From the NCBI GenBank assembly GCA_963924555.1, contig OZ004581.1:2170001-2234000 (forward strand): 64,000 nt of DNA, written 5' to 3'. The stretch comes from Crambe crambe. Lineage: Eukaryota; Porifera; Demospongiae; Poecilosclerida; Crambeidae. The notes beneath the pieces were generated by a model. The model was not told the DNA's origin and did not search any database. It worked only from the letters and a program-made list of their open reading frames with translations. This document shows, piece after piece, positions 1 through 64,000 of this stretch. Within the stretch, counting starts at the first letter, position 1. Every line of letters starts with the position of its first letter. Both the position numbers and the translations under genes were made by a program.

Positions 1-2127
1 AGATTATAACATAGGTGTTGTGTTAAACATTCAATTCCAAGGGGCAGAGAATACTCTTGCCGATGGCTCCTGCTGTGATTCCAGTTGTCTTTCTGATCAG
101 TCATGTTGTGCCTCCACCAACACCACTTGCTCACCAACCCTCCGTCTCTGTTTTCGTGAGTCCCAGCACCCCAGAGAGGACACAGAGTCATGTCCTCTTA
201 TGGAAATCCAACGCAATTCAGCTAATGATGCTTTGATTCTATTCGGCACTGATTCAACACCTATCTCAACAGTTTACGCAGTAAGTTGACATTAACATAA
301 TTATAGCCGAGTTATTATTGATTGTATAAAATATCCAGGGTGGATTTCAGGTGTACATCAGAATATCTAATCAGATGGGAGAAAATCCTGACTTTACACC
401 TCCTTTCACTGATCCGCTAATAGACGAGGTATTCTTGGAGTTCACTCTACCAGCTGTACTTTTTGATGATCGTCTCGATACAATTACTCAAACATTGAAC
501 AGTACTGGTCGCTTTGGTAGGGCAGCGGGAACAATGGTGGCAAATGTTCACTGTGCTGAAGGCTGGAATGGTATAGCTTGTGAGATATTCTGTAATACCA
601 CATGTGATCCACCCATGACTGCCAGACCCACTACAGTGACACCTCCCAGACCCACTACAGTGACACCTCCCACTATGAGAAGCACTGCACGAACAATTCC
701 TACCAATCATTCCAATGTCATTGGCTTGGCAGTGGGTGTGTCACTGGGTGGAGTGGTACTGATTGTAGTGGTCCTCCTCCTCCTCATCATTATCATAATC
801 ATCCTGTGCAAGAGTTGGCACAATGCTAAACTACCTGGTACATACATATATCATATGTATATAGCTAGCTACATAGGATCCCATGTAGGGACCGGGACCA
901 GCCTATTTATTCTGCCAGTATAATTTAGTGGCAGTGCAGCCCCTCCCCCCACTTAATATTTTGTGGCCAAAAAATAGTGAATATTTTAATGATAGCATGG
1001 ATAGCAAAACATGGAACATATATGTCATCAGCTTCCCACCCCCCACTTTTAGTGTAATTTCAGGCTAGCATAATATTATGAATTTTACTAATAGGCGGCC
1101 TAATTATAGGGAAGGAAGATTTATATGATCATAATCTTTAGCATGCAATGCATCATAATATGAGGTGCATGTATAGTTAGCTGCAACATGGTTAACAATC
1201 TTCAGGGGCTGATCCAGGTAGGGGCCTAAGGGACCCGGGCCCCCCCTTTTTCATTATAAAGATATAAATATTTGCTGACAAACACCCCAGACGTATGATC
1301 CTTATAGATTAATCACCAGATATTTTTAAAATTCAATCATAATTTTAATAATTAAAATGGGTATGTTTTGGTCAGTGGCCAGCCAAATATTTTTCTGTGC
1401 GCAAGCGCGTGCCCCTCTTTCATAAAACTCTACATCAGCCCCTGATCTTTAGGCTGAGTAAAAGTGAGTGTGAAGCAGAAAAATTTGATTTTTTAGTAAG
1501 ATCTGAAGAGGATAATGGGTAATCATAATAATAGGTATAACTCTTGGGGGTTGAAAGCATGATACATAAATACAGCTGCATGCCTAATCCATATATGTCA
1601 CAAATGGCACAAAGAGTCCACAATCGCTAATTCTGACAAGGTCCAGAGTGATAAGAGGTCTATTACAGTGTATAGCTAGTACGGCCCAGTGCCTCCAACC
1701 TGTGAACTTTGATCTCAGTAAAATGCACATATAAAATATGTACAGTGAGTTTGCCTTAAATTTCAGTATTTTGGAAAAATTTGGTCAAATTAATTCAGTG
1801 ATGAATCTATGTCTGAGCGCCAACTTCACAAAATTGAACTAGCTACATAGCTATAGCTATGTACAAGACTTATAGCTAGTAATCATACTTCAGCAGATTA
1901 AGAAAAAAAAAATCAGCCAGCAGTTAGCTAGCTAGCTAGCTACATAGCTACCCCCCATAATTTTTGTTATGACTATCTTACAACACTCAGCTGCAACAGA
2001 CAACATTGAAATGTCAAGTAATCCAGTGTATGGAGTAACAACTAACATTGAAATTGAAATGTCAAGTAATCCAGTGTATGGAGTGACAAATCACATCTCC
2101 TTTGCTACTGAAGATTATGAAAAATGA
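1..2127 (+). CDS. Delta-like MNNL/half-DSL membrane protein, copy A (5' end outside window)
   Basis: Three exons are visible: 1-280 (partial), 339-837 and 1991-2127; the signal-peptide exon lies before the window. Exon joins keep phase (0, then 1). The product has a Cys-rich domain with CCDSSC and LRLCF, like the MNNL domain of Notch ligands. It then has a segment VHCAEGWNGIACEIFC that matches only the first half of a DSL domain (C-x-E-x-W-x-G-x3-C-x2-FC), a Thr/Pro stalk, a hydrophobic helix rich in V/L/I, and a cytoplasmic tail with two NPVYG motifs (NPxY type, expected to bind PTB domains). No EGF repeats follow, unlike true Delta or Jagged. The stalk has an extra RPTTVTPP unit compared with copy C. 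Whether it touches Notch is unknown; it could be a decoy or an unrelated sponge receptor. Gene model confidence is good, the family link moderate. Confidence 0.8.
1203..1444. mobile_element. MITE in intron 3 of copy A
   Basis: Terminal inverted repeats CAGGGGCTGAT / ATCAGCCCCTG are flanked by the 5-bp duplication ATCTT at 1198-1202 and 1445-1449. Copy B has an empty site at the matching place near 6445. No ORF; non-autonomous DNA transposon. Confidence 0.8.
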
Positions 2128-3133
2128 TTGTGCGTAGCTACTACGATAAATTTCTGTAAAATATTCCATAGCTAGCTATGTGCTATTCATATGCACTTGT
2201 ATGTACACACCAATCTATACATGAATTTCTTAGTATATAATATATCGGTGACGATTAAGACGTAGCTTATTGATACACTTAATTATGTCTTGTACAATCA
2301 TGTAGTTACAATTGAGCTCTGTATAATTTTAGCTTCATTACGTAGCTTGACTGTTAGCTAATTAAATATTGTGTTTACTCACTCACTGTCACTGATAGGC
2401 TGCCATACGTAAAATGTCATGAATACCTGTGAACTTAGCTATATCAAGAGTTAAAGGCTGAAAAAAATTTAACCACCAGTACGTAAGAAGGCCCTGACTA
2501 ATGTATCATTCATAATGTATGTATTAGCTAGAATAATCCTGCATCTCTCAGCTGATTCCTCTAAGGTAGCTAGTTGTAGTCAGTTCCCAGCCTCAGTATC
2601 GTGTCTTTGTGGATCTACCTGTATCAGTGGACAGGCTGATGTAAATTACACCAGGGAAGCTGACGTCATGCCTCCAACAATTCGTACTGCCTCTTTGGGC
2701 TTATTGTGTCAATGGTACAAATGACCTCAAACACTAGATCTAGGACCTAGCTAGAGGTAGCTAACTCTCCGCTTCCTCCAGAATTTCAATTCTGGCAACT
2801 GTTGAAACATGTTGCAATGGGATTCCAATGGATCCTTTACTTTTCCGCTCTTTTACAGATCTCCATGAGTGGAATTAGCCACTGGATTTCTTTATGTGAA
2901 TTAGTGTATTACCTGATTTGCTTTCCTGAGCTTACTAGCTGCCAATAGCTGCAACTGAACCAGGAATTTCAACAACAGTGCATCAAGAAAATTCAACCAC
3001 ATCAGAAGACATTCCAACAATAAATTATCAAAAGAAATTCCAAACAAGCTATATGTAAGAAACCTGGCCAGATTTGTGTGATGATGTCACCATCAATTTG
3101 ATATAGCTACATGTAGCTATAGCTATGCAACAG

Positions 3134-3219
3134 ACAAGATTGAAATGTCAAGCAATCCAGTTTATGGAGTAACAGCTCATGTTTCCTCTGCTACTGAAGA
3201 TTATGAAATGACTCAGTAA
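3134..3219 (+). other. candidate alternative terminal exon of copy A, one NPVYG
   Basis: After the acceptor AG at 3132-3133 the frame needed by the phase-1 donor at 837 is open. It encodes DKIEMSSNPVYGVTAHVSS, then ATEDYEMTQ and a TAA stop. It repeats the tail encoded by 1991-2127 but with a single NPVYG motif. It would be used only if the nearer tail exon is skipped. Confidence 0.55.
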
Positions 3220-3406
3220 TAATAGTGTGACTGAAGTTCAACTTCACTTGTAGCTAGCTACCCGCTAGCTACTTAAGATAGCTAGCTACCGCGAAAAAAG
3301 CGGGCCTGGGTAAGAGGCTACTACCGGACTAGATTTGCACCATCAATTGCCAACTAAATAAATGATTATTTTTGTTACAACTACAATATAGCTATGCAAC
3401 ATTCAG

Positions 3407-3504
3407 CTGCAACAGACAAGATTGAAATGTCGAACAATCCAGTTTATGGAGTAACAACTCATGTCTCCTCCACTACTGAAGACTATGAAATTGTACTACA
3501 TTGA
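3407..3504 (+). other. second candidate alternative terminal exon of copy A
   Basis: Acceptor ATTCAG at 3401-3406 opens a phase-matched frame: AATDKIEMSNNPVYG, then VTTHVSSTTEDYEIVLH and TGA. The same exon lies downstream of copy B at 8026-8123. The acceptor context and the reading frame are both intact, which is unexpected for debris. Confidence 0.55.
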
Positions 3505-5014
3505 CTTTCTGTAGCTAATAACATAATTATAGCTACTTAGCTAGCTAGCTAATAGCTAGTATGAATTATAGTGTGACTGAAGTTCAACTTCACTTGAGCT
3601 AGTAGCCACCCATTTCATTTTTTCTAATACCCCACATGCATAGATATATAGCTTATACATAGCTAGCTACGTAGTCTTGAAATTAATTGTGACTGCAGCT
3701 ATACACACACAAGATTGAAACATCAAGTAGCTATTATAATAATTATCATAGCTAGTCCAGTTTCATAGAGTAACAACTCATGTCTCATCTCTGAGCTAAT
3801 TCTTTCATTAAAGGTAGCTATATAGTTGTGGTCAGTCAGTAACTAGCTATCTTTGTATTACGATCAAAGAATTAAATGCCTGTATCGAAGCTCCATGGTG
3901 TCATGCAGTGCCTCTAATAATTTATACTGCTCTTTGGTTTATCCTATCAATGGTATGAATGAACCATTTTAGATAGTCCTCTCTTCTTCGTATAATGTCT
4001 TGGAACTATCACAATGGGATTCTATACTTTTCCTTTCTTGATTGTGTGGTGGGCCGATTTACTGGTATAAAATGGAGTGTATAGCTATTGCCTTCTGGTA
4101 CCAACTGCTTGACACCAGTCACATTTGCCATGACTGTAAACCAGGAATCACAACTAGGCAAACTAAGTAGCTACGATGTATCATGAAATTTCAGTCCAAC
4201 CTTGTGTATTCAATCAGAAGAACATGATCACACCTGAGGAGTTGTATACCAAGCTATACAAGCTATGTATGATGCAACTCCATGGATTTTTTAAACAACC
4301 ATGCAAAGTGCTGCTGGGGTGGGTACCTGGCATGCAGGCCACCACTATATGTACTGTAGTGTGGGGCATCCTTCCTCATATGAAGTAGCTGTACATGTAC
4401 GTATCAGTACTTCCTGTACAATGTTGGCCAGCATTCACTGAGGGGGAGGGTGGGGGCTAAGCCCTTCTAGTTTTTCAATTGGGGGCCCTATGCCACTGAT
4501 TTATACATAAGTTCCTTGACTACAGTTGGCTAGCCTCGTACCCAGGCTCTAAAATTATGAGCCTGGGGACGAGGCTATACAGTTAGCTAGTTATATCTAT
4601 TCAGAACATGGACAGATGGAATACTTAACAGTAGCTACTTGTAGCTATAGCTAGCCTAATATAGATGATCAATTTTTAGTGGATATTACCTAGTTAATAA
4701 TTATTAGTTTATAGCTAGTTACCACATGCAGGAGAATTTTGGAAGCCAAACTAGGAAAATACATAATACTCTTCGCAAATGAAGCACTAGCAGTTCCAGC
4801 CATTCCAAATTTGTGTCCACAAGCACTGGCTGGTACGTGTTATACGTAAATATGTAAAAGAATGTGTTGTTGCAGCTATGACCATGTTGAGATACAGAGT
4901 ACATATAAAAGAATGTGTTGTTGCTACAACTGCACTAAAGCAGCATTGTAGGTATAGCTAGTTAGCTATACGTGCAAATGTTAGACTAGTTCTCAGATGC
5001 TCTATCTGCAGGTC
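3505..5014. other. intergenic DNA with decayed tail-exon copies
   Basis: At about 3700-3790 an old, interrupted copy of the NPVYG tail exon can be recognised. The DNA after it (about 3810-4030) resembles the DNA after the other tail exons (about 2560-2800). No intact gene is seen. Signal-peptide exon 1 of copy B begins at 5015. Confidence 0.6.
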
Positions 5015-7100
5015 ATGATTTCCCATCATTTGAAAGTGCTACTTCTTGTTGCTTCTGTGGTATATAAGTACCAGTAGATCTAAGCTAAATTTTGATAAAG
5101 CCACTATTGAACACAACATAATCATTATTGATTTTGCAGGTGGGTCTTGCTTTTGCAGATTATAACATAGGTTTTGTGTTAAATATTCAATTCCAAGGGG
5201 CAGAGAATACTCTTGCCGATGGCTCCTGCTGTGATTCCAGTTGTCTTTCTGATCAGTCATGTTGTGCCTCCACCAGCACCACTTGCTCACCAACCCTCCG
5301 TCTCTGTTTTCGTGAGTCCCAGCACCCCAGAGAGGACACAGAGTCTTCATGTCCTTTGATGGAAATCCAACGCAATTCAGCTAATGGTGCTTTGCTTGTA
5401 GCCGGTACTGATTCACAACCTATCTCAACAGTTTATGCAGTAAGGTGACATTAACATTTTTATAGCCAAGTTATTATGGTATGAAAATATCCAGGGTGGA
5501 TTTCAGGTGTACATCAGAATATCTAATCAGATGGGAGCAAATCCTGACTTTACACCTCCTTTCACTGATCCGCTAATAGACGAGGTATTCTTGGAGTCCA
5601 CTCTACCAGCTGTACTTTTTGATGATCGTCTTGATACAATTACTCAAACATTGAACATTACTGGTTGCTTTGGTAGGGCAGTGGGAACAATGGTGGCAAA
5701 TGTTCACTGTGCTGAAGGCTGGAATGGTACAGCTTGTGAGATATTCTGTAATACCACCACAGCCAAATGTAATCCACCCATAACTGCCAGACCCACTACT
5801 ACAGTGACACCACCCACAAACAGACCCACTACAGTGACACCTCTCACAATGAGAACCACTGCACAAACAATTCCTACCAATGTCATTGGCTTAGCAGTGG
5901 GTGTGTCACTGGGTGGAGTGGTACTGATTGTAGTGGTCCTCCTCCTCCTCATCATAATCCTGTGCAAGAGTTGGCACAATGCTAAACTACCTGAAAAAGA
6001 AGGTAATCATGTAGCTAGCTAGCTATGACTGTGAAGCCTATACTATTATAATGTACTACGTATGTATATAGCCATAGGATCCCATGTAGGGACCAGCCTA
6101 TTTATTATTATGCCAGTATAATTTAGTGGCAGAGATACTGCCCCTTTCCCCACTCCTTATTTTGTGGCCAAAACAGTGAATATTCTAATGTTAGCAAAAC
6201 ATGGAACATATGCTATCAGCTTCCCCTCCCCCCACTTTTAGCATGATGTTTATGTCTCTGTAATTTCAGGCATAATACACTAGGTACTCCCAAGCATCAG
6301 GCATAATCCTATATCTAGCTAGCATATAGTTACAAATTTACTAATAGGCCTAAATATTATTATAGGGAAGGGAGATTTATATGAACATAATCTTTAGCAT
6401 GCATGCATCATAAATGATATAGCTAGCTGCAACATGGCTAACAATCTTAGGCTGAGTGTGAAACAGAAAATTTGCTTTTTCAGTAAGATTTGAAGAGGAT
6501 AATTATAGCTAGCTAGTGTGGCCCAGTGTCTCCAACCTGTGAACTTTGATTTCAGTAAAATGCACCCAATTTTCAGTATTTTTATCACAAATTTCAGTAG
6601 CTATTGTCAGCCATTTATAAGCAATGGTAATATAAAATGTGTACAGCAAGTTTGCCTTAAATTTCAGTATTTTGGAAAATTTGGTCAAAATTAATTGAGT
6701 AAAAATACTGATGAATCCATGGTTGGAGGCTCTGAGCACCAGCTTCACAGAACTGAACTACATAGCTATGTACAAGACTTATAGGTAGTAAACATACTTC
6801 AGCAGATTAAGCAAAAAAATCAGCCAGCATGCAGTTAGTTAGCTAGCTAACTAGTTAACTAGCTACATACATTATTTTAAAATTTTTGTTATGACTATCT
6901 TACAACGCTCAGCTGCAACAGACAACATTGAAATGTCAAGTAATCCAGTGTATGGAGTAACGACTCGCATTGAAAAAATTGAAATGTCAAGTAATCCAGT
7001 GTATGGAATAACGACTCACACTGAAATTGAAATGTCAAGTAATCCAGTGTATGGAGTAACAAATCACATCTCCTTTGCTACTGAAGATTATGAAAAATGA
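5015..7100 (+). CDS. Delta-like MNNL/half-DSL membrane protein, copy B
   Basis: Exons 5015-5059, 5140-5439, 5495-6002 and 6913-7100 join in phases 0, 0 and 1, giving 346 residues. The first exon encodes MISHHLKVLLLVASV; the signal peptide continues into exon 2 and probably ends at LAFA. Next come the Cys-rich MNNL-like domain, the half-DSL motif VHCAEGWNGTACEIFC, a Thr/Pro stalk with two TVTPP-type units, a membrane helix near the end of exon 3, and a tail with three NPVYG motifs, each in the repeat IEMSSNPVYG, ending TEDYEK. Copies A and C have two motifs in this exon. NPxY motifs typically bind PTB adaptors when exposed in the cytoplasm. Function is inferred only from architecture. Confidence 0.85.
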
Positions 7101-8025
7101 TTGTACGTAGCTACTACGATAAATATTCCATTAGCTATTTTTGTGTTAGCTGTTCGTATGCACTTATACGTACGTACCTATTTATGCATGAATTTCTTAG
7201 TAGCTATGACAAAAGGCTATAAGGTGCGCAGTAGCTAGCCACACAAGATATAGCTATACAAGCTACGTATGATGCGACTCCATGGATTTTTTTTTAACAA
7301 CCATGGCATGCAAAGTGCTGCTGGGGGGAGGGGGGGGGGGGGGTAGGTATTGATGGTGGGTGGCATGCAGGCCACTATATGTACTGTAGTGTGGAGCATC
7401 CTTCCTCATATGAAGTAGCTATCACTGTATCAGTACTTCCTGTACAATGTTGGCCGGCATTCACTGAGGTGGAGGGTGGGGAGCTAAGCCCTTCTGGTTT
7501 TTCAATTGGGGGCCCTACGCCACTGATTTATACATACATAAGTTCCTTGACTACAGTTATGTAGCTAGTTATATCAATTTGAAAAAGCAGAGCAGGAACA
7601 GATGGAATACTTAACAGTAGCTAGTTAGCCTAATAATAGATGACCATGCAATTTTCAGTGGATATTAGTTTATTACCACATGCAGGAGAATTTTGGAAGC
7701 CGAACCTAATAGCTAGCTAACTGGGAAATTAAATCATAGGAAAATAACATACTTCATATAATTTATTAATATAAATGAAGCACTAGCAGTTCCAGCCATT
7801 CCAAATCTGTGTTCACAAGCACTGGCTGGTACGTACATGTTAAATACACAGTTTGTTGCAGCTATGACTGTGTTGAGATACAGAGTACACATAAAAGAAT
7901 GTGTTGTTGCTACGACTGCAGTAAACTATACAACCATGTTAGCTACCTGACTAGATTTGTGTGATGATGTCACCATCTAATTATTTTTGTTATAACTACG
8001 TACAATATAGCTATGCAACATTCAG

Positions 8026-8123
8026 CTGCAACAGACAAGATTGAAATGTCAAACAATCCAGTTTATGGAGTAACAACTCGTGTCTCCTCCACTACTGAAG
8101 ACTATGAAATTGTACTACATTGA
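8026..8123 (+). other. candidate alternative terminal exon of copy B
   Basis: Acceptor TTCAG ends at 8025. The phase-1 frame is open through one NPVYG motif and TTEDYEIVLH to TGA at 8121-8123. It is nearly identical to 3407-3504. Confidence 0.55.
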
Positions 8124-9506
8124 CTTTCTGTAGCTAATAACATACTTAGCTAGCTAATATAATAATAGTGTGACTGAAGTTCAACTTCACTTGTAGCTAG
8201 TAGCCACCCATTGATTTCATTTTTTCTAATACCCCACATGCATAGATAGCTATACATAGCTAGCTACGTAGTCTTGAAATTTGTGACTATATAGCTATAC
8301 ACTCACAAGATTGAAACATCAAGTAGCTATAATTATCATAGTTAATCCAGTTTCATAGAGTAACAACCCATTTCTCGTCTTGAGCTAATTCTTTCATTAA
8401 AGGTATATAGCTAGTTGTGGTCAATCAGTAACTAGCTATCTTTGTATTACGATCAAAGAATTAAATGCCTCTATCTATTTCAGGGAAGCTCCATGGTGTC
8501 ATGCAGTGCCTCTAATAATTCATATTGCTCTTTGGTTTATCCTATCAATCATGGTATGAATGAACCACCTTAATTAGATAGTCCTCTCTTCTATAATGTC
8601 TTGGAACTATCACAATGGGATTTTACTTTTCCTTTCTTGATTGTGTGGTGGGCCAATTCACTGGTATAAATGGAGTGTATTGCCTTCTGGTACCAACTGC
8701 TTGACACCAGTCACATTTGCCATGACTAACAACTAAGTAGCAAGCTACAATGTATCATGAAATTTCCAACCTCGTGTATTCCATCAGAAGGACACGATCA
8801 CACCTGAAGAGTTGTAACCACATAATATATAGCTATACAAGCTACGTATGATGGATTTTTTTTAACAACCATGCAAAGTGCTGCTGGGGGAGGGGGGGCT
8901 TGAATCTAGTAGGTATTGATGGTGGGTACGTGGCATGCAGGCCACCACTAGTGTGGGGCATCCTTCCTTATATGAAGTAGCTATCACTATTATCAGTACT
9001 TTCTAGTTTTTCAATTGGGGGCTGATTTATACTTGACTCTACAGTTAGCTAGTTAGCTATATCAATTTGACAAAGCAGAGCTTACTGTGCACATGCATGC
9101 ACAGACAGAATACTTAACAGTAGCTACTTGTAGCTAGCTAGCCTAATATAGTATAGATGATCAGTGAATATTATTATTTGTAGCTAGCTACCACATGCAG
9201 GAGAATTTTGGAAGCCAAACCTAGCTAGCTAGCTAGCTAACCAGGAAATTAAATCATAGGAAAATACATACTTCATATCTTCATGAATGAAGCACTAGCA
9301 GTTCCAGCCATTCCAAATCTGTGTCCACAAGCACTGACTGGTACGCATTAAATACACAGTACATGTAAAAGAATGCATGGTTGCAATGTTGAGATACAGA
9401 GTACATATAAAAGAATGTGTTGTTGCTACGACTGCACTAAAGCAGCACTGTTAGGTAGTTATACATGCAAATGTTAGACTACTCTCAGATGCTCTATCTG
9501 CAGGTC
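8124..9506. other. intergenic DNA between copies B and C
   Basis: A degenerate tail-exon copy sits near 8300-8380, followed by the same downstream segment seen at 3810-4030. The rest is the upstream sequence shared by copies B and C (compare 4700-5014 with 9180-9506). No other gene is seen. Confidence 0.6.
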
Positions 9507-11781
9507 ATGATTTCCCATCGGTTGAAAGTGTTACTTCTTGCTGCTTCTGTGGTATATACGTACCAGTAGATCTAAGCTATTTCTATTGAACACAGCATAA
9601 TCATTATTGATTTTGCAGGTGGGTCTTGCTTTTGCAGATTATAACATAGGTGTTGTGTTAAACATTCAATTCCAAGGGGCAGAGAATACTCTTGCCGATG
9701 GTTCCTGCTGTGATTCCAGTTGTCTTTCTGATCAGTCATGTTGTGCCTCCACCAACACCACTTGCTCACCAACCCTCCGTCTCTGTTTCCGTGAGTCCCA
9801 GCACCCCAGAGAGGACACAGAGTCATGTCCTCTTATGGAAATCCAACGCTATTCAGCTAATGGTGCTTTGTTTCTATTCGGCACTGATTCAGCACCTATC
9901 TCAACAGTTTATGCAGTAAGTTGACATTAACATTTCTATAGCCAAGTTATTATGGTATGAAAATATCCAGGGAGGATTTCAGGTGTACATCAGAATATCT
10001 AATCAGATGGGAGAAAATCCTGACTTTACACCTCCTTTCACTGATCCGCTAATAGACGAGGTATTCTTGGAGTTCACTCTACCAGCTGTACTTTTTGATG
10101 ATCGTCTTGATACAATTACTCAAAGATTGAACATTACTGGTCGCTTTGGTAGGGCAGCGGGAACAATGGTGGCAAATGTTCACTGTGCTGAAGGCTGGAA
10201 TGGTATAGCTTGTGAGATATTCTGTAATACCACATGTGATCCACCCATGACTGCCAGACCCACTACAGTGACACCTCCCACTATGAGAAGCACTGCACGA
10301 ACAATTCCTACCAATCATTCCAATGTCATTGGCTTGGCAGTGGGTGTGTCACTGGGTGGAGTGGTACTGATTGTAGTGGTCCTCCTCCTCCTCATCATTA
10401 TCATAATAATCCTGTGCAAGAGTTGGCACAATGCTAAACTACCTGAAGGTACGTACGTATATCATATGTATATAGCTACATAGGATCTCATGTAGGGACT
10501 GGGACCAGCCTATTTATTCTGCCAGTATAATTTAGTGGCAGAGATACTGGGTGCAGCCCCTCCCCCCACTTAATATTTTGTAGCCAAAAAATAGCGAATA
10601 TTTTAATGATAGCATGGATAGCAAAACATGGAACATATATGCCATCAGCTTCCCCCCCCCCCCCCCCACTTTTAGTGTAATTTCAGGCATAATAGCTAGG
10701 TACTCCCAACCATTAGGCATAATGCTATATAGCTAGCATGATATTATGAATTTTACTAACTAATTATAGGGAAGGAAGATTTATATGATCATAATCTTTA
10801 GCATGCAATGCATCATAATATGAGGTGCATATATAGCTAGCTGCAACATGGCCGATCCAGGTAGGGGCCTAAGGGACCCGGGTCCCCCCTTTTTCATTAT
10901 AAAGATATAAATATTTGCTGACAAACACCCCAGACGTATGATCCTTATAGATTAATCACCAGATATTTTTAAAATTCAATCATAATTTTAATAATTAAAA
11001 TGGGTATGTTTTGGTCAGTGGCCAGCCAAATATTTTTCTGCGCGCAAGCGCGTGCCCCTCTTTCATAAAACTCTACATCAGCCCCTGATCTTTAGGCTGA
11101 ATAAAAGTGAGTGTGAAGCAGAAAAATTTGATTTTTTAGTACGATCTGAAGAGGATAATGGTATAGCTAATCATAATAATAGGTATAACTCTTGGGGGGA
11201 TTTCTTGAAAGCATGATACATAAATACAGCTGCATGCCTAATCCATATATGTCACAAATGGCACAAAGAGTCCACAATCGCTAATTCTGACAAGGTCCAG
11301 AGTGATAAGAGGCCTATTACAGTGTATAGCTAGTACGGCCCAGTGCCTCCAACCTGTGAACTTTGATCTCAGTAAAATGCACATATAAAATATGTACAGT
11401 GAGTTTGCCTTAAATTTCAGTATTTTGGAAAAATTTGGTCAAATTAATTCAGTGATGAATATATGTCTGAGCGCCAGCTTCACAAAATTGAACTAGCTAC
11501 ATAGCTATAGCTATGTACAAGACTTATAGCTAGTAATCATACTTCAGCAGATTAAAAAAAAAAAAATCAGCCAGCAGTTAGCTAGCTAGCTAGCTACATA
11601 GCTACCCCCCATAATTTTTGTTATGACTATCTTACAACACTCAGCTGCAACAGACAACATTGAAATGTCAAGTAATCCAGTGTATGGAGTAACAACTAAC
11701 ATTGAAATTGAAATGTCAAGTAATCCAGTGTATGGAGTGACAAATCACATCTCCTTTGCTACTGAAGATTATGAAAAATGA
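9507..11781 (+). CDS. Delta-like MNNL/half-DSL membrane protein, copy C
   Basis: Exons 9507-9551, 9619-9915, 9971-10448 and 11645-11781 join in phases 0, 0 and 1, giving 318 residues. Exon 1 encodes MISHRLKVLLLAASV and the signal peptide is completed by VGLAFA in exon 2. Domain order is the same as in copies A and B; the stalk is the shortest of the three, and the tail has two NPVYG motifs. Coding and intron DNA are close to identical to copy A, including a shared MITE, so A and C are the youngest pair. Possible glycosylation sites (NIT, NTT) support an extracellular N-terminus. Confidence 0.85.
10853..11087. mobile_element. MITE in intron 3 of copy C, left end lost
   Basis: Same element as 1203-1444. 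The right terminal repeat CAGCCCCTG is kept, but the first bases and the left target duplication are gone. It was inherited by segmental duplication rather than inserted afresh. Confidence 0.75.
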
Positions 11782-12491
11782 TTGTGCGTAGCTACTACGA
11801 TAAATTTCTGTAAAATATTCCATAGCTATGTGCTATTCATATGCACTTGTATGTACACACCAATCTATACGTGAATTTCTTAGTATATAATATATTGGTG
11901 ACAATTAAGACGTAGCTTATTGATACACTTAATTATGTCTTGTACAATCATGTAGTTACAATTGAGCTCTGTATAATTTTAGCTTCATTACGTAGCTTGA
12001 CTGTTAGCTAATTAAATATTGTGTTTACTCACTCACTGTCACTGATAGGCTGCCATACGTAAAATGTCATGAATACCTGTGAACTTAGTTAGCTATATCA
12101 AGAGTTAAAGGCTGAAAAAAATTTAACCACCAGTACGTAAGAAGGCCCTGACTAATGTATCATTCATAATGTATGTATTAGCTAGAATAATCCTGCATCT
12201 CTCAGCTGATTCCTCTAAGGTAGCTAGTTGTAGTCAGTTCCCAGCCTCAGTATCGTGTCTTTGTGGATCTACCTGTATTAGTGGACAGGCTGATGTAAAT
12301 TACACCAGGGAAGCTGACATCATGCCTCCAACAATTCATACTGCTCTTTGGGCTTATTGTGTTAATGGTACGAATGACCTCAAACACTAGATCTAGGACC
12401 TAGCTGGAGGTAGCTAACTCTCCACTTCCTCCAGAATTTCAATTCTGGCAACTGTTGAAACATGTTGCAATGGGATTCCAATGGATCCTTT

Positions 12492-12724
12492 ACTTTTCCG
12501 CTCTTTTACAGATCTCCATGAGTGGAATTAGCCACTGGATTTCTTTATGTGAATTAGTGTATTACCTGATTTGCTTTCCTGAGCTTACTAGCTGCCAATA
12601 GCTGCAACTTTTCCGTTCTTTTACAGATCTCCATGGGTGGAATTAGCCGCCGGATTTCTTTATGTGAATTACAGAGTGTATTGCCTGATTTGCTTTCTAG
12701 CTAGCCTACTGCCAATAGCTGCAA
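12492..12724. repeat. local tandem duplication of about 115 bp downstream of copy C
   Basis: The stretch from ACTTTTCCG to CCAATAGCTGCAA occurs twice in a row here but once at the matching place in copy A (about 2840-2955). Confidence 0.7.
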
Positions 12725-12876
12725 TTGAACCAGGAATTTCAACAACAGTGCATCAGAAGACATTCCAACAATAAATTATCAAAAGAAATTCCAAACAAGC
12801 TATATGTAAGAAACCTGGCCAGATTTGTGTGATGATGTCACCATCAATTTGATATAGCTAGCTATGCAACATTCAG

Positions 12877-12969
12877 CTGCGATAAGATTGAAACGTCAAG
12901 CAATCCAGTTTATGGAGTAACAGCTCATGTTTCCTCTGCTACTGAAGACTATGAAATTGTACTACAATG
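12877..12969 (+). pseudogene. broken copy of the alternative tail exon (copy C)
   Basis: The acceptor ATTCAG is kept, but a 4-base loss near the start shifts the frame. The motif is still readable as SSNPVYG in the old frame, with ATG changed to ACG upstream of it. Confidence 0.65.
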
Positions 12970-13140
12970 ACTCGGTAATAAAAGTGTGAGACTGAAGTTC
13001 AACTTCACTTGTAGCTAGCTACCCGCTACTTAAGACAGCTAGTTCTTAAGAGCTAGTCTTCAAATCCTATAATCTTTATTATGACTATAGCCTAGCTAAT
13101 AGCTATAGTACTCAGCTGCGACAGATGTAATCCAGTTTCA

Positions 13141-13260
13141 TGGTCCGGACGTCCGACAAGGTAATATGGTGCACGTCACGTCGCGTCAGCGATGGGGGCC
13201 CGGCCGGCCGGCACGGCCCTAATCAATTTAGGATGACGTCATAATTACGGGTCCTTCCAC
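13141..13260 (+). promoter_or_regulatory. CpG-rich promoter of the methyltransferase gene
   Basis: A sharp GC- and CpG-rich island in AT-rich surroundings holds GGCCGGCCGG and a full cAMP-response-like TGACGTCA at 13233-13240. It lies 40-160 bp upstream of the start codon. Confidence 0.55.
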
Positions 13261-13301
13261 AATTATTTTTGTACCATAGTACAGTAGCTACCTGGTGGAA
13301 G

Positions 13302-14036
13302 ATGGAAAGGGCAGGTTTCAGTGAGGCCAAGTGCTATGAAAGTAATTCAACAGTACAGAGAGAAAACGGTTTGAAATTGATAAAACTTTTTGCTCCAATA
13401 AAAGGCAACAAAATTCTCGACTATGGCTGTGGAGTCGGTAACCTCACCAAAATCCTGGCAGACCTTGTTGGGCCTGAAGGGAAAGTAGTAGGGGTGGACC
13501 CTGATGGAGAGCGTCTTCAACTAGCCAGGGAGAAATACTCTGCTAGCAACATTGAGTACATACAAGGAATTCATGAAGATATACCGGGATTTGATTACGA
13601 TGCTGTCTTTTGTAATCATGCTTTACACTATTGCCCTAACAAAGATGCAGTGATCAAGCAATTTGCATCAAAATTGAAGCCAGGTGGAGCCCTTGCCATT
13701 ATAATGTTAGTTGAGGATTTTGTAGAGAAGGAATGTCTACCTGACTTATATGGGAAGAAATTCATTGATATCTACTCGAAGTGGTTTCATTATACTAGTG
13801 CAACTGAATTACAACAGATTATAAGTGCTAATAGTTTTGATATAAAGCACACAGAAGATATCCCGACAGAGTATACGATAAATGGAGTCGATGAGCTGGT
13901 CAATTTTCAGAAGACTAACGTTCGAGGTGACTATGATGATTCAGAGTTTAACACTGATGCCATGAGAAAATACTATGGTGAAGGTGAAATACACTTAAAT
14001 TATGCCTACTTTTTAATTTTAGCCTTTCATAACTAG
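13302..14036 (+). CDS. class I SAM-dependent methyltransferase
   Basis: Single exon, 244 residues from the first in-frame ATG. Motif I is ILDYGCGVGN (residues 38-47, the SAM-binding glycine loop). The acidic end of strand beta2 is VVGVDPD (about 61-67), and DYDAVFCNHALHY (about 97-109) fits motif post-II/III with the later KPGGALAI strand. The domain order is that of small-molecule methyltransferases such as the juvenile-hormone-acid or ubiquinone-type families; the substrate cannot be told from sequence. It would transfer a methyl group from S-adenosylmethionine, probably in the cytosol, since no signal peptide is present. An intron-less gene beside intron-rich neighbours could reflect retroposition or transfer, but the promoter looks local. 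Confidence 0.85.
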   Translation: MERAGFSEAKCYESNSTVQRENGLKLIKLFAPIKGNKILDYGCGVGNLTKILADLVGPEGKVVGVDPDGERLQLAREKYSASNIEYIQGIHEDIPGFDYDAVFCNHALHYCPNKDAVIKQFASKLKPGGALAIIMLVEDFVEKECLPDLYGKKFIDIYSKWFHYTSATELQQIISANSFDIKHTEDIPTEYTINGVDELVNFQKTNVRGDYDDSEFNTDAMRKYYGEGEIHLNYAYFLILAFHN

Positions 14037-15430
14037 CTAACTAGTTCTGAAAAAAAAAGACAAGATTTTTAATGTTGATTTATTTATAATAATCTTTCTA
14101 TTGCCTAGCTTGCACGGTAGCTATATTCAGAGCAATTAAGTTATGCTCCATTATATGCAAGCGCCCTAAGGGTTTCCAGCCACTTTTTCTGACCCCTAGC
14201 TAGCTACTTGGCAGAGTCTAAGAGTCTGAATACCATGCAGGTCCATCGGAAATTGATAGAGGGAAACAGATGATGGTATCTCTAAAGGAAGCTCTCTTTC
14301 TGCTTGCTATTGAAGTCCAACCATAAGGATAACTTTGCACATTTGTGCTTTCCCCACGAAATCTTAAAAGTTAACCACAGTAATTTTCTTTGAAGGCCTT
14401 ATAAGTTCACCTACAGAGGAATCAACTGAAGCATGCACATTAAGAGCTACATTTTGATAGAAACATTATCTTCATAGCTGCAGCCTAGCGCCTAGGTGTA
14501 GCTAGCTAGCTATACGTAGAGCTACATAACAATAAAAAGATTATTTAATAAAACGGGCAGCCTGCTTCCTGTAACTTCCACTAAGCATCGATGTCAGTGT
14601 ACACTTGATTAGCTACTTCGTATGCATACCATTTGGGATATATACATTTGATGCTTCAGTGTGGTCACACAGCATGCTGACAGCTTGCCCCCCCCCCCCC
14701 CCCCCCCCCAATTAAAAAAACAACAACAAAAAAACAAGTCTAAACTTTAGTTTCAGGGCTGGAGAAAGAAAAATCCAAGAGGCCAGGAAGTAGGTGTGTC
14801 CTGTTACATGTTCTGTTATAGAAGTTGTGGAATCATAAATTGTGTTTCATGCTCTCCAGTGACAAAATAAATCTCTTACTATTCCCCTGACCTGACTGCT
14901 TCCTCCAGCCCTGTGCTGTGTTGGGCTAAGCACCTATAGCAGCTTAAGCAAGTCCTAAAAGCTATATAGCTTAGTCTGCTAAACTGATCTTGTTAATTGC
15001 TTCTTGAAGTTTGGAGACTATTATGGTGAAGTGACCACACTGTAGATGCAGTGTGACATGCTGTCCCATACAGTCATGGAATGTAACTATAGCTACATTG
15101 TACTGAGACAGATGTTGCTAGGTGCTACAATTCTTCTGATGTATCGATGACCACACTGTCCCTGCGATGTGACATGGTGCCTCACTCTCATAGTGAACGA
15201 TACAGGTAACTGATGCTCATCTAGCTCTGATTAGTAGACAAACAATGAAATATCAGGGAAGCTGTCCGGCTAGCTGTATGCATGTGACAGCCAATCTACA
15301 TAACTGTATGATTCTATAGTGTTACATTCACTGTAAGGTGACAATTCTAACAACACTATATTAAATAAAGAGAGAGGTAGCTTAAACACCTGTTCTGACA
15401 GGCGGCTGACTACCTAGCAAGTTCCCATAA
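14037..15430. other. intergenic DNA, no gene seen
   Basis: Contains a 22-base C tract (14688-14709), a MITE (14754-14913) and two diverged copies of a short CCACACTGT...TGTGACATG motif near 15034 and 15150. No coding region is supported. Confidence 0.6.
14754..14913. mobile_element. MITE, about 160 bp
   Basis: Terminal inverted repeats CAGGGCTGGAG and CTCCAGCCCTG enclose non-coding DNA. Confidence 0.6.
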
Positions 15431-15433
15431 GAG

Positions 15434-15442
15434 TATAAAAGG
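15434..15442 (+). promoter_or_regulatory. TATA box of the Death-PNP gene
   Basis: TATAAAAGG lies 47 bp before the start codon at 15489, a normal TATA-to-ATG distance for a short leader. Confidence 0.6.
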
Positions 15443-15488
15443 CAATGAGGCTAACAGTTGGAAGATCAGCGTCACAGCAAGGAGCAAC

Positions 15489-17450
15489 ATGGGTCCGTCA
15501 CTCATCACTCTGGTGTTGTGTGCCTGTATCATTCCATCTCAAGTGTTCTCTTTTCATGGAGGTATATAATAATGGATAAAGTTTATAACAATAGCTACTG
15601 TGCATGTGTAAAAATTTTTGTGGGATAGCTAGCTAGCTAAATTTCATGGTTTTGTATAGAGTGCAATTTAAAAATGCCACAAATTGAGCATACGTAGATC
15701 TTCATAATTAATCTTTAGCTACATGGAAATTGTAAGTTTCTTTGAGATATTGTAAGCATGCATGCATGCATGTATTTATTCACAGATATGAGTGAACATG
15801 TCCGTAGAATCAGTCGACACTTGAGAGCTATGCCAAATAGAGACTTGATCAAAGTTGGAACATCACTGGGATTGAGTACTTCGAGGCTGCGTAGGATGGC
15901 TCCTTTTCCTCCAGATGTTGTGGTCTCAGCATGGCTGAACCAGGAGGATGACACAGTCGAAACGAGTGGTCTACCCACACTGCAGAGTTTGGTGACAGCA
16001 CTTCGCCAGTATGGCCAAGAGGACATTGCCAACAAAATAGTTGAAGGTCAGCTGATGAACTCGTTGTACACACCATTGGAAGCACCCTTGCCAAGATCAT
16101 GCAACTTTATGGGACCTTGAAACCCTAGGGTGTTAGCTATTTCTTATTCTTTGTTCACTTCATAGCTATAATGAAGTTGGTTTTCCTCCCTCTTAAGAGC
16201 TATTATTTCAGACAGAAAGGAAATCTTTTCTGATCCCCTCACCTACTATTTTTCTGATCCCTTCTCTTCTAGCAAGCTATATCTCCTATTGCTAATAGCA
16301 ACAGCTACTTCTACGTATACACAGACCTAGATAGCTGATCCTACCTTTTTTAAAATTCCTTTTACAGAATTCCAAAATGATGCTTCTTTGCCGTTGGCAG
16401 TGGAGGAGACTGTGGTAGTGCCACCTAACTTCAGCCAAATCAGTAAGCAATAGCTAACTACAGCAGAGTCTGCATAAGGATATAAAAATGCTCTGCTCTT
16501 TTTAATATTTTTTATGTAACTTTGGTGCTGCTACATACGTACGTATTACGTACAAAATCACAGTTGGAACACCTGTATATGGTTATAATTATATGAGAAG
16601 TCTCCTTGCCAGACATAAACCAAAACAGCCAAGCGAATTGGGAATGTCAGCAGCTGCTGTAAGAAAATTCATCAGAGACATCAAGCTCATAATCCATGTG
16701 ATTAATCCGAGGGAAATAATAGCCGCTACAACTTACATCACTGCACCTAATTCAGACAAAGGGAATACGGTGCGAGTTGGAAAATTTCTCATTGGCACGT
16801 TTGCGGGGCAGAAGGTAGCTGTGGTCCAGACCCGTATGGGGGGCTACGCTGGTATCGATATGGAAATGGCGCTGAAGACCTTCATAAATGCTCGTTATAT
16901 TTTCGGAGTGGGCATTTGTTATGCCTTCAAACGCAGAAAGTACAAGTACGCTGATGTCCTCGTATCTGATAAAATTGCCGATTTCCGGAATTATAAATTT
17001 GATGGCGATACTATTATAAATAGAGGTGAAGTTGTGGCTATAAGCCCAAAGCTTAATAATATCTTTTGCAAGCAGACCGATTATTGGAATAATTTCCATG
17101 TGGCCACTAATCCAACTCGCTTTGCAAGAGCTACATCAGGTTTGATGGCATCGATGGCTATTCTTGTTAGCAGTGAAGTAGAGAAGAAGAAGATACAAGA
17201 TGCTGTGCCGGAAGCCAAAGGAGGAGAGATGGAAGGTTTTGAACTATTGCGAGTCAAAAATAAATCAGATAACAAAGTCCAAGGAGTAATAATAATCAAA
17301 GGAGTCGTTGACTATGGGGACGAATTGAAAGGTGATGATTGGCAGTTAACTGCTGCCTTGGCTGCTTTCGATTTCACAAAGACGATGCTTACTGATAAAG
17401 CTGACCTATTTGAGTCAATGTTAAAAGGTATTTATAAGCGATATTCATAG
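15489..17450 (+). CDS. Death-domain plus nucleoside phosphorylase (PNP/MTAN-like) protein with apparent signal peptide
   Basis: Exons 15489-15561, 15786-16046, 16368-16442 and 16564-17450, all joined in phase 1, give 431 residues. Exon 1 encodes MGPSLITLVLCACIIPSQVF, a textbook signal peptide. Exon 2 is a Death domain (LIKVGTSLGLS, then SAWLNQEDD and LVTALRQYGQEDIANKI). Exon 3 is a linker. Exon 4 is a PNP_UDP_1-type fold: QKVAVVQTRMGGYAG near the phosphate loop, GGEMEGFELL for the ribose-binding Glu, and VDYGD with the usual catalytic Asp. Such folds cleave or phosphorolyse nucleosides or nucleotides. A donor at 17428 (AAAG|GTATTT) allows splicing to 17910-17989 instead of reading to the stop. 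The minus-strand paralogue (49672-53462) starts without a signal peptide, so exon 1 here is a real oddity or an unrelated upstream exon. Confidence 0.8.
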
Positions 17451-17734
17451 GATAGGCACTCAATATACCTAGCTATAATAATGTGATAGTACTTGAGAAA
17501 AGGGGTCGCAAAACATTAAAAGCTGTTAAACGCTTGTAAAGTTTATAAGCTACATTTAAAAATCATGTAAATCTCCTGATTAAAAGAGCTTTAGAATGAT
17601 ACCAATAACTCCATTTTGAATTTTTGCTCCATAAGACCCCTTTTCTCAAGTACTATCACATATTGTTATGCTGCTATGACCTTCACTACGTGCTTCAGAG
17701 ATAGTTTTGGCCTGATATTCATAATTCAATACAT

Positions 17735-17866
17735 ACAGTGGAACCTCCAATAACCTTTCTATATAGGACATATCTGCATGTCCTTTGTAATTATTATGTA
17801 ATTATTATATTCTCACTAATACAAAAAAATAATCTCCAAAAGAATCTTTTTGAAGGTTCCACTGTA
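17735..17866. mobile_element. MITE, about 130 bp
   Basis: Inverted ends TACAGTGGAACCT / AGGTTCCACTGTA. Related ends recur across the window (28548, 28845, 57470 and 58655 regions). Confidence 0.6.
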
Positions 17867-17909
17867 ACATATTAGTTGTAATTTTTTTGATATTATTTTT
17901 ATTCTCAAG

Positions 17910-17989
17910 CACCAAACCCAAAGGTCATGATCAGTGGTAAGGCCACTGAATATAATTATATAGAAGATCTAAAGGAAGGGATGGAATGA
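17910..17989 (+). other. candidate alternative last exon of the Death-PNP gene
   Basis: A T-rich tract and acceptor CTCAAG precede a frame that is open in phase 1: APNPKVMISGKATEYNYIED, then LKEGME and TGA. It would replace the last seven residues (GIYKRYS) of the read-through form. Confidence 0.4.
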
Positions 17990-19006
17990 CTCCTTGAACA
18001 ATAACTATTACTATTGTAGCTGTTAGTAACGTTTTGTATTTGGTAGCTACGTAGCTATAACTGATGGACTATACTTTATCATGTGGACATGCCTGTTTAA
18101 CCTACATAGCTAGATAGTCATTATAAGTGATTATCATGAGAATCCTGCACCACATCCTGCATGCACACTTGCTAATAATTGTAGTAATAATTTAAATTGC
18201 GAGTAAGCATGACTGTAGCCAATTTCTTTCATAATAATAGCTAAAATAAAGCAACCCGTAAATTATGTAGCTATCTGGGCTTCATACTATTATTATTTTC
18301 ATGCACATAAAAGTATTTTAACTGAATTATACTAAAAGTAATAATTATATTAGAGGGAGTATCAGATTCCTCACAGCTAATACGTATCTCTATACTTTAT
18401 AGTTACAATAGTATCTTCCCATAGGCAAAGCGTGAGATAAATGCGTAAGTTAGACAATGAAACCAAGGGATATAAGTTATTTTGACGTGTTGGGTGATGG
18501 CCCCTCCACTCATAATCACAACTGCAGTTGATCTGTAATGCTCAATTCTTGACTCTCAGTCATGGTTACATGATGTGATTATACTGAATAGGTAAAAAAA
18601 ATTATAGCTAGCTAACTTCCTAAAGAAAAATGGAACAGAACACACCTTATCATTTTGGATAGTAATGGCCATGGGTCCTTATGTAATCAACCCCTCTTCT
18701 AGAAAACTGTTTCTCAACTAGGAATAGAGAGATATAGATCATCAAGTGCAGATATAGTTTGTATTAGCATAGAGGATACTGACCAATGGCACCTGATCTT
18801 TTCAGAGAGTACAGCCATGGGTCCTTAAAAACCCTCCTCTAGGAATCAAAGTTTCTTAACTATAGGAATAGGATTGATCATAGTTTGTACTAACATAGAG
18901 GACTATTGGAACAGAATGTACCTGAAAAACAACATCAAGTGCAGATATAGTTTGTAGCTACTAGATCTACCATAGAGGATACTGGTAACCATTGGAACAG
19001 AACACA

Positions 19007-19428
19007 GTCTGGAGTCACCAGCCCAGCTTTTCTTCTTTTTTGGAGGGAGGGGGAAGAAAAGTGGTCTGAGAGCTCTAGACACCTGTGCACTTTATCAAAA
19101 ATTTAATGCTGTTTTTCCAAAGCCAGTGTGAACATATCGCCCTTGAAAATCGCTGATACAACTTCCAGCTGTTCAGGCTTCCATGTATTCCTAGCTCTTT
19201 AAACACAGCTCTCAGTACGTGTGACTTATCCATAGTTCTAGCTCTCAGTCTGCCAATGTGGAATGAATTGTGGGTGTGTCTTGCCAACATTATACTACTT
19301 CACGTGACTGAATAAAGCAATCTGATTGGCACACAGCTATAGCTGCATGTGGGTGTCACAAGTAGTTGATGCTAGAGCTCCCAGACCACATTTTCCCCCT
19401 CCACCCAAAAGCTGGGCTGGCACACACA
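19007..19428. mobile_element. MITE family member 1 (about 420 bp)
   Basis: Ends AGTCTGGAGTCACC and inverted GGGCTGG...CACAC match, less well kept, those of 20851-21332. The interiors share TTCACGTGACTGAATA and ACACAGCTATAGCTGC. Confidence 0.55.
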
Positions 19429-19594
19429 TCTATCATTTTGGACAACCCCTCTTCTAGAAAACAATGTTTCTCAAGTTCTAGGGATATGGATCTCAATTGC
19501 AGATATAGCAGTGAGGACGCTGGTGACCGATGCCGATGGAACAGAACACACCTTGCTTTTCAAGTGCAGATATAGTTTGTACTATAGTGACCAT

Positions 19595-19896
19595 TGCATA
19601 GGCGTAGGAACCAGGGGGGCTGAGGGGGCTATAGCTCCCCCAATATTTCTAGCTAATCAGTACAGTTAGCTATACAATACTTCGGAAATATTAATTTTTA
19701 TGATGGTGCAAATAAAAAATCTAGCCTCAAAGAAGTAGTTGAAATTTTGCTTCATGCTCCACGTGGGAAGAGGTACATCCTCCTCCCGCACCCCCCCCCC
19801 CCCCCCCCCCCCTTGCCGTGGCCTAACAGCCATGCAGTCCACTATAAAGTTCAAAATCTAGCCCCCCCAAAGTTAAATTGCTTCCTACGCCTATGC
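19595..19896. mobile_element. MITE, about 300 bp, perfect 15-bp inverted ends
   Basis: GCATAGGCGTAGGAA / TTCCTACGCCTATGC. The flanking ACCATT and GCGGCCATGGG restore the surrounding tandem repeat. A C22 tract lies inside at 19791-19812. Confidence 0.75.
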
Positions 19897-20005
19897 ATTG
19901 CGGCCATGGGTCCGAAATATATTAGTAGGTGTGGCCAACGAGCAGTCCAGCCATGACATGACTAATACTAGCTAGCACTTAATAGCTATCACTTTACCAG
20001 CTAAC

Positions 20006-20866
20006 ATGAGTGAAAGAACCGCAGCATCTCCCGAGTTACAAGTGTTTCGTAAATTGAATGGCTCCATCAAAGACAGCATAGCCCATGGTATGTCTACCAT
20101 CGCGACCAATGCAGTCGCCAAATTCCTTATCGAACCGGAGCAGAAGAGTGCAATTAATGGTCGGCCTGATGGATATTCGAAAGCTGACGAGTTTCTTGGA
20201 ATATTAGACCCTTTGATTAAACAAAATCCTGAAGTGCTGACAACATTCACAGATGAAGTATTGGATGATCTATACTATGGAGATCTAATTGCTATGATAA
20301 GTAAGAGAAGAATGAAAGATCTGAGTAGCTAGCTTTCACCAGTTAGCCAACCATATTAGCTACTTCCAAAGGTATTAAGTAGGCATAACTGTATATTATA
20401 TTGTATATTGCAGAAAGAGAAGTGAGGATGATGAAGGAAAAGACTCCTCAGGTGCTCTAGCTTACAAGGGATAGTGACATGCAGTGCTATGTAGCTAGCT
20501 AAAATGAAACTAGCTGGCATGTGAGTCTATCTAGAAATTTGATTTGGGGGGATCTAAAAATTTTTGGTGGGGATCGAGCTATACAGACACTTGCATGCTT
20601 TATTGAAATTGATTTGTAATGGAGCCCCCCCCCCCCCCCCCCCCCCTCACCCATAGATAGAACCCTGACAACCGTGCACGCGTGACAATCATAGGAAACT
20701 GTAATGCTGCACTTAGAAAAGCCAAGCACTTACAATGATTCTGGTATGCTGACAGTCACTCCTCTCAATAGTTGCAACTACTGGAACCCGTTTGTAGACT
20801 TATTCATGTTTCTACTGTCACCAGCATGAATGTTTCCCATATTGAGTAGTAGTCTGGCGTCGCTTC

Positions 20867-20897
<31 letters not shown>

Positions 20898-23800
20898 GGG
20901 AGCTCTAGCATAAACTACTTGTGACGCCCGCATGCTCTCTCAAAAAAAAATTAAATTGCAATATACATGCGTGTTGAATAATTTTCCGAAGCCAGTCGGT
21001 AGAATTGTGAACACATCGCCCTTGAAAATCGCTGATACAACTTCCAGCCATTCAGGCTTCAGCCCAGGTATTCCTAGCTCTTTAAACACAGCTCTTGGTT
21101 ACTTCTCCATAGCTCTAGCTCTGCTAACCTGGAATAAATCGTGGGTGTGTCTCGCCAACATTAATACTACTTCACGTGACTGAATAGAGCAATCTGATTG
21201 GGACACAGCTATAGCTGCGTGCGCGGGCGACACAAGTAGTTGATGCTAGAGCCACTAGACCACTTTTATTCCCCGTCCCCCCCCCAAAAAAAAAAAAAAA
21301 AAGAAGAAAAGCTGGACTGGCGACACCAGACTAATAATTGATAGTCAAGAAAAGGACAGGAGCGAAAGGTTCTTTGGTAGTCTTGGAAATGATGATTCTG
21401 TTCACATGTGCTCAGCTCTGGCTCATTCAGCGCACTGTATTCTAGTGCAAATATGTAATAGTGAACTGGCAGTGAATTTGAAATATTTTTGCCTCACGGT
21501 ACATTTAGTACATAATTTTAACTGCAGTTGCTATTAACAATACAAGCAAGTACCTATATTATGAGGTGTGGATAATCACAGGGATCACAGGGAAGGTTCC
21601 ATTGGGAATATGTAAAGTTATGTGATTGACTAATTCATTGATAATAGATTAAACTTGGTACGAAGGAAAGGTCCCGAAATATCGAAGGTAATTTATAATA
21701 GCAGCTAGTTTATTATTGTTGTGTTTCTTAAGGGAGGAATGTGTGTGCGTGCATGCATGCATGCATGCATGTATGCGTGTGTGAAGATTTAAGAGTATTA
21801 ATTTTTACATAGGTCACTCTGATAACCTTTAAAAAAAACAGGTGTTTATTATGTGGTGAGCCTGAGTAAACTCCAAATTGTAATATTATCTCATTATTGA
21901 GTGCTGGTTTACAGATACTGCCCATGACAGTGCTTATGATAAGAAATTGATATTGACCAGACATGATGTCCCCACAAAGTATAGTTTATCCTAATATTTA
22001 ACTGGACATTGGCATCAGTGTGCATTTTGACCAGTACTTTTGTCCTGACAAATAAATAATGACCAGACATGATGTAATTAAGGCTTTATCAAATGCACCA
22101 TAATTCTGTGTGGAATCAAAGGGAAGCCACCAGTTGTAATTCTAGTACATTGTGGCTACTTCAAAGGCCAGACAGTTGATATGAAGTGGCTACTATTATA
22201 ACATGTCCAATTGAATTTTATGGTTTGTGATAGTACATCTCTATACAACAACAGTTTCCTGGAATGTATTAGGCCTGCCTGTCTAGACACTTCTATATCA
22301 GCCCTGGAAATTTATTGATGGTGCCTAAGTGTTGAGAAATATTGAAAAAAAAATTTTTTTAACAAGAGAAATAACTATAGGCCTATCAAAAAACACAATT
22401 TACACAGAAATCTTTCAGTCCAATGCAGAATACAGTCTCAGCTACTTCTATATTTAATAAAGAAGGTGATATCACCGGCAGCTTCTCAACATCAATATCG
22501 ATGATACTGTCCATTTAGCCAGCTAGCTAGTAGTCTGGCGGCGCAGCCCCGAGCATGAATTACTAGCTAGCTAGTAACCAAAATCTTTACAGAGGTCATT
22601 GAGTTGCCTAGATACAGCTAGTCACATAGCTACCTAGTACTTTCTAGACATGCAGCTGTAGACGTGTAGCTGTAGCTATGTAAACATTTACCAGCCAGCT
22701 GTAAAATAGTTATAGCAAGCCTTTACCTCATCATCCTTAGTTTTGTTGAGTTGTTAGTTATCAACTAGGGCAATGTACAACATTTGAGTCACAGCGAGCG
22801 AGCAAGTATTCCTATAGGTGTTTGTGCTGATAGCTATTCATTTCTGCTTTCAGAAGATTTTGATGTGAGTTTTATATGTAAGTGGCAGGCAGCTGCATGC
22901 ATAGAAAACTGTAATGCTTACCTCAAAGCACTTAGATAAGCCTAGTGCTTACAAGCCACTTAGATAACTATTAAGCCTTGAGCCTGCTGCCCAAAAGGCT
23001 GTAGAAATGTTGAGCTGATAGTTATTTATCAATATAATTTTTGTTATGCCAGGGATGGAGAAAATAGGGGGGCAGGGCCCCCCCCCCCCCCCCCCCCCCC
23101 CCCCGTTATTCTCTATCCCTGTATGCTGAATCTACAACTGGACATAACCAGTTACACCATTAAGAACGTATGGCCGGGATGAAATCTTTGCTTCAATAGC
23201 TAAATTGATATGTTGGATCACAACCAAGCCTGGTAGGCAATGTAGTGTGAGACTAAAGTCTTCTACTTCTAGATATGCCTATAGCTATAGCTGAACTAGG
23301 CTAGCTTTTGTTCTAAATAATGCACACCCACACTTATCATTCAACGTTTGTACGCTGTCCATAGCTAGCTAGGCTGACTTTTTCTGACCTGAGAAGAAAG
23401 CGAACGTGATCGAGAGTTATGGCAACCACATTTGCTACACATGCGCATTAAGTTTTAATGGTATAGTCGACTGTAAAATACAGGATAAGCAGTCATAGCA
23501 GCTAAGACATACTGTTTTCTGAGAAAATCCAACTTCATTTTATATTACTCATATAGAGGGTCATAGGTCATCCGCACTACCATGCTCTCTGATAAGAATT
23601 AAAATACCATATATACAGGGCCGCCGGAACCGCTCCGGCTGGTCAGGCAAAAACTGGACCACTCATCGATCAAACAACATTGGTAATGGTTGTCAATATT
23701 TTTAAAATTGCCCACGTGTTAACCGTTAATATAGTGGGTGTAGTTATGAAGTGGGCGTGGTCAGTAAAAATTTTCCGCGCACTTACGCACACATATTTAG

Positions 23801-26589
23801 CCTGACCACCTCAGAATTGTTTCCAGCGGCTCTGCCATAAGAATAAAATATACAGGTTGTGGATTTTATCATTTTTGAGAAATAGCAAACTTCAAATTTT
23901 AATGCTTTTTCATTAGTCATAAAATTGACATTAACCCTACATTGCTGCAAGGTGTAGCCAAAAAGGATAATATGGCAGCAGCGATGCAATTTTATGACAG
24001 TTATAGCAGTCCATGCAGCGCTGTAGGGTTTGTGAATTCTGTGACAGTTAGCAGAGCAAATACAGTACATAACCAGCAAGCTACCTCACCTTATTTCCGC
24101 ACTTTTCATAGTCATGATGTACTCAAGCCTACATCACTCTTTCATTTAGTTTTTCTTCTCACTTATTATCTATTATTATAGCTATAGCACAACCTAATGT
24201 TCAACCAGACAGTGGTGGTGGTGATGAAGAAGAAAATTCTGGTAAGACATTTCCTAGATATATGTGGAGTAAGGGGCTGCTGCATAAATGAATAATAGCA
24301 CATGAGCTAGTAAATGAAATGACTGTATAGCTATCAAGTAATGTTAAATAATTGGAGCAAGCCTGAGCAAGCCCCACACTACGTATGTAGTTGCATTAGA
24401 TTAGCTATATTATGTCGTACGTATGTTCTAATAACGTGGTTTTCATTCTTTGTAACCATCAGGTAAATCCTTAAATTGTGCATGCACACCCAATAGTTAT
24501 ACAGGTCTTGTTTGATAGCAGAGAAATTCTTATTTGCTAGTTGGCACTAAAGAATCGATAAATTAAAGCCGACAAACTCATCCTAATAGAGATTGTAAAC
24601 CAGAGATTCTCTTAAGAGGCCATTGATTCTCACTGTTTCACCTTGCTAACATAATATAAGTACATCGCATTCAGCTCAGGCTCACCCCACAATGCATTGC
24701 ATTCTAATATTTTTATTTTCTTCATAGCTACTGTAGATTCCATTGATGTTGAGCGAATAAGGGGATTAATAAATAAGCAACGATTCAGCATGAATAATTC
24801 TAGCTATAATCTTTAATTCTGGGGACCAATTTCTATAGGCACCCTTCGTGGAAAAAAAGCTCCAGCAGAGGATATTCCAGGCAAGCAAAGTAGTATAGAT
24901 ACATACGATGGGATCAGTATTGGTGACTTATTGTGTATAGTTTTATACCTTAGTTAAGTTTCCTGTTAAGTGAGTAATAAGCACGGACAGTTCAGTCTTG
25001 AGCTAAGTTGAAATAAAATTTTGGTTCTCAAAATTGCTTCCATTTTTTGTTGTTGTGAAGAACTGTGTAGCTAGCTAATTCACATTATTGACCTCCTGCA
25101 TACAATGTAGTTAGCTATCATTTCAATCTATTAACTTATGTAGCATATTTTCCCAAAGAACATAAGTCATGTGCATAGAATAATTTATTATCTTAATTAT
25201 TCATAACAGGACAGCAAATGCAACTCAGTCCTACCAAAAGAAATATTGGTGCTATTATCATTGTGTCTAATGGTAGCCCCCAGGGCTATTCTAAACTTGA
25301 CGGACCTGCAAAAGATCGTGAGAATCTTGTAAAAGCATTTCGTGATTTAGGAAATTTCGATATATATGAAAAAGAAAATCTTTCTGAATCAGACCTGGAA
25401 AACTGCATAGCTGCATTGAGTTCTCATATGTTTATGGAAAGCTATCGGTGTTTTATTTTCATATTTACTGGTCATGGAAAAGAAGATTGTGTAATTACAC
25501 ATGATGGAAAAGAATTTCCTATATATGAAAAAATAATTGAGCCTTTACTGCCAGATAAAGCAGAAAATATCAAAACCATTCCGAAAATTTTCCTCTTTGA
25601 TTCATGCCGTGGGAAGGAGAAAACGCTAACCCGTGGAGGACAGATGCATGAGAGTCGTCTACTGAAAAAGCTTGCTGAGCATGAGGAAGTAACAAAAGAA
25701 GGAAATATTTTAGTGGCCTATTCAACACTGGATGGTACTTATTCATTTGATAGGGAAGATGGTAGAGGAGGGACATGGTTATCCAAAGTGTCCAAGCTAA
25801 TAAAAAAAGGTGAATGGTATATGGATTCCATTGAGCTTTTTCTTACAGAAGTGAGTTCCCGTATGCAAGAAGAAATGCGCAAAGTTCCTAAAAAAAAGGA
25901 TTTAAGATTTCTTCAGCCAGTTAGGGTGTCATTGCTCAACCAACATGTTTGCTTAAATCCAACTCCATCAGGTATGTCACTATTGCATTTCAGCTACAGT
26001 CATGATATCATGATGAATTTTTTGTTCAAGGAACTGGTAGAAGAACTACAAGCAAGATGAATGCTGATGAGCTTGGAAAATGGTTGAAGGACGAAGGCAT
26101 AGATGAAGATGATATAAGAAAATTTAAAGGTACATATTAACTATAATACATCTCAATCAAAGAGTTTACAGGAGTTGATAAGCTATAATTTTAGTAGATA
26201 TCCTTGGCTGCTATAGCTGAGCTGGTAACTACAGTAACTGGGAATAGGCTTGATCATGGCTGTTTTTAACACATTATGTTGGCACAAAAATTATGCAGTG
26301 ACTTGCCATTTTAGGCTACCCGTAGTAAGCAGTGGTAGTCTTTTAAAGTGTCTTTTGGGCAGCCAAAAGGTACGTACCCTCACACCCTCAGGCTTAGTGA
26401 AGAAGGCCTATGTAATTGTGAAATCAGTTCACTCTAAGCTAGCTAGTTAATTATTAGCTTTATTTTATTATTGTAGAAAAGGGGATCAACGAACGACTTT
26501 TTTTACGTTTGAAGCCAGGTGACGACATAACACAAGCCACTAAAGACCAGATCGAAGAATTACAGAATGATTTGAAAGGAAAAAAATAA
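20006..26589 (+). CDS. CARD-like plus caspase plus SAM-like protein
   Basis: Proposed exons are 20006-20300, 24188-24241, 24839-24880, 25210-25971, 26031-26129 and 26477-26589; every junction is phase 1 and the total is 454 residues. Exon 1 is a helical death-fold domain, best read as CARD-like. The caspase exon has catalytic His in IFTGHGKED (codon 25473), catalytic Cys in FLFDSCRGKE (codon 25605), YSTLDGTYSF and GGTWLSK in the substrate-binding region, and LTEVSSRMQEEM at the end. Family Cys is usually in QACRG; DSCRG is a mild variant. The last two exons encode a SAM-like helical domain (ELGKWLKDEGIDEDDIRKF) shared with the minus-strand PNP gene. The donor after 24880 is GC (CAG|GCAAGC). 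The 3.9-kb first intron makes the CARD link the weakest part; without it the caspase start is unknown. Confidence 0.7.
20414..20460 (+). other. alternative short terminal exon after the CARD-like exon
   Basis: Acceptor TTGCAG at 20408-20413. In phase 1 it reads KREVRMMKEKTPQVL and TAG. If used, the gene gives a 113-residue CARD-only protein, a type known elsewhere as a decoy regulator of caspases. Confidence 0.45.
20851..21332. mobile_element. MITE family member 2 (about 480 bp)
   Basis: Ends AGTCTGGCGTCGC / GCGACACCAGACT. A G24 tract sits next to the left end and an A-rich run next to the right end. Related ends appear at about 22531 and 53580. Confidence 0.65.
21333..23615. other. intron or intergenic DNA, no coding sequence seen
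   Basis: Holds a GCAT microsatellite near 21750-21772 and a foldback at 23050-23121. If the CARD-caspase model is right this is intron 1. Confidence 0.5.
23050..23121. mobile_element. short foldback around a C tract
   Basis: CAGGGATGGAGAAAATA at the left and TTATTCTCTATCCCTG at the right enclose a run of 27 C (23078-23104). Confidence 0.5.
23616..23834. mobile_element. MITE, about 220 bp
   Basis: Imperfect inverted ends CAGGGCCGCCGGAA and TTTCCAGCGGCTCTG; no ORF. Confidence 0.55.
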
Positions 26590-27129
26590 AACTGTTTAGC
26601 TGTAGCTAGCTAGTTATAATAATTAATTTTAGCTAGATACTTTAGTCTCTGGAACTTTTTCTTGTGTAATTTGATACTAATGATAGAAAGCCACCCTAAA
26701 TGTTGATGCTTCTGTGGCAGACTGAATGTTGGCTCAGTCATGATAATGATGGTGGCCTTGAGTTGTTATACATTTGTCCCTTGCTACCTATGTCCTGCTA
26801 GCACCTGAGCGTTCTTTTACAGGTATTGCACTGAAATGGCTTGGTGGCTGTTATTCTGTCACTACCTCTGTCACTCAATCCTCTCCTCAGTGTGGGCACT
26901 TCTCATCTCGTCCTCTTCAACTCTCCTCCTGATTGCAGCCTCCAACCCAGCCCTGCAACGTCCTCTCCATCTTGCACTAACCTATCTCTTCAATGTGAAA
27001 CTTCTTCAAGACTCCTTCCTCATCCTATCCCCTATCTCCTTCACCATTGACCCAAGGACAGCTAAAATCACTTCTCCTCCTTCCAACACTAAGCAACTTT
27101 GTCTTCACCACACTTAAGGTAAGCCCCCA

Positions 27130-27720
27130 GCCTTTAAGTTTAGTGATCCTTCCAACTCTATAGGCAGCACATTCCATACTTTAGCTACCTATCAATACCA
27201 ACTGCAACAGCATCATCAGCAAGTTTGTGCAATGGCCTCCTTAATTATCCTTTCCCCAACCAACATCATATCACCATGCAAGGAGTGAATCACATCATGG
27301 GACACCATAGTTCCTCAACACACACCACAAGGCTTCATAAGGGACGTCAGATGGAGTCAATATGCTTTTCGAAGATCAATGAACAAGCTATGTTCTATTG
27401 CCATCGCCACTAACTGCCTAGCACCAAAAAAAATGTCAATGCAACCCCCTACCACACTGTGAATCAGGTACGTAACTGACTCTCTCAGCCACAGTCTGTA
27501 GTCTTTGCTGTGTGACCTTTGTAAATAGCTTGCCCCCTACACCCAACAAACTAATGCCTCTCCATGCAGTTATCATACAGGGACAAGTCACCTTTCTTGA
27601 GAATAGGTACTATGAGAGCATCCTTCCACATGCATCCCCCTTGCGCCACACACACACACACACACACACCAACTAGATGGTCCAGCAGGTTTGCACAACA
27701 ACACTTCAAGCAGTACACCA
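27130..27720 (-). mobile_element. degenerate LINE reverse-transcriptase fragment
   Basis: On the minus strand the frames read WKDALIVPILKKGDL, then in another frame RGISLL and VPDSQCG, and further on FIDLRKAY, in the order expected for a non-LTR retrotransposon RT. Frames are broken many times, and a CA microsatellite (about 27645-27669) interrupts it. The flank at 26830-27120 may belong to the same element but carries no motif I recognise. Confidence 0.6.
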
Positions 27721-28009
27721 TTCTTCCCACAAACCTTACCACTTTCATCTTTCCCAATGTTTCATGTTCAGAAAGTAGGCTCTCATCAATGGGATAATCA
27801 AGCATCTCATTAATAGCTAATACACATGCACGCATGCACACACATATACACACACAAGTTAAAGACATCGAAAGTCGATATTATGATGGTCAAAAATCAA
27901 CAAAATCTCCAGAATATATATGTAGTCAAAGTTTTTACACTTGGAACATATAGCTAGTCATGCATGCATTATAGAATGCATGTAAGGATAATGATCATAA
28001 GGAATTATA

Positions 28010-28430
28010 AATTTGCTATTATAAATCGAGGTGAAGTTGTGGCTATAAGCCCCAAGCTTAATAATATCTTTTGCAAGCAAACTGATTATTGGAATAGTTT
28101 CCATGTGGCCACTAATCCAACTCGCTATGCAAGAGCTACATCAGGTTTGATGGCATCAATGGCTGTTCTTGCTAGCGTAGAGAAGAAGAAGATACAAGAT
28201 GCCATACCAGAAGCCAAAGGAACTATTAAGAGTAAAAAATAAATCAGATAACAAAGTCCAGGGGGTAATAATAATCAAAGGAGTCATTGACTACGGGGAC
28301 GAATTGAAAAGTGATGATTGGCAGTTAACTGCTGCCTTGGCTGCTTTTTCGATTTCACAAAGACGATGCTTACTGATAAAGCTGACCTATTGGAGTCAAT
28401 GTTAAAAGGTATTTATAAGCGATATTCACA
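28010..28430 (+). pseudogene. partial duplicate of the PNP exon of the Death-PNP gene
   Basis: Matches 17009-17450 closely (NRGEVVAISPKLNN onwards), and the resemblance continues into the 3' flank to about 28800. A deletion of about 20 bp removes the GGEMEG segment and shifts frame, and one extra T shifts it again near 28347. The 5' two-thirds of the gene is missing, so this is a truncated DNA-level duplication, not a processed copy, because intergenic DNA was carried along. Confidence 0.8.
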
Positions 28431-30954
28431 GGATAGGCACTCGATACCTACGTATATTATTATGCTGCTATGCCAGCAGCTGTAATGTAATGACCTTCAC
28501 TATGTGCTTCAGAGATAGTTTTGGCCCGATATTCATAATTCAATACATACAGTGGAACCTCCCATAACCTTTCAATACAGGACAATCTGCATGTCCTTTG
28601 TATTATGTAATTATTATCAATTATTGACTGCTTGATTAGCTATTACTATTGTAGCTAGCTGTTAGCTTTTTAGTATTTTTGGTAGATGGATTATATACTT
28701 TTATCATGTGGACATGCTGGTTAACCTAGATAGTCATTATATCAAGTGATTAGCTATTATTATAATGATGAGAATCGTGCACGTCTAATCCACACTTGTA
28801 GTTATGATAAAATAATTGTGACTATAATAAGCATGTCATTACAGTGGAACATCTGAATAATGGACACTTCAAATAAAGGACACCTCTCTGAAGGACACTT
28901 GTTGCTGTCCCACCTGACCATAGTACTTTGTGTATTCTGAATATAGGACACTTCTTAATGGAAAATTTTAGTGTTGAATTTGGTTGAAAGTTTGGTACTG
29001 GTGATTAAGGGTGACTTACATATGCACTCACCTTCAATCTATGCTCAACAAATTTGTTTCCAGAATATGCCTCCTATTAAATCATAGTTTTCCTGTTACA
29101 CATGGCAAAAGGTATAATCTTACATCAAGATTGACATAATTAATCATAACCTTACAGTTGGTGGAAGTATTTTGCTGGAAAACCTATGGGTATGACTCCC
29201 CTTTAGATTAGCTATTAGATACCCTTCACTTTATAATTTGAATACGGAGTCAGAAGATTGATCAAAAAGCTCTTACTTGTTCGAAATGGGGTTGACAGCA
29301 ATCGACATCCAATGCCAGATGCGTATCTCTAAATTTGCATAAATGCATACAAGAAACAGCAACAACAAAACCAACAAAATATTTTTAAAATGTACAAATA
29401 CGTACATAGCTACCTTGTCCTACATGGAAAGAGGATCATCTTCTTTCCCAACAGACTCATTCTCCCACCATTTACATCACGGTGAGCTCGGACCAGTTTG
29501 TCACTCGTAGCTACTACAGCTATGCTTCACTATGTCAATGCCCCCAAGAACTGCAACATCATGCAGGGGTGGATGGCAACATTTCTCTACACACACAACA
29601 TGTGAATACAAGTGTGCACTGACCTGACATAAAAATCTGACAGCATCTGAAATCCCATTCCAGGGATAACTATTATGGACTGCACATCGGTAACTGAGAG
29701 TTGTGACTGCACATTTCCTCGCTTAACAACACTGCATAATGTGTACGTATAGCTATAGCTAGACTTCAACCCAATTAGCTACTTGTCTTTGGGTGAAGGA
29801 GGTGCACAGCAGGAAAAACCAAAGTCACCACGAGTTGTAAGCTTTGGGGTATACATTGTGATACCATGCCTGGCATGCCTTGAATATCACCCGTGGCATG
29901 TCTTGCATATCACCCAGTTAAGCTTCTTCCCTTGTGTAAGACTTGCAGAACACTTGCCCCACATTGGACAAGTTTGTCCCACCTCTTTGCAGGATAGCTA
30001 TGCTTACAGTGACATTGACATCAGCTATACGCTAATAGTAATAGTAAGAAAAAGTTTTTATCAGTATCACGTGAACTGAACCGGCTGACCTGGAGGGTGT
30101 TTTACAAGAAGTGATTTGGAGTGTACCACTTAAATTAATTGATTGTGAAAAGTTGATCCACATAATGTTGACCACTGATTTATACAAGAGAAAGGGAGGA
30201 CTAGTGTCTTGTACAGGTCATGATGCCCTGTTAGATTGCAGTGCTGCTAAATTGGGTGTTCTGTTACACCTGCTGCTGAAGTAGGAATAGTTGCTCGTAA
30301 ATAAACAAAAAAAAAAGAGAAGCTATTCAATTACATAGTTACTGTAGTGAGGTAATGGTTGAAGTGCTCAAGAGCATGGAGGACACTTGCTAGGTGCAGG
30401 TATGTGGCTAAGCTTTCATTTCCATGCAAAAGAATTGAGGAATTTCATCTAAAGATCAAGCCCTTATAGGCAGTGCAAGTCTACTGCTATAGTCAAATAC
30501 TGCTAGCATTAATTAGAAAAGCAGGCCATTCTTTGGAAGCATAGAGCAAATCCAATCCCTGTGTAGGAGTCATTGGATGTACATATTACCTAAAGCATGC
30601 AATCCCTTTAGAAAAGGCTTATCATCACCAGTGTCGTCACTTCCCCATCACTTTTTCACTCTTCCCTGTTAATTATCATCAGCCTGAGACTACTAGTTAA
30701 AGAGTTGCTTCACTGCTGCTGCTGCTCCCACTTGCAAAAATGCAAAATGCAAATCATCTAGCTGCTGCTGAGTAGTCACGTGCACTTGGTCAAGGATGCC
30801 TGTGCAATATGAATCAGTACTTGTAACCTCCTGGAGCCCGGGCTAGGAACTCACAGGAGGACTGACTATCTCTTCTCAGCAAGTGGCGTGGGCACCCAAA
30901 GTCCTACCTGGACCACAACTGATATTGGAGAGAGGGCTGGGTGGACTGGACATG

Positions 30955-31090
30955 ATATTCACCAGCAAATTATTATTAATGCTGGTGAAAAGGATGAATA
31001 AATACCATATCATGTCACTGGTGGGACTTGAACTCGCGGTCTCCCACTTACAAGCCGAGAGTGCAAACCACTCACTTACATACATACAGA
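30955..31090 (-). mobile_element. tRNA-derived SINE-like element
   Basis: On the minus strand, TGGTTTGCACTCTCGG resembles an A box and GAGTTCAAGTCCC a B box of RNA polymerase III promoters, spaced as in a tRNA. A related unit lies at 61262-61365. Confidence 0.5.
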
Positions 31091-31141
31091 CATACGTACA
31101 TACACACATGGCATTAGAGAAATATGATATGTGCAGAGTAC

Positions 31142-31168
31142 CCAGTGGTGGATCCAGGATTTTTAGAA

Positions 31169-31199
<31 letters not shown>

Positions 31200-31406
31200 T
31201 TATGGAGGTTCATGGTGAAATATCCATGCGCTTGCACACGAAAAAAATTTTTTACCCAGCCATGCCCACTTTTCCTAACCACACCCTTTTAGGGAAACTG
31301 CACCCACTTGATACTTAGCCAGTCTCATGCACCTTTTATAAGTGTCCACACCAAAAGGGGGCGGGGGGCATGTGCCTGAAATGCCCCCTCCTAGATCCAC
31401 CACTGG
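31142..31406. mobile_element. MITE, about 265 bp, with G27 tract
   Basis: Inverted ends CCAGTGGTGGATCCAGGA / TCCTAGATCCACCACTGG; flanks TAC on both sides may be the target duplication. The G run spans 31169-31195. Confidence 0.7.
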
Positions 31407-31535
31407 TACCACTACATATTCAATCTGTCTTGGACAACCAAAAGATTCCCCCATCTGCAAAAAAAAAAAAAATCATCATTTAGCTATAGCTACTTTATAT
31501 ATAAATTAAACAGACCCAATAAAACTTTTGAATTT

Positions 31536-31745
31536 CCTTTCATGATCTATGAAATGACTCCCCTTCCATTTAGGGAGTCATTCATGCTGAGGATGAAATG
31601 ACTCCCTTCCATGGAAGGGGAGTCACTTCATCCTAGGCACGAATGAATCCCTAAATGGAAGGGAGTCATTTCATCCTAGACATGAATGACTCTCTGGAGA
31701 CTGGAATTATGTATGGGAGTCATCCTAAGCATGAATGACTCCTGT
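31536..31745. repeat. cluster of palindromic GGGAGTCATT / AATGACTCCC units
   Basis: At least five alternating direct and inverted copies of ATGACTCCC with CTTCCATTTAGGG between them, forming nested hairpins. Confidence 0.6.
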
Positions 31746-32066
31746 ACCTAGTTGTCTGCCTATGTAGGAGCAGTCACAATAATGTATATAGCTAGCTATA
31801 GCTAGGAGCAGTAAATCCATGATACCATTTTGTTGCTAGCTAAATTGTGTAGCTATCTTCCTTCCCAAGACAAATTAGCTATAGTTACATAATTATTTAT
31901 TACAATAAAACTTTACCTTTGGGATCAGGCACCAAGGCAGGAATGACCGCTCTTTCTTGGTAAGGGAATGCACACATTTAGAAAGCACACACACCGTCCA
32001 AGTCATGGGAATTTGATAGTATGATGGCTTGTTCTATTGCACATGCGCAATGACACGTTCAGCGCT

Positions 32067-32140
32067 TGCGCACGCGCAATAGGCGGCAGGGAATGCCCAG
32101 GTAATTTCCCCGGGGCACTCCCGACCTAGGCATATATAAA
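32067..32140 (+). promoter_or_regulatory. NRF-1-like, kappaB-like and TATA promoter of the repeat-array gene
   Basis: TGCGCACGCGCA at 32067-32078 fits an NRF-1 site. TTTCCCCGGGG is followed by GGGGCACTCC at 32112-32121, which fits GGGRNNYYCC (Rel/NF-kappaB). TATATAAA is at 32133-32140. The predicted transcript start is near 32165. Confidence 0.6.
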
Positions 32141-32252
32141 GGGAAGTCTTGCAAACCTCAAGCATAATATTATTTGCCTGCATGTAAAATGCAGGTGCCC
32201 TAGCTGATTCTAGAAAAATATCAAACTTTTTATCAAACTGGAATACTGCGTT

Positions 32253-35200
32253 GTGACCGTACCTTTAAGAAAACCGGACCGGTTGTTTGGAGAGTCAAAG
32301 GATGGCTTACACTCTTGCGGGATCGCACCCTCAAGAGAGTTAGAGTCGAAAAATGACTTACACTCTGATGCTGTTCCTTCAAAGGAGGATCACTACTCGT
32401 CTTCTCACTGCGGGATGGCCCCAAGAGAGTTAGAGTCAAAAAATGACTTAAACTCTGATGCCGTTCCCTCAAATGAATCAAGGTTGGATCACAACTCGTC
32501 TTCTCACTGCGGGATAGCACCCTCAAGAGAGTTAGAGTCGAAAAATGACTTACACTCTGATGCTGCTCCCTCGAAGGAGTCAAGGTTGGATCACAACTCG
32601 TCTTCTCACTGCGGGATTGCACCCTCAAGAGAGTTAGAGTCAAAAAATGACCTACACTCTGATGCCGTTCCCTCGAAGGAGTCAAGGTTGGATCACAACT
32701 CGTCTTCTCACTGCGGGATTGCACCCTCAAGAGAGTTAGAGTCAAAAAATGACCTACACTCTGATGCCGTTCCCTCGAAGGAGTCAAGGTTGGATCATAA
32801 CGCGTCTTCTCACTGCGGGATTGCACCCTCAAGAGAGTTAGAGTCAAAAAATGACCTACACTCTGATGCCGTTCCCTCGAAGGAGTCAAGGTTGGATCAT
32901 AACGCGTCTTCTCACTGCGGGATTGCACCCTCAAGAGAGTTAGAGTCAAAAAATGACCTACACTCTGATGCCGTTCCCTTGAAGGAGTCTAGGTTGGATC
33001 ATAACTTGTCTTCTCACTGCGGGATTGCACCCTCAAGAGAGTTAGAGTCAAAAAATGACCTACACTCTGATGCCGTTCTCTCGAAGGAGTCAAGGTTGGA
33101 TCACAACTCATCTTCTCACTGCGAGATTGCACCCTCAAGAGAGTTAGGGTCAAAAAATGACCTACACTCTGATGCCGTTCCCTCGAAGGAGTCAAGGTTG
33201 GATCACAACTCGTCTTCTCACTGCGGGATTGCACCCTCAAGAGAGTTAGAGTCAAAAAATGACCTACACTCTGATGCCGTTCCCTCGAAGGAGTCAAGGT
33301 TGGATCACAACTCGTCTTCTCACTGCGGGATTGCACCCTCAAGAGAGTTAGAGTCAAAAAATGACCTACACTCTGATGCCGTTCCCTTGAAGGAGTCAAG
33401 GTTGGATCATAACGCGTCTTCTCACTGCGGGATTGCACCCTCAAGAGAGTTAGAGTCAAAAAATGACCTACACTCTGATGCCGTTCCCTTGAAGGAGTCT
33501 AGGTTGGATCATAACTTGTCTTCTCACTGCGGGATTGCACCCTCAAGAGAGTTAGAGTCAAAAAATGACCTACACTCTGATGCCGTTCCCTCAAAGGAGT
33601 CAAGGTTGGATCACAACTCATCTTCTCACTGCGAGATTGCACCCTCAAGAGAGTTAGAGTCAAAAAATGACCTACACTCTGATGCCGTTCCCTCGAAGGA
33701 GTCAAGGTTGGATCACAACTCGTCTTCTCACTGCGGGATTACACCCTCAAGAGAGTTAGAGTCAAAAAATGACCTACACTCTGATGCCGTTCTCTCGAAG
33801 GAGTCAAGGTTGGATCACAACTCGTCTTCTCACTGCGGGATTGCACCCTCAAGAGAGTTAGAGTCAAAAAATGACCTACACTCTGATGCCGTTCCCTTGA
33901 AGGAGTCAAGGTTGGATCATAACGCGTCTTCTCACTGCGGGATTGCACCCTCAAGAGAGTTAGAGTCAAAAAATGACCTACACTCTGATGCCGTTCCCTC
34001 AAAGGAGTCAAGGTTGGATCATAACGCGTCTTCTCACTGCGGGATTGCACCCTCAAGAGAGTTAGAGTCAAAAAATGACCTACACTCTGATGCCGTTCTC
34101 TCGAAGGAGTCAAGGTTGGATCACAACTCGTCTTCTCACTGCGGAATAGCCCCCTCAAGAGAGTTAGAGTCAAAAAATGACCTACACTCTGATGCCGTTC
34201 CCTCGAAGGAGTCAAGTTTGGATCACAACTCGTCTTCTCACTGCGGAATAGCCCCCTCAAGAGAGTTAGAGTCAAACAATTATTTGCACTCTGATGCCAA
34301 GGAGTCAAGGTTGGATCACAACTCTTCTCACTGTGGGATCGCACCCTCAAGAGAGTTAGAGTTGAAAAATGATTTACTCTCTGATGCTGCTCCCTCGAAG
34401 GAATCAAGGTTGGATCACAACTCGTCTTCTCACTGTGGGATAGCACCCTCAAGAGAGTTAGAGTCAAAAAATGACCTACACTCTGATGCCGTTCCCTCGA
34501 AGGAGTCAAGGTTGGATCATAACTCGTCTTCTCACTGCGGAATAGCCCCCTCAAGAGAGTTAGAGTCAAAAAATGACCTACACTCTGATGCCGTTCCCTT
34601 GAAGGAGTCAAGGTTGGATCACAACTCGTCTTCTCACTGCGGGATTGGACCCTCAAGAGAGTTAGAGTCAAAAAATGACCTACACTCTGATGCCGTTCCC
34701 TCGAAGGAGTCAAGGTTGGATCATAACTCGTCTTCTCACTGCGGAATAGCCCCCTCAAGAGAGTTAGAGTCAAAAAATGACCTACACTCTGATGCTGTTC
34801 CCTCGAAGGAGTCAAGGTTGGATCACAACTCGTCTTCTCACTGTGGGATAGCACCCTCAAGAGAGTTAGAGTCAAAAAATGACCTACACTCTGATGCCAT
34901 TCCCTCGAAGGAGTCAGGGTTTGATCACAACTCGTCTTCTCACTGCGGGATTGCACCGTCAAGAGAGTTAGAGTTGAAAAATGACTTACGCTCTGATGCC
35001 AGAGAGATAGAGTTGAAAAATGATTTACTCTCTGATGCTGCTCCCTCGAAGGAGTCAAGGTTGGATCACAACTCGTCTTCTCACTGTGGGATTACACCCT
35101 CAAGAGAGTTAGAGTCAAAAAATAACTTACACTCTGATGCTGCTCCCTCAAAGGAGTTGGATCACAACTCTTCTTCTCACTGCGGGATCACACCCTCAAA

Positions 35201-35929
35201 AGAATTAGAGTCAAAAGACGACTTACACTCTCCTATTAAAGAAGTAAGTCACATAAATTGAGTTTTGCTAACTATCATGTGTGCACTTTTATTACCTAGG
35301 TTCAAGATTTAGTCCGTGTTGAGTTGCTTCCATTAACGGGAGCACTTTCAATTAAGTCAGCAATTTTGCTTATACTGAAGACATTCAGTTCACTGGCTTA
35401 CATAAAGGACATCATATTGAGCAAGACAGATACTTGTGAGGCTATTGAGCATTTCATCAAAGAAGCTTTGGCTCAAGATGAATCTACTATGATTATTGAA
35501 ACCTTAATTGAATATCTGCAGGAGGAAAATCAAAATGATTCAACTTACAAGCAGTTCTTGAAGAAATTCAAAGCAATAGAATCACAATTTGCTCTTGAGG
35601 CTTCACATAAAGTGAGCTCTACTGCAGAGGAAACTGAAGATGGTCGATGTTCTTCACCTTTACACATGTGCCTTCTTCAATTAGACTCTTGCTGTGAACC
35701 AAGCTGTTTCGATATCCCGATTAAGCATTTCACTTGTGTTTGTGAGGCTATCAGTGAAGATTTGGTTCAAGATGACTCAACTATTGAATATCCGCAAGAA
35801 GAAAATCAATGTAAGCAGTTCTTGAAAAAATTCAAAGCAATCGAGTCACAATCTGCTCTTGAGGCTTCACAGCTATTTCAATATCCCATTAACAGTACCA
35901 AAGAGAGTGACTTTCAGTATAGTTTATAA
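32253..35929 (+). CDS. 34-residue-repeat protein with the shared TRAF-cluster C-terminal domain
   Basis: A large exon stays open from at least 32253 to 35243 and joins exon 35300-35929 in phase 0. The true start is unclear: ATGCAG|GT at 32189-32194 may be exon 1 spliced to about 32301, or the first in-frame ATG at 32415 is used. The first part is about 28 copies of a 34-residue unit containing SRLDHNSSSHCGIAPSRELE and SKNDLHSDAVP. The second exon encodes VQDLVRVELLP, then FIKEALAQDE, LIEYLQEEN, and RCSSPLHMCLLQ with FDIPI, the same order as the genes at 37690, 41251 and 54520. Part of that module (KQFLKKFKAIESQ) is repeated near the C-terminus. The domain is helical and not one I can name. 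No zinc finger is present here, unlike its neighbours. Confidence 0.75.
32301..35210 (+). repeat. 102-bp coding minisatellite, about 28 copies
   Basis: The unit is 34 codons, so all frames stay in register; the antisense strand is also open for long stretches as a by-product. Variant units (NASSH, NLSSH, CEIAP, PLK, VLSK) recur in the same order twice, showing a higher-order repeat of several units and recent homogenisation. Units near 34270-34380 and 34960-35210 are more diverged and shorter. Confidence 0.9.
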
Positions 35930-36043
35930 TGTAACTTTAAGACATTACTTACAGTTTGATGTTGAGTTTCATTATGCTATATTATTAATTAGCTGATCAA
36001 GGAGATGAGAGGGGTTAATTAGTGGTCTGGACATTTTTTTTAA

Positions 36044-36053
36044 TTTTTTTTTT

Positions 36054-36084
<31 letters not shown>
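36044..36084. repeat. T20 then G21 homopolymer block
   Basis: Runs of T (36044-36063) and G (36064-36084) abut in non-coding DNA between the convergent genes ending at 35929 and 36351. Confidence 0.9.
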
Positions 36085-36350
36085 TGGCTGATTGTATGAA
36101 TAAATGGAGAGATTGGATACATGTAGCTATGTATGATTTATCACAGAAAACGTATATCACTGTGCATGTGACTGAGGGAACACTGCATGTGATCCCAAGT
36201 TAACTATAAGTATGATGATAATGATGATAAACATCTGACAGTGGAATTATAGCCACACTGTCACAACTATAGTAAGACTTGAGATCTGGTATGTAGCTAT
36301 AGCTACATGTAGCTATACACACTATAGGTTGTATTACTACATGGAGTCTT

Positions 36351-36923
36351 TTAATTATTGGAGAGAACAGTCTTCTCAGATACAAATATAATCTTATCCT
36401 TTGAAGTTTTCAGTATTAGTGCAATATATTCCGCACCACTATTTCTTTTGACGTCTTCAAAATTCCACTCATTATCAATGACAACATTCATGGTCTCACC
36501 AACTTCTCCATTATTGTCTCTTAGCAGCCTATTCAGTAGATAATGATGCAGTTTATCTTTATATTCTCTAAGACGTCTCTTACACACTTCATCACCCAGT
36601 TTTTCAACTATAGATGTAAGTAATGAAAGGTCAAACCAGTTCCATTCTTCGTTCAATGGACTATCATAGAAGAAAATGTCTTCAGTACTTCTTAGTTTAG
36701 TACATTTCAAACATAAATGCTCAGGTAGTACATCCAAAAGCTCTTCAAGAGGAGTTATCATCAATCTTCTTGAAATCGAAATGAACATTTTGTAGTAGCT
36801 TATTTTTATGAGTCTTGTTGCTTCTTGAAGTCGGTCTTTTTTCCTGATTTGGAGTTTACTAGTGCGCTTGCTGGTTTCTTCTGCCTGAGACTTGCTGCTA
36901 TGCGCACCTTCAGACATTAACAT
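36351..36923 (-). CDS. unrecognised helical protein, family B member 1
   Basis: Single exon, 190 residues. The ATG at 36921-36923 is chosen because the paralogue at 40414-40998 starts in the same GCACCATG context. I do not recognise the family. Visible features: a basic N-terminus, LIKISYYKMFISISRRL (like a death-fold or SAM helix), TPLEELLDVL, EDIFFYDSPL, EWNWFDLSLL, then YKDKLHHYLLNRLL, and a C-terminal IIFVSEKTV strand. Spacing of hydrophobic residues suggests an all-helix adaptor. No signal peptide or membrane helix. It is transcribed away from the RING gene at 37690, and the same head-to-head layout is repeated at 40414/41251. Confidence 0.75.
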   Translation of the reverse strand: MLMSEGAHSSKSQAEETSKRTSKLQIRKKDRLQEATRLIKISYYKMFISISRRLMITPLEELLDVLPEHLCLKCTKLRSTEDIFFYDSPLNEEWNWFDLSLLTSIVEKLGDEVCKRRLREYKDKLHHYLLNRLLRDNNGEVGETMNVVIDNEWNFEDVKRNSGAEYIALILKTSKDKIIFVSEKTVLSNN

Positions 36924-36968
36924 GGTGCAGAGAAATGATAACCCTAATCGCTACACTGTAACCATAAT

Positions 36969-37030
36969 CTTATAAACCCGGCCCCACCCCACCTGCGAGT
37001 CTATCCCTGGTGTTTTCCCCGGGATACCCC
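36969..37030 (-). promoter_or_regulatory. TATA and kappaB-like promoter between family B gene 1 and the RING gene
   Basis: On the minus strand TTTATAAG lies at 36970-36977, about 50 bp before the ATG. GTTTTCCCC followed by GGGATACCCC at 37021-37030 fits GGGRNNYYCC on both strands. The plus gene may start here through a non-coding first exon, since TTTTTCAG precedes its coding exon near 37659. Confidence 0.6.
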
Positions 37031-37689
37031 CTTAGGTACGCATTACAGCTCCAGCTGACGTCAAAACAAAAATTAATATTGCGCAATCTTGTAATCCGTG
37101 AGGGCTGTTTTAAGTTAAGGGGAAATACTTCAAATTGAAGTAGCTATATTCAAGTGAGTTTTTTTTTGAAGGGTGATGGGGCAGCTACAGTTAGCTAGCT
37201 ATATTCTATTTTTGAAACTGCTAAGACTTCTGATCTCATGATAGGTCAGGAGGATATAGGTTTTAAGTCTCAGCAGTTTTGAATGTATTTGAACCATCCA
37301 GAATTAGCCTTGCACAGCTGCCCACTTCTATAAACATCTTGGAGGTCAACATGAATGGCAGTATGCTGTATAGCACTGTTCTGAGCTCACTCTCTTTCTG
37401 AAAAGTAGCTTTTCTACATTGCATCTTGGGCCTTCGATGCTCTTGCTGTCCTGCAAGTTTGAAGACATGGTTCATGCTGACGCTAGAGATAAACAGGCTC
37501 AAAAAAAAGTTGCTAGATGCGCCTTTCCAAGATGGCAATGAGACCATGCTGTATGAGGTCATGTGCAATGGGTTTATACCACAAGTTTACCTTGTATACA
37601 TGCATGCATGTAGGTTTATGTTAAGACCTTTTTACACTTTTTCCCCCCTCTTTTTCAGGGTATATATTATTCATTATTCTCTCTCAATT

Positions 37690-39532
37690 ATGCCTGGTCA
37701 CAAGGAGAAATTTCAGTCTCCTTTAAAAAGAGAAGACATAACATGTCCTAAATGTTCATATGTACTTAAAGTACCTATTAAGGCAAGGTGCGGGCACACC
37801 TTTTGCAAAGATTGCGTTACAGATCTTTGTCCATTGGATGGAGAAGAAATAATTATCCAGCAGGAAGAATTAATTCAACTTCGTGATAAGATTTCAAATC
37901 TTGTTGTAACTTGCTATGAACCATGCTTTTGGATTGGTCTTTTGAAAGAATCAAAAGTGAGTTGTCAGTACTATAGCATGCTCTAATTCATGAATACACG
38001 TACCCCTAAGCTGGAATTGCTATCCAATAAATTCTTGTCCAATCAAAATAATAAAATTGAGAATGGGAGACATTTAGGCTACAAAACCTATATTTTCATG
38101 CATAGCTAGTAAGCTATATAAAGCAGTTGTTAAGTGTCATGAGTAATCATTCCAAGTAGCTAACATTCTTAGTGAGCATGGTACCAAGTTCAAAATTCAA
38201 TTTGGCAGAAATGATAATAATTGCTGTGTAAAGAAAATTCCTACTCATTTTTAGGACCATTTTAAAGAATGTGCGTACTATCACCAGAAGAAAGAAAAAA
38301 TAAGAAAAGTAAGAGACATATTTGATACTACAATGTTTTTGCAGCTGCATGCTTTGGTAGAACCAGTTGGTGTTATTTAGTGGTCTCTCTGTTGTTATCC
38401 TATACAGTGGATTGCAGTAATCTTGCAACATGAACTTCAGCACCAAACCAAAATTTACATAGCCTCCTTTCAAAGGACTTAATTGTGGCTTTAGAGTTGG
38501 GCTACTTAAAAGGAAGCTATGTAAATTTTGGTTTGGTGTTCTGAATTTCATGTTGCAAGATCACTGCAATCCACTGTACTAATACTTAGATAGCTGATAT
38601 CTGTGCTTATATGTACAGGTACTATAAGATTTTGCTGGTGAGTGGTTCCAGCCAGGCAAACCTTGAACCCACCTCTTGATGTGCATGGGTTCAACCCAGA
38701 TTAAATTGCATGTATATAAACAACTGCACCAGGATGTATAGATACAGCCCTCCTACCCCCCCTGCTAAAATCGGGATTGAGTCCGTGTTGAACCTGGATT
38801 GAAACCTGCATGTAAACAGGATCGATAATAATTATGCATGTACATATGTACAATTTCAATGAGTCATAAGATGAAAATTTCTCTAATGCCAGCTCAAAAG
38901 AAATTAGCTATAGCTAAACTTAATGAATGTAATTTTCATAGTGTATTCATAACTCATGAATGATGACAAAGGAGTTCTCCCTGCACATAATTATCATTAT
39001 GCCAAACACTACCTGCATGAGTTATCTCAAAATTTTATATTATTCACTTAGCTATTATTTTATGACACAGATATGTGATGCTGTATGCACTGAACTGCTT
39101 CCTTTTATGGAAGAACTGAGGTTAGTTCAGAATGCCATAATGTGTACTCTCAAAACATTCAATGGCCTAGCATACATGAAAAAATGTGTATCTAACAAAA
39201 CGAGTATTGGTGAAATTATGAACTATTTCATTGAAGAAGTTTTAATTCAAGACAATAGCAAAGCTGTCCTGATTTTTATTGAGTATTTGAAAGAAGAAAA
39301 TAGCAATTGTCTCGTTTATGATAACTTTTTGAGTAAAGTTAAAGAATTTGAGGCTTCAGAAAATGAGCCTCCAGGCACTGAGGCTTCCACAATGATGCAG
39401 AGTACAGAAGAATCTGAAGAGGGTCGTTGCTCATCTCCCTTGCACTTGTGCCTACTCCCGGGCTCACAAAACGAAATGTGTGTCTTCGACAAACCGATCT
39501 TAAAATATTTTGCAAAGACAATGGAAAACTAA
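37690..39532 (+). CDS. RING plus TRAF-type zinc finger protein with the shared C-terminal domain
   Basis: Exons 37690-37956, 38255-38308 and 39071-39532 join in phase 0, giving 260 residues. The RING reads CPKCSYVLKVPIKARCGHTF, then CKDC and CPLDGEE: a C3HC3D finger as in TRAF E3 ligases. It is followed by CYEPCFWIGLLKESK|DHFKEC split across exons 1 and 2, the C-x3-C-x-W-x-G...H-x3-C signature of TRAF zinc fingers. The rest is the unnamed cluster domain (ELLPFMEELRL, FIEEVLIQD, FIEYLKEEN, RCSSPLHLCLLPG, FDKPI) in place of a TRAF-C/MATH domain. By family it should be a cytosolic ubiquitin ligase or adaptor in immune signalling; partners are unknown. Intron 2 carries a foldback MITE. The ATG at 37690 is the nearest one ahead of the RING. 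Confidence 0.8.
38403..38578. mobile_element. foldback MITE in an intron of the RING gene
   Basis: Long inverted arms from TACAGTGGATTGCAGT to ATCACTGCAATCCACTGTA; the inner parts (AAAATTTACATAG / CTATGTAAATTTT) also pair. A related copy is at 62395-62517. Confidence 0.75.
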
Positions 39533-39969
39533 AAGTATAAATTAATTTCTTGGAAATCAAATTTGGCCACTACTATAGCTAGCTATAGACTGTACATAAT
39601 AATTTTACTTTTTAACTTAATTACCTAACTAAAGATAGGAGCATTCAGGTAATAGCTAATTATTCTTAAGGTAGCTATCTATGAGAGGTTTAGGTCTACT
39701 TTTAATATCTAACTATATAAATCATAATATTGATGCCATTATATCTTATGTTGAAGTATCATTATGTCATTTTTATTATTACCTCTTTCTTATTAAATTT
39801 TGTAATTATAGCTTACCAATACATTATGCCTTAATATTTCATTAGCTATTGTGTATTCTCCTGATGTGATAATTGTGATAAGTTAAGTTCTATTCACAGC
39901 TGCTTACGTATGCTTCCCAAATAATATAACCACAGCAGAATAATTAAGGGTTTCATAAAGGTATGGCTA

Positions 39970-40122
39970 TACAGTGAATGCAAGTTGGTTGTCCAATATG
40001 TAGCTAAGATGCAAAATCTAAAAGAACTGTAAACTTGAGTCTGTTCCTGAACAGTAGATGCGAGATTTTATTGCAGTCAATTTGCACTTTACATTTGGAC
40101 AACCAACTTGCAAGTCACTGTA
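39970..40122. mobile_element. foldback MITE between the two gene pairs
   Basis: Ends TACAGTGAATGCAAGTTGG / CCAACTTGCAAGTCACTGTA. A half copy of the end (CCAACCAACTTGCAAAG) lies near 47376. Confidence 0.7.
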
Positions 40123-40413
40123 GTTGAGGTCTGAGTCATCCAAGGACCAGATAAGTACTGTGAAATGGCATTAATTTTCCAGTGACTAACACTGCAAGGG
40201 CAAGCATGCACACATTAAAGTTGTAGTGTTCCAAGTGTCAGAAGTTTATTTTCTTACATACTGAATAATTAAGAACCATAGTTATAGTTCCTTTCTGGAT
40301 CTGGTCAACTTGCTTTACTGTACAACATGACGCTCTTACATGCATACAAACTAGAAAGATATAATTGTGATAATGGTGAGTATATAATGACGAACTGTTT
40401 CAGCTATAAGTAG

Positions 40414-40998
40414 CTATGCATCCATGGAGTTCTCTGATACAAAAACAATATTATCCTGTAAAGTGTTCAATAGAGCAGCAATATATTCTCTTGCACTGCT
40501 TTCTCCTCCAGCCTCCTGCCAATTCCATTCTCTATCAACCACAATGTGCATGGTCTTGCCCACCATTTCATTGTTATCTTTTAATATCCGACTTAAAATG
40601 TACTGACGTAGATTGTCTTTGTACGATGCAAGACTTCTCCTACACACATCATCACCGAATTCCTTGACGATGGTTGTAAGAAGTGTAAGGTTGTACCACC
40701 TCCATTCTTTGATTAATGGACTATCGTACAAAAAAATGTCTTCAGTACTTTTCACATCCGAGCACTTTTTCTGTATATTCTCAGAAAACACTTTTAAAAG
40801 TTCTTCGAGTGGCGTCATTGATAATCTTCTTGATATCAGGAGGAACGTTCTGTAGTAGCTTATCTTTAATAATTGCGTAGTTTGTTGCAATCTTTCTTTG
40901 ATTTTTTCTTTACTGATTACAAGTTTATCTTCAGTAAATGCTGCTAAAGATTTATCATCTGAAGATGAGTGCTGCTCATACATACCACCAGATAGCAT
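40414..40998 (-). CDS. unrecognised helical protein, family B member 2
   Basis: Single exon, 194 residues from the ATG at 40996-40998 (GCACCATG, as in member 1). Paralogue of 36351-36923: LLKISYYRTFLLISRRL, TPLEELLKVF, EDIFLYDSPL, EWRWYNLTLL, FGDDVCRR, YKDNLRQYILSRIL and IVFVSENS line up without large gaps. The N-terminus (about 45 residues, Ser-rich) is not conserved. Function is unknown; the repeated W-x-W plus LL motif and the helix pattern suggest protein-protein contact. It is head-to-head with the gene at 41251 across a promoter of about 250 bp. Confidence 0.75.
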   Translation of the reverse strand: MLSGGMYEQHSSSDDKSLAAFTEDKLVISKEKIKERLQQTTQLLKISYYRTFLLISRRLSMTPLEELLKVFSENIQKKCSDVKSTEDIFLYDSPLIKEWRWYNLTLLTTIVKEFGDDVCRRSLASYKDNLRQYILSRILKDNNEMVGKTMHIVVDREWNWQEAGGESSAREYIAALLNTLQDNIVFVSENSMDA

Positions 40999-41108
40999 GG
41001 TGCTGCAGAAGAAAATCACGGCTACAGAATGCAATTCTATTTTTACAATGCATATGCTTTTATTACCATCTTGCGTCATCCTTCAAGCAAAAGCAAGGTG
41101 CTTACCCA

Positions 41109-41192
41109 GGGAAAATACCCGGGACATTACCTGGGACTATTGTGGTGGTTTTCCCGGGGAAATCCCCACAGTGAACGCGGCAGGTATATAAG
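41109..41192 (+). promoter_or_regulatory. bidirectional kappaB-like promoter with TATA box
   Basis: GGGAAAATACCC at 41109-41120 and the palindromic GGGGAAATCCCC at 41156-41167 (core GGGAAATCCC fits GGGRNNYYCC exactly) sit beside TTTTCCCGGGG. TATATAAG at 41185-41192 serves the plus gene (ATG 41251). On the minus side an AATAAAAG-like element near 41056-41063 could serve family B member 2. Confidence 0.65.
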
Positions 41193-41250
41193 CCGGTAAA
41201 GGAAGCCAAGCACACTCCCCGATCTCGCCACTTGTAGCTAGCAGTCAACC

Positions 41251-42858
41251 ATGGCTGCGTATCAAGATACCTTTTCGCCACCTTTAGAAAAAAAGCGCTG
41301 CAGTTGCTATTATTGCACCTATGTAGATATTAATCTAGCTTCTCAGGCTGCAGTTGCATCTGAGTTGCACCAGGAATGCATCAAGAAATTGAGCTCCGGA
41401 GAAGGAGCAACTGCGGATATACTCTGTTCTAGACAATGCTCTTGGAGAGGTACTATCAGGAATTTTGTGGTAAATTTTAGAGCTATAGATATATAGTTGA
41501 AGCTATTGCAACTGATATTATGAGTGAGTATGAGTGAGGAATTTTGTTATTATGGGATTATGTTACAGGTACATTCTGAAAGTTGTGAACACTTTCTTCT
41601 TAAGAAAGAAAAGACAGAAAGTAAGTTAGAAAGAGTCTTTTCAAATCCAGTACTGACTAGCTAGCTAGCTAGCTACACAACAATTTGTGATAATTAAGGC
41701 ATGCATGCACATGATGTCGATATTCGTGCAGTGCCTCCAACCTGATTTCAGTCTCATTATTACCATGTCGGAATTTCAGTATTTTCAGCCATATTAAGTA
41801 ATAATATAAAATGTGTGTAGTGAATTTGCAGTTAAATTTAAGAGCGTGAATAAGTCACACCCCCTTTTGACAATAGCTGATTCAGCTCAACTGTGCACAG
41901 CATCTTTCCTTGTAGCTATAGCTAGCTATATATATATAGTTGATAAATTATCGTTAAGTGCATGAGAGAAAGGTGGGTTATTATGCCACACATACATTGT
42001 TAGCCTGCCTGCATAGCTATATAGCTATGTTGCTATGCTAGCTACTGATACTTTTTCTTGCTGCATGGACTCTCAGTGTACATGCAAAGCCTATAGCTTT
42101 AGTGCTATATATTTGAAGCCTTTCTAAGTTCTAAACTTTGTCAGCATATCTAGGATGTAAAACTTAGTTCGAAACTTTGCCCCTTGCACGGAATAATGTT
42201 CATACATGTTGCTTATCCAGTAGCTAACACCAATACAATTTGGTATGTGGTTGCCCTTGAAAAAAGCCCATTTCCCACAAGGTTTTCAAAAAAAAGTTGC
42301 CTGCGAAACTAAAGTTTGCTTGGCCTTATAAGTTTTTGGAGGGCTGAACCTGCATGCAGTAATCTGGTTGTATTATTATTACATGCAGGTGTCTTGGACT
42401 TGGTACGACTTGAATTGCTTCCGCATTTGAGAAGACTTACTTTAAATTCAGTCCAAAGTAATATATTCTTTGTATTGGATACATTCAGTTCACTTGCACA
42501 TATGAAAGTTGCTATGGTGAAGCAGGCAAATATTGATGAAATCATTGAAAATTTCATCAATGAAGCCATGATTCGTGATTGCCCCGAGGCAATAAGAACC
42601 CTAATCGAGTATATACAAGTTGGTAACCAAAATAATAATGGTTCAACATATACAAGGTTCTTGAAAAAGTTTGAAGAAACTTATTTGAATCCTTGCATAA
42701 TGAGTGAAGAGGAAACTGCAGAAGCTGATGGTTCTTCAGCAACTTTGCACTTGTGCCTTCTTCAGGAGCTAGACTTCAAACCGGGCATATTTGAAATTCC
42801 AGTTTGTAAGCCTTTCATTGTTACTAAAGAAAGAGATAACAATTCTCTGAGCCAGTAG
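41251..42858 (+). CDS. TRAF-type zinc finger protein with degenerate RING and the shared C-terminal domain
   Basis: Exons 41251-41469, 41569-41620 and 42389-42858 (phases 0 and 1) give 246 residues. The start codon follows the TATA box by 58 bp. The N-terminus has scattered Cys (CSCYYC, HQEC) where a RING would be, but the C3HC3D spacing is lost. CSRQCSWRGTIRNFV|VHSESC crosses the first intron and fits the TRAF zinc finger (C-x3-C-x-W-x-G...H-x3-C). The third exon is the cluster domain: DLVRLELLPHLRRL, FINEAMIRD, LIEYIQ, FLKKFEE, LHLCLLQ and FEIPV. Loss of the RING suggests a non-ligase adaptor or dominant-negative partner of the RING gene at 37690; this is inference. Confidence 0.75.
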
Positions 42859-43121
42859 CAATGATTATTGGCATCTCAGCTGACCACTCAGTGGTACCAT
42901 ACACCTCGTTTTTATTTACTAAAAATGAATCGATTCGCAGGTGTAAACTCGAATGTTTCGCAAGTCTAAACAGCAAGAAGCTAGTGCATTCTTGGGAAAT
43001 GCCAGTTTAACTTTATAGTTATATTGTTGTTTTATTTATTATTGTTTTATTAGTATAGCTATTGTTCTAAGATTTTGTAGAATTCTATTTTGTGATTGTG
43101 AATTCACAGCTACAATAAATC

Positions 43122-43180
43122 TGCGCATGCGTAAGGTATTCACCCCAGTGTTTTCCCAGGGGGGTTCCCTAGTCTCGCGG
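43122..43180 (+). promoter_or_regulatory. orphan cluster-type promoter block
   Basis: TGCGCATGCG (43122-43131, NRF-1-like), GTGTTTTCCC and GGGGGTTCCC (43160-43169, GGGRNNYYCC) are arranged exactly as at 54324-54371, with the same flanks (AAATCTGCGCATGCGTAAGG and CCCTAGTCTCG). No gene of the family follows before the transposon at 43993. Confidence 0.55.
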
Positions 43181-43521
43181 AGCCCCTCCCCCGTTTAAAA
43201 AAATTTTTTTTTCAAGAGTCGATCACATACCAAGTAGAAAAAAATAGGCAATAAGTCTTATTCATATTTACAATCAGATGTATCACTGAGAGAAGCTGTC
43301 AAGGCAATAAGTATTTTGATTATTGAAAATATTATGTAGCAAGTTAACAGGTGAAAGGTCAGGGAGCACAACTCTACTCTCTCACTAGTGTCCCAAGTCA
43401 CAGATTATTGAAGTTGGAAGGCCATAACCTGATAAAAGACAGGAAACACTTCCATAATACAAGCAGTTGATTATGACCTAACTGCTTTTTGTCAGCTATT
43501 AATACAGATGATAGTTAAAGC

Positions 43522-43850
43522 TGACTAGATACTCACCTGAACACGAGTCTCATCTCTGTCTGCAATCAAGGCTTGCCGCTACAGGAGAAAGTGTTCTTAG
43601 ATTGCATGGTAAAGATCGTCAACATGGAGACAGTAGTACAATTACCGATGCATGATAGTAAATTATTATTATTTTTTAATCATTCAATGCAGACTAGATA
43701 CTCACCTGAACCACATAAATGCCTGTATACACTAGAGTCTCATCTCTGTCTACAATCAAGGCTTGCCGCTCAAAGGTAAAGAACTGACTCTGCTCGTGTT
43801 CTTAAATTGTATGATAAAGATCGTCAACACGGAGACGGTACGCGGTATAT
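43522..43850. repeat. direct duplication of about 165 bp
   Basis: GATACTCACCTGAAC, GAGTCTCATCTCTGTCT and CAATCAAGGCTTGCCGCT to AAGATCGTCAACA occur twice in order. Non-coding; the rest of 42859-43990 shows nothing coding. Confidence 0.7.
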
Positions 43851-43992
43851 GTAGTACAATTTCTGCGCAGTCCAAAACGAAGTAGAGTTAGTTAATAGCA
43901 TGAAGAAGAACGAAGTTGCTTTACAGATCCGTGATGGCTGAGGTACTCAGGGAAGAAACGCGCTTTGATTATTTATTTATTTATTTAGATTA

Positions 43993-46633
43993 GGGTAAAA
44001 CGGGGTAATTCCGGTCACTCTTTGAACGGTCTGACTTAACTTATTTGCTGGACATAAAGCACTGGACTAAAAATGTCACTATTCCTACTGCATACACTTG
44101 GATGCAAGTACTATTCGTGCACAAATTTTCACAGCTCCTGAGTTTACCGTTTCGGGGGGAAAAAAATGATTCTAATATAATATATGTTCTAAATATCAGG
44201 TTTTTACGTTTTGGCTGTTGGGGGTAATTAATTCCGTTCACCAAAAGAAATTTTAAAAAAACATGGATCGTGAAGCTTGTGAGCTGCCTGTGACTGTGTG
44301 AGCATGAAAAGGATACAATACACAAGGTAACAGACTGGAATGATAAATAAATTGAGTATTTGAAGTAATATATATTCTATGATTGACAGTGCTCACATGA
44401 CCATTCATCATCTTCTGTCAACATAGAAGAAAGCCCTGCACACCAGTAATGCCACCAAGTTTCACAGGTGTCACAGCCAATCCAACTGTCCATCTCTTTG
44501 TTGGTGTAAGCCTTGCCACATTTCTCACAGCAAACATCATCTGGGTCAGATATTGCATTTGTGACATCTTTTTTCTTCTTCCCATTTTTCTTCTTAGCCG
44601 CTTTCTCAGCTTCTTTCATCACATCAGCTTCTTCAAGTCTCTCAATAATTTCATCTCTTGTCAAGACTTCACCGGTACACTTTAGCTCTATTCTGCGACG
44701 TCTCTGAGGTTTTATCTGACCTGAAGTCGGTTTCAGAACCTCGCAAAAATAGCCACGTAGTTCTGCTCGTAAGGGTGTTTCACTACTTGGATGAATGGTC
44801 AGAGTAGCTGTAATTTCACATCGATGTGAGGGTTCTGCCATGACAGAAGAAGGGGTTAACTTTGAAGGCTTCACTGCATTAGGATTGAATGGTACCAATC
44901 CTGTTGCTTCAAAACCAGATTTGAGGTGATTTGGTAGCATGGATTTGTCCCACAACTGCTTGATTAAACTGGGGAAGCGTTCTTTTGTGATGTTCATGGC
45001 TCTGGTTGCAATCTTGTACTTCTTCAAGATAATTCGCCATTGTGTTTTTACAGGTCCAAATACTCCAACGTCCAATGGCTGTAAAACATGTGTAGTATTT
45101 GGCGGCAGGCAAAATAGGTGGATTCCTAGAGACCGTGCTTTCTTGATGAGGGAGATACTCATGTGTGAAAAATGTCCATCAAAAAATAAGACTACTGGAC
45201 CAGTAATCAGAAGGTGCTTGACTGCAGGATAGAATTGCTGTTCGAACCACTGGAGATAGTTGACCTCTTCCATCCAACCTGAGGGGCTGACACCATAACA
45301 TGTACCTGCTGCCCCTCCCTCTGTCCAGGTATTGTACAAGTGTTTCCCCTTGTATAATATGAAAGGAGGGAGTTTGATACCGGTCGCACTACCGCATGCA
45401 TTCACTGTAATAAACTGATGGTCAGATGCTCCTCCTACTTCACTCACACTTCGTTCACCACGTCTTGCAAGGATCTTTTTGCTTGTCATACTCAGACAAA
45501 AACCTGTTTCATCTGAATTCCAGATACGAGCAGCATAGTCTGGAACTGGTCCACGACGCTTGAGTAAACCAATGTCTTCAAAGAAACTCCTTATGGTTTT
45601 AAACCAACTCCTCAAGGTCTCTGGACTAGCAGCAGTGGCTCATTTGGCAGAAAGGTGTTGAGGTTTCCTCTCTGTTAGTTTGGGCCATCTTCGCAGAAAT
45701 CCTTGCCATCAATCTGGACCAGGAACACCATCCTTGAAGGGATTTGCTCGTTTTTGATCCCGTAAAAAATTGTATACAATATCAGTGATAATATCTCTTG
45801 TCAACCCATACCCTAATTCTTGCAAGACTTGACAAGTGATGACAATTTCTTTCTCTTCCTCATATGTAAGGGTTGTCGGCCTACCAGCAACAACCTTACT
45901 TGCTTTTCCTGTTCAATTATAAATTAAATTTTTATAGTTAACAAATTTAATACTGTAATGTAGATTTATTTTTACCAGAATAGTGGTCTTGTAGGGTACT
46001 GTATGCTATCCCAAATTCAATTGCTGCACTTCGAATGCTCTTTCCCTCTCTAATAGCCCTAATAGCATCCTGAATTCTTGCCTCCTTCTCCTTACAGGCC
46101 CCTTGCAAAGTCTTCCTTACTCTCCTTGGCATCTCTTCACTTTTTTTTTTCAAATCCACTACACTATGCATAGTTGTATCTAGCATGAATAGGTAGTGTT
46201 TACAAACACCTTCATATTTCACCACCCACGCATTCCTGCCTATTCACTTCGCGGTTTAGGTACATTTATAGAATCCTATCTCTGCTGCTCTGTTTTTGCA
46301 GTAGATTTGAATGTTGGACATCAAAGTTACTTATTATAGTTATAGTTTTTATTCATGGCCTTTCAGTTCAGTGATCAATCTTATTGAAGGAACAAGGAGA
46401 GATTTACTGAAGTTTTGGGAAGTTGAAATTATCGATTTCATGCAGTTAGATATTTTTAAAGAGTTGCAGTAAAAAAAAAAAAGAAGCTAGCTAGAGCTCA
46501 ACTCTAGAGAATGTTTTAGTTTATGGTCCACTTTATCTGCAAACTGTTTTATATCTTTGTAGAAGCAGTAGTTCTTGCAGCGCAGTACGTAGAAACTGGA
46601 GTGACCGGAAATACCCCGCGACCAGAATTACCC
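43993..46633 (-). mobile_element. pogo/Tigger-like DNA transposon with TA target duplication
   Basis: Left end TA-GGGTAAAACGGGGTAATT and right end, read inverted, TA-GGGTAATTCTGGTCGCGG share GGGTAA and an inner TTCCGGTCACTC. TA flanks both ends, as for the Tc1-mariner superfamily. It is about 2.64 kb and spans one transposase gene. Confidence 0.75.
44377..46132 (-). CDS. pogo-like transposase with HTH-psq, DDE domain and PHD finger, damaged
   Basis: Exon 1 (46132 down to 45976) begins MPRRVRKTLQ and holds a pipsqueak-type HTH (AIRAIREGKSIRSAAIEFGI). A 67-bp intron ends at 45909. The following exon continues GKASKVVAGRPTTL and runs to 44377. The DDE core shows IWNSDETGF, VVLFFDGHFSH and TTHVLQPLDVGVFGP. 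After a lysine-rich stretch, the C-terminus is a C4HC3 PHD finger (CCEKCGKAY ... WIGCDTCETWWHYWC ... WSCEHC). Two in-frame stops lie in the segment between the HTH and DDE parts (about 45640-45710), so it is probably inactive, though the long open DDE-PHD part (412 codons) implies youth. A PHD finger on a transposase could read histone tails. Confidence 0.75.
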
Positions 46634-47419
46634 TACATTACATTCTACTTTAATAGTATGTAATTTTTGAACAAGTCTGGTGTTCTAGGCGTCGAGGGTC
46701 ACCAATGTAGTAGTGTCTACGAACTACTTGAATATAATGATCTTTATTTCATAAAGATAACTGACAGAGCCCAGTAATGTATGACAGTGGTACAAGTGCC
46801 TAAAGACATGGCATGATGTGTGTGTCTGGTAAAGGGTCTGTTCAGTGTCCACCATGTACCACACATTATTAATTTTGAAGTGGCCCCAAAGGGCCTAACA
46901 AGTGAATGTCAGTGTGATGAGAAGGTAGTTACTACTCAGAGATGAGTCCTGATTCAGAGTTAATCAAATCAATTGATGGTGTTTGTCTGCAAGCTTGTCC
47001 ACAGCTGGAGCGAGCTCCCTGGATGGCTAGCTGTAGTTTTGCAGTCCAATTATTTAGTTTGGCGTAGCCGACCCTTTACCTCCTTTTTCTTTTGGGAAGT
47101 AGTCGCCACATTGAACTTGTGTCAGTGCAGCTATAGTTGTGCTCCAATCAGATTGCAGTAATTGCATTCCAAGCACGAAAATCTCGTTGCCCGCACCTAT
47201 TTCTAGCAAGATAGCCACGTCCATTTTTCATTGAGCAGACTAGCCATGCTTGAGACTTTGAAAAGCGGAAGCAAGACGGCAAGTTAGATTGATAGGTTTG
47301 GTTAAATTTTGTGAGTCCAGTAGTCCAGTCCAGCGATTACAGACTCCCTGCAGCTTGAACATAAACTCTGCCAACCAACTTGCAAAGCACTGTAATAGCT
47401 ACCAACTCAAAGAGAAAAA
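46634..47419. other. intergenic DNA, no gene seen
   Basis: No motif-bearing frame. Near 47376 there is a half end of the MITE found at 39970-40122. Confidence 0.5.
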
Positions 47420-48040
47420 ATGAAGTCATAATTCATTAAATGATGTCAAAGAGGTTCTCCCCTCCATAATAAGAGACATGGACATACCAGCATGAGTTAT
47501 CTCAAGATTCAAATTATTCACTCATAATTATTCTTTCATGACACAGATATAGCTATGATGCTGTATGCACTAAACTGCTTCCTTTTATGAAAGAATCCTT
47601 ATCACTGAGGCTAGTTCAGAGCATCATGATGTGTACTCTCGAGATATTCAATGGGCTAACCATACGTGTATCAAGCAACTGCCAAAAAGAGCATTGGTGA
47701 AATTATGATCTATTTTTATCAAGTATTTGAAGGAAGAAAAATAATAGCAATTGTCTCAAAGTCAAAGAATTTGAGGCTAGGCTCCAGGCATCGAGGCTTC
47801 TGCAATGATGCAGAGTGTAGAAGAAACTCAAGAGAGTCGTTGCTCATCTCCCTCGCACTTATATGTCTTCTGGGTTCACAAGACAAAACATGTGTCTTCA
47901 ACAAACCAATCTTGCTTAAAAGTATTTGCAAAGACAGTGGAATTCGAAAACTTAATTACTTTAAAAATCAAATTTGGCACCCGACTTGCATGGCTATTGA
48001 CCATACACATAATACATATTTTTTTATATTATCATAGGTA
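47420..48040 (+). pseudogene. decayed copy of the last exon and flanks of the RING gene
   Basis: Resembles 38930-39600, including the intron end (CTTTCATGACACAGATAT). Readable pieces: LRLVQ, a degenerate TLEIFNGL, QSVEETQESRCSSPSHLYVF, and NKPI. Several small deletions break the frame and most of the helix after NGL is lost. No RING or zinc-finger exon precedes it. Host-gene duplicate, not processed. Confidence 0.75.
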
Positions 48041-49671
48041 TAATTTTAGTTGTTATAGGTATAGCTACGTGTATGAGAGGTTCATACTTGCTTTTTAATA
48101 TTATAGCTAATTGATAGTGCATGTGATTGGTGCCATATCATCTTATGGATTATATAGCCTAACATTATGCGCTAATACAATATCTGCTGACTCGACAATG
48201 TATGCTTCCCACATAGCTATATAACCACAGCAGGATAGCAGGTTGGTTGTCAGGACGGTTTGGGGAATAGGTTTAACACAACTGCATGCATGGATAGGGT
48301 TTCTTAGGTCCGTAAGCCACTACCTATTACTCATTCCTTGTGGACAACCATCCTGAAATCTACAGTATAAGCAAAGCATAAAGGTCATCATGTAAAACTT
48401 GCAACAGAGTTCTGGACTTTTCTAGCTAGTGGTTAATCGAACTCTGGCTGCATCAATGCATGAAATGTGATAACATTGTAGTAGGATGCTATTGCAAGTC
48501 TTATAAAATCAACTGCTTTCCTACTAAACTGTCGATCTGCTTATTCTCTGCCTGGCCAACTAACATAACTCAACAGCAAATCTTAGTTGAAGCACAAACA
48601 AGTTGGAGCATAATATAATTATTCTCTAAAGGCTATATATAGTTCAACTTTTCCTCAAGCTGCAGTAGCTATCTAAATATAGGTATAAGACATGCACTCT
48701 CAATGGGGTTCTCCATGGAATTAAAGACCGAGGGTGATGTAAATGATTACCAAGGCAAACCTGAGGTGATTATTTACATCATCCCAAGGACATGAAGAAC
48801 CCCATTGAGTGTCTTACTTGCTTAGAAAATGGTAAAATTCAATGTTTTCTATCTTATTCTCCATGAAATAGGCTCTTATTGCCTGTGAGGTGTCCTATGA
48901 TGAATAGTCTGAGGGTAGTTACTAGGTAAGAGACCTAGCCACACTACTAAAACAGGCGACTTCATGAGACTACATGAGACTGAGCAGGACTAAAGATCAA
49001 AGCATACTATGGATATAATTTTCATAAGCTCTATTCATAGCTGTTGAGTATTGACATAATTACTTCCCACACAATCATATCATGATAAATGAGGTAGATT
49101 CACTAAAATGACTGTAGGAGCAAGCATGCTTTTACCCACAAAAAGAAGCCAGTTAGTATTGCATGACCTATCATGGACTATTTCATTGAAGATAGCTAGC
49201 CTACTGTAGTATACCACAAAATCTCACTGGCATCGAATTCAATATTAAATCAATGGTACCAGTGCAGTGTTGTCCCTAGTGTGTGAGAATCACTGTACCT
49301 CCCTGTCATATGCCTCACTGACAAAGTTTATCCAGATGTCTCAATTTGCTCCCTTTCCAGCTAGTCAAAATATATATAATTATAATATTATACATGCCTA
49401 GTAGAAAAATTGTTTCTATTTCTCCATGCATTTTAGGCATCATTTAGAAGGTACCTTCACACTTACTTTGATCTAACAAGAGCAGGAAATTAAACCAAAA
49501 CTTAATTCTTTGCCAGTGAAGCTATTGAGAATTATTAGCTATTTGCACACACATATTAAAACAACATGGTACATTCAGCAAAAAGATTATTACAGTACGT
49601 AGGTTACGATAGCTAATCAGCTCTAAACAACAACAAATGTAAGTTCTATAATTATAGCTACGTAAGTTCCA
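48041..49671. other. intergenic DNA, no gene seen
   Basis: Contains the foldback at 48682-48820. The minus-strand Death-PNP gene ends at 49672. Confidence 0.5.
48682..48820. mobile_element. foldback element, about 140 bp
   Basis: CTCAATGGGGTTCT and AGAACCCCATTGAG are inverted ends around a shorter inner pair (GATGTAAATGATTACC / GGTGATTATTTACATC). Confidence 0.6.
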
Positions 49672-52600
49672 TTACATTGTTTTCAATTTTTCCTGTAATT
49701 CTTTAATCTGATCTTTAGTGGCTTGTGTTATGTCATCAAGGTCGACTGGAGGATTTGGCTCCAAACGCATGAATAATAGCTGGTTGACCCCCTTTTCTAT
49801 ATAAAAGAAATGATACAATGACAATACAGTAGGAAATTTTCATGGGTAAAAAAAATTAATAATTGTCCTAGCCGGCCACCAGGAAAAAGAAAAGAAGAAG
49901 AAAGAATGAAAGAAGTTATATATTATAGCCATCCTAAAATTTTTCCATCATTAATTTTCCTTCCCCTGTTATGTGCAATAACTATAATGTATATTAATGG
50001 ACTAGTACTGAGGGTTTGTTCAGAATATTGAGGTTTAGCTGTAAGCCACTAGCTATTATGCCACTATGCTTCGATCAGTATACCTACTACAGTATGTACT
50101 GTATGTTCGAAATTATTTCAGGAGAATGCCTTAAGCCTTAACTACAACCACCAGCTCACCTTTGAATTTTTGTATATCACTTTCATGTATGCCTTTATCA
50201 CGCAACCATCTTGCAAGCTCATCAGAATTCATCTTCTTAGGGTCAGCTTAAACACAAAAATGATCAATAATTAAAGTGTACGTAGGTAATGCTAACACAA
50301 TGAAAGAGAGCTGGTTGCACTCGATGATGTATAGCTACATCGTATAATTTACATCATTGTGTGATACAGTGTATGTTAACAAAAATTATGGTGCTTGACA
50401 TGATAGTATGTACCATTTATCATTGATTCGAGTAGGCCAACCTTATCAGTCAGCATTTCCTTTGTAAAATCGAAAGCAGCCATGGAAGCGGTAAACTGCC
50501 AATCATCACTTTTGTCTTCGTCCCCATAATCAACAACTCCTTTGATTATTATAACTCCTTTGACATTATTATCTTCACAATTCTGTATCCTCAATAGCTC
50601 ATATCCTTCCATTTCACCCCCTATCACTTCTGGAACTGCATCATTGATCTTCTTTTTCTCAACTTTACTACTAACAAGGGCAGCCATAGAAGCAAATGTA
50701 CCTGGGTACGCTGTTGAGCAAGGATTTGGTTTTCGATTACAAGCTACTTCAAATTTTTTCCATAATTCCGTCTGTTTACAAAAGATGCGAGAAAGTTTAT
50801 TATTAATCAGCCTGGTCTCACCCCGGTTTATAATAACATTCCCATCAAATTTATAATTTCGAAAATCAGCAATCTTTTCGGATACCAAGACATCACCAAA
50901 ATTATGCTTTTTACGGCTAAAAGCATAGCTCACGCCGACTCCCAAAATATAGCAAACGTTTGGAAATTTCTTCAATGCTTCTTCAACATCCACTCCACTG
51001 TAACCTCCTGAACGTGTTTGAACCAATGCCACCTTCTGTCCAGCAAATATTCCAATTATATATCCCTCTGCATATACAGCATTCCCTTCAGCTTTATCAG
51101 GTTTATTAGGTGCAGTAATGTAGGTCGTTGCAGCATTAAATTCCTTTTCATTGACAACGTGAAGCATAAGTTTGACCTCTTCACAGAATTTTTTTGTATC
51201 TCCTGCACTCATTTTTTCTGGTTGAACTGGTTTGTATTTATGATCATACTCTTTGAACCTTGGCGACACAACATCTAAATAATCAAATTGTACATTTAAT
51301 GAGACTACCTGTCTATCTAATAATACACATCTGACCACTATGGCCTGTGATATTTTCAGCTATAGCTCAAGCGCTCAAGCTCTTATGTTAAAATGAAGGG
51401 CTTGTGATTACTCTCTACACACTTAATTCAGTACATACTTTCTGATGTGACAGGGATAACTGAGATTTTGGCATGAGTGCTTCTCATCAATCTTGATGCA
51501 GCTCATGCAGTTAACAGTATATATAAACTTTAATTACATGTAAAGACTAGCTTGAACAATTGCATGACACTTCTCAACAAGTCTTTTGAAACGTGAAAGT
51601 TCCAAAGACTTAAAAGGGGGCTTAACTTGCCCTTTCTTTATATAAGACCACTACGTATACTTTTCCAAACTGGTCACATTGGACATCTTGATAAGATAAT
51701 AAACCTTGTTAGTAATAGTAAAAATAATAATTGGCTGTTCAAACAAGTAATCAATATGACTATGTAGTACCTTATCATGTGTACATATGCAGGGGTTTTG
51801 CAGCTCTGCAGTGTACTGATTCTGTATACTGTAGTGAACTAACAATCATGTGAAGCCATACATAATCAAGATATTTATCAGTGTGGACATCCTTACATTC
51901 CACAATCAGGTACACATCTTGATAAAGACTTTGGTCATTACATATTAGCTTATAAGACTTCAAATAATTTTTTGGAAAGCATGTGGTTACAAAGACTGCA
52001 TGAATGCAATACTATATACCTGTCAATTGTAGAGAATGAAGGCAAGTGGTGTGCATCTATTGTTTGTCCCAGAAGCTTCTTTTTAGCACTACAGACTACG
52101 GTAGTTTGTTTACTTAACAGCATAACCAGTCACTAATGAATGCACCACACTAACATTCAGACAATGCAGTAAGCTAAGACAGCTGCATGTATCAATCAAC
52201 AGTGCACAAGGTCAATGTCCAGTTCATGAAAACTGTTCTTCTCCACAGTTCTTGAGTCCTTCTGTCTTCAGTCAGTGGCCAGAATATGGGCGTGGTACAG
52301 GGGTGGGACCTCAAAAGTAGGTGTGACTTGTGGTAGAATTTAGTGTCCCTGTTAAGTTAGTTCTCGGAACTATGAATTGCTACTGCACTCACACATTGAA
52401 TTTTAGTGTGTCAATTTAATACATGTGTGCTACTTGTATTAGCTTCTGATAATACCTGCATTATTAATTTTCTCATCTTCTATAACTTTTGACGTAGGAT
52501 CAGTAGGAGTAGGAGTCATTATTTTTTCTGTAAGAGAAGCAACATAATTATTATGATAATTATGTAGCTTAGCGGGAGATTTTTTACACGAAGATTTATA

Positions 52601-53462
52601 ATAATAATTATGCCTATGCAGCTATGGCTCCTTCCTTTCAATGTGACTCATGCATTAGCAATACTGAGACCTTAGAAACCTGAGGCAGTTAGGCTGTAGA
52701 GTGAGGACTCTACAGCTAAGGGCCTAAAAGTTTCGAAAAAAATAGCTAGTAACCATAGCTAATTATAGGTGTGATCACAAAAAATCTTTTGACTTTATTG
52801 AGCACACAATTTGCTTGCACCCCTAAACATAAACATAACTTCCACTGAACAATTATTGTTTGAATTCCCATTGAATTGTTCAAAAGAGAACAACCACAAG
52901 CCTTTGGTCAGTAATCATGTATAACATTAACATCTCCCACTGTAAATAAATAATCTGGCAACCCTAAAGCATTAATTTACCTTTAGAAATTTTTGCTGCA
53001 ATGGCATTATGACCACGCTTGCGAAGTGCTACACACAGACTATTCCATGTGGGTAGACCACTTTTTGTAATGATGTTGTCCTCCTGATTTAGCCATGCTC
53101 TAATCATATCATCATGAGAGTTATTCATCCTTACAAGTCTATAATAACTCAATCCCAATGCAACTCCAATATACATCAAGTTCGCATTAGACAGTTGACT
53201 CAAATATCGACGGACTTCCACCAGATCTGTTTTAAAATGATTGATAGTACAATTATGACAATTTAATTTTACTGGTTTGCTAACTAGCTACTAAGTTTTA
53301 AGTCAAAGAGAGTTCCTCTTTCTACACAAGATTTACGTAGCTATAGCTATGCATGGAGTATTCTAGAAACCTAAGTAGCTATAGCTAACTAGCTAGTATC
53401 AACCAGCTATTTTCATTTCAACTAGTTATTTAGCTAACTTACGTACCTATCCCTTCACCCAT
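49672..53462 (-). CDS. Death-domain plus nucleoside phosphorylase plus SAM-like protein
   Basis: Exons in transcript order: 53462-53447, 53226-52981, 52527-52456, 51274-50414, 50246-50160 and 49796-49672, every junction phase 1, 468 residues. Exon 1 gives only MGEGI, so this paralogue is cytosolic, unlike 15489-17450. The Death domain reads LMYIGVALGLSYYRL, AWLNQEDN and LCVALRKRGHNAIAAKI. The PNP exon keeps QKVALVQTRSGGYSG, GGEMEGYELL and VDYGDEDKSDDW, that is the base/ribose Glu and catalytic Asp region. The last exons add ELARWLRDKGIHESDIQKF and DDITQATKDQIKELQ, the SAM-like domain also ending the caspase gene. PNP-type folds act as nucleoside or ATP nucleosidases in some immune proteins of bacteria and animals; activity here is inferred. 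SAM-like plus Death domains could drive oligomerisation of the enzyme. Confidence 0.85.
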
Positions 53463-53974
53463 TACGAATGACGGTTTATTCTGCAAACTATAATGCTAAT
53501 CGCGCGCACCCGCCCCTCACGAAATAAAGGTGCTCTCTGATTGAAATCATTTGCTGCTTTTTTATCACTTACTAGCCTAGTCTGGCGTAGCCGCCCCTCG
53601 CGCAATATGACCGCATACTGGACCAGTTCTTGTGTATCACGTTGCGCATGCGTATTTCAAGTTACTTGAAGTTTGCATGCAGGCTTAAGTCTTGTATCTC
53701 TAACGCTTGGCTGCCTCCTTTGCAGCGGTTGAAACGGCCATCAAAGCTTGCAAGGCTTTTAGTCTGTCGTATCCTAACGCTTAGGCTTTTAGTCTGTCGT
53801 ATCCTAACGCTTATATCCTAACGCTGATTTTGACCTACGTATCACCGCTGAAAACAAGTGAATGGGTCTAGCTCTTTAGGACTGGAAATGTGTGCTTAGC
53901 CACGCCCATTTCACAACAATTACGATAACATTTTCCAAGCCTCAAATCAGTCTGTGCATGCGCTGACGATCTTT

Positions 53975-54060
53975 AAAATAATTGACCGTCTTCTGGAACA
54001 CTGCCTAAATCGGGCCAGGAGCATATTTAGGCAGTGTTCTAGAAGACGGTCAATTATTTT
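53975..54060. repeat. near-perfect 36-bp hairpin with 14-base loop
   Basis: Arms 53975-54010 and 54025-54060 pair over all 36 positions; the one DNA mismatch would be a G-U pair in RNA. It could be a young foldback transposon or a microRNA-like precursor; no expression evidence is available. Confidence 0.6.
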
Positions 54061-54323
54061 ATTTTTATATCCATCAGAATTTGAGCTTATTTTCAGTCAA
54101 CTGTATTTCCAGAGAATGTAATGTCATCTTGGATAATAGGAGAGTAATATTAATTTTTATAAATTAATTGAACTTTTCTTTTTCATCATTAGCTATGTAG
54201 CTAGTTATTATCACTATTAATTGTCATAATGTTTACCATAGTATTCTTTTATTTATTTATTATTATTATTATTATTATTTTGCACCCTTTGTAAACTTCA
54301 AGGCTATTTTATTCTTATAAATC

Positions 54324-54371
54324 TGCGCATGCGTAAGGTAGTCTCCCCGGTGTTTTCCCGGGGGGTTTCCC
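54324..54371 (+). promoter_or_regulatory. NRF-1-like and kappaB-like promoter of the short cluster gene
   Basis: TGCGCATGCG at 54324-54333, GTGTTTTCCC at 54350-54359, then GGGGTTTCCC at 54362-54371 (fits GGGRNNYYCC). The block copies 43122-43180. TTAATA near 54399 may act as a weak TATA. Confidence 0.6.
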
Positions 54372-54519
54372 TAGTCTCGTGGGGGGACGAGGCTAGGAGT
54401 TAATAGGCGTCAGCTTCAGCCTCTGTAGACTATTCTGCGGTCAGGGAAATAAACGGTTAGTCGTATTTTGTAGTTAGCCTAGTAATCATGATCATTATTA
54501 ATTTTTTGCAGACATCACC

Positions 54520-54971
54520 ATGTCGGGCCGCGTAGGAGAACTCGTGTTACCACACGGCAAGTCCCAGATTTCGTGCGACGATGAAGAACGTCCTTCAGAT
54601 TTTAATATAGAAGAAGTGCCACTTAATCAGGATCTTGAAAGAATAAAGATAATGAAAATGGTAAGAAACTAAATCTGTCTAGGAAAAAATAGAGGTCCAT
54701 ATCTTCTTTTTTAATACTGTAGATTAATAATTATTTAACATGGTCTGAACTGAAAGACTGTATTGAAAAGATTATGATTCAGGATCCTTCTTCGATTATA
54801 AAAATTCGAACTATAATTGATGAAAAAACAAGAAAATCAAAAGCTTCAGATTTGGGTTTCTGTGCAAGTACCTCCGATTTCAAATACCTGCATGGACCAA
54901 GCATGTCTGAAATTCCAGATTTCAAGCTTTTCTTGGCCACAGCAGAGAAGGGAAACCTAAATTCAGAGTAA
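54520..54971 (+). CDS. short member of the TRAF-cluster C-terminal domain family
   Basis: Exons 54520-54660 and 54723-54971 (phase 0) give 129 residues. The acceptor TTTTTTGCAG just before the ATG suggests a non-coding first exon starting at the promoter. N-terminus MSGRVGELVLPHGKSQ is unique and acidic after that. Exon 2 reads WSELKDCIEKIMIQDPSS, aligning with FIEEVLIQDNS of the RING gene, and ends with FCASTSDFKYLHG and SEIPDFKLF, aligning loosely with CSSPLHLCLL and FEIPV. The ELLP segment and zinc fingers are absent. Family membership is supported more by promoter identity and exon phase than by similarity. The last coding bases lie inside a large palindrome. Confidence 0.6.
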
Positions 54972-55510
54972 TTTGAAGTCACTGAGCATTTCGGCTTTTG
55001 GAAATGCTTCGCGACACTGCAACAACTGAGTCCAGCAGTGTTTTTTTCAACGAAAGATTGTTTTCGTTGAAAAATCAAATGTCAGCAGTGAACACGAGTT
55101 TTTTGCCATGGAAACCAACAAAATTATTGAAACTAACACTAGAAGTTAATCTGAAATTCTTGAAACCAAGTCAAAGAGATGAAAGAAAAGAACAACAAAA
55201 CATGGCATTACAAGTGCGATGTTTTGCTGTCCTTTTCTTTCGTCTCTTTAACTTGCATTTCAAGAATTTTGGATTGACTTCTCAGTGTTAGTTTTAATGA
55301 TTTTGTTGATTTCAAAGGCGAAAAACTTCTGTGTTCACTGCTAGCATTTCATTTTTCAACGAAACAAACACTGCTGAACTCAATTGTAACAGTGTCATGA
55401 AGCACTTCACAAAAATTGAAATGATCAGTGATGTTACTCTGGATTTAATTTTCCCTTCTCTAATCACAATGCCAAAGAAAAGCTCTCATACGGACTTTCC
55501 GGACTGACAG
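54890..55510. repeat. long inverted duplication of the 3' end of the gene at 54520
   Basis: The centre is at about 55211, with a 15-base unpaired spacer (55204-55218). The left arm runs from the last coding codons through the 3' flank; the right arm is the same DNA inverted, including an antiparallel decayed copy of the coding end (about 55434-55510). Arms differ at a modest fraction of sites by eye, so the event is not brand new. A transcript reading through would fold into a hairpin of some 300 bp. Confidence 0.75.
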
Positions 55511-57198
55511 ACACAAAGGAACTCTTGAAAACTGTTAATAATTATACCAGTATTATACTAATAGTGTAGCTATGTATGTTTAGATTTGTTATCACCATGT
55601 ATATAACTAGTTTTGTTTTGTACTGTAGCTATCTTAATTTTCATGACTTTGATATTAATTTTTGTGCAGATCAATAGCTACATGTATTATGTTTTTATGC
55701 ATCAGTTGTACATATAAATTTATTATAACGTTTATGGATTATAATAATATGTATACCATCACACTTTATATGGTGTGGGTATAACCTTAGCTTGCTATAT
55801 AGCTTGGGTAATCCAGAAAGGGGGTCTACTTCCAGTTTCTTATGTGTACGTAGGACTTGTGAATTTTATAACTTCCTTGTACATATAATAATATTATTAA
55901 GAAATTTTGTGGAGTGGAACACATGAAAACAATGGAACTTTTGATAAAGGACACTCAACCTCTCAATAAAAGCATCTTGTATATTCACTCTATGCAAAAT
56001 AACTGCCAAAAGAGGACAACCTCTCTACAAAGGGGTCCCATTTCAGAGATTTCACTGTATATGAAGCATTCTGGGGGACTGGGGGTGCTACACAGCTACA
56101 TAGTGTATCTTATAGCTACTTTTTAAAATAAATAAATGGGAAATTTTTGTGGGGTAAATTTTTCGTGGGTTTCATGGATTGATAAGGGAATTTCAAGAGT
56201 AGCACAGAGTAATAGTGAGCTCATGATAATGTCACCATCATTATAGCTCAATTTCTGAGTAAATTGAACTCTGACACAAATTGCACAATTCATTACTCTT
56301 AAGTGGGCCATACAACTTAGTCACATGTCATTACTTGACCTCAAGTGGGAGAGAGACTCGAGAGACAGAAAGTTAAGTAGCTTTTGGATCTATCACCTTT
56401 GGAAGCACTGCACATGCACATGAGGCATTGTTACAATTATGTACAGTGGGTCCTGTGCCACCAAATATGAAGCAGAGTCTCTATAGAGCAATTGCAGAGC
56501 TAACAAAAGCTACACATTAAGCCTCAGATACTCATTTGTTTTTATAGTGTCATTCTCACCTGACCAGCTGTTTGCTGACATTCACATGAACATGCAATCC
56601 ATTAAAAGATATGCTTCAGTGTCTATATCTACACATTAGCTATATTGGCATTACACTACATGCACCCTATATATAGCTATAATCATGACTATGCAAATTG
56701 GGAAATCATTGAGGTGTACTCCATTAGGGCACGAGTCTTAAATATATAACAGAAACAAGCCCATCCGATAACTGTCAACATCGGTATTAGTTGCTGATTC
56801 GAGCTATATACTATCAGCTGGTCACCACCTTTTGAAACTCACTCGTATCGAGAGTTACTGTGCCACCCAATTCTTAACTCACAGTAGCTATAGAGTTTGG
56901 TATAATTTTTTCTCTCAATAATTGCACACATGATTAGATGAGGATAATAATAAAATCTCAGTATATTAAATGAAGGTTCTTGAATACTACTAACATAAGT
57001 ATTACAATGATACTGTTCATGTTGAATGTCAAGCAACAACTGAATGAAATGAAGTTTTTGATGAATTTGATCCTGCCAAAAAGTTTTTTTTTGTGTGTTC
57101 AAGCTGACAATGATGAAGATGAATGATGAATGATTAATAGTTATATTGCTACCAAATTTTTGAATGCTTTTATTAAAAGTTTTGCTGTGATTTTTTTT
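55511..57198. other. intergenic DNA, no gene seen
   Basis: A diverged element at about 55912-56062 has GTGGAAC and TTTCACTGTA ends and GGACACTCAACCTCT-type repeats. The rest is AT-rich and featureless to me. Confidence 0.5.
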
Positions 57199-59527
57199 TC
57201 AGAAGTAATTTTCCCAAACAATCATCCTCTGTTGCTCCCTGACCAGGTCACGCAGACTACTCACCAGCTCATCGACATTCACTGGGGATGATACCTCCAG
57301 TTCACCTGGCATGAGAATAATACACATCAAATTTTGTCATTATTTACAGAGCCACTAGAAAAAGAGGACAAACTTCAAGTCTCAACAATGAAAGGAGCAA
57401 AATAACCTCCAACCTCTCTACAAAGGACAAAAGGCTGAGCCTCTATTATTCAGAAGTTCCACTGTACATTAATAACATAATTATCTGTCCTTTGTTGAGA
57501 GGTTTGTCCTCTTTGGAGTGTCCCTTAATTGGAGGTTCCACCATAAGCTACCTTTAGCTACTTATCACAGATGCCAAAGGTTCATGCAAGAGATTTTTCA
57601 CATTAAAATAACCTGATCCACTCTCTTCAATAAAGTCTAAAGTCCATAGCATGTAGCTACATAATAATACATACCTGTCACAAATCGTTGTATTCTTCGG
57701 ATCTTATCCTTGATTTGATTGACGTTTGCTGAGAAAAGCACTTCTTGAGTGAAACCACTGGGCAATCGGCCACCAACTGTCTTCAGTCGTATTGTCTTGC
57801 ACTGAGGGCGTGGTGAGAGGGAGATGATGATTGGTCGAAGGGAGCTGACTATCGGCTTCTCCAGATCACTCATGGATAAGTTCAGCACACAATGATGACC
57901 CTATGATTGTTACAACAATTACAACACAATGATTAGTGTAGCATTATGCTTGAGAGAGAGAGAGAGAGAGAGAGATCACACCCCTTGAACCCTGCTATTT
58001 TAATAACAGTGTTGTTCGTAGAGGTTTTAGAGGATAAGACATACCACCCCCTTAATAATTAATTGATGCATAAGCTAAGATTTGAAAGCTTAAATTTTGC
58101 CCTTTAAGCCGTTTGTCCTTAGCCACTTAATGCCTATTGAATTGTTTGCATGCATTGATAACAGACACTGATACTCACAGTTTTGGAGACTTCCAGGACA
58201 TCATCAACGGTGGATTGCATCACTCCATCACAGAAGTTAAGACTCTCAACAATCTTGTCCTCAGAGACACCTGACATCTTCTCAATAGGTTCTAGGACAT
58301 AAAGAAAGGTGCTGCTGAGACATGGTGGAGTGGCCTTAATAGAGTGGTGGTCTCATTAGGAAGGTTAAATAGCTGGAATAGGTGCTGCTGGGACATGCAT
58401 GGAAGAGTGGTCTTAGTAGAGAGGTGGTCTCTTTAGGGATACTTGTTTTAACAGATATAGGTACGTAAAATACATGCTCCACTGACTTACCTCTGCTGGG
58501 AAAGGTGAACTTCAAGTCATCTTTGGAGCCATTCTCAATAAGGTACTCGCTCAACTCGGAGTCAAAAACACCAACCAGAACCAGTGGCCTGGGTTCAGTC
58601 ACTACAGGTACAATAGTTAACATATTTAATCAGAATATTAGCTACATAAGCAGTGGAATCCCTATAAATGTGTGGACACTTTTGGGACCTGAAATAAGTG
58701 GGACACTTTAGGAACCAGCAATGAAAGTATCCTGATTGGAGGATGTCCTCATTTGGGTGACCCTTTTCCTGTTGGCTAGAGTGTAATTATTACAATTAGT
58801 TTAATTCCCTGAAAATGCGACATTTTAAAGGGGATCCCTCTGCAATCAATATAAATATGTATGTATTTTACTCATAAGGACACCTCCTTAATCGGGACCC
58901 TGAAAAATGAGGTCACCCCACACTTACTTGTGGTCCCAAAAGTGTCGGATCCCCCTGAGATGAGGGCACCTTTCTAATCAGGACACTTCCAATGCTGGTC
59001 TAAAGTGCCTTTCCCTCACCCGAAATGAGGACACTCTCTGAAGTGTCAGCTAGAGGTTCTACATACTCTTTACCTGCAACTTTCTTTATGGGCTGATAGA
59101 TCTTGAATGCTGACTCAGCAGACACTTGTTTTCCCTGCACCTTGGAATGTTGAAGAGTGAACATCGGACTATTCATCTTCTGAATTCGAGGACCTACAAA
59201 CATAATCATGGGAAAATAATTATGTATGTGGGTATTGAGTGGTACATACGTATCATGTGACTTATGTGGGTGGTGTATACATATCATGTGACTTATGTGG
59301 GTATTGAGTATGTATCATGTGACTTATGTGGGTATTATTGAGTGGTGCATACACTATCATGTGACTTATGTGGGTGTGTATCGTGTGACTTACTTAACAA
59401 ACGGGGCATAGAGTGCGATCCAATGCCACTGAGAAAGTCCACTTGGCTACATAAATAAATCAATCAATAAATCAATCAATAAATAAACAAATAAATACAT
59501 AAACAAATAAATAAATAAATAAAATAA

Positions 59528-59562
<35 letters not shown>

Positions 59563-62102
59563 GGAAAGCAGACATGCTACGTATGTATGGAAGCTTACAA
59601 AAATGGTCATCGCAAAAAGAAATTACAATATACAGTAACAGTCCACTCTGAAAGAGGACGGATTTCTCAACAGAGGAATCTAGCTAAAAGTATCTTTGTA
59701 TATTACACTCTATACAAAATAACCTCCATGTGTAGAGGTTCACATCACAGAATATTGCTCAGCTAACTCCTCCCAGTACCAGTGACTTCCCCAGTATGGG
59801 ACTAAATTATACCTACAGACACTACAATGCAATTTCCCTATAGTATGGGACTAATTACGTACCACATGCATACAGACAGTACCACAATGCAACTTCCCTA
59901 GTATGGGACTAAATTACCACATGCATACAGACAGCACCACAATGCAACTTCCCACATGCATACAGACAGCACCACAATGGAACTTCCCTAGTATGGGACT
60001 AATTACCACATGCATACAGACAGCACCACAATGCAACTTCCCTAGTATGGGACTAAATTACCACATGCATACAGACAGCTCCACAATGCAACTTCCCCAG
60101 TATGGGACTAAATTACCACATGCATACAGACAGTAGCTACTCACTCCACAGAGATAGGTATGCATCCTGTGGCTATTGTTAGTCCACGGGAGTCCAGTTT
60201 CTCAACCTGCCACATGTTGATCAGATCAGAATTCCCTAAGGAGAGTAAAAAAAAAAAAAGTCACGTAATTGCTGAAGAGAAGACAAATGGTTTCTTCCTT
60301 CTTTTGCTCCCCACTCCTCCCCCTTCACCTCCTCTCCTCCCCCCTCCACCCCCTTTCCTCCCCTCCCCCTCTCCTCCTTTCCTTCCCCCTCCACCCCTTT
60401 CCCCTATCCTCCCCCTCTCCCCCTTTCCTTCCTTCCTCCACCCCCTCTCCTCCCCCGCCTCCTTTCTCTACTACATACCTGTTAGTTCAGTGTCAGTGAC
60501 GTGGAAGATGTCTCCCACCTCGAAGCCCAACTCTGGCTTGAAACGACTTTTGTGCGAGATCTTTGCCCTCACATAGAAGTTATCTCTGGAAAACATGTCC
60601 AGTTTGTTGTAGCCTAAAGTAAAATCGCAATTCATATCTTATAATTGGATAACCATACACATGCAGTATAGTTGGCTACTGATGAATTCCAAGACTATGC
60701 AGTCCAAGCAAAACTGCCCGGCAGTTTGGCCAGCCATTATTCCGGGGGTTCAACTGGCCGGCCATTTTTCTGGGGGTTCCACTACACACGTACACATACA
60801 TGCAGTACTTAATACCTTCTTTGTCATACTTGACTTGAAGGAGACACTGTTTCCCTCTGCTGTTGAACCTATTCAGCAATTCCATAGCTTCTGCATAAGT
60901 CATGTTAGTTGCAGAACGCCCACAGATCTAAACACAATTTATACAATGTCATGTGACTTGGTTACAATGTCATGTGGCTAGGTTACAATATCATGTGACT
61001 TGGTGATAATATCACATGTGACTTTGTGATACATGTCATGTGACTTGATGACAATACTGTAGCATATGTACCTGCATGATCCTGTCTCCTGTTTTCAAAC
61101 TCCTGCTGGTGCTCCTCTTGGACTGAATGAATAGACCGTTGCCACGCCCACCAATGATGGAGAGACCTGCTCCGAGCTGGCCAAAGGGAATGATGACCCT
61201 CCTGGTCCCATCCTCCCTGCATGGAGGAAACATGTGATTGTCAAGAGAATGATCAACTTTGTAGAAATTATAATATAATCATGTCACTGGTGGGACTCAA
61301 TCTCACAGTCACCCGCTGACAAACCCAGAGTGCACTCACTCACTGCCCGTGACTCCACAAAATGGGGAATTATAATGATGGTGACTTGTACGCAAGTATT
61401 TTAAATTCCTCCACACAACTTTATATAATGAAGTTAATGTATGCCTGTTCACACGTCAAACCTATGTACATACATACCTGTTTCGTTCATCAGATATCAA
61501 GTCATTAGGATTGATCTACACACATAATAAGAATAATCAGAAGTGAGGTAAGATTTCATGGATTTAGTCATAAGTAGAAACCAAATATTATTCATATTTG
61601 GCCACTTCTAAATACTTTGGCTCACCACAACTCATGACTACTAGTGGCCATGGTCTGGAAATTTGGTGTGGAGATAGTCTAACCATGATTACTAGTAGCC
61701 TTGGGGCTGAAATTTAGTGTGGAGATAGTCCAACCATTATAGAACACATGACAGAAGTTTGGAACTAATTCATCAAAGCATATTTGAGAAGTAACAGATT
61801 CAATTAAGCTAATAAAAGTGGTATTTCTACATGAAGGTTCATGTTTCAATTATTGTGCAGTACCATGTTTTCCTTCTCTTACCAGATCAATATCATCGAG
61901 TGACTTTGAGAGAGGTCTGGATATGTTCTCACTCTCTGGTCTCTTGCGCTGACTCCTGTGTCTCCTCCTGATCTTTATGGCCCTCCGGGGGCGCAGTTTC
62001 CTTTGTGATTGAGGGGGATCTTCCAGAGACAGTGGCGCATCTGTTGAGTCACTATCATACCTATTGGGACAATCCCTAGTAATCATTACTCAAACAAACA
62101 CA

Positions 62103-62133
<31 letters not shown>

Positions 62134-63743
62134 AATAGACACCTAGACACACCGCACCTTGTGAAATTGCTATTTTCCTTGGTTCCCTCGCTCCCATAAT
62201 CCTCGCCATCAGGGACCGACAGGGAAGGACGAGGCTCGGGAATAATCATCCCTGTGACTGTCGCCTGGGTCCTGATGGAGGCCTGGTTCCCAATCGGGTC
62301 ATAGAATTTATAGTCACGATTGAAGGACGCTAAACAAAGAAGACCGTAATTATAGTGACTAAAATTCACCTTTCACCTTTCATTATAGTGTTGGTACAGT
62401 GATCTTGCAAAATTTTTTTACATAACCTCTTCTCAAAGGAGTTTGGAGTTGGGCTACTTAAAAGGAAGTTAAATTTTGGTTTAGTGTTCTGAATTTTCAT
62501 GTTGCAAGATCACTGTATTCTATCTATTTTTTGGCACTCAGAATTTGGTTGTGATAGCAGTTTTATCTATAACACTCCAGGGTCAAGGGTGAGCTTACTA
62601 CAGTTTTAGTGGATTTAATGAAACTTGTCTCTTTATCATAACAGTCAGACACAAGACATTTAATGTCCAGGAAAAACTGCAGTTTAATTGTCTCCATGCA
62701 GCCATTTTCCTGTTGATCTGACACTATGTATTATAATAGAAAGAAGTGTTTGATTGAAATCGGTGCAAATTCAGTCCTTTGCAGTCGCAACTTGCAATTT
62801 ATTCTAATCAGTTTTATACCGAACTTTGCTGAAAGATTATTGGTTTAATACCGAACTTTGAACTTTGCTGGAAAAATGTCTTGTATCAGGCCGTTATTTA
62901 AAACAACAACAACAACAAACCTTTTGGACTTGCAATGATGCCATCTTGCTGTGACTGATTGGATATTCCAGTGAAAGCTTCTGTGTCACTATGCACGAAG
63001 TAATAGTTGTCATCATTCAGATCTCGGCTATCCTGGAGAAAGCACAGAAGAAAGCATAAATAAAATACTTATAGTTATGTACATAATATATTTTAATACC
63101 TATCTTCAGACCACCCTGAGACCACCTCTCTTTAAAGACCACTTGGTTATGTGCTTTGTACCATTGATTTTGACCTCTGTAAAGAGACCACCTCCATTAA
63201 TTAAGAGACCACCCTATTCAGAGACCACCTCTCTTTAAAGACCACTTGCTTGTATCATTGATTTTGACCTCTGTAAAGAGACCACCTCCATTAATTAAGA
63301 GACCACCCTATTCAGAGACCACCTCTCTTTAAAGACCACTTTGCTTGTATCATTGATTTTGACCTCTGTAAAGAGACCACCGTCCTCCATGAAGAGACCA
63401 CCTTTAGGTGGCCCAGAGGTGGACGCCATAGACCGGTTTCACTGTACAATCATACTAATGCATGCTGCGGTCCACATAAACACAATATGAAATATGATAT
63501 GATTGGGTTTAATACTTGTTTACTTTCAGTTATGGTAAGTATAATTATACGACAGACATACATGCAATTGGTTTAATCTTTGTCTGCTTCCAGTTATATG
63601 GATTTAGTATTTTGGAGTTTTCCCAGTGTCAAAATGTGTCAGTATGTACGTATGCACACATAACATGCTCTCCATGCATAACATACCTCAGATAAGTCAT
63701 CACTCGTGTCTCTAGTGACGCTATTGGATGTACTGCTGGAAAT
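57199..63743 (-). CDS. MAGUK scaffold, PDZ-SH3-guanylate kinase-like (CARMA/DLG5-like), N-terminus outside window
   Basis: Fifteen exons in transcript order: 63743-63687, 63032-62921, 62329-62158, 62060-61883, 61515-61478, 61216-61072, 60927-60816, 60613-60479, 60235-60145, 59446-59394, 59193-59074, 58601-58491, 58291-58179, 57900-57675 and 57305-57199; phases agree at each join. A Ser- and Arg-rich linker precedes a PDZ domain (RRVIIPFGQLGAGLSIIGG, LKTGDRIMQ, TYAEAMELLNRF). The SH3 follows (DNFYVRAKIS, ELGFEVGDIFHVTDTE, GCIPISV). The kinase-like part begins RPLVLVGVFDSELS, with no P-loop glycines, so it should be catalytically dead, and ends RMIVWENYF. DLG5, ZO and CARMA proteins share this order; CARMA would have a CARD upstream, which cannot be seen here. 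It is a membrane-linked scaffold by family. Confidence 0.85.
59210..59395. repeat. short tandem repeat in a MAGUK intron
   Basis: TATCATGTGACTTATGTGGG recurs at least four times with variable spacers containing TATTGAGTGGT. Confidence 0.7.
59453..59562. repeat. AAAT microsatellite
   Basis: Near-continuous TAAA/TCAA tetramers in a MAGUK intron. Confidence 0.9.
59790..60134. repeat. minisatellite of about 57 bp, six copies
   Basis: The unit contains TAGTATGGGACTAA, ACCACATGCATACAGACAG and CACAATGCAACTTCCC; one unit is shorter. It makes a spurious open frame on the plus strand. Confidence 0.85.
60300..60475. repeat. polypyrimidine tract in a MAGUK intron
   Basis: About 175 bases, almost all C and T, directly next to the exon 60479-60613. 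On the transcribed strand it is a purine run just after a donor site. Confidence 0.85.
61262..61365 (-). mobile_element. tRNA-derived SINE-like element, second copy
   Basis: On the minus strand, GAGTGCACTCTGGG and GAGATTGAGTCCC match the box A/B layout of 30955-31090, and both copies continue CACCAGTGACATGAT. Confidence 0.5.
62103..62130. repeat. C28 tract in a MAGUK intron
   Basis: Uninterrupted C run in the 97-bp intron between exons 62158 and 62060. Confidence 0.9.
62395..62517. mobile_element. foldback MITE, related to 38403-38578
   Basis: TACAGTGATCTTGCAA at the left, TTGCAAGATCACTGTA at the right; interior GAGTTGGGCTACTTAAAAGG is shared with the other copy. Confidence 0.75.
63105..63446. 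repeat. tandem repeat of about 120 bp, three copies, within a MITE-like element
   Basis: GAGACCACCTCTCTTTAAAG, GACCTCTGTAAAGAGACCAC and TCCATTAATTAAGAGACC recur in order; the right edge is GGTTTCACTGTA, like other MITE ends here. Confidence 0.7.
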
Positions 63744-64000
63744 CTAGGGGAGAAAAATATACATCACAACTTTTGTATAATACTGTTCTCCATAATTCAT
63801 GATTACTGGTAGCCTTGGGGCTGAAATTTGGTTTAGAGACATGCAAATCAACCATCACAGCTCACTTGGTAAGGGTTTGGGACAATTTCATCAGAGCATG
63901 CTTGGAAAGTGACCTATACCGCAAAGCATACGTGACTGTAATGTTACACATGCAGTCTCTGAATAAGGACACCTTTCTATTAAGTGTATTTGGATGTTAT

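Follow-up and report, generated by a model that had tools for sequence, protein, structure and literature searches.

The DNA binding of sponge NF-kappaB is reported to differ little from that of human p50 (PMC5700166), and in A. queenslandica native bacteria lead to nuclear NF-kappaB and to the induction of eight TRAFs at 2 h, as reported in PMC13372038. In a promoter survey of the same sponge (PMC4773876), 3,309 promoters yield 15 enriched motifs, among them Nrf-1, and four of these motifs match nothing known; TATA is present in 26%, and head-to-head genes are very many.

The window studied here, the whole 64-kb stretch of Crambe crambe DNA that was analysed, resembles those proximal promoters in its NRF-1-like sites, minority of TATA boxes, divergent genes and compact intergenic DNA; a word search of the main text of PMC4773876 finds no NF-kappaB. 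The blocks share with known Rel/NF-kappaB sites a fit to GGGRNNYYCC (5/5), fixed GGG and CC halves, a variable centre and a TATA box near blocks 1 and 3. Unlike known kappaB sites, each directly follows a second, imperfect site, and the left half of that site never reads as a full GGG; GGT or GTG stands there instead. The bacterial response of PMC13372038 offers a matching setting, NF-kappaB activation with induced TRAFs, although those eight TRAFs have no assignment to genes of this window, and the C domain described below is not established as a TRAF. The reading we prefer, at a probability of about 0.42, is that the blocks may be copies of one proximal promoter element, spread by duplication of a gene module, with a core kept by selection, and a candidate NF-kappaB target.

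Five blocks and their common core

An earlier note had reported composite sequences at 32112–32121, 37021–37030, 41156–41167, 43160–43169 and 54362–54371, and they are present at all five. The full composite is found at five loci (six strand matches, both strands of the window) and in 0 of 200 Markov-1, 0 of 200 Markov-3 and 0 of 60 Markov-5 simulated windows, the pattern having been picked post hoc from the same data. The five blocks are real, beyond chance. The separate parts are less striking than the whole: the kappaB 10-mer alone gives 19 strand matches, where Markov-1 windows average 5.6 (sd 3.2) and Markov-3 windows 10.9 (sd 4.9), and TTCCC-N(0–2)-GGG alone gives 7, the corresponding averages being 1.7 and 2.2 and the highest counts 6 and 9. 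Those seven strand matches are the five blocks on the plus strand and, on the minus strand, 41162 (the reverse strand of block 3) and 41114 (an inverted copy adjoining block 3); GGGRNNYYCC continues the match in 5/5 plus-strand cases and in 0/2 minus-strand cases.

The common core is longer than first claimed, about CCCNGGTGTTTTCCC-N-GGG and then CC, or in degenerate form CCCNGGTRNTTTCCC-N(0–1)-GGG-N(2–6)-CC. The inverted copy (Table 1) aligns with block 5 over 28 bp at 82% (BLAST, E 0.11), and at site II it departs from kappaB. All six aligned copies keep TTTCCC, GGG and the far CC unchanged, while site II differs at its centre both in letters and in length; such variation between a fixed GGG and CC is the behaviour expected of a dimer site. 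The reading that suits the core best is a pair of kappaB-like sites that abut, 11–12 bp apart.

Table 1. Features of the window. Mismatches are to the kappaB consensus.
Feature	Position	Strand	Details
Block 1	32093..32122	+	Core 32093–32116; site I 32100–32110 (1 mismatch); site II 32112–32122; NRF-1-like palindrome 32067–32078 upstream; TATATAAA at 32133 downstream
Open frame after block 1	32214..35261	+	Over 102-bp tandem repeat
C-domain exon copy 1	35300..35929	+	3.2 kb after block 1
Gene M1	36351..36923	-	190 aa from ATG; divergent from block 2; 49% aa identity to M2
Block 2	37002..37031	+	Site I 37009–37019 (1 mismatch); site II 37021–37030; amid divergent genes; TTTATAA 36970–36976 on minus side
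RING-finger exon after block 2	37690..37986	+	Pfam zf-RING_UBOX 1.9e-06, above cut-off
C-domain exon copy 2	39074..39532	+	2 kb after block 2; join to RING exon inferred
Gene M2	40414..41079	-	221 aa from ATG; divergent from block 3
Sixth core copy, inverted	41103..41126	-	Adjoins block 3, facing minus-strand gene; PWM scan and alignment
Block 3	41138..41167	+	Site I 41145–41155 (1 mismatch); site II 41156–41167; TATATAAG at 41185; plus-strand gene ATG at 41251
First coding exon after block 3 (inferred)	41251..41448	+	Cys-rich
C-domain exon copy 3	42391..42858	+	1.2 kb after block 3; join to 41251 exon inferred
Block 4	43115..43180	+	NRF-1-like 43122–43133; site I 43147–43157 (2 mismatches); site II 43159–43169
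DNA transposon	44001..46618	-	Between block 4 and C-domain copy 4; 20-bp terminal inverted repeats
DDE_1 transposase ORF	44377–45639		In transposon; also PHD-finger match below cut-off
C-domain copy 4	47426..48037	+	Broken over three frames; nearest copy downstream of block 4, 4.3 kb off
Block 5	54317..54382	+	NRF-1-like 54324–54335; site I 54349–54359 (1 mismatch); site II 54361–54371
Gene after block 5	54520..54971	+	Two inferred coding exons, 54520–54663 and 54726–54968

When a 24-mer model was built with one lineage left out, blocks 2 and 5 were each recovered as the fourth-ranked match in the window, and blocks 1 and 4 reached only rank ten (11.9 and 15.3 bits); for block 3, the plus-strand core was not among the best 12 rows, its reverse strand ranked 6 and inverted neighbours ranked 5 and 7. 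Under the full 24-mer model, the best 15 rows all fall within the block regions despite other genes in the window. This confinement speaks against the core being a common core-promoter motif of the genome, neither family-specific nor read by Rel, with the cluster amounting to several promoters near each other, and the core is likewise not explained by GC-box, NRF-1 or KLF strings. The position of blocks 2 and 3 amid divergent genes and the NRF-1-like sites at three blocks would suit such a motif, as do the enriched Nrf-1, unmatched motifs, TATA minority and head-to-head genes in PMC4773876. We hold this explanation to be somewhat unlikely; were the element genome-wide, it would be a candidate for one of the sponge promoter motifs that have no assignment.

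As the earlier note had it, an NRF-1-like palindrome (YGCGCAYGCGYR) accompanies three of the five blocks, two of them representing one event (see below); a further such site, at 53643, stands without a block. A downstream TATA box on the plus strand is present at two of the five (blocks 1 and 3), TTTATAA occurs on the minus side only at blocks 2 and 5, and block 4 has neither. A count of three blocks with TATA is therefore right for blocks 1 and 3 and reaches its third only by including the minus side of block 2.

Apparent conservation of the core, and the surroundings of the blocks

The flanks of blocks 1–3 have no alignable similarity: each block has its own surroundings, and only the core is common. 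Nineteen of 20 flank comparisons were equalled by some of 200 random segments, and cores from different lineages match at a mean of 15.1 of 24 positions, a comparison biased by the core having been selected for similarity. Silent sites of the paralogues are near saturation (dS 1.5–3.6; fourfold identity 5/22, 6/15, 12/23 and 15/30). For gene-matched pairs, the core identity is 16/24 versus 5/22 at silent sites for blocks 1–2, 16/24 versus 6/15 (C) and 15/30 (M) for blocks 2–3, and 10/24 versus 12/23, with no excess, for blocks 1–3. Because the flanks are unalignable and silent sites are near saturation, the core seems to be conserved beyond its flanks and to have outlasted their decay, one of the three gene-matched pairs being contrary.

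Divergent genes flank blocks 2 and 3 within a duplicated module. Block 2 lies 98 bp from the minus-strand ATG and block 3 lies 84 bp from the plus-strand ATG, which places both, to judge from the predicted genes, in clear promoter position.

Blocks 4 and 5 differ from the others in having 66 bp in common at 91%, with abrupt ends (BLAST), far closer than any likeness between their genes; this shared segment is why their NRF-1-like sites count as one event. The segment has no third copy in the window among the matches listed. Block 4 lies 300 bp beyond the end of one gene and has no clear gene directly downstream; a transposon and the broken C-domain copy follow farther on, with no RING remnant upstream of that copy at E ≤ 1.

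These observations raise an explanation by dispersed repeat, in which blocks 4 and 5 at least, and perhaps all, sit in a short mobile or repeated element with an NRF-1-like and a kappaB-like site. The abrupt ends and high identity of the 66 bp, the nearby transposon and the missing gene after block 4 point that way. Blocks 1–3, by contrast, have only the core in common amid differing surroundings, an extended common segment is seen only between blocks 4 and 5, and the matches listed for the window include no further 66-bp copy. Nothing sponge-like appeared in scans of viral and bacterial contigs, collections that hardly contain sponge DNA: the core pattern has 0 matches in viral contigs and the NRF-1-like part has 3, and the shorter core form occurs in 91 stretches of bacterial genomes versus about 120 expected by our own arithmetic, with no sponge entries among the 80 listed of the 91. 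In the literature, the matches listed for the core letters concern only unrelated subjects. On balance we judge a dispersed repeat to be unlikely.

Factors that might read the core

The kappaB 10- and 11-mers fit all five blocks, partly by block choice, and of the five only blocks 2 and 3 are clearly proximal. Of the consensus strings compared, those for EBF, AP2, STAT, E2F, CSL, Sp1, IRF, ETS and CRE fit none or one of the five, and these factors, together with KLF and Runx, were set aside as binders on consensus fit. NFAT-like GGAAAA fits four of five, but lies in the same TTTTCC letters. KappaB thus appears to fit better than the other strings tried, a comparison that is partly circular because the 10-mer itself guided the choice of blocks.

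The imperfect site I may be constrained by another factor, a point against a kappaB pair. Were the family element read by a non-Rel protein, such as a zinc-finger protein or a dimer of the EBF/AP2 type on TCCC-N-GGG, one could understand why CCCNGGTGTTTTCCC-N-GGG is most constant and why site I has GGT or GTG where kappaB wants GGG. The spacing of TCCC-N-GGG, however, shifts by one base, and a rigid palindrome would leave no room for such a shift; EBF and strict AP2 strings fit 0/5 and loose AP2 1/5; and conservation of the far CC would require a second explanation. We consider a non-Rel reader improbable.

Under our preferred reading, a proximal promoter element that is a candidate NF-kappaB target, we infer a mechanism as follows. 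Tandem duplication of a gene module, in which gene M on the minus strand and a domain-C gene on the plus strand diverge over a common intergenic promoter, would have spread copies of one short proximal element, and selection would have kept a 24–30-bp core as the flanks decayed. The core would form an abutting kappaB-like pair, site I being GGTGNTTTCCC with a weak left half and site II GGG-N(3–6)-CCC. A p50-like sponge NF-kappaB would bind the pair, leading to inducible transcription of the plus-strand gene; at blocks 2 and 3, both divergent genes would perhaps be driven. If NF-kappaB does read the element, sponge immune responses would have a defined cis-element, available in several natural variants and with a bidirectional pair among them; this would also be relevant to the way in which duplicated signalling genes came under a common regulator in early animals. 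A bolder form of the idea, which strikes us as quite improbable, is a bidirectional NF-kappaB switch: a cassette specific to the family, formed by the two adjoining kappaB-like sites, would serve fast-evolving sponge immune signalling genes and would also have been copied apart from genes, as in the 66 bp of blocks 4 and 5, thereby bringing new genes into a single microbe-response circuit.

Identity of the neighbouring genes

The earlier note spoke of one promoter common to a whole TRAF-like cluster. A shared element, its kappaB fit and a core more conserved than its flanks are supported; the TRAF identity and the whole-cluster scope have weak support or none. The label appears to fit at most one RING exon: the exon behind block 2 is the one place with a RING finger (Pfam TRAF3_RING 0.0012, below cut-off), and the first exons that follow blocks 3 and 5 have no such Pfam match. 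The Cys-rich exon after block 3, for which Pfam gives no match, resembles the RING exon weakly (23–24% identity, E 0.001–0.002), a likeness no stronger than that of one chance-like match inside the transposon (E 0.003).

Three copies of the C domain gave no Pfam match above cut-off; the domain has a best E of 0.57 against PDB sequences and no Foldseek fold match at E ≤ 0.001, and a protein search of viral contigs found no relatives of the C or M domains. TRAF-C/MATH is a beta sandwich; the low-confidence C domain model is all-helical (pLDDT 57), apparently unlike that fold, and both it and the M model (pLDDT 45) are too poor for a fold name. C was not recognised as TRAF-C/MATH in any of these comparisons.

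As to the whole cluster, block 1 precedes the C exon of a third family member by 3.2 kb, block 4 lies past a gene end, and the gene after block 5 matches the C domain at a window-wide E of 0.17, which is not significant. Of 3,000 shuffles made, about 2,757 were scored, and 2 and 4 of them were equally good, which hints at distant kinship of this gene to the C domain; that kinship was not counted because of the E of 0.17. In the 102-bp tandem repeat after block 1, each of the 29 unit spacings measured is divisible by 3. The non-family genes of the window include a caspase gene at 25197 (Peptidase_C14 2.5e-26).

The composite element and its core

The earlier note proposed a single kappaB-like element for a whole TRAF-like family; the shared element is real and placed well at two of its five copies (blocks 2 and 3), the family-wide claim holds in part, and the TRAF-like assignment is unsupported. 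All five composite blocks are present (5/5), each continuing on the plus strand into GGGRNNYYCC, as had been claimed. On both strands of the window, TTCCC, 0–2 bases and GGG match at the five plus-strand blocks; the only further matches, both on the minus strand, are block 3 read in reverse and an inverted copy adjoining it, and neither of these (0/2) has the GGGRNNYYCC continuation. The full composite, a pattern defined post hoc with the data already seen, occurs at 5 loci (6 hits counted by strand) and was absent from simulated windows (0/200 Markov-1, 0/200 Markov-3, 0/60 Markov-5). Its separate parts are less remarkable: the kappaB 10-mer alone gives 19 strand hits, where Markov-1 yields 5.6 (sd 3.2) and Markov-3 yields 10.9 (sd 4.9), and TTCCC..GGG alone gives 7 versus means of 1.7 (max 6) and 2.2 (max 9), respectively.

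The core is longer than the earlier note stated, CCCNGGTGTTTTCCC-N-GGG, and TTTCCC, GGG and the distal CC are invariant in an alignment of six copies. The best 15 matches to this 24-mer model in the window all fall within block regions. With each lineage (block group) left out of the model, blocks 2 and 5 each rank 4 and blocks 1 and 4 rank 10; with block 3 left out, its plus-strand core is not among the best 12 matches, its reverse strand ranks 6 and its inverted neighbours rank 5 and 7. The intergenic region at block 3 (41103–41167) holds two opposed core copies, one facing each divergent gene.

Under a kappaB reading, each block would carry two abutting sites. Site II, GGG-N(3–6)-CCC, fits kappaB in 5/5 blocks, and an imperfect site I lies directly before it, 11–12 bp upstream. 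Site I has two mismatches in block 4 and a single one in each of the other four blocks. Among 19 consensus sequences, the two kappaB strings (10-mer and 11-mer) are alone in matching every one of the five 40 bp blocks, a fit that is partly circular for the 10-mer because the blocks were originally chosen by it. The blocks read well as putative kappaB sites. The main rival to this reading takes the core to be one of four unassigned motifs in a sponge promoter survey, which also describes Nrf-1 sites and TATA in 26% (PMC4773876).

Genes and silent sites around the blocks

Three intact exons of the C domain, common to the plus-strand genes, whose exon joins we infer, have 39–50% of aligned residues in common; a fourth copy is broken across three frames. 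The two minus-strand M genes are 49% identical. Blocks 2 and 3 are each flanked by one M gene and one C gene, and therefore the M-block-C module is duplicated. C copy 1 starts 3.2 kb past block 1; a TATA box and the frame of a 102 bp tandem repeat lie in this interval. TRF counts 25.8 copies of the repeat, and 30 unit markers were located in it. The markers are spaced 39, 90, 96 or 102 apart, 29/29 spacings being divisible by 3, and the frame is open, pointing to translation as a repeat of ~34 residues. The coding parts behind the blocks do vary, as claimed, with a RING finger past block 2 and a Cys-rich exon without a Pfam match past block 3; the likeness of the latter to the RING exon (E 0.001–0.002) is no better than a chance-like match in a transposon (E 0.003).

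Nei–Gojobori dS between paralogues is 1.5 for the M pair and 1.9, 2.1 and 3.6 for the others, with 15/30, 12/23, 6/15 and 5/22 fourfold sites agreeing in the same order. Between lineages, cores match at 10–19 of their 24 positions, 15.1 on average; blocks 4 and 5 match at 21/24. Against their own genes' fourfold sites, cores are in excess for blocks 1–2 (16/24 versus 5/22) and blocks 2–3 (16/24 versus 6/15 and 15/30), and not for blocks 1–3 (10/24 versus 12/23). Among 20 flank comparisons, only that upstream of blocks 4–5, the remainder of a 66 bp segment common to them, beats 200/200 random segments; the next best are equalled or beaten by 8, 13, 17 and 17 of 200. With the core above silent sites in 2/3 pairs and flanks mostly random-like, the core has therefore probably been held, or else has recently spread; the excess is moderate, in a core that had itself been chosen by its similarity.

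We tentatively read the blocks as a putative promoter element of the duplicated M-block-C module that would be bound by NF-kappaB, at a probability of roughly 0.4. Published reports describe DNA binding of sponge NF-kappaB as little different from that of human p50 (PMC5700166) and, in A. queenslandica under native bacteria, NF-kappaB entering the nucleus and eight TRAFs induced by 2 h (PMC13372038); these TRAFs are setting only and are not equated with the genes of the window.

Blocks 4 and 5 and the family label

The 66 bp segment (91% identity) contains an NRF-1-like site and ends abruptly. Block 4 lies ~300 bp past the C copy 3 stop; by eye, the three plus-strand frames of 43170–44000 hold no clear exon, and a DDE_1 transposon and then the broken C copy 4 follow. 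Block 4 as a decayed family member severed by the transposon and block 4 as a small dispersed repeat both fit this arrangement.

The TRAF-like label is unsupported because no Pfam family matches the C domain above cut-off, nothing among PDB sequences does better than E 0.57, the fold search gives no match at E 0.001, and the domain's structure model is all-helical, at low confidence.

Other features of the window

Features of the window by position
Feature	Position	Strand	Detail
Death-domain-like ORF	15746	+	Pfam Death 0.0093, below cut-off
Nucleoside-phosphorylase-like ORF	16506	+	PNP_UDP_1 1.2e-06
Caspase-domain ORF	25197–26060		Peptidase_C14 2.5e-26
Tandem repeat	32214–35261		102 bp unit
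C-domain exons, intact	35300, 39074, 42391	+	
M genes	36351, 40414	−	
DDE_1 DNA transposon	44001–46618		20 bp inverted ends at 44001 and 46618; PHD-finger match, below cut-off
C-domain copy 4, broken	47426–48037		
Relative of nucleoside-phosphorylase-like ORF at 16506	50376	−	63%
Relative of Death-domain-like ORF at 15746	52964	−	44%

A pattern scan of the window found no composite block near the caspase-domain ORF. The Death-domain-like and nucleoside-phosphorylase-like ORFs occur as a pair twice, in opposite orientation (15746–17450 and 50376–53287), with a third, partial copy of the latter ORF at 27985–28416. TAGCTA, in which sponge sequence is rich, occurs 238 times in the window versus 112 under Markov-3, in keeping with a probable sponge origin of this DNA. 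The stretch 1–13042 contains large close-by duplications, for example 1–2956 versus 9636–12609 at 94% identity.
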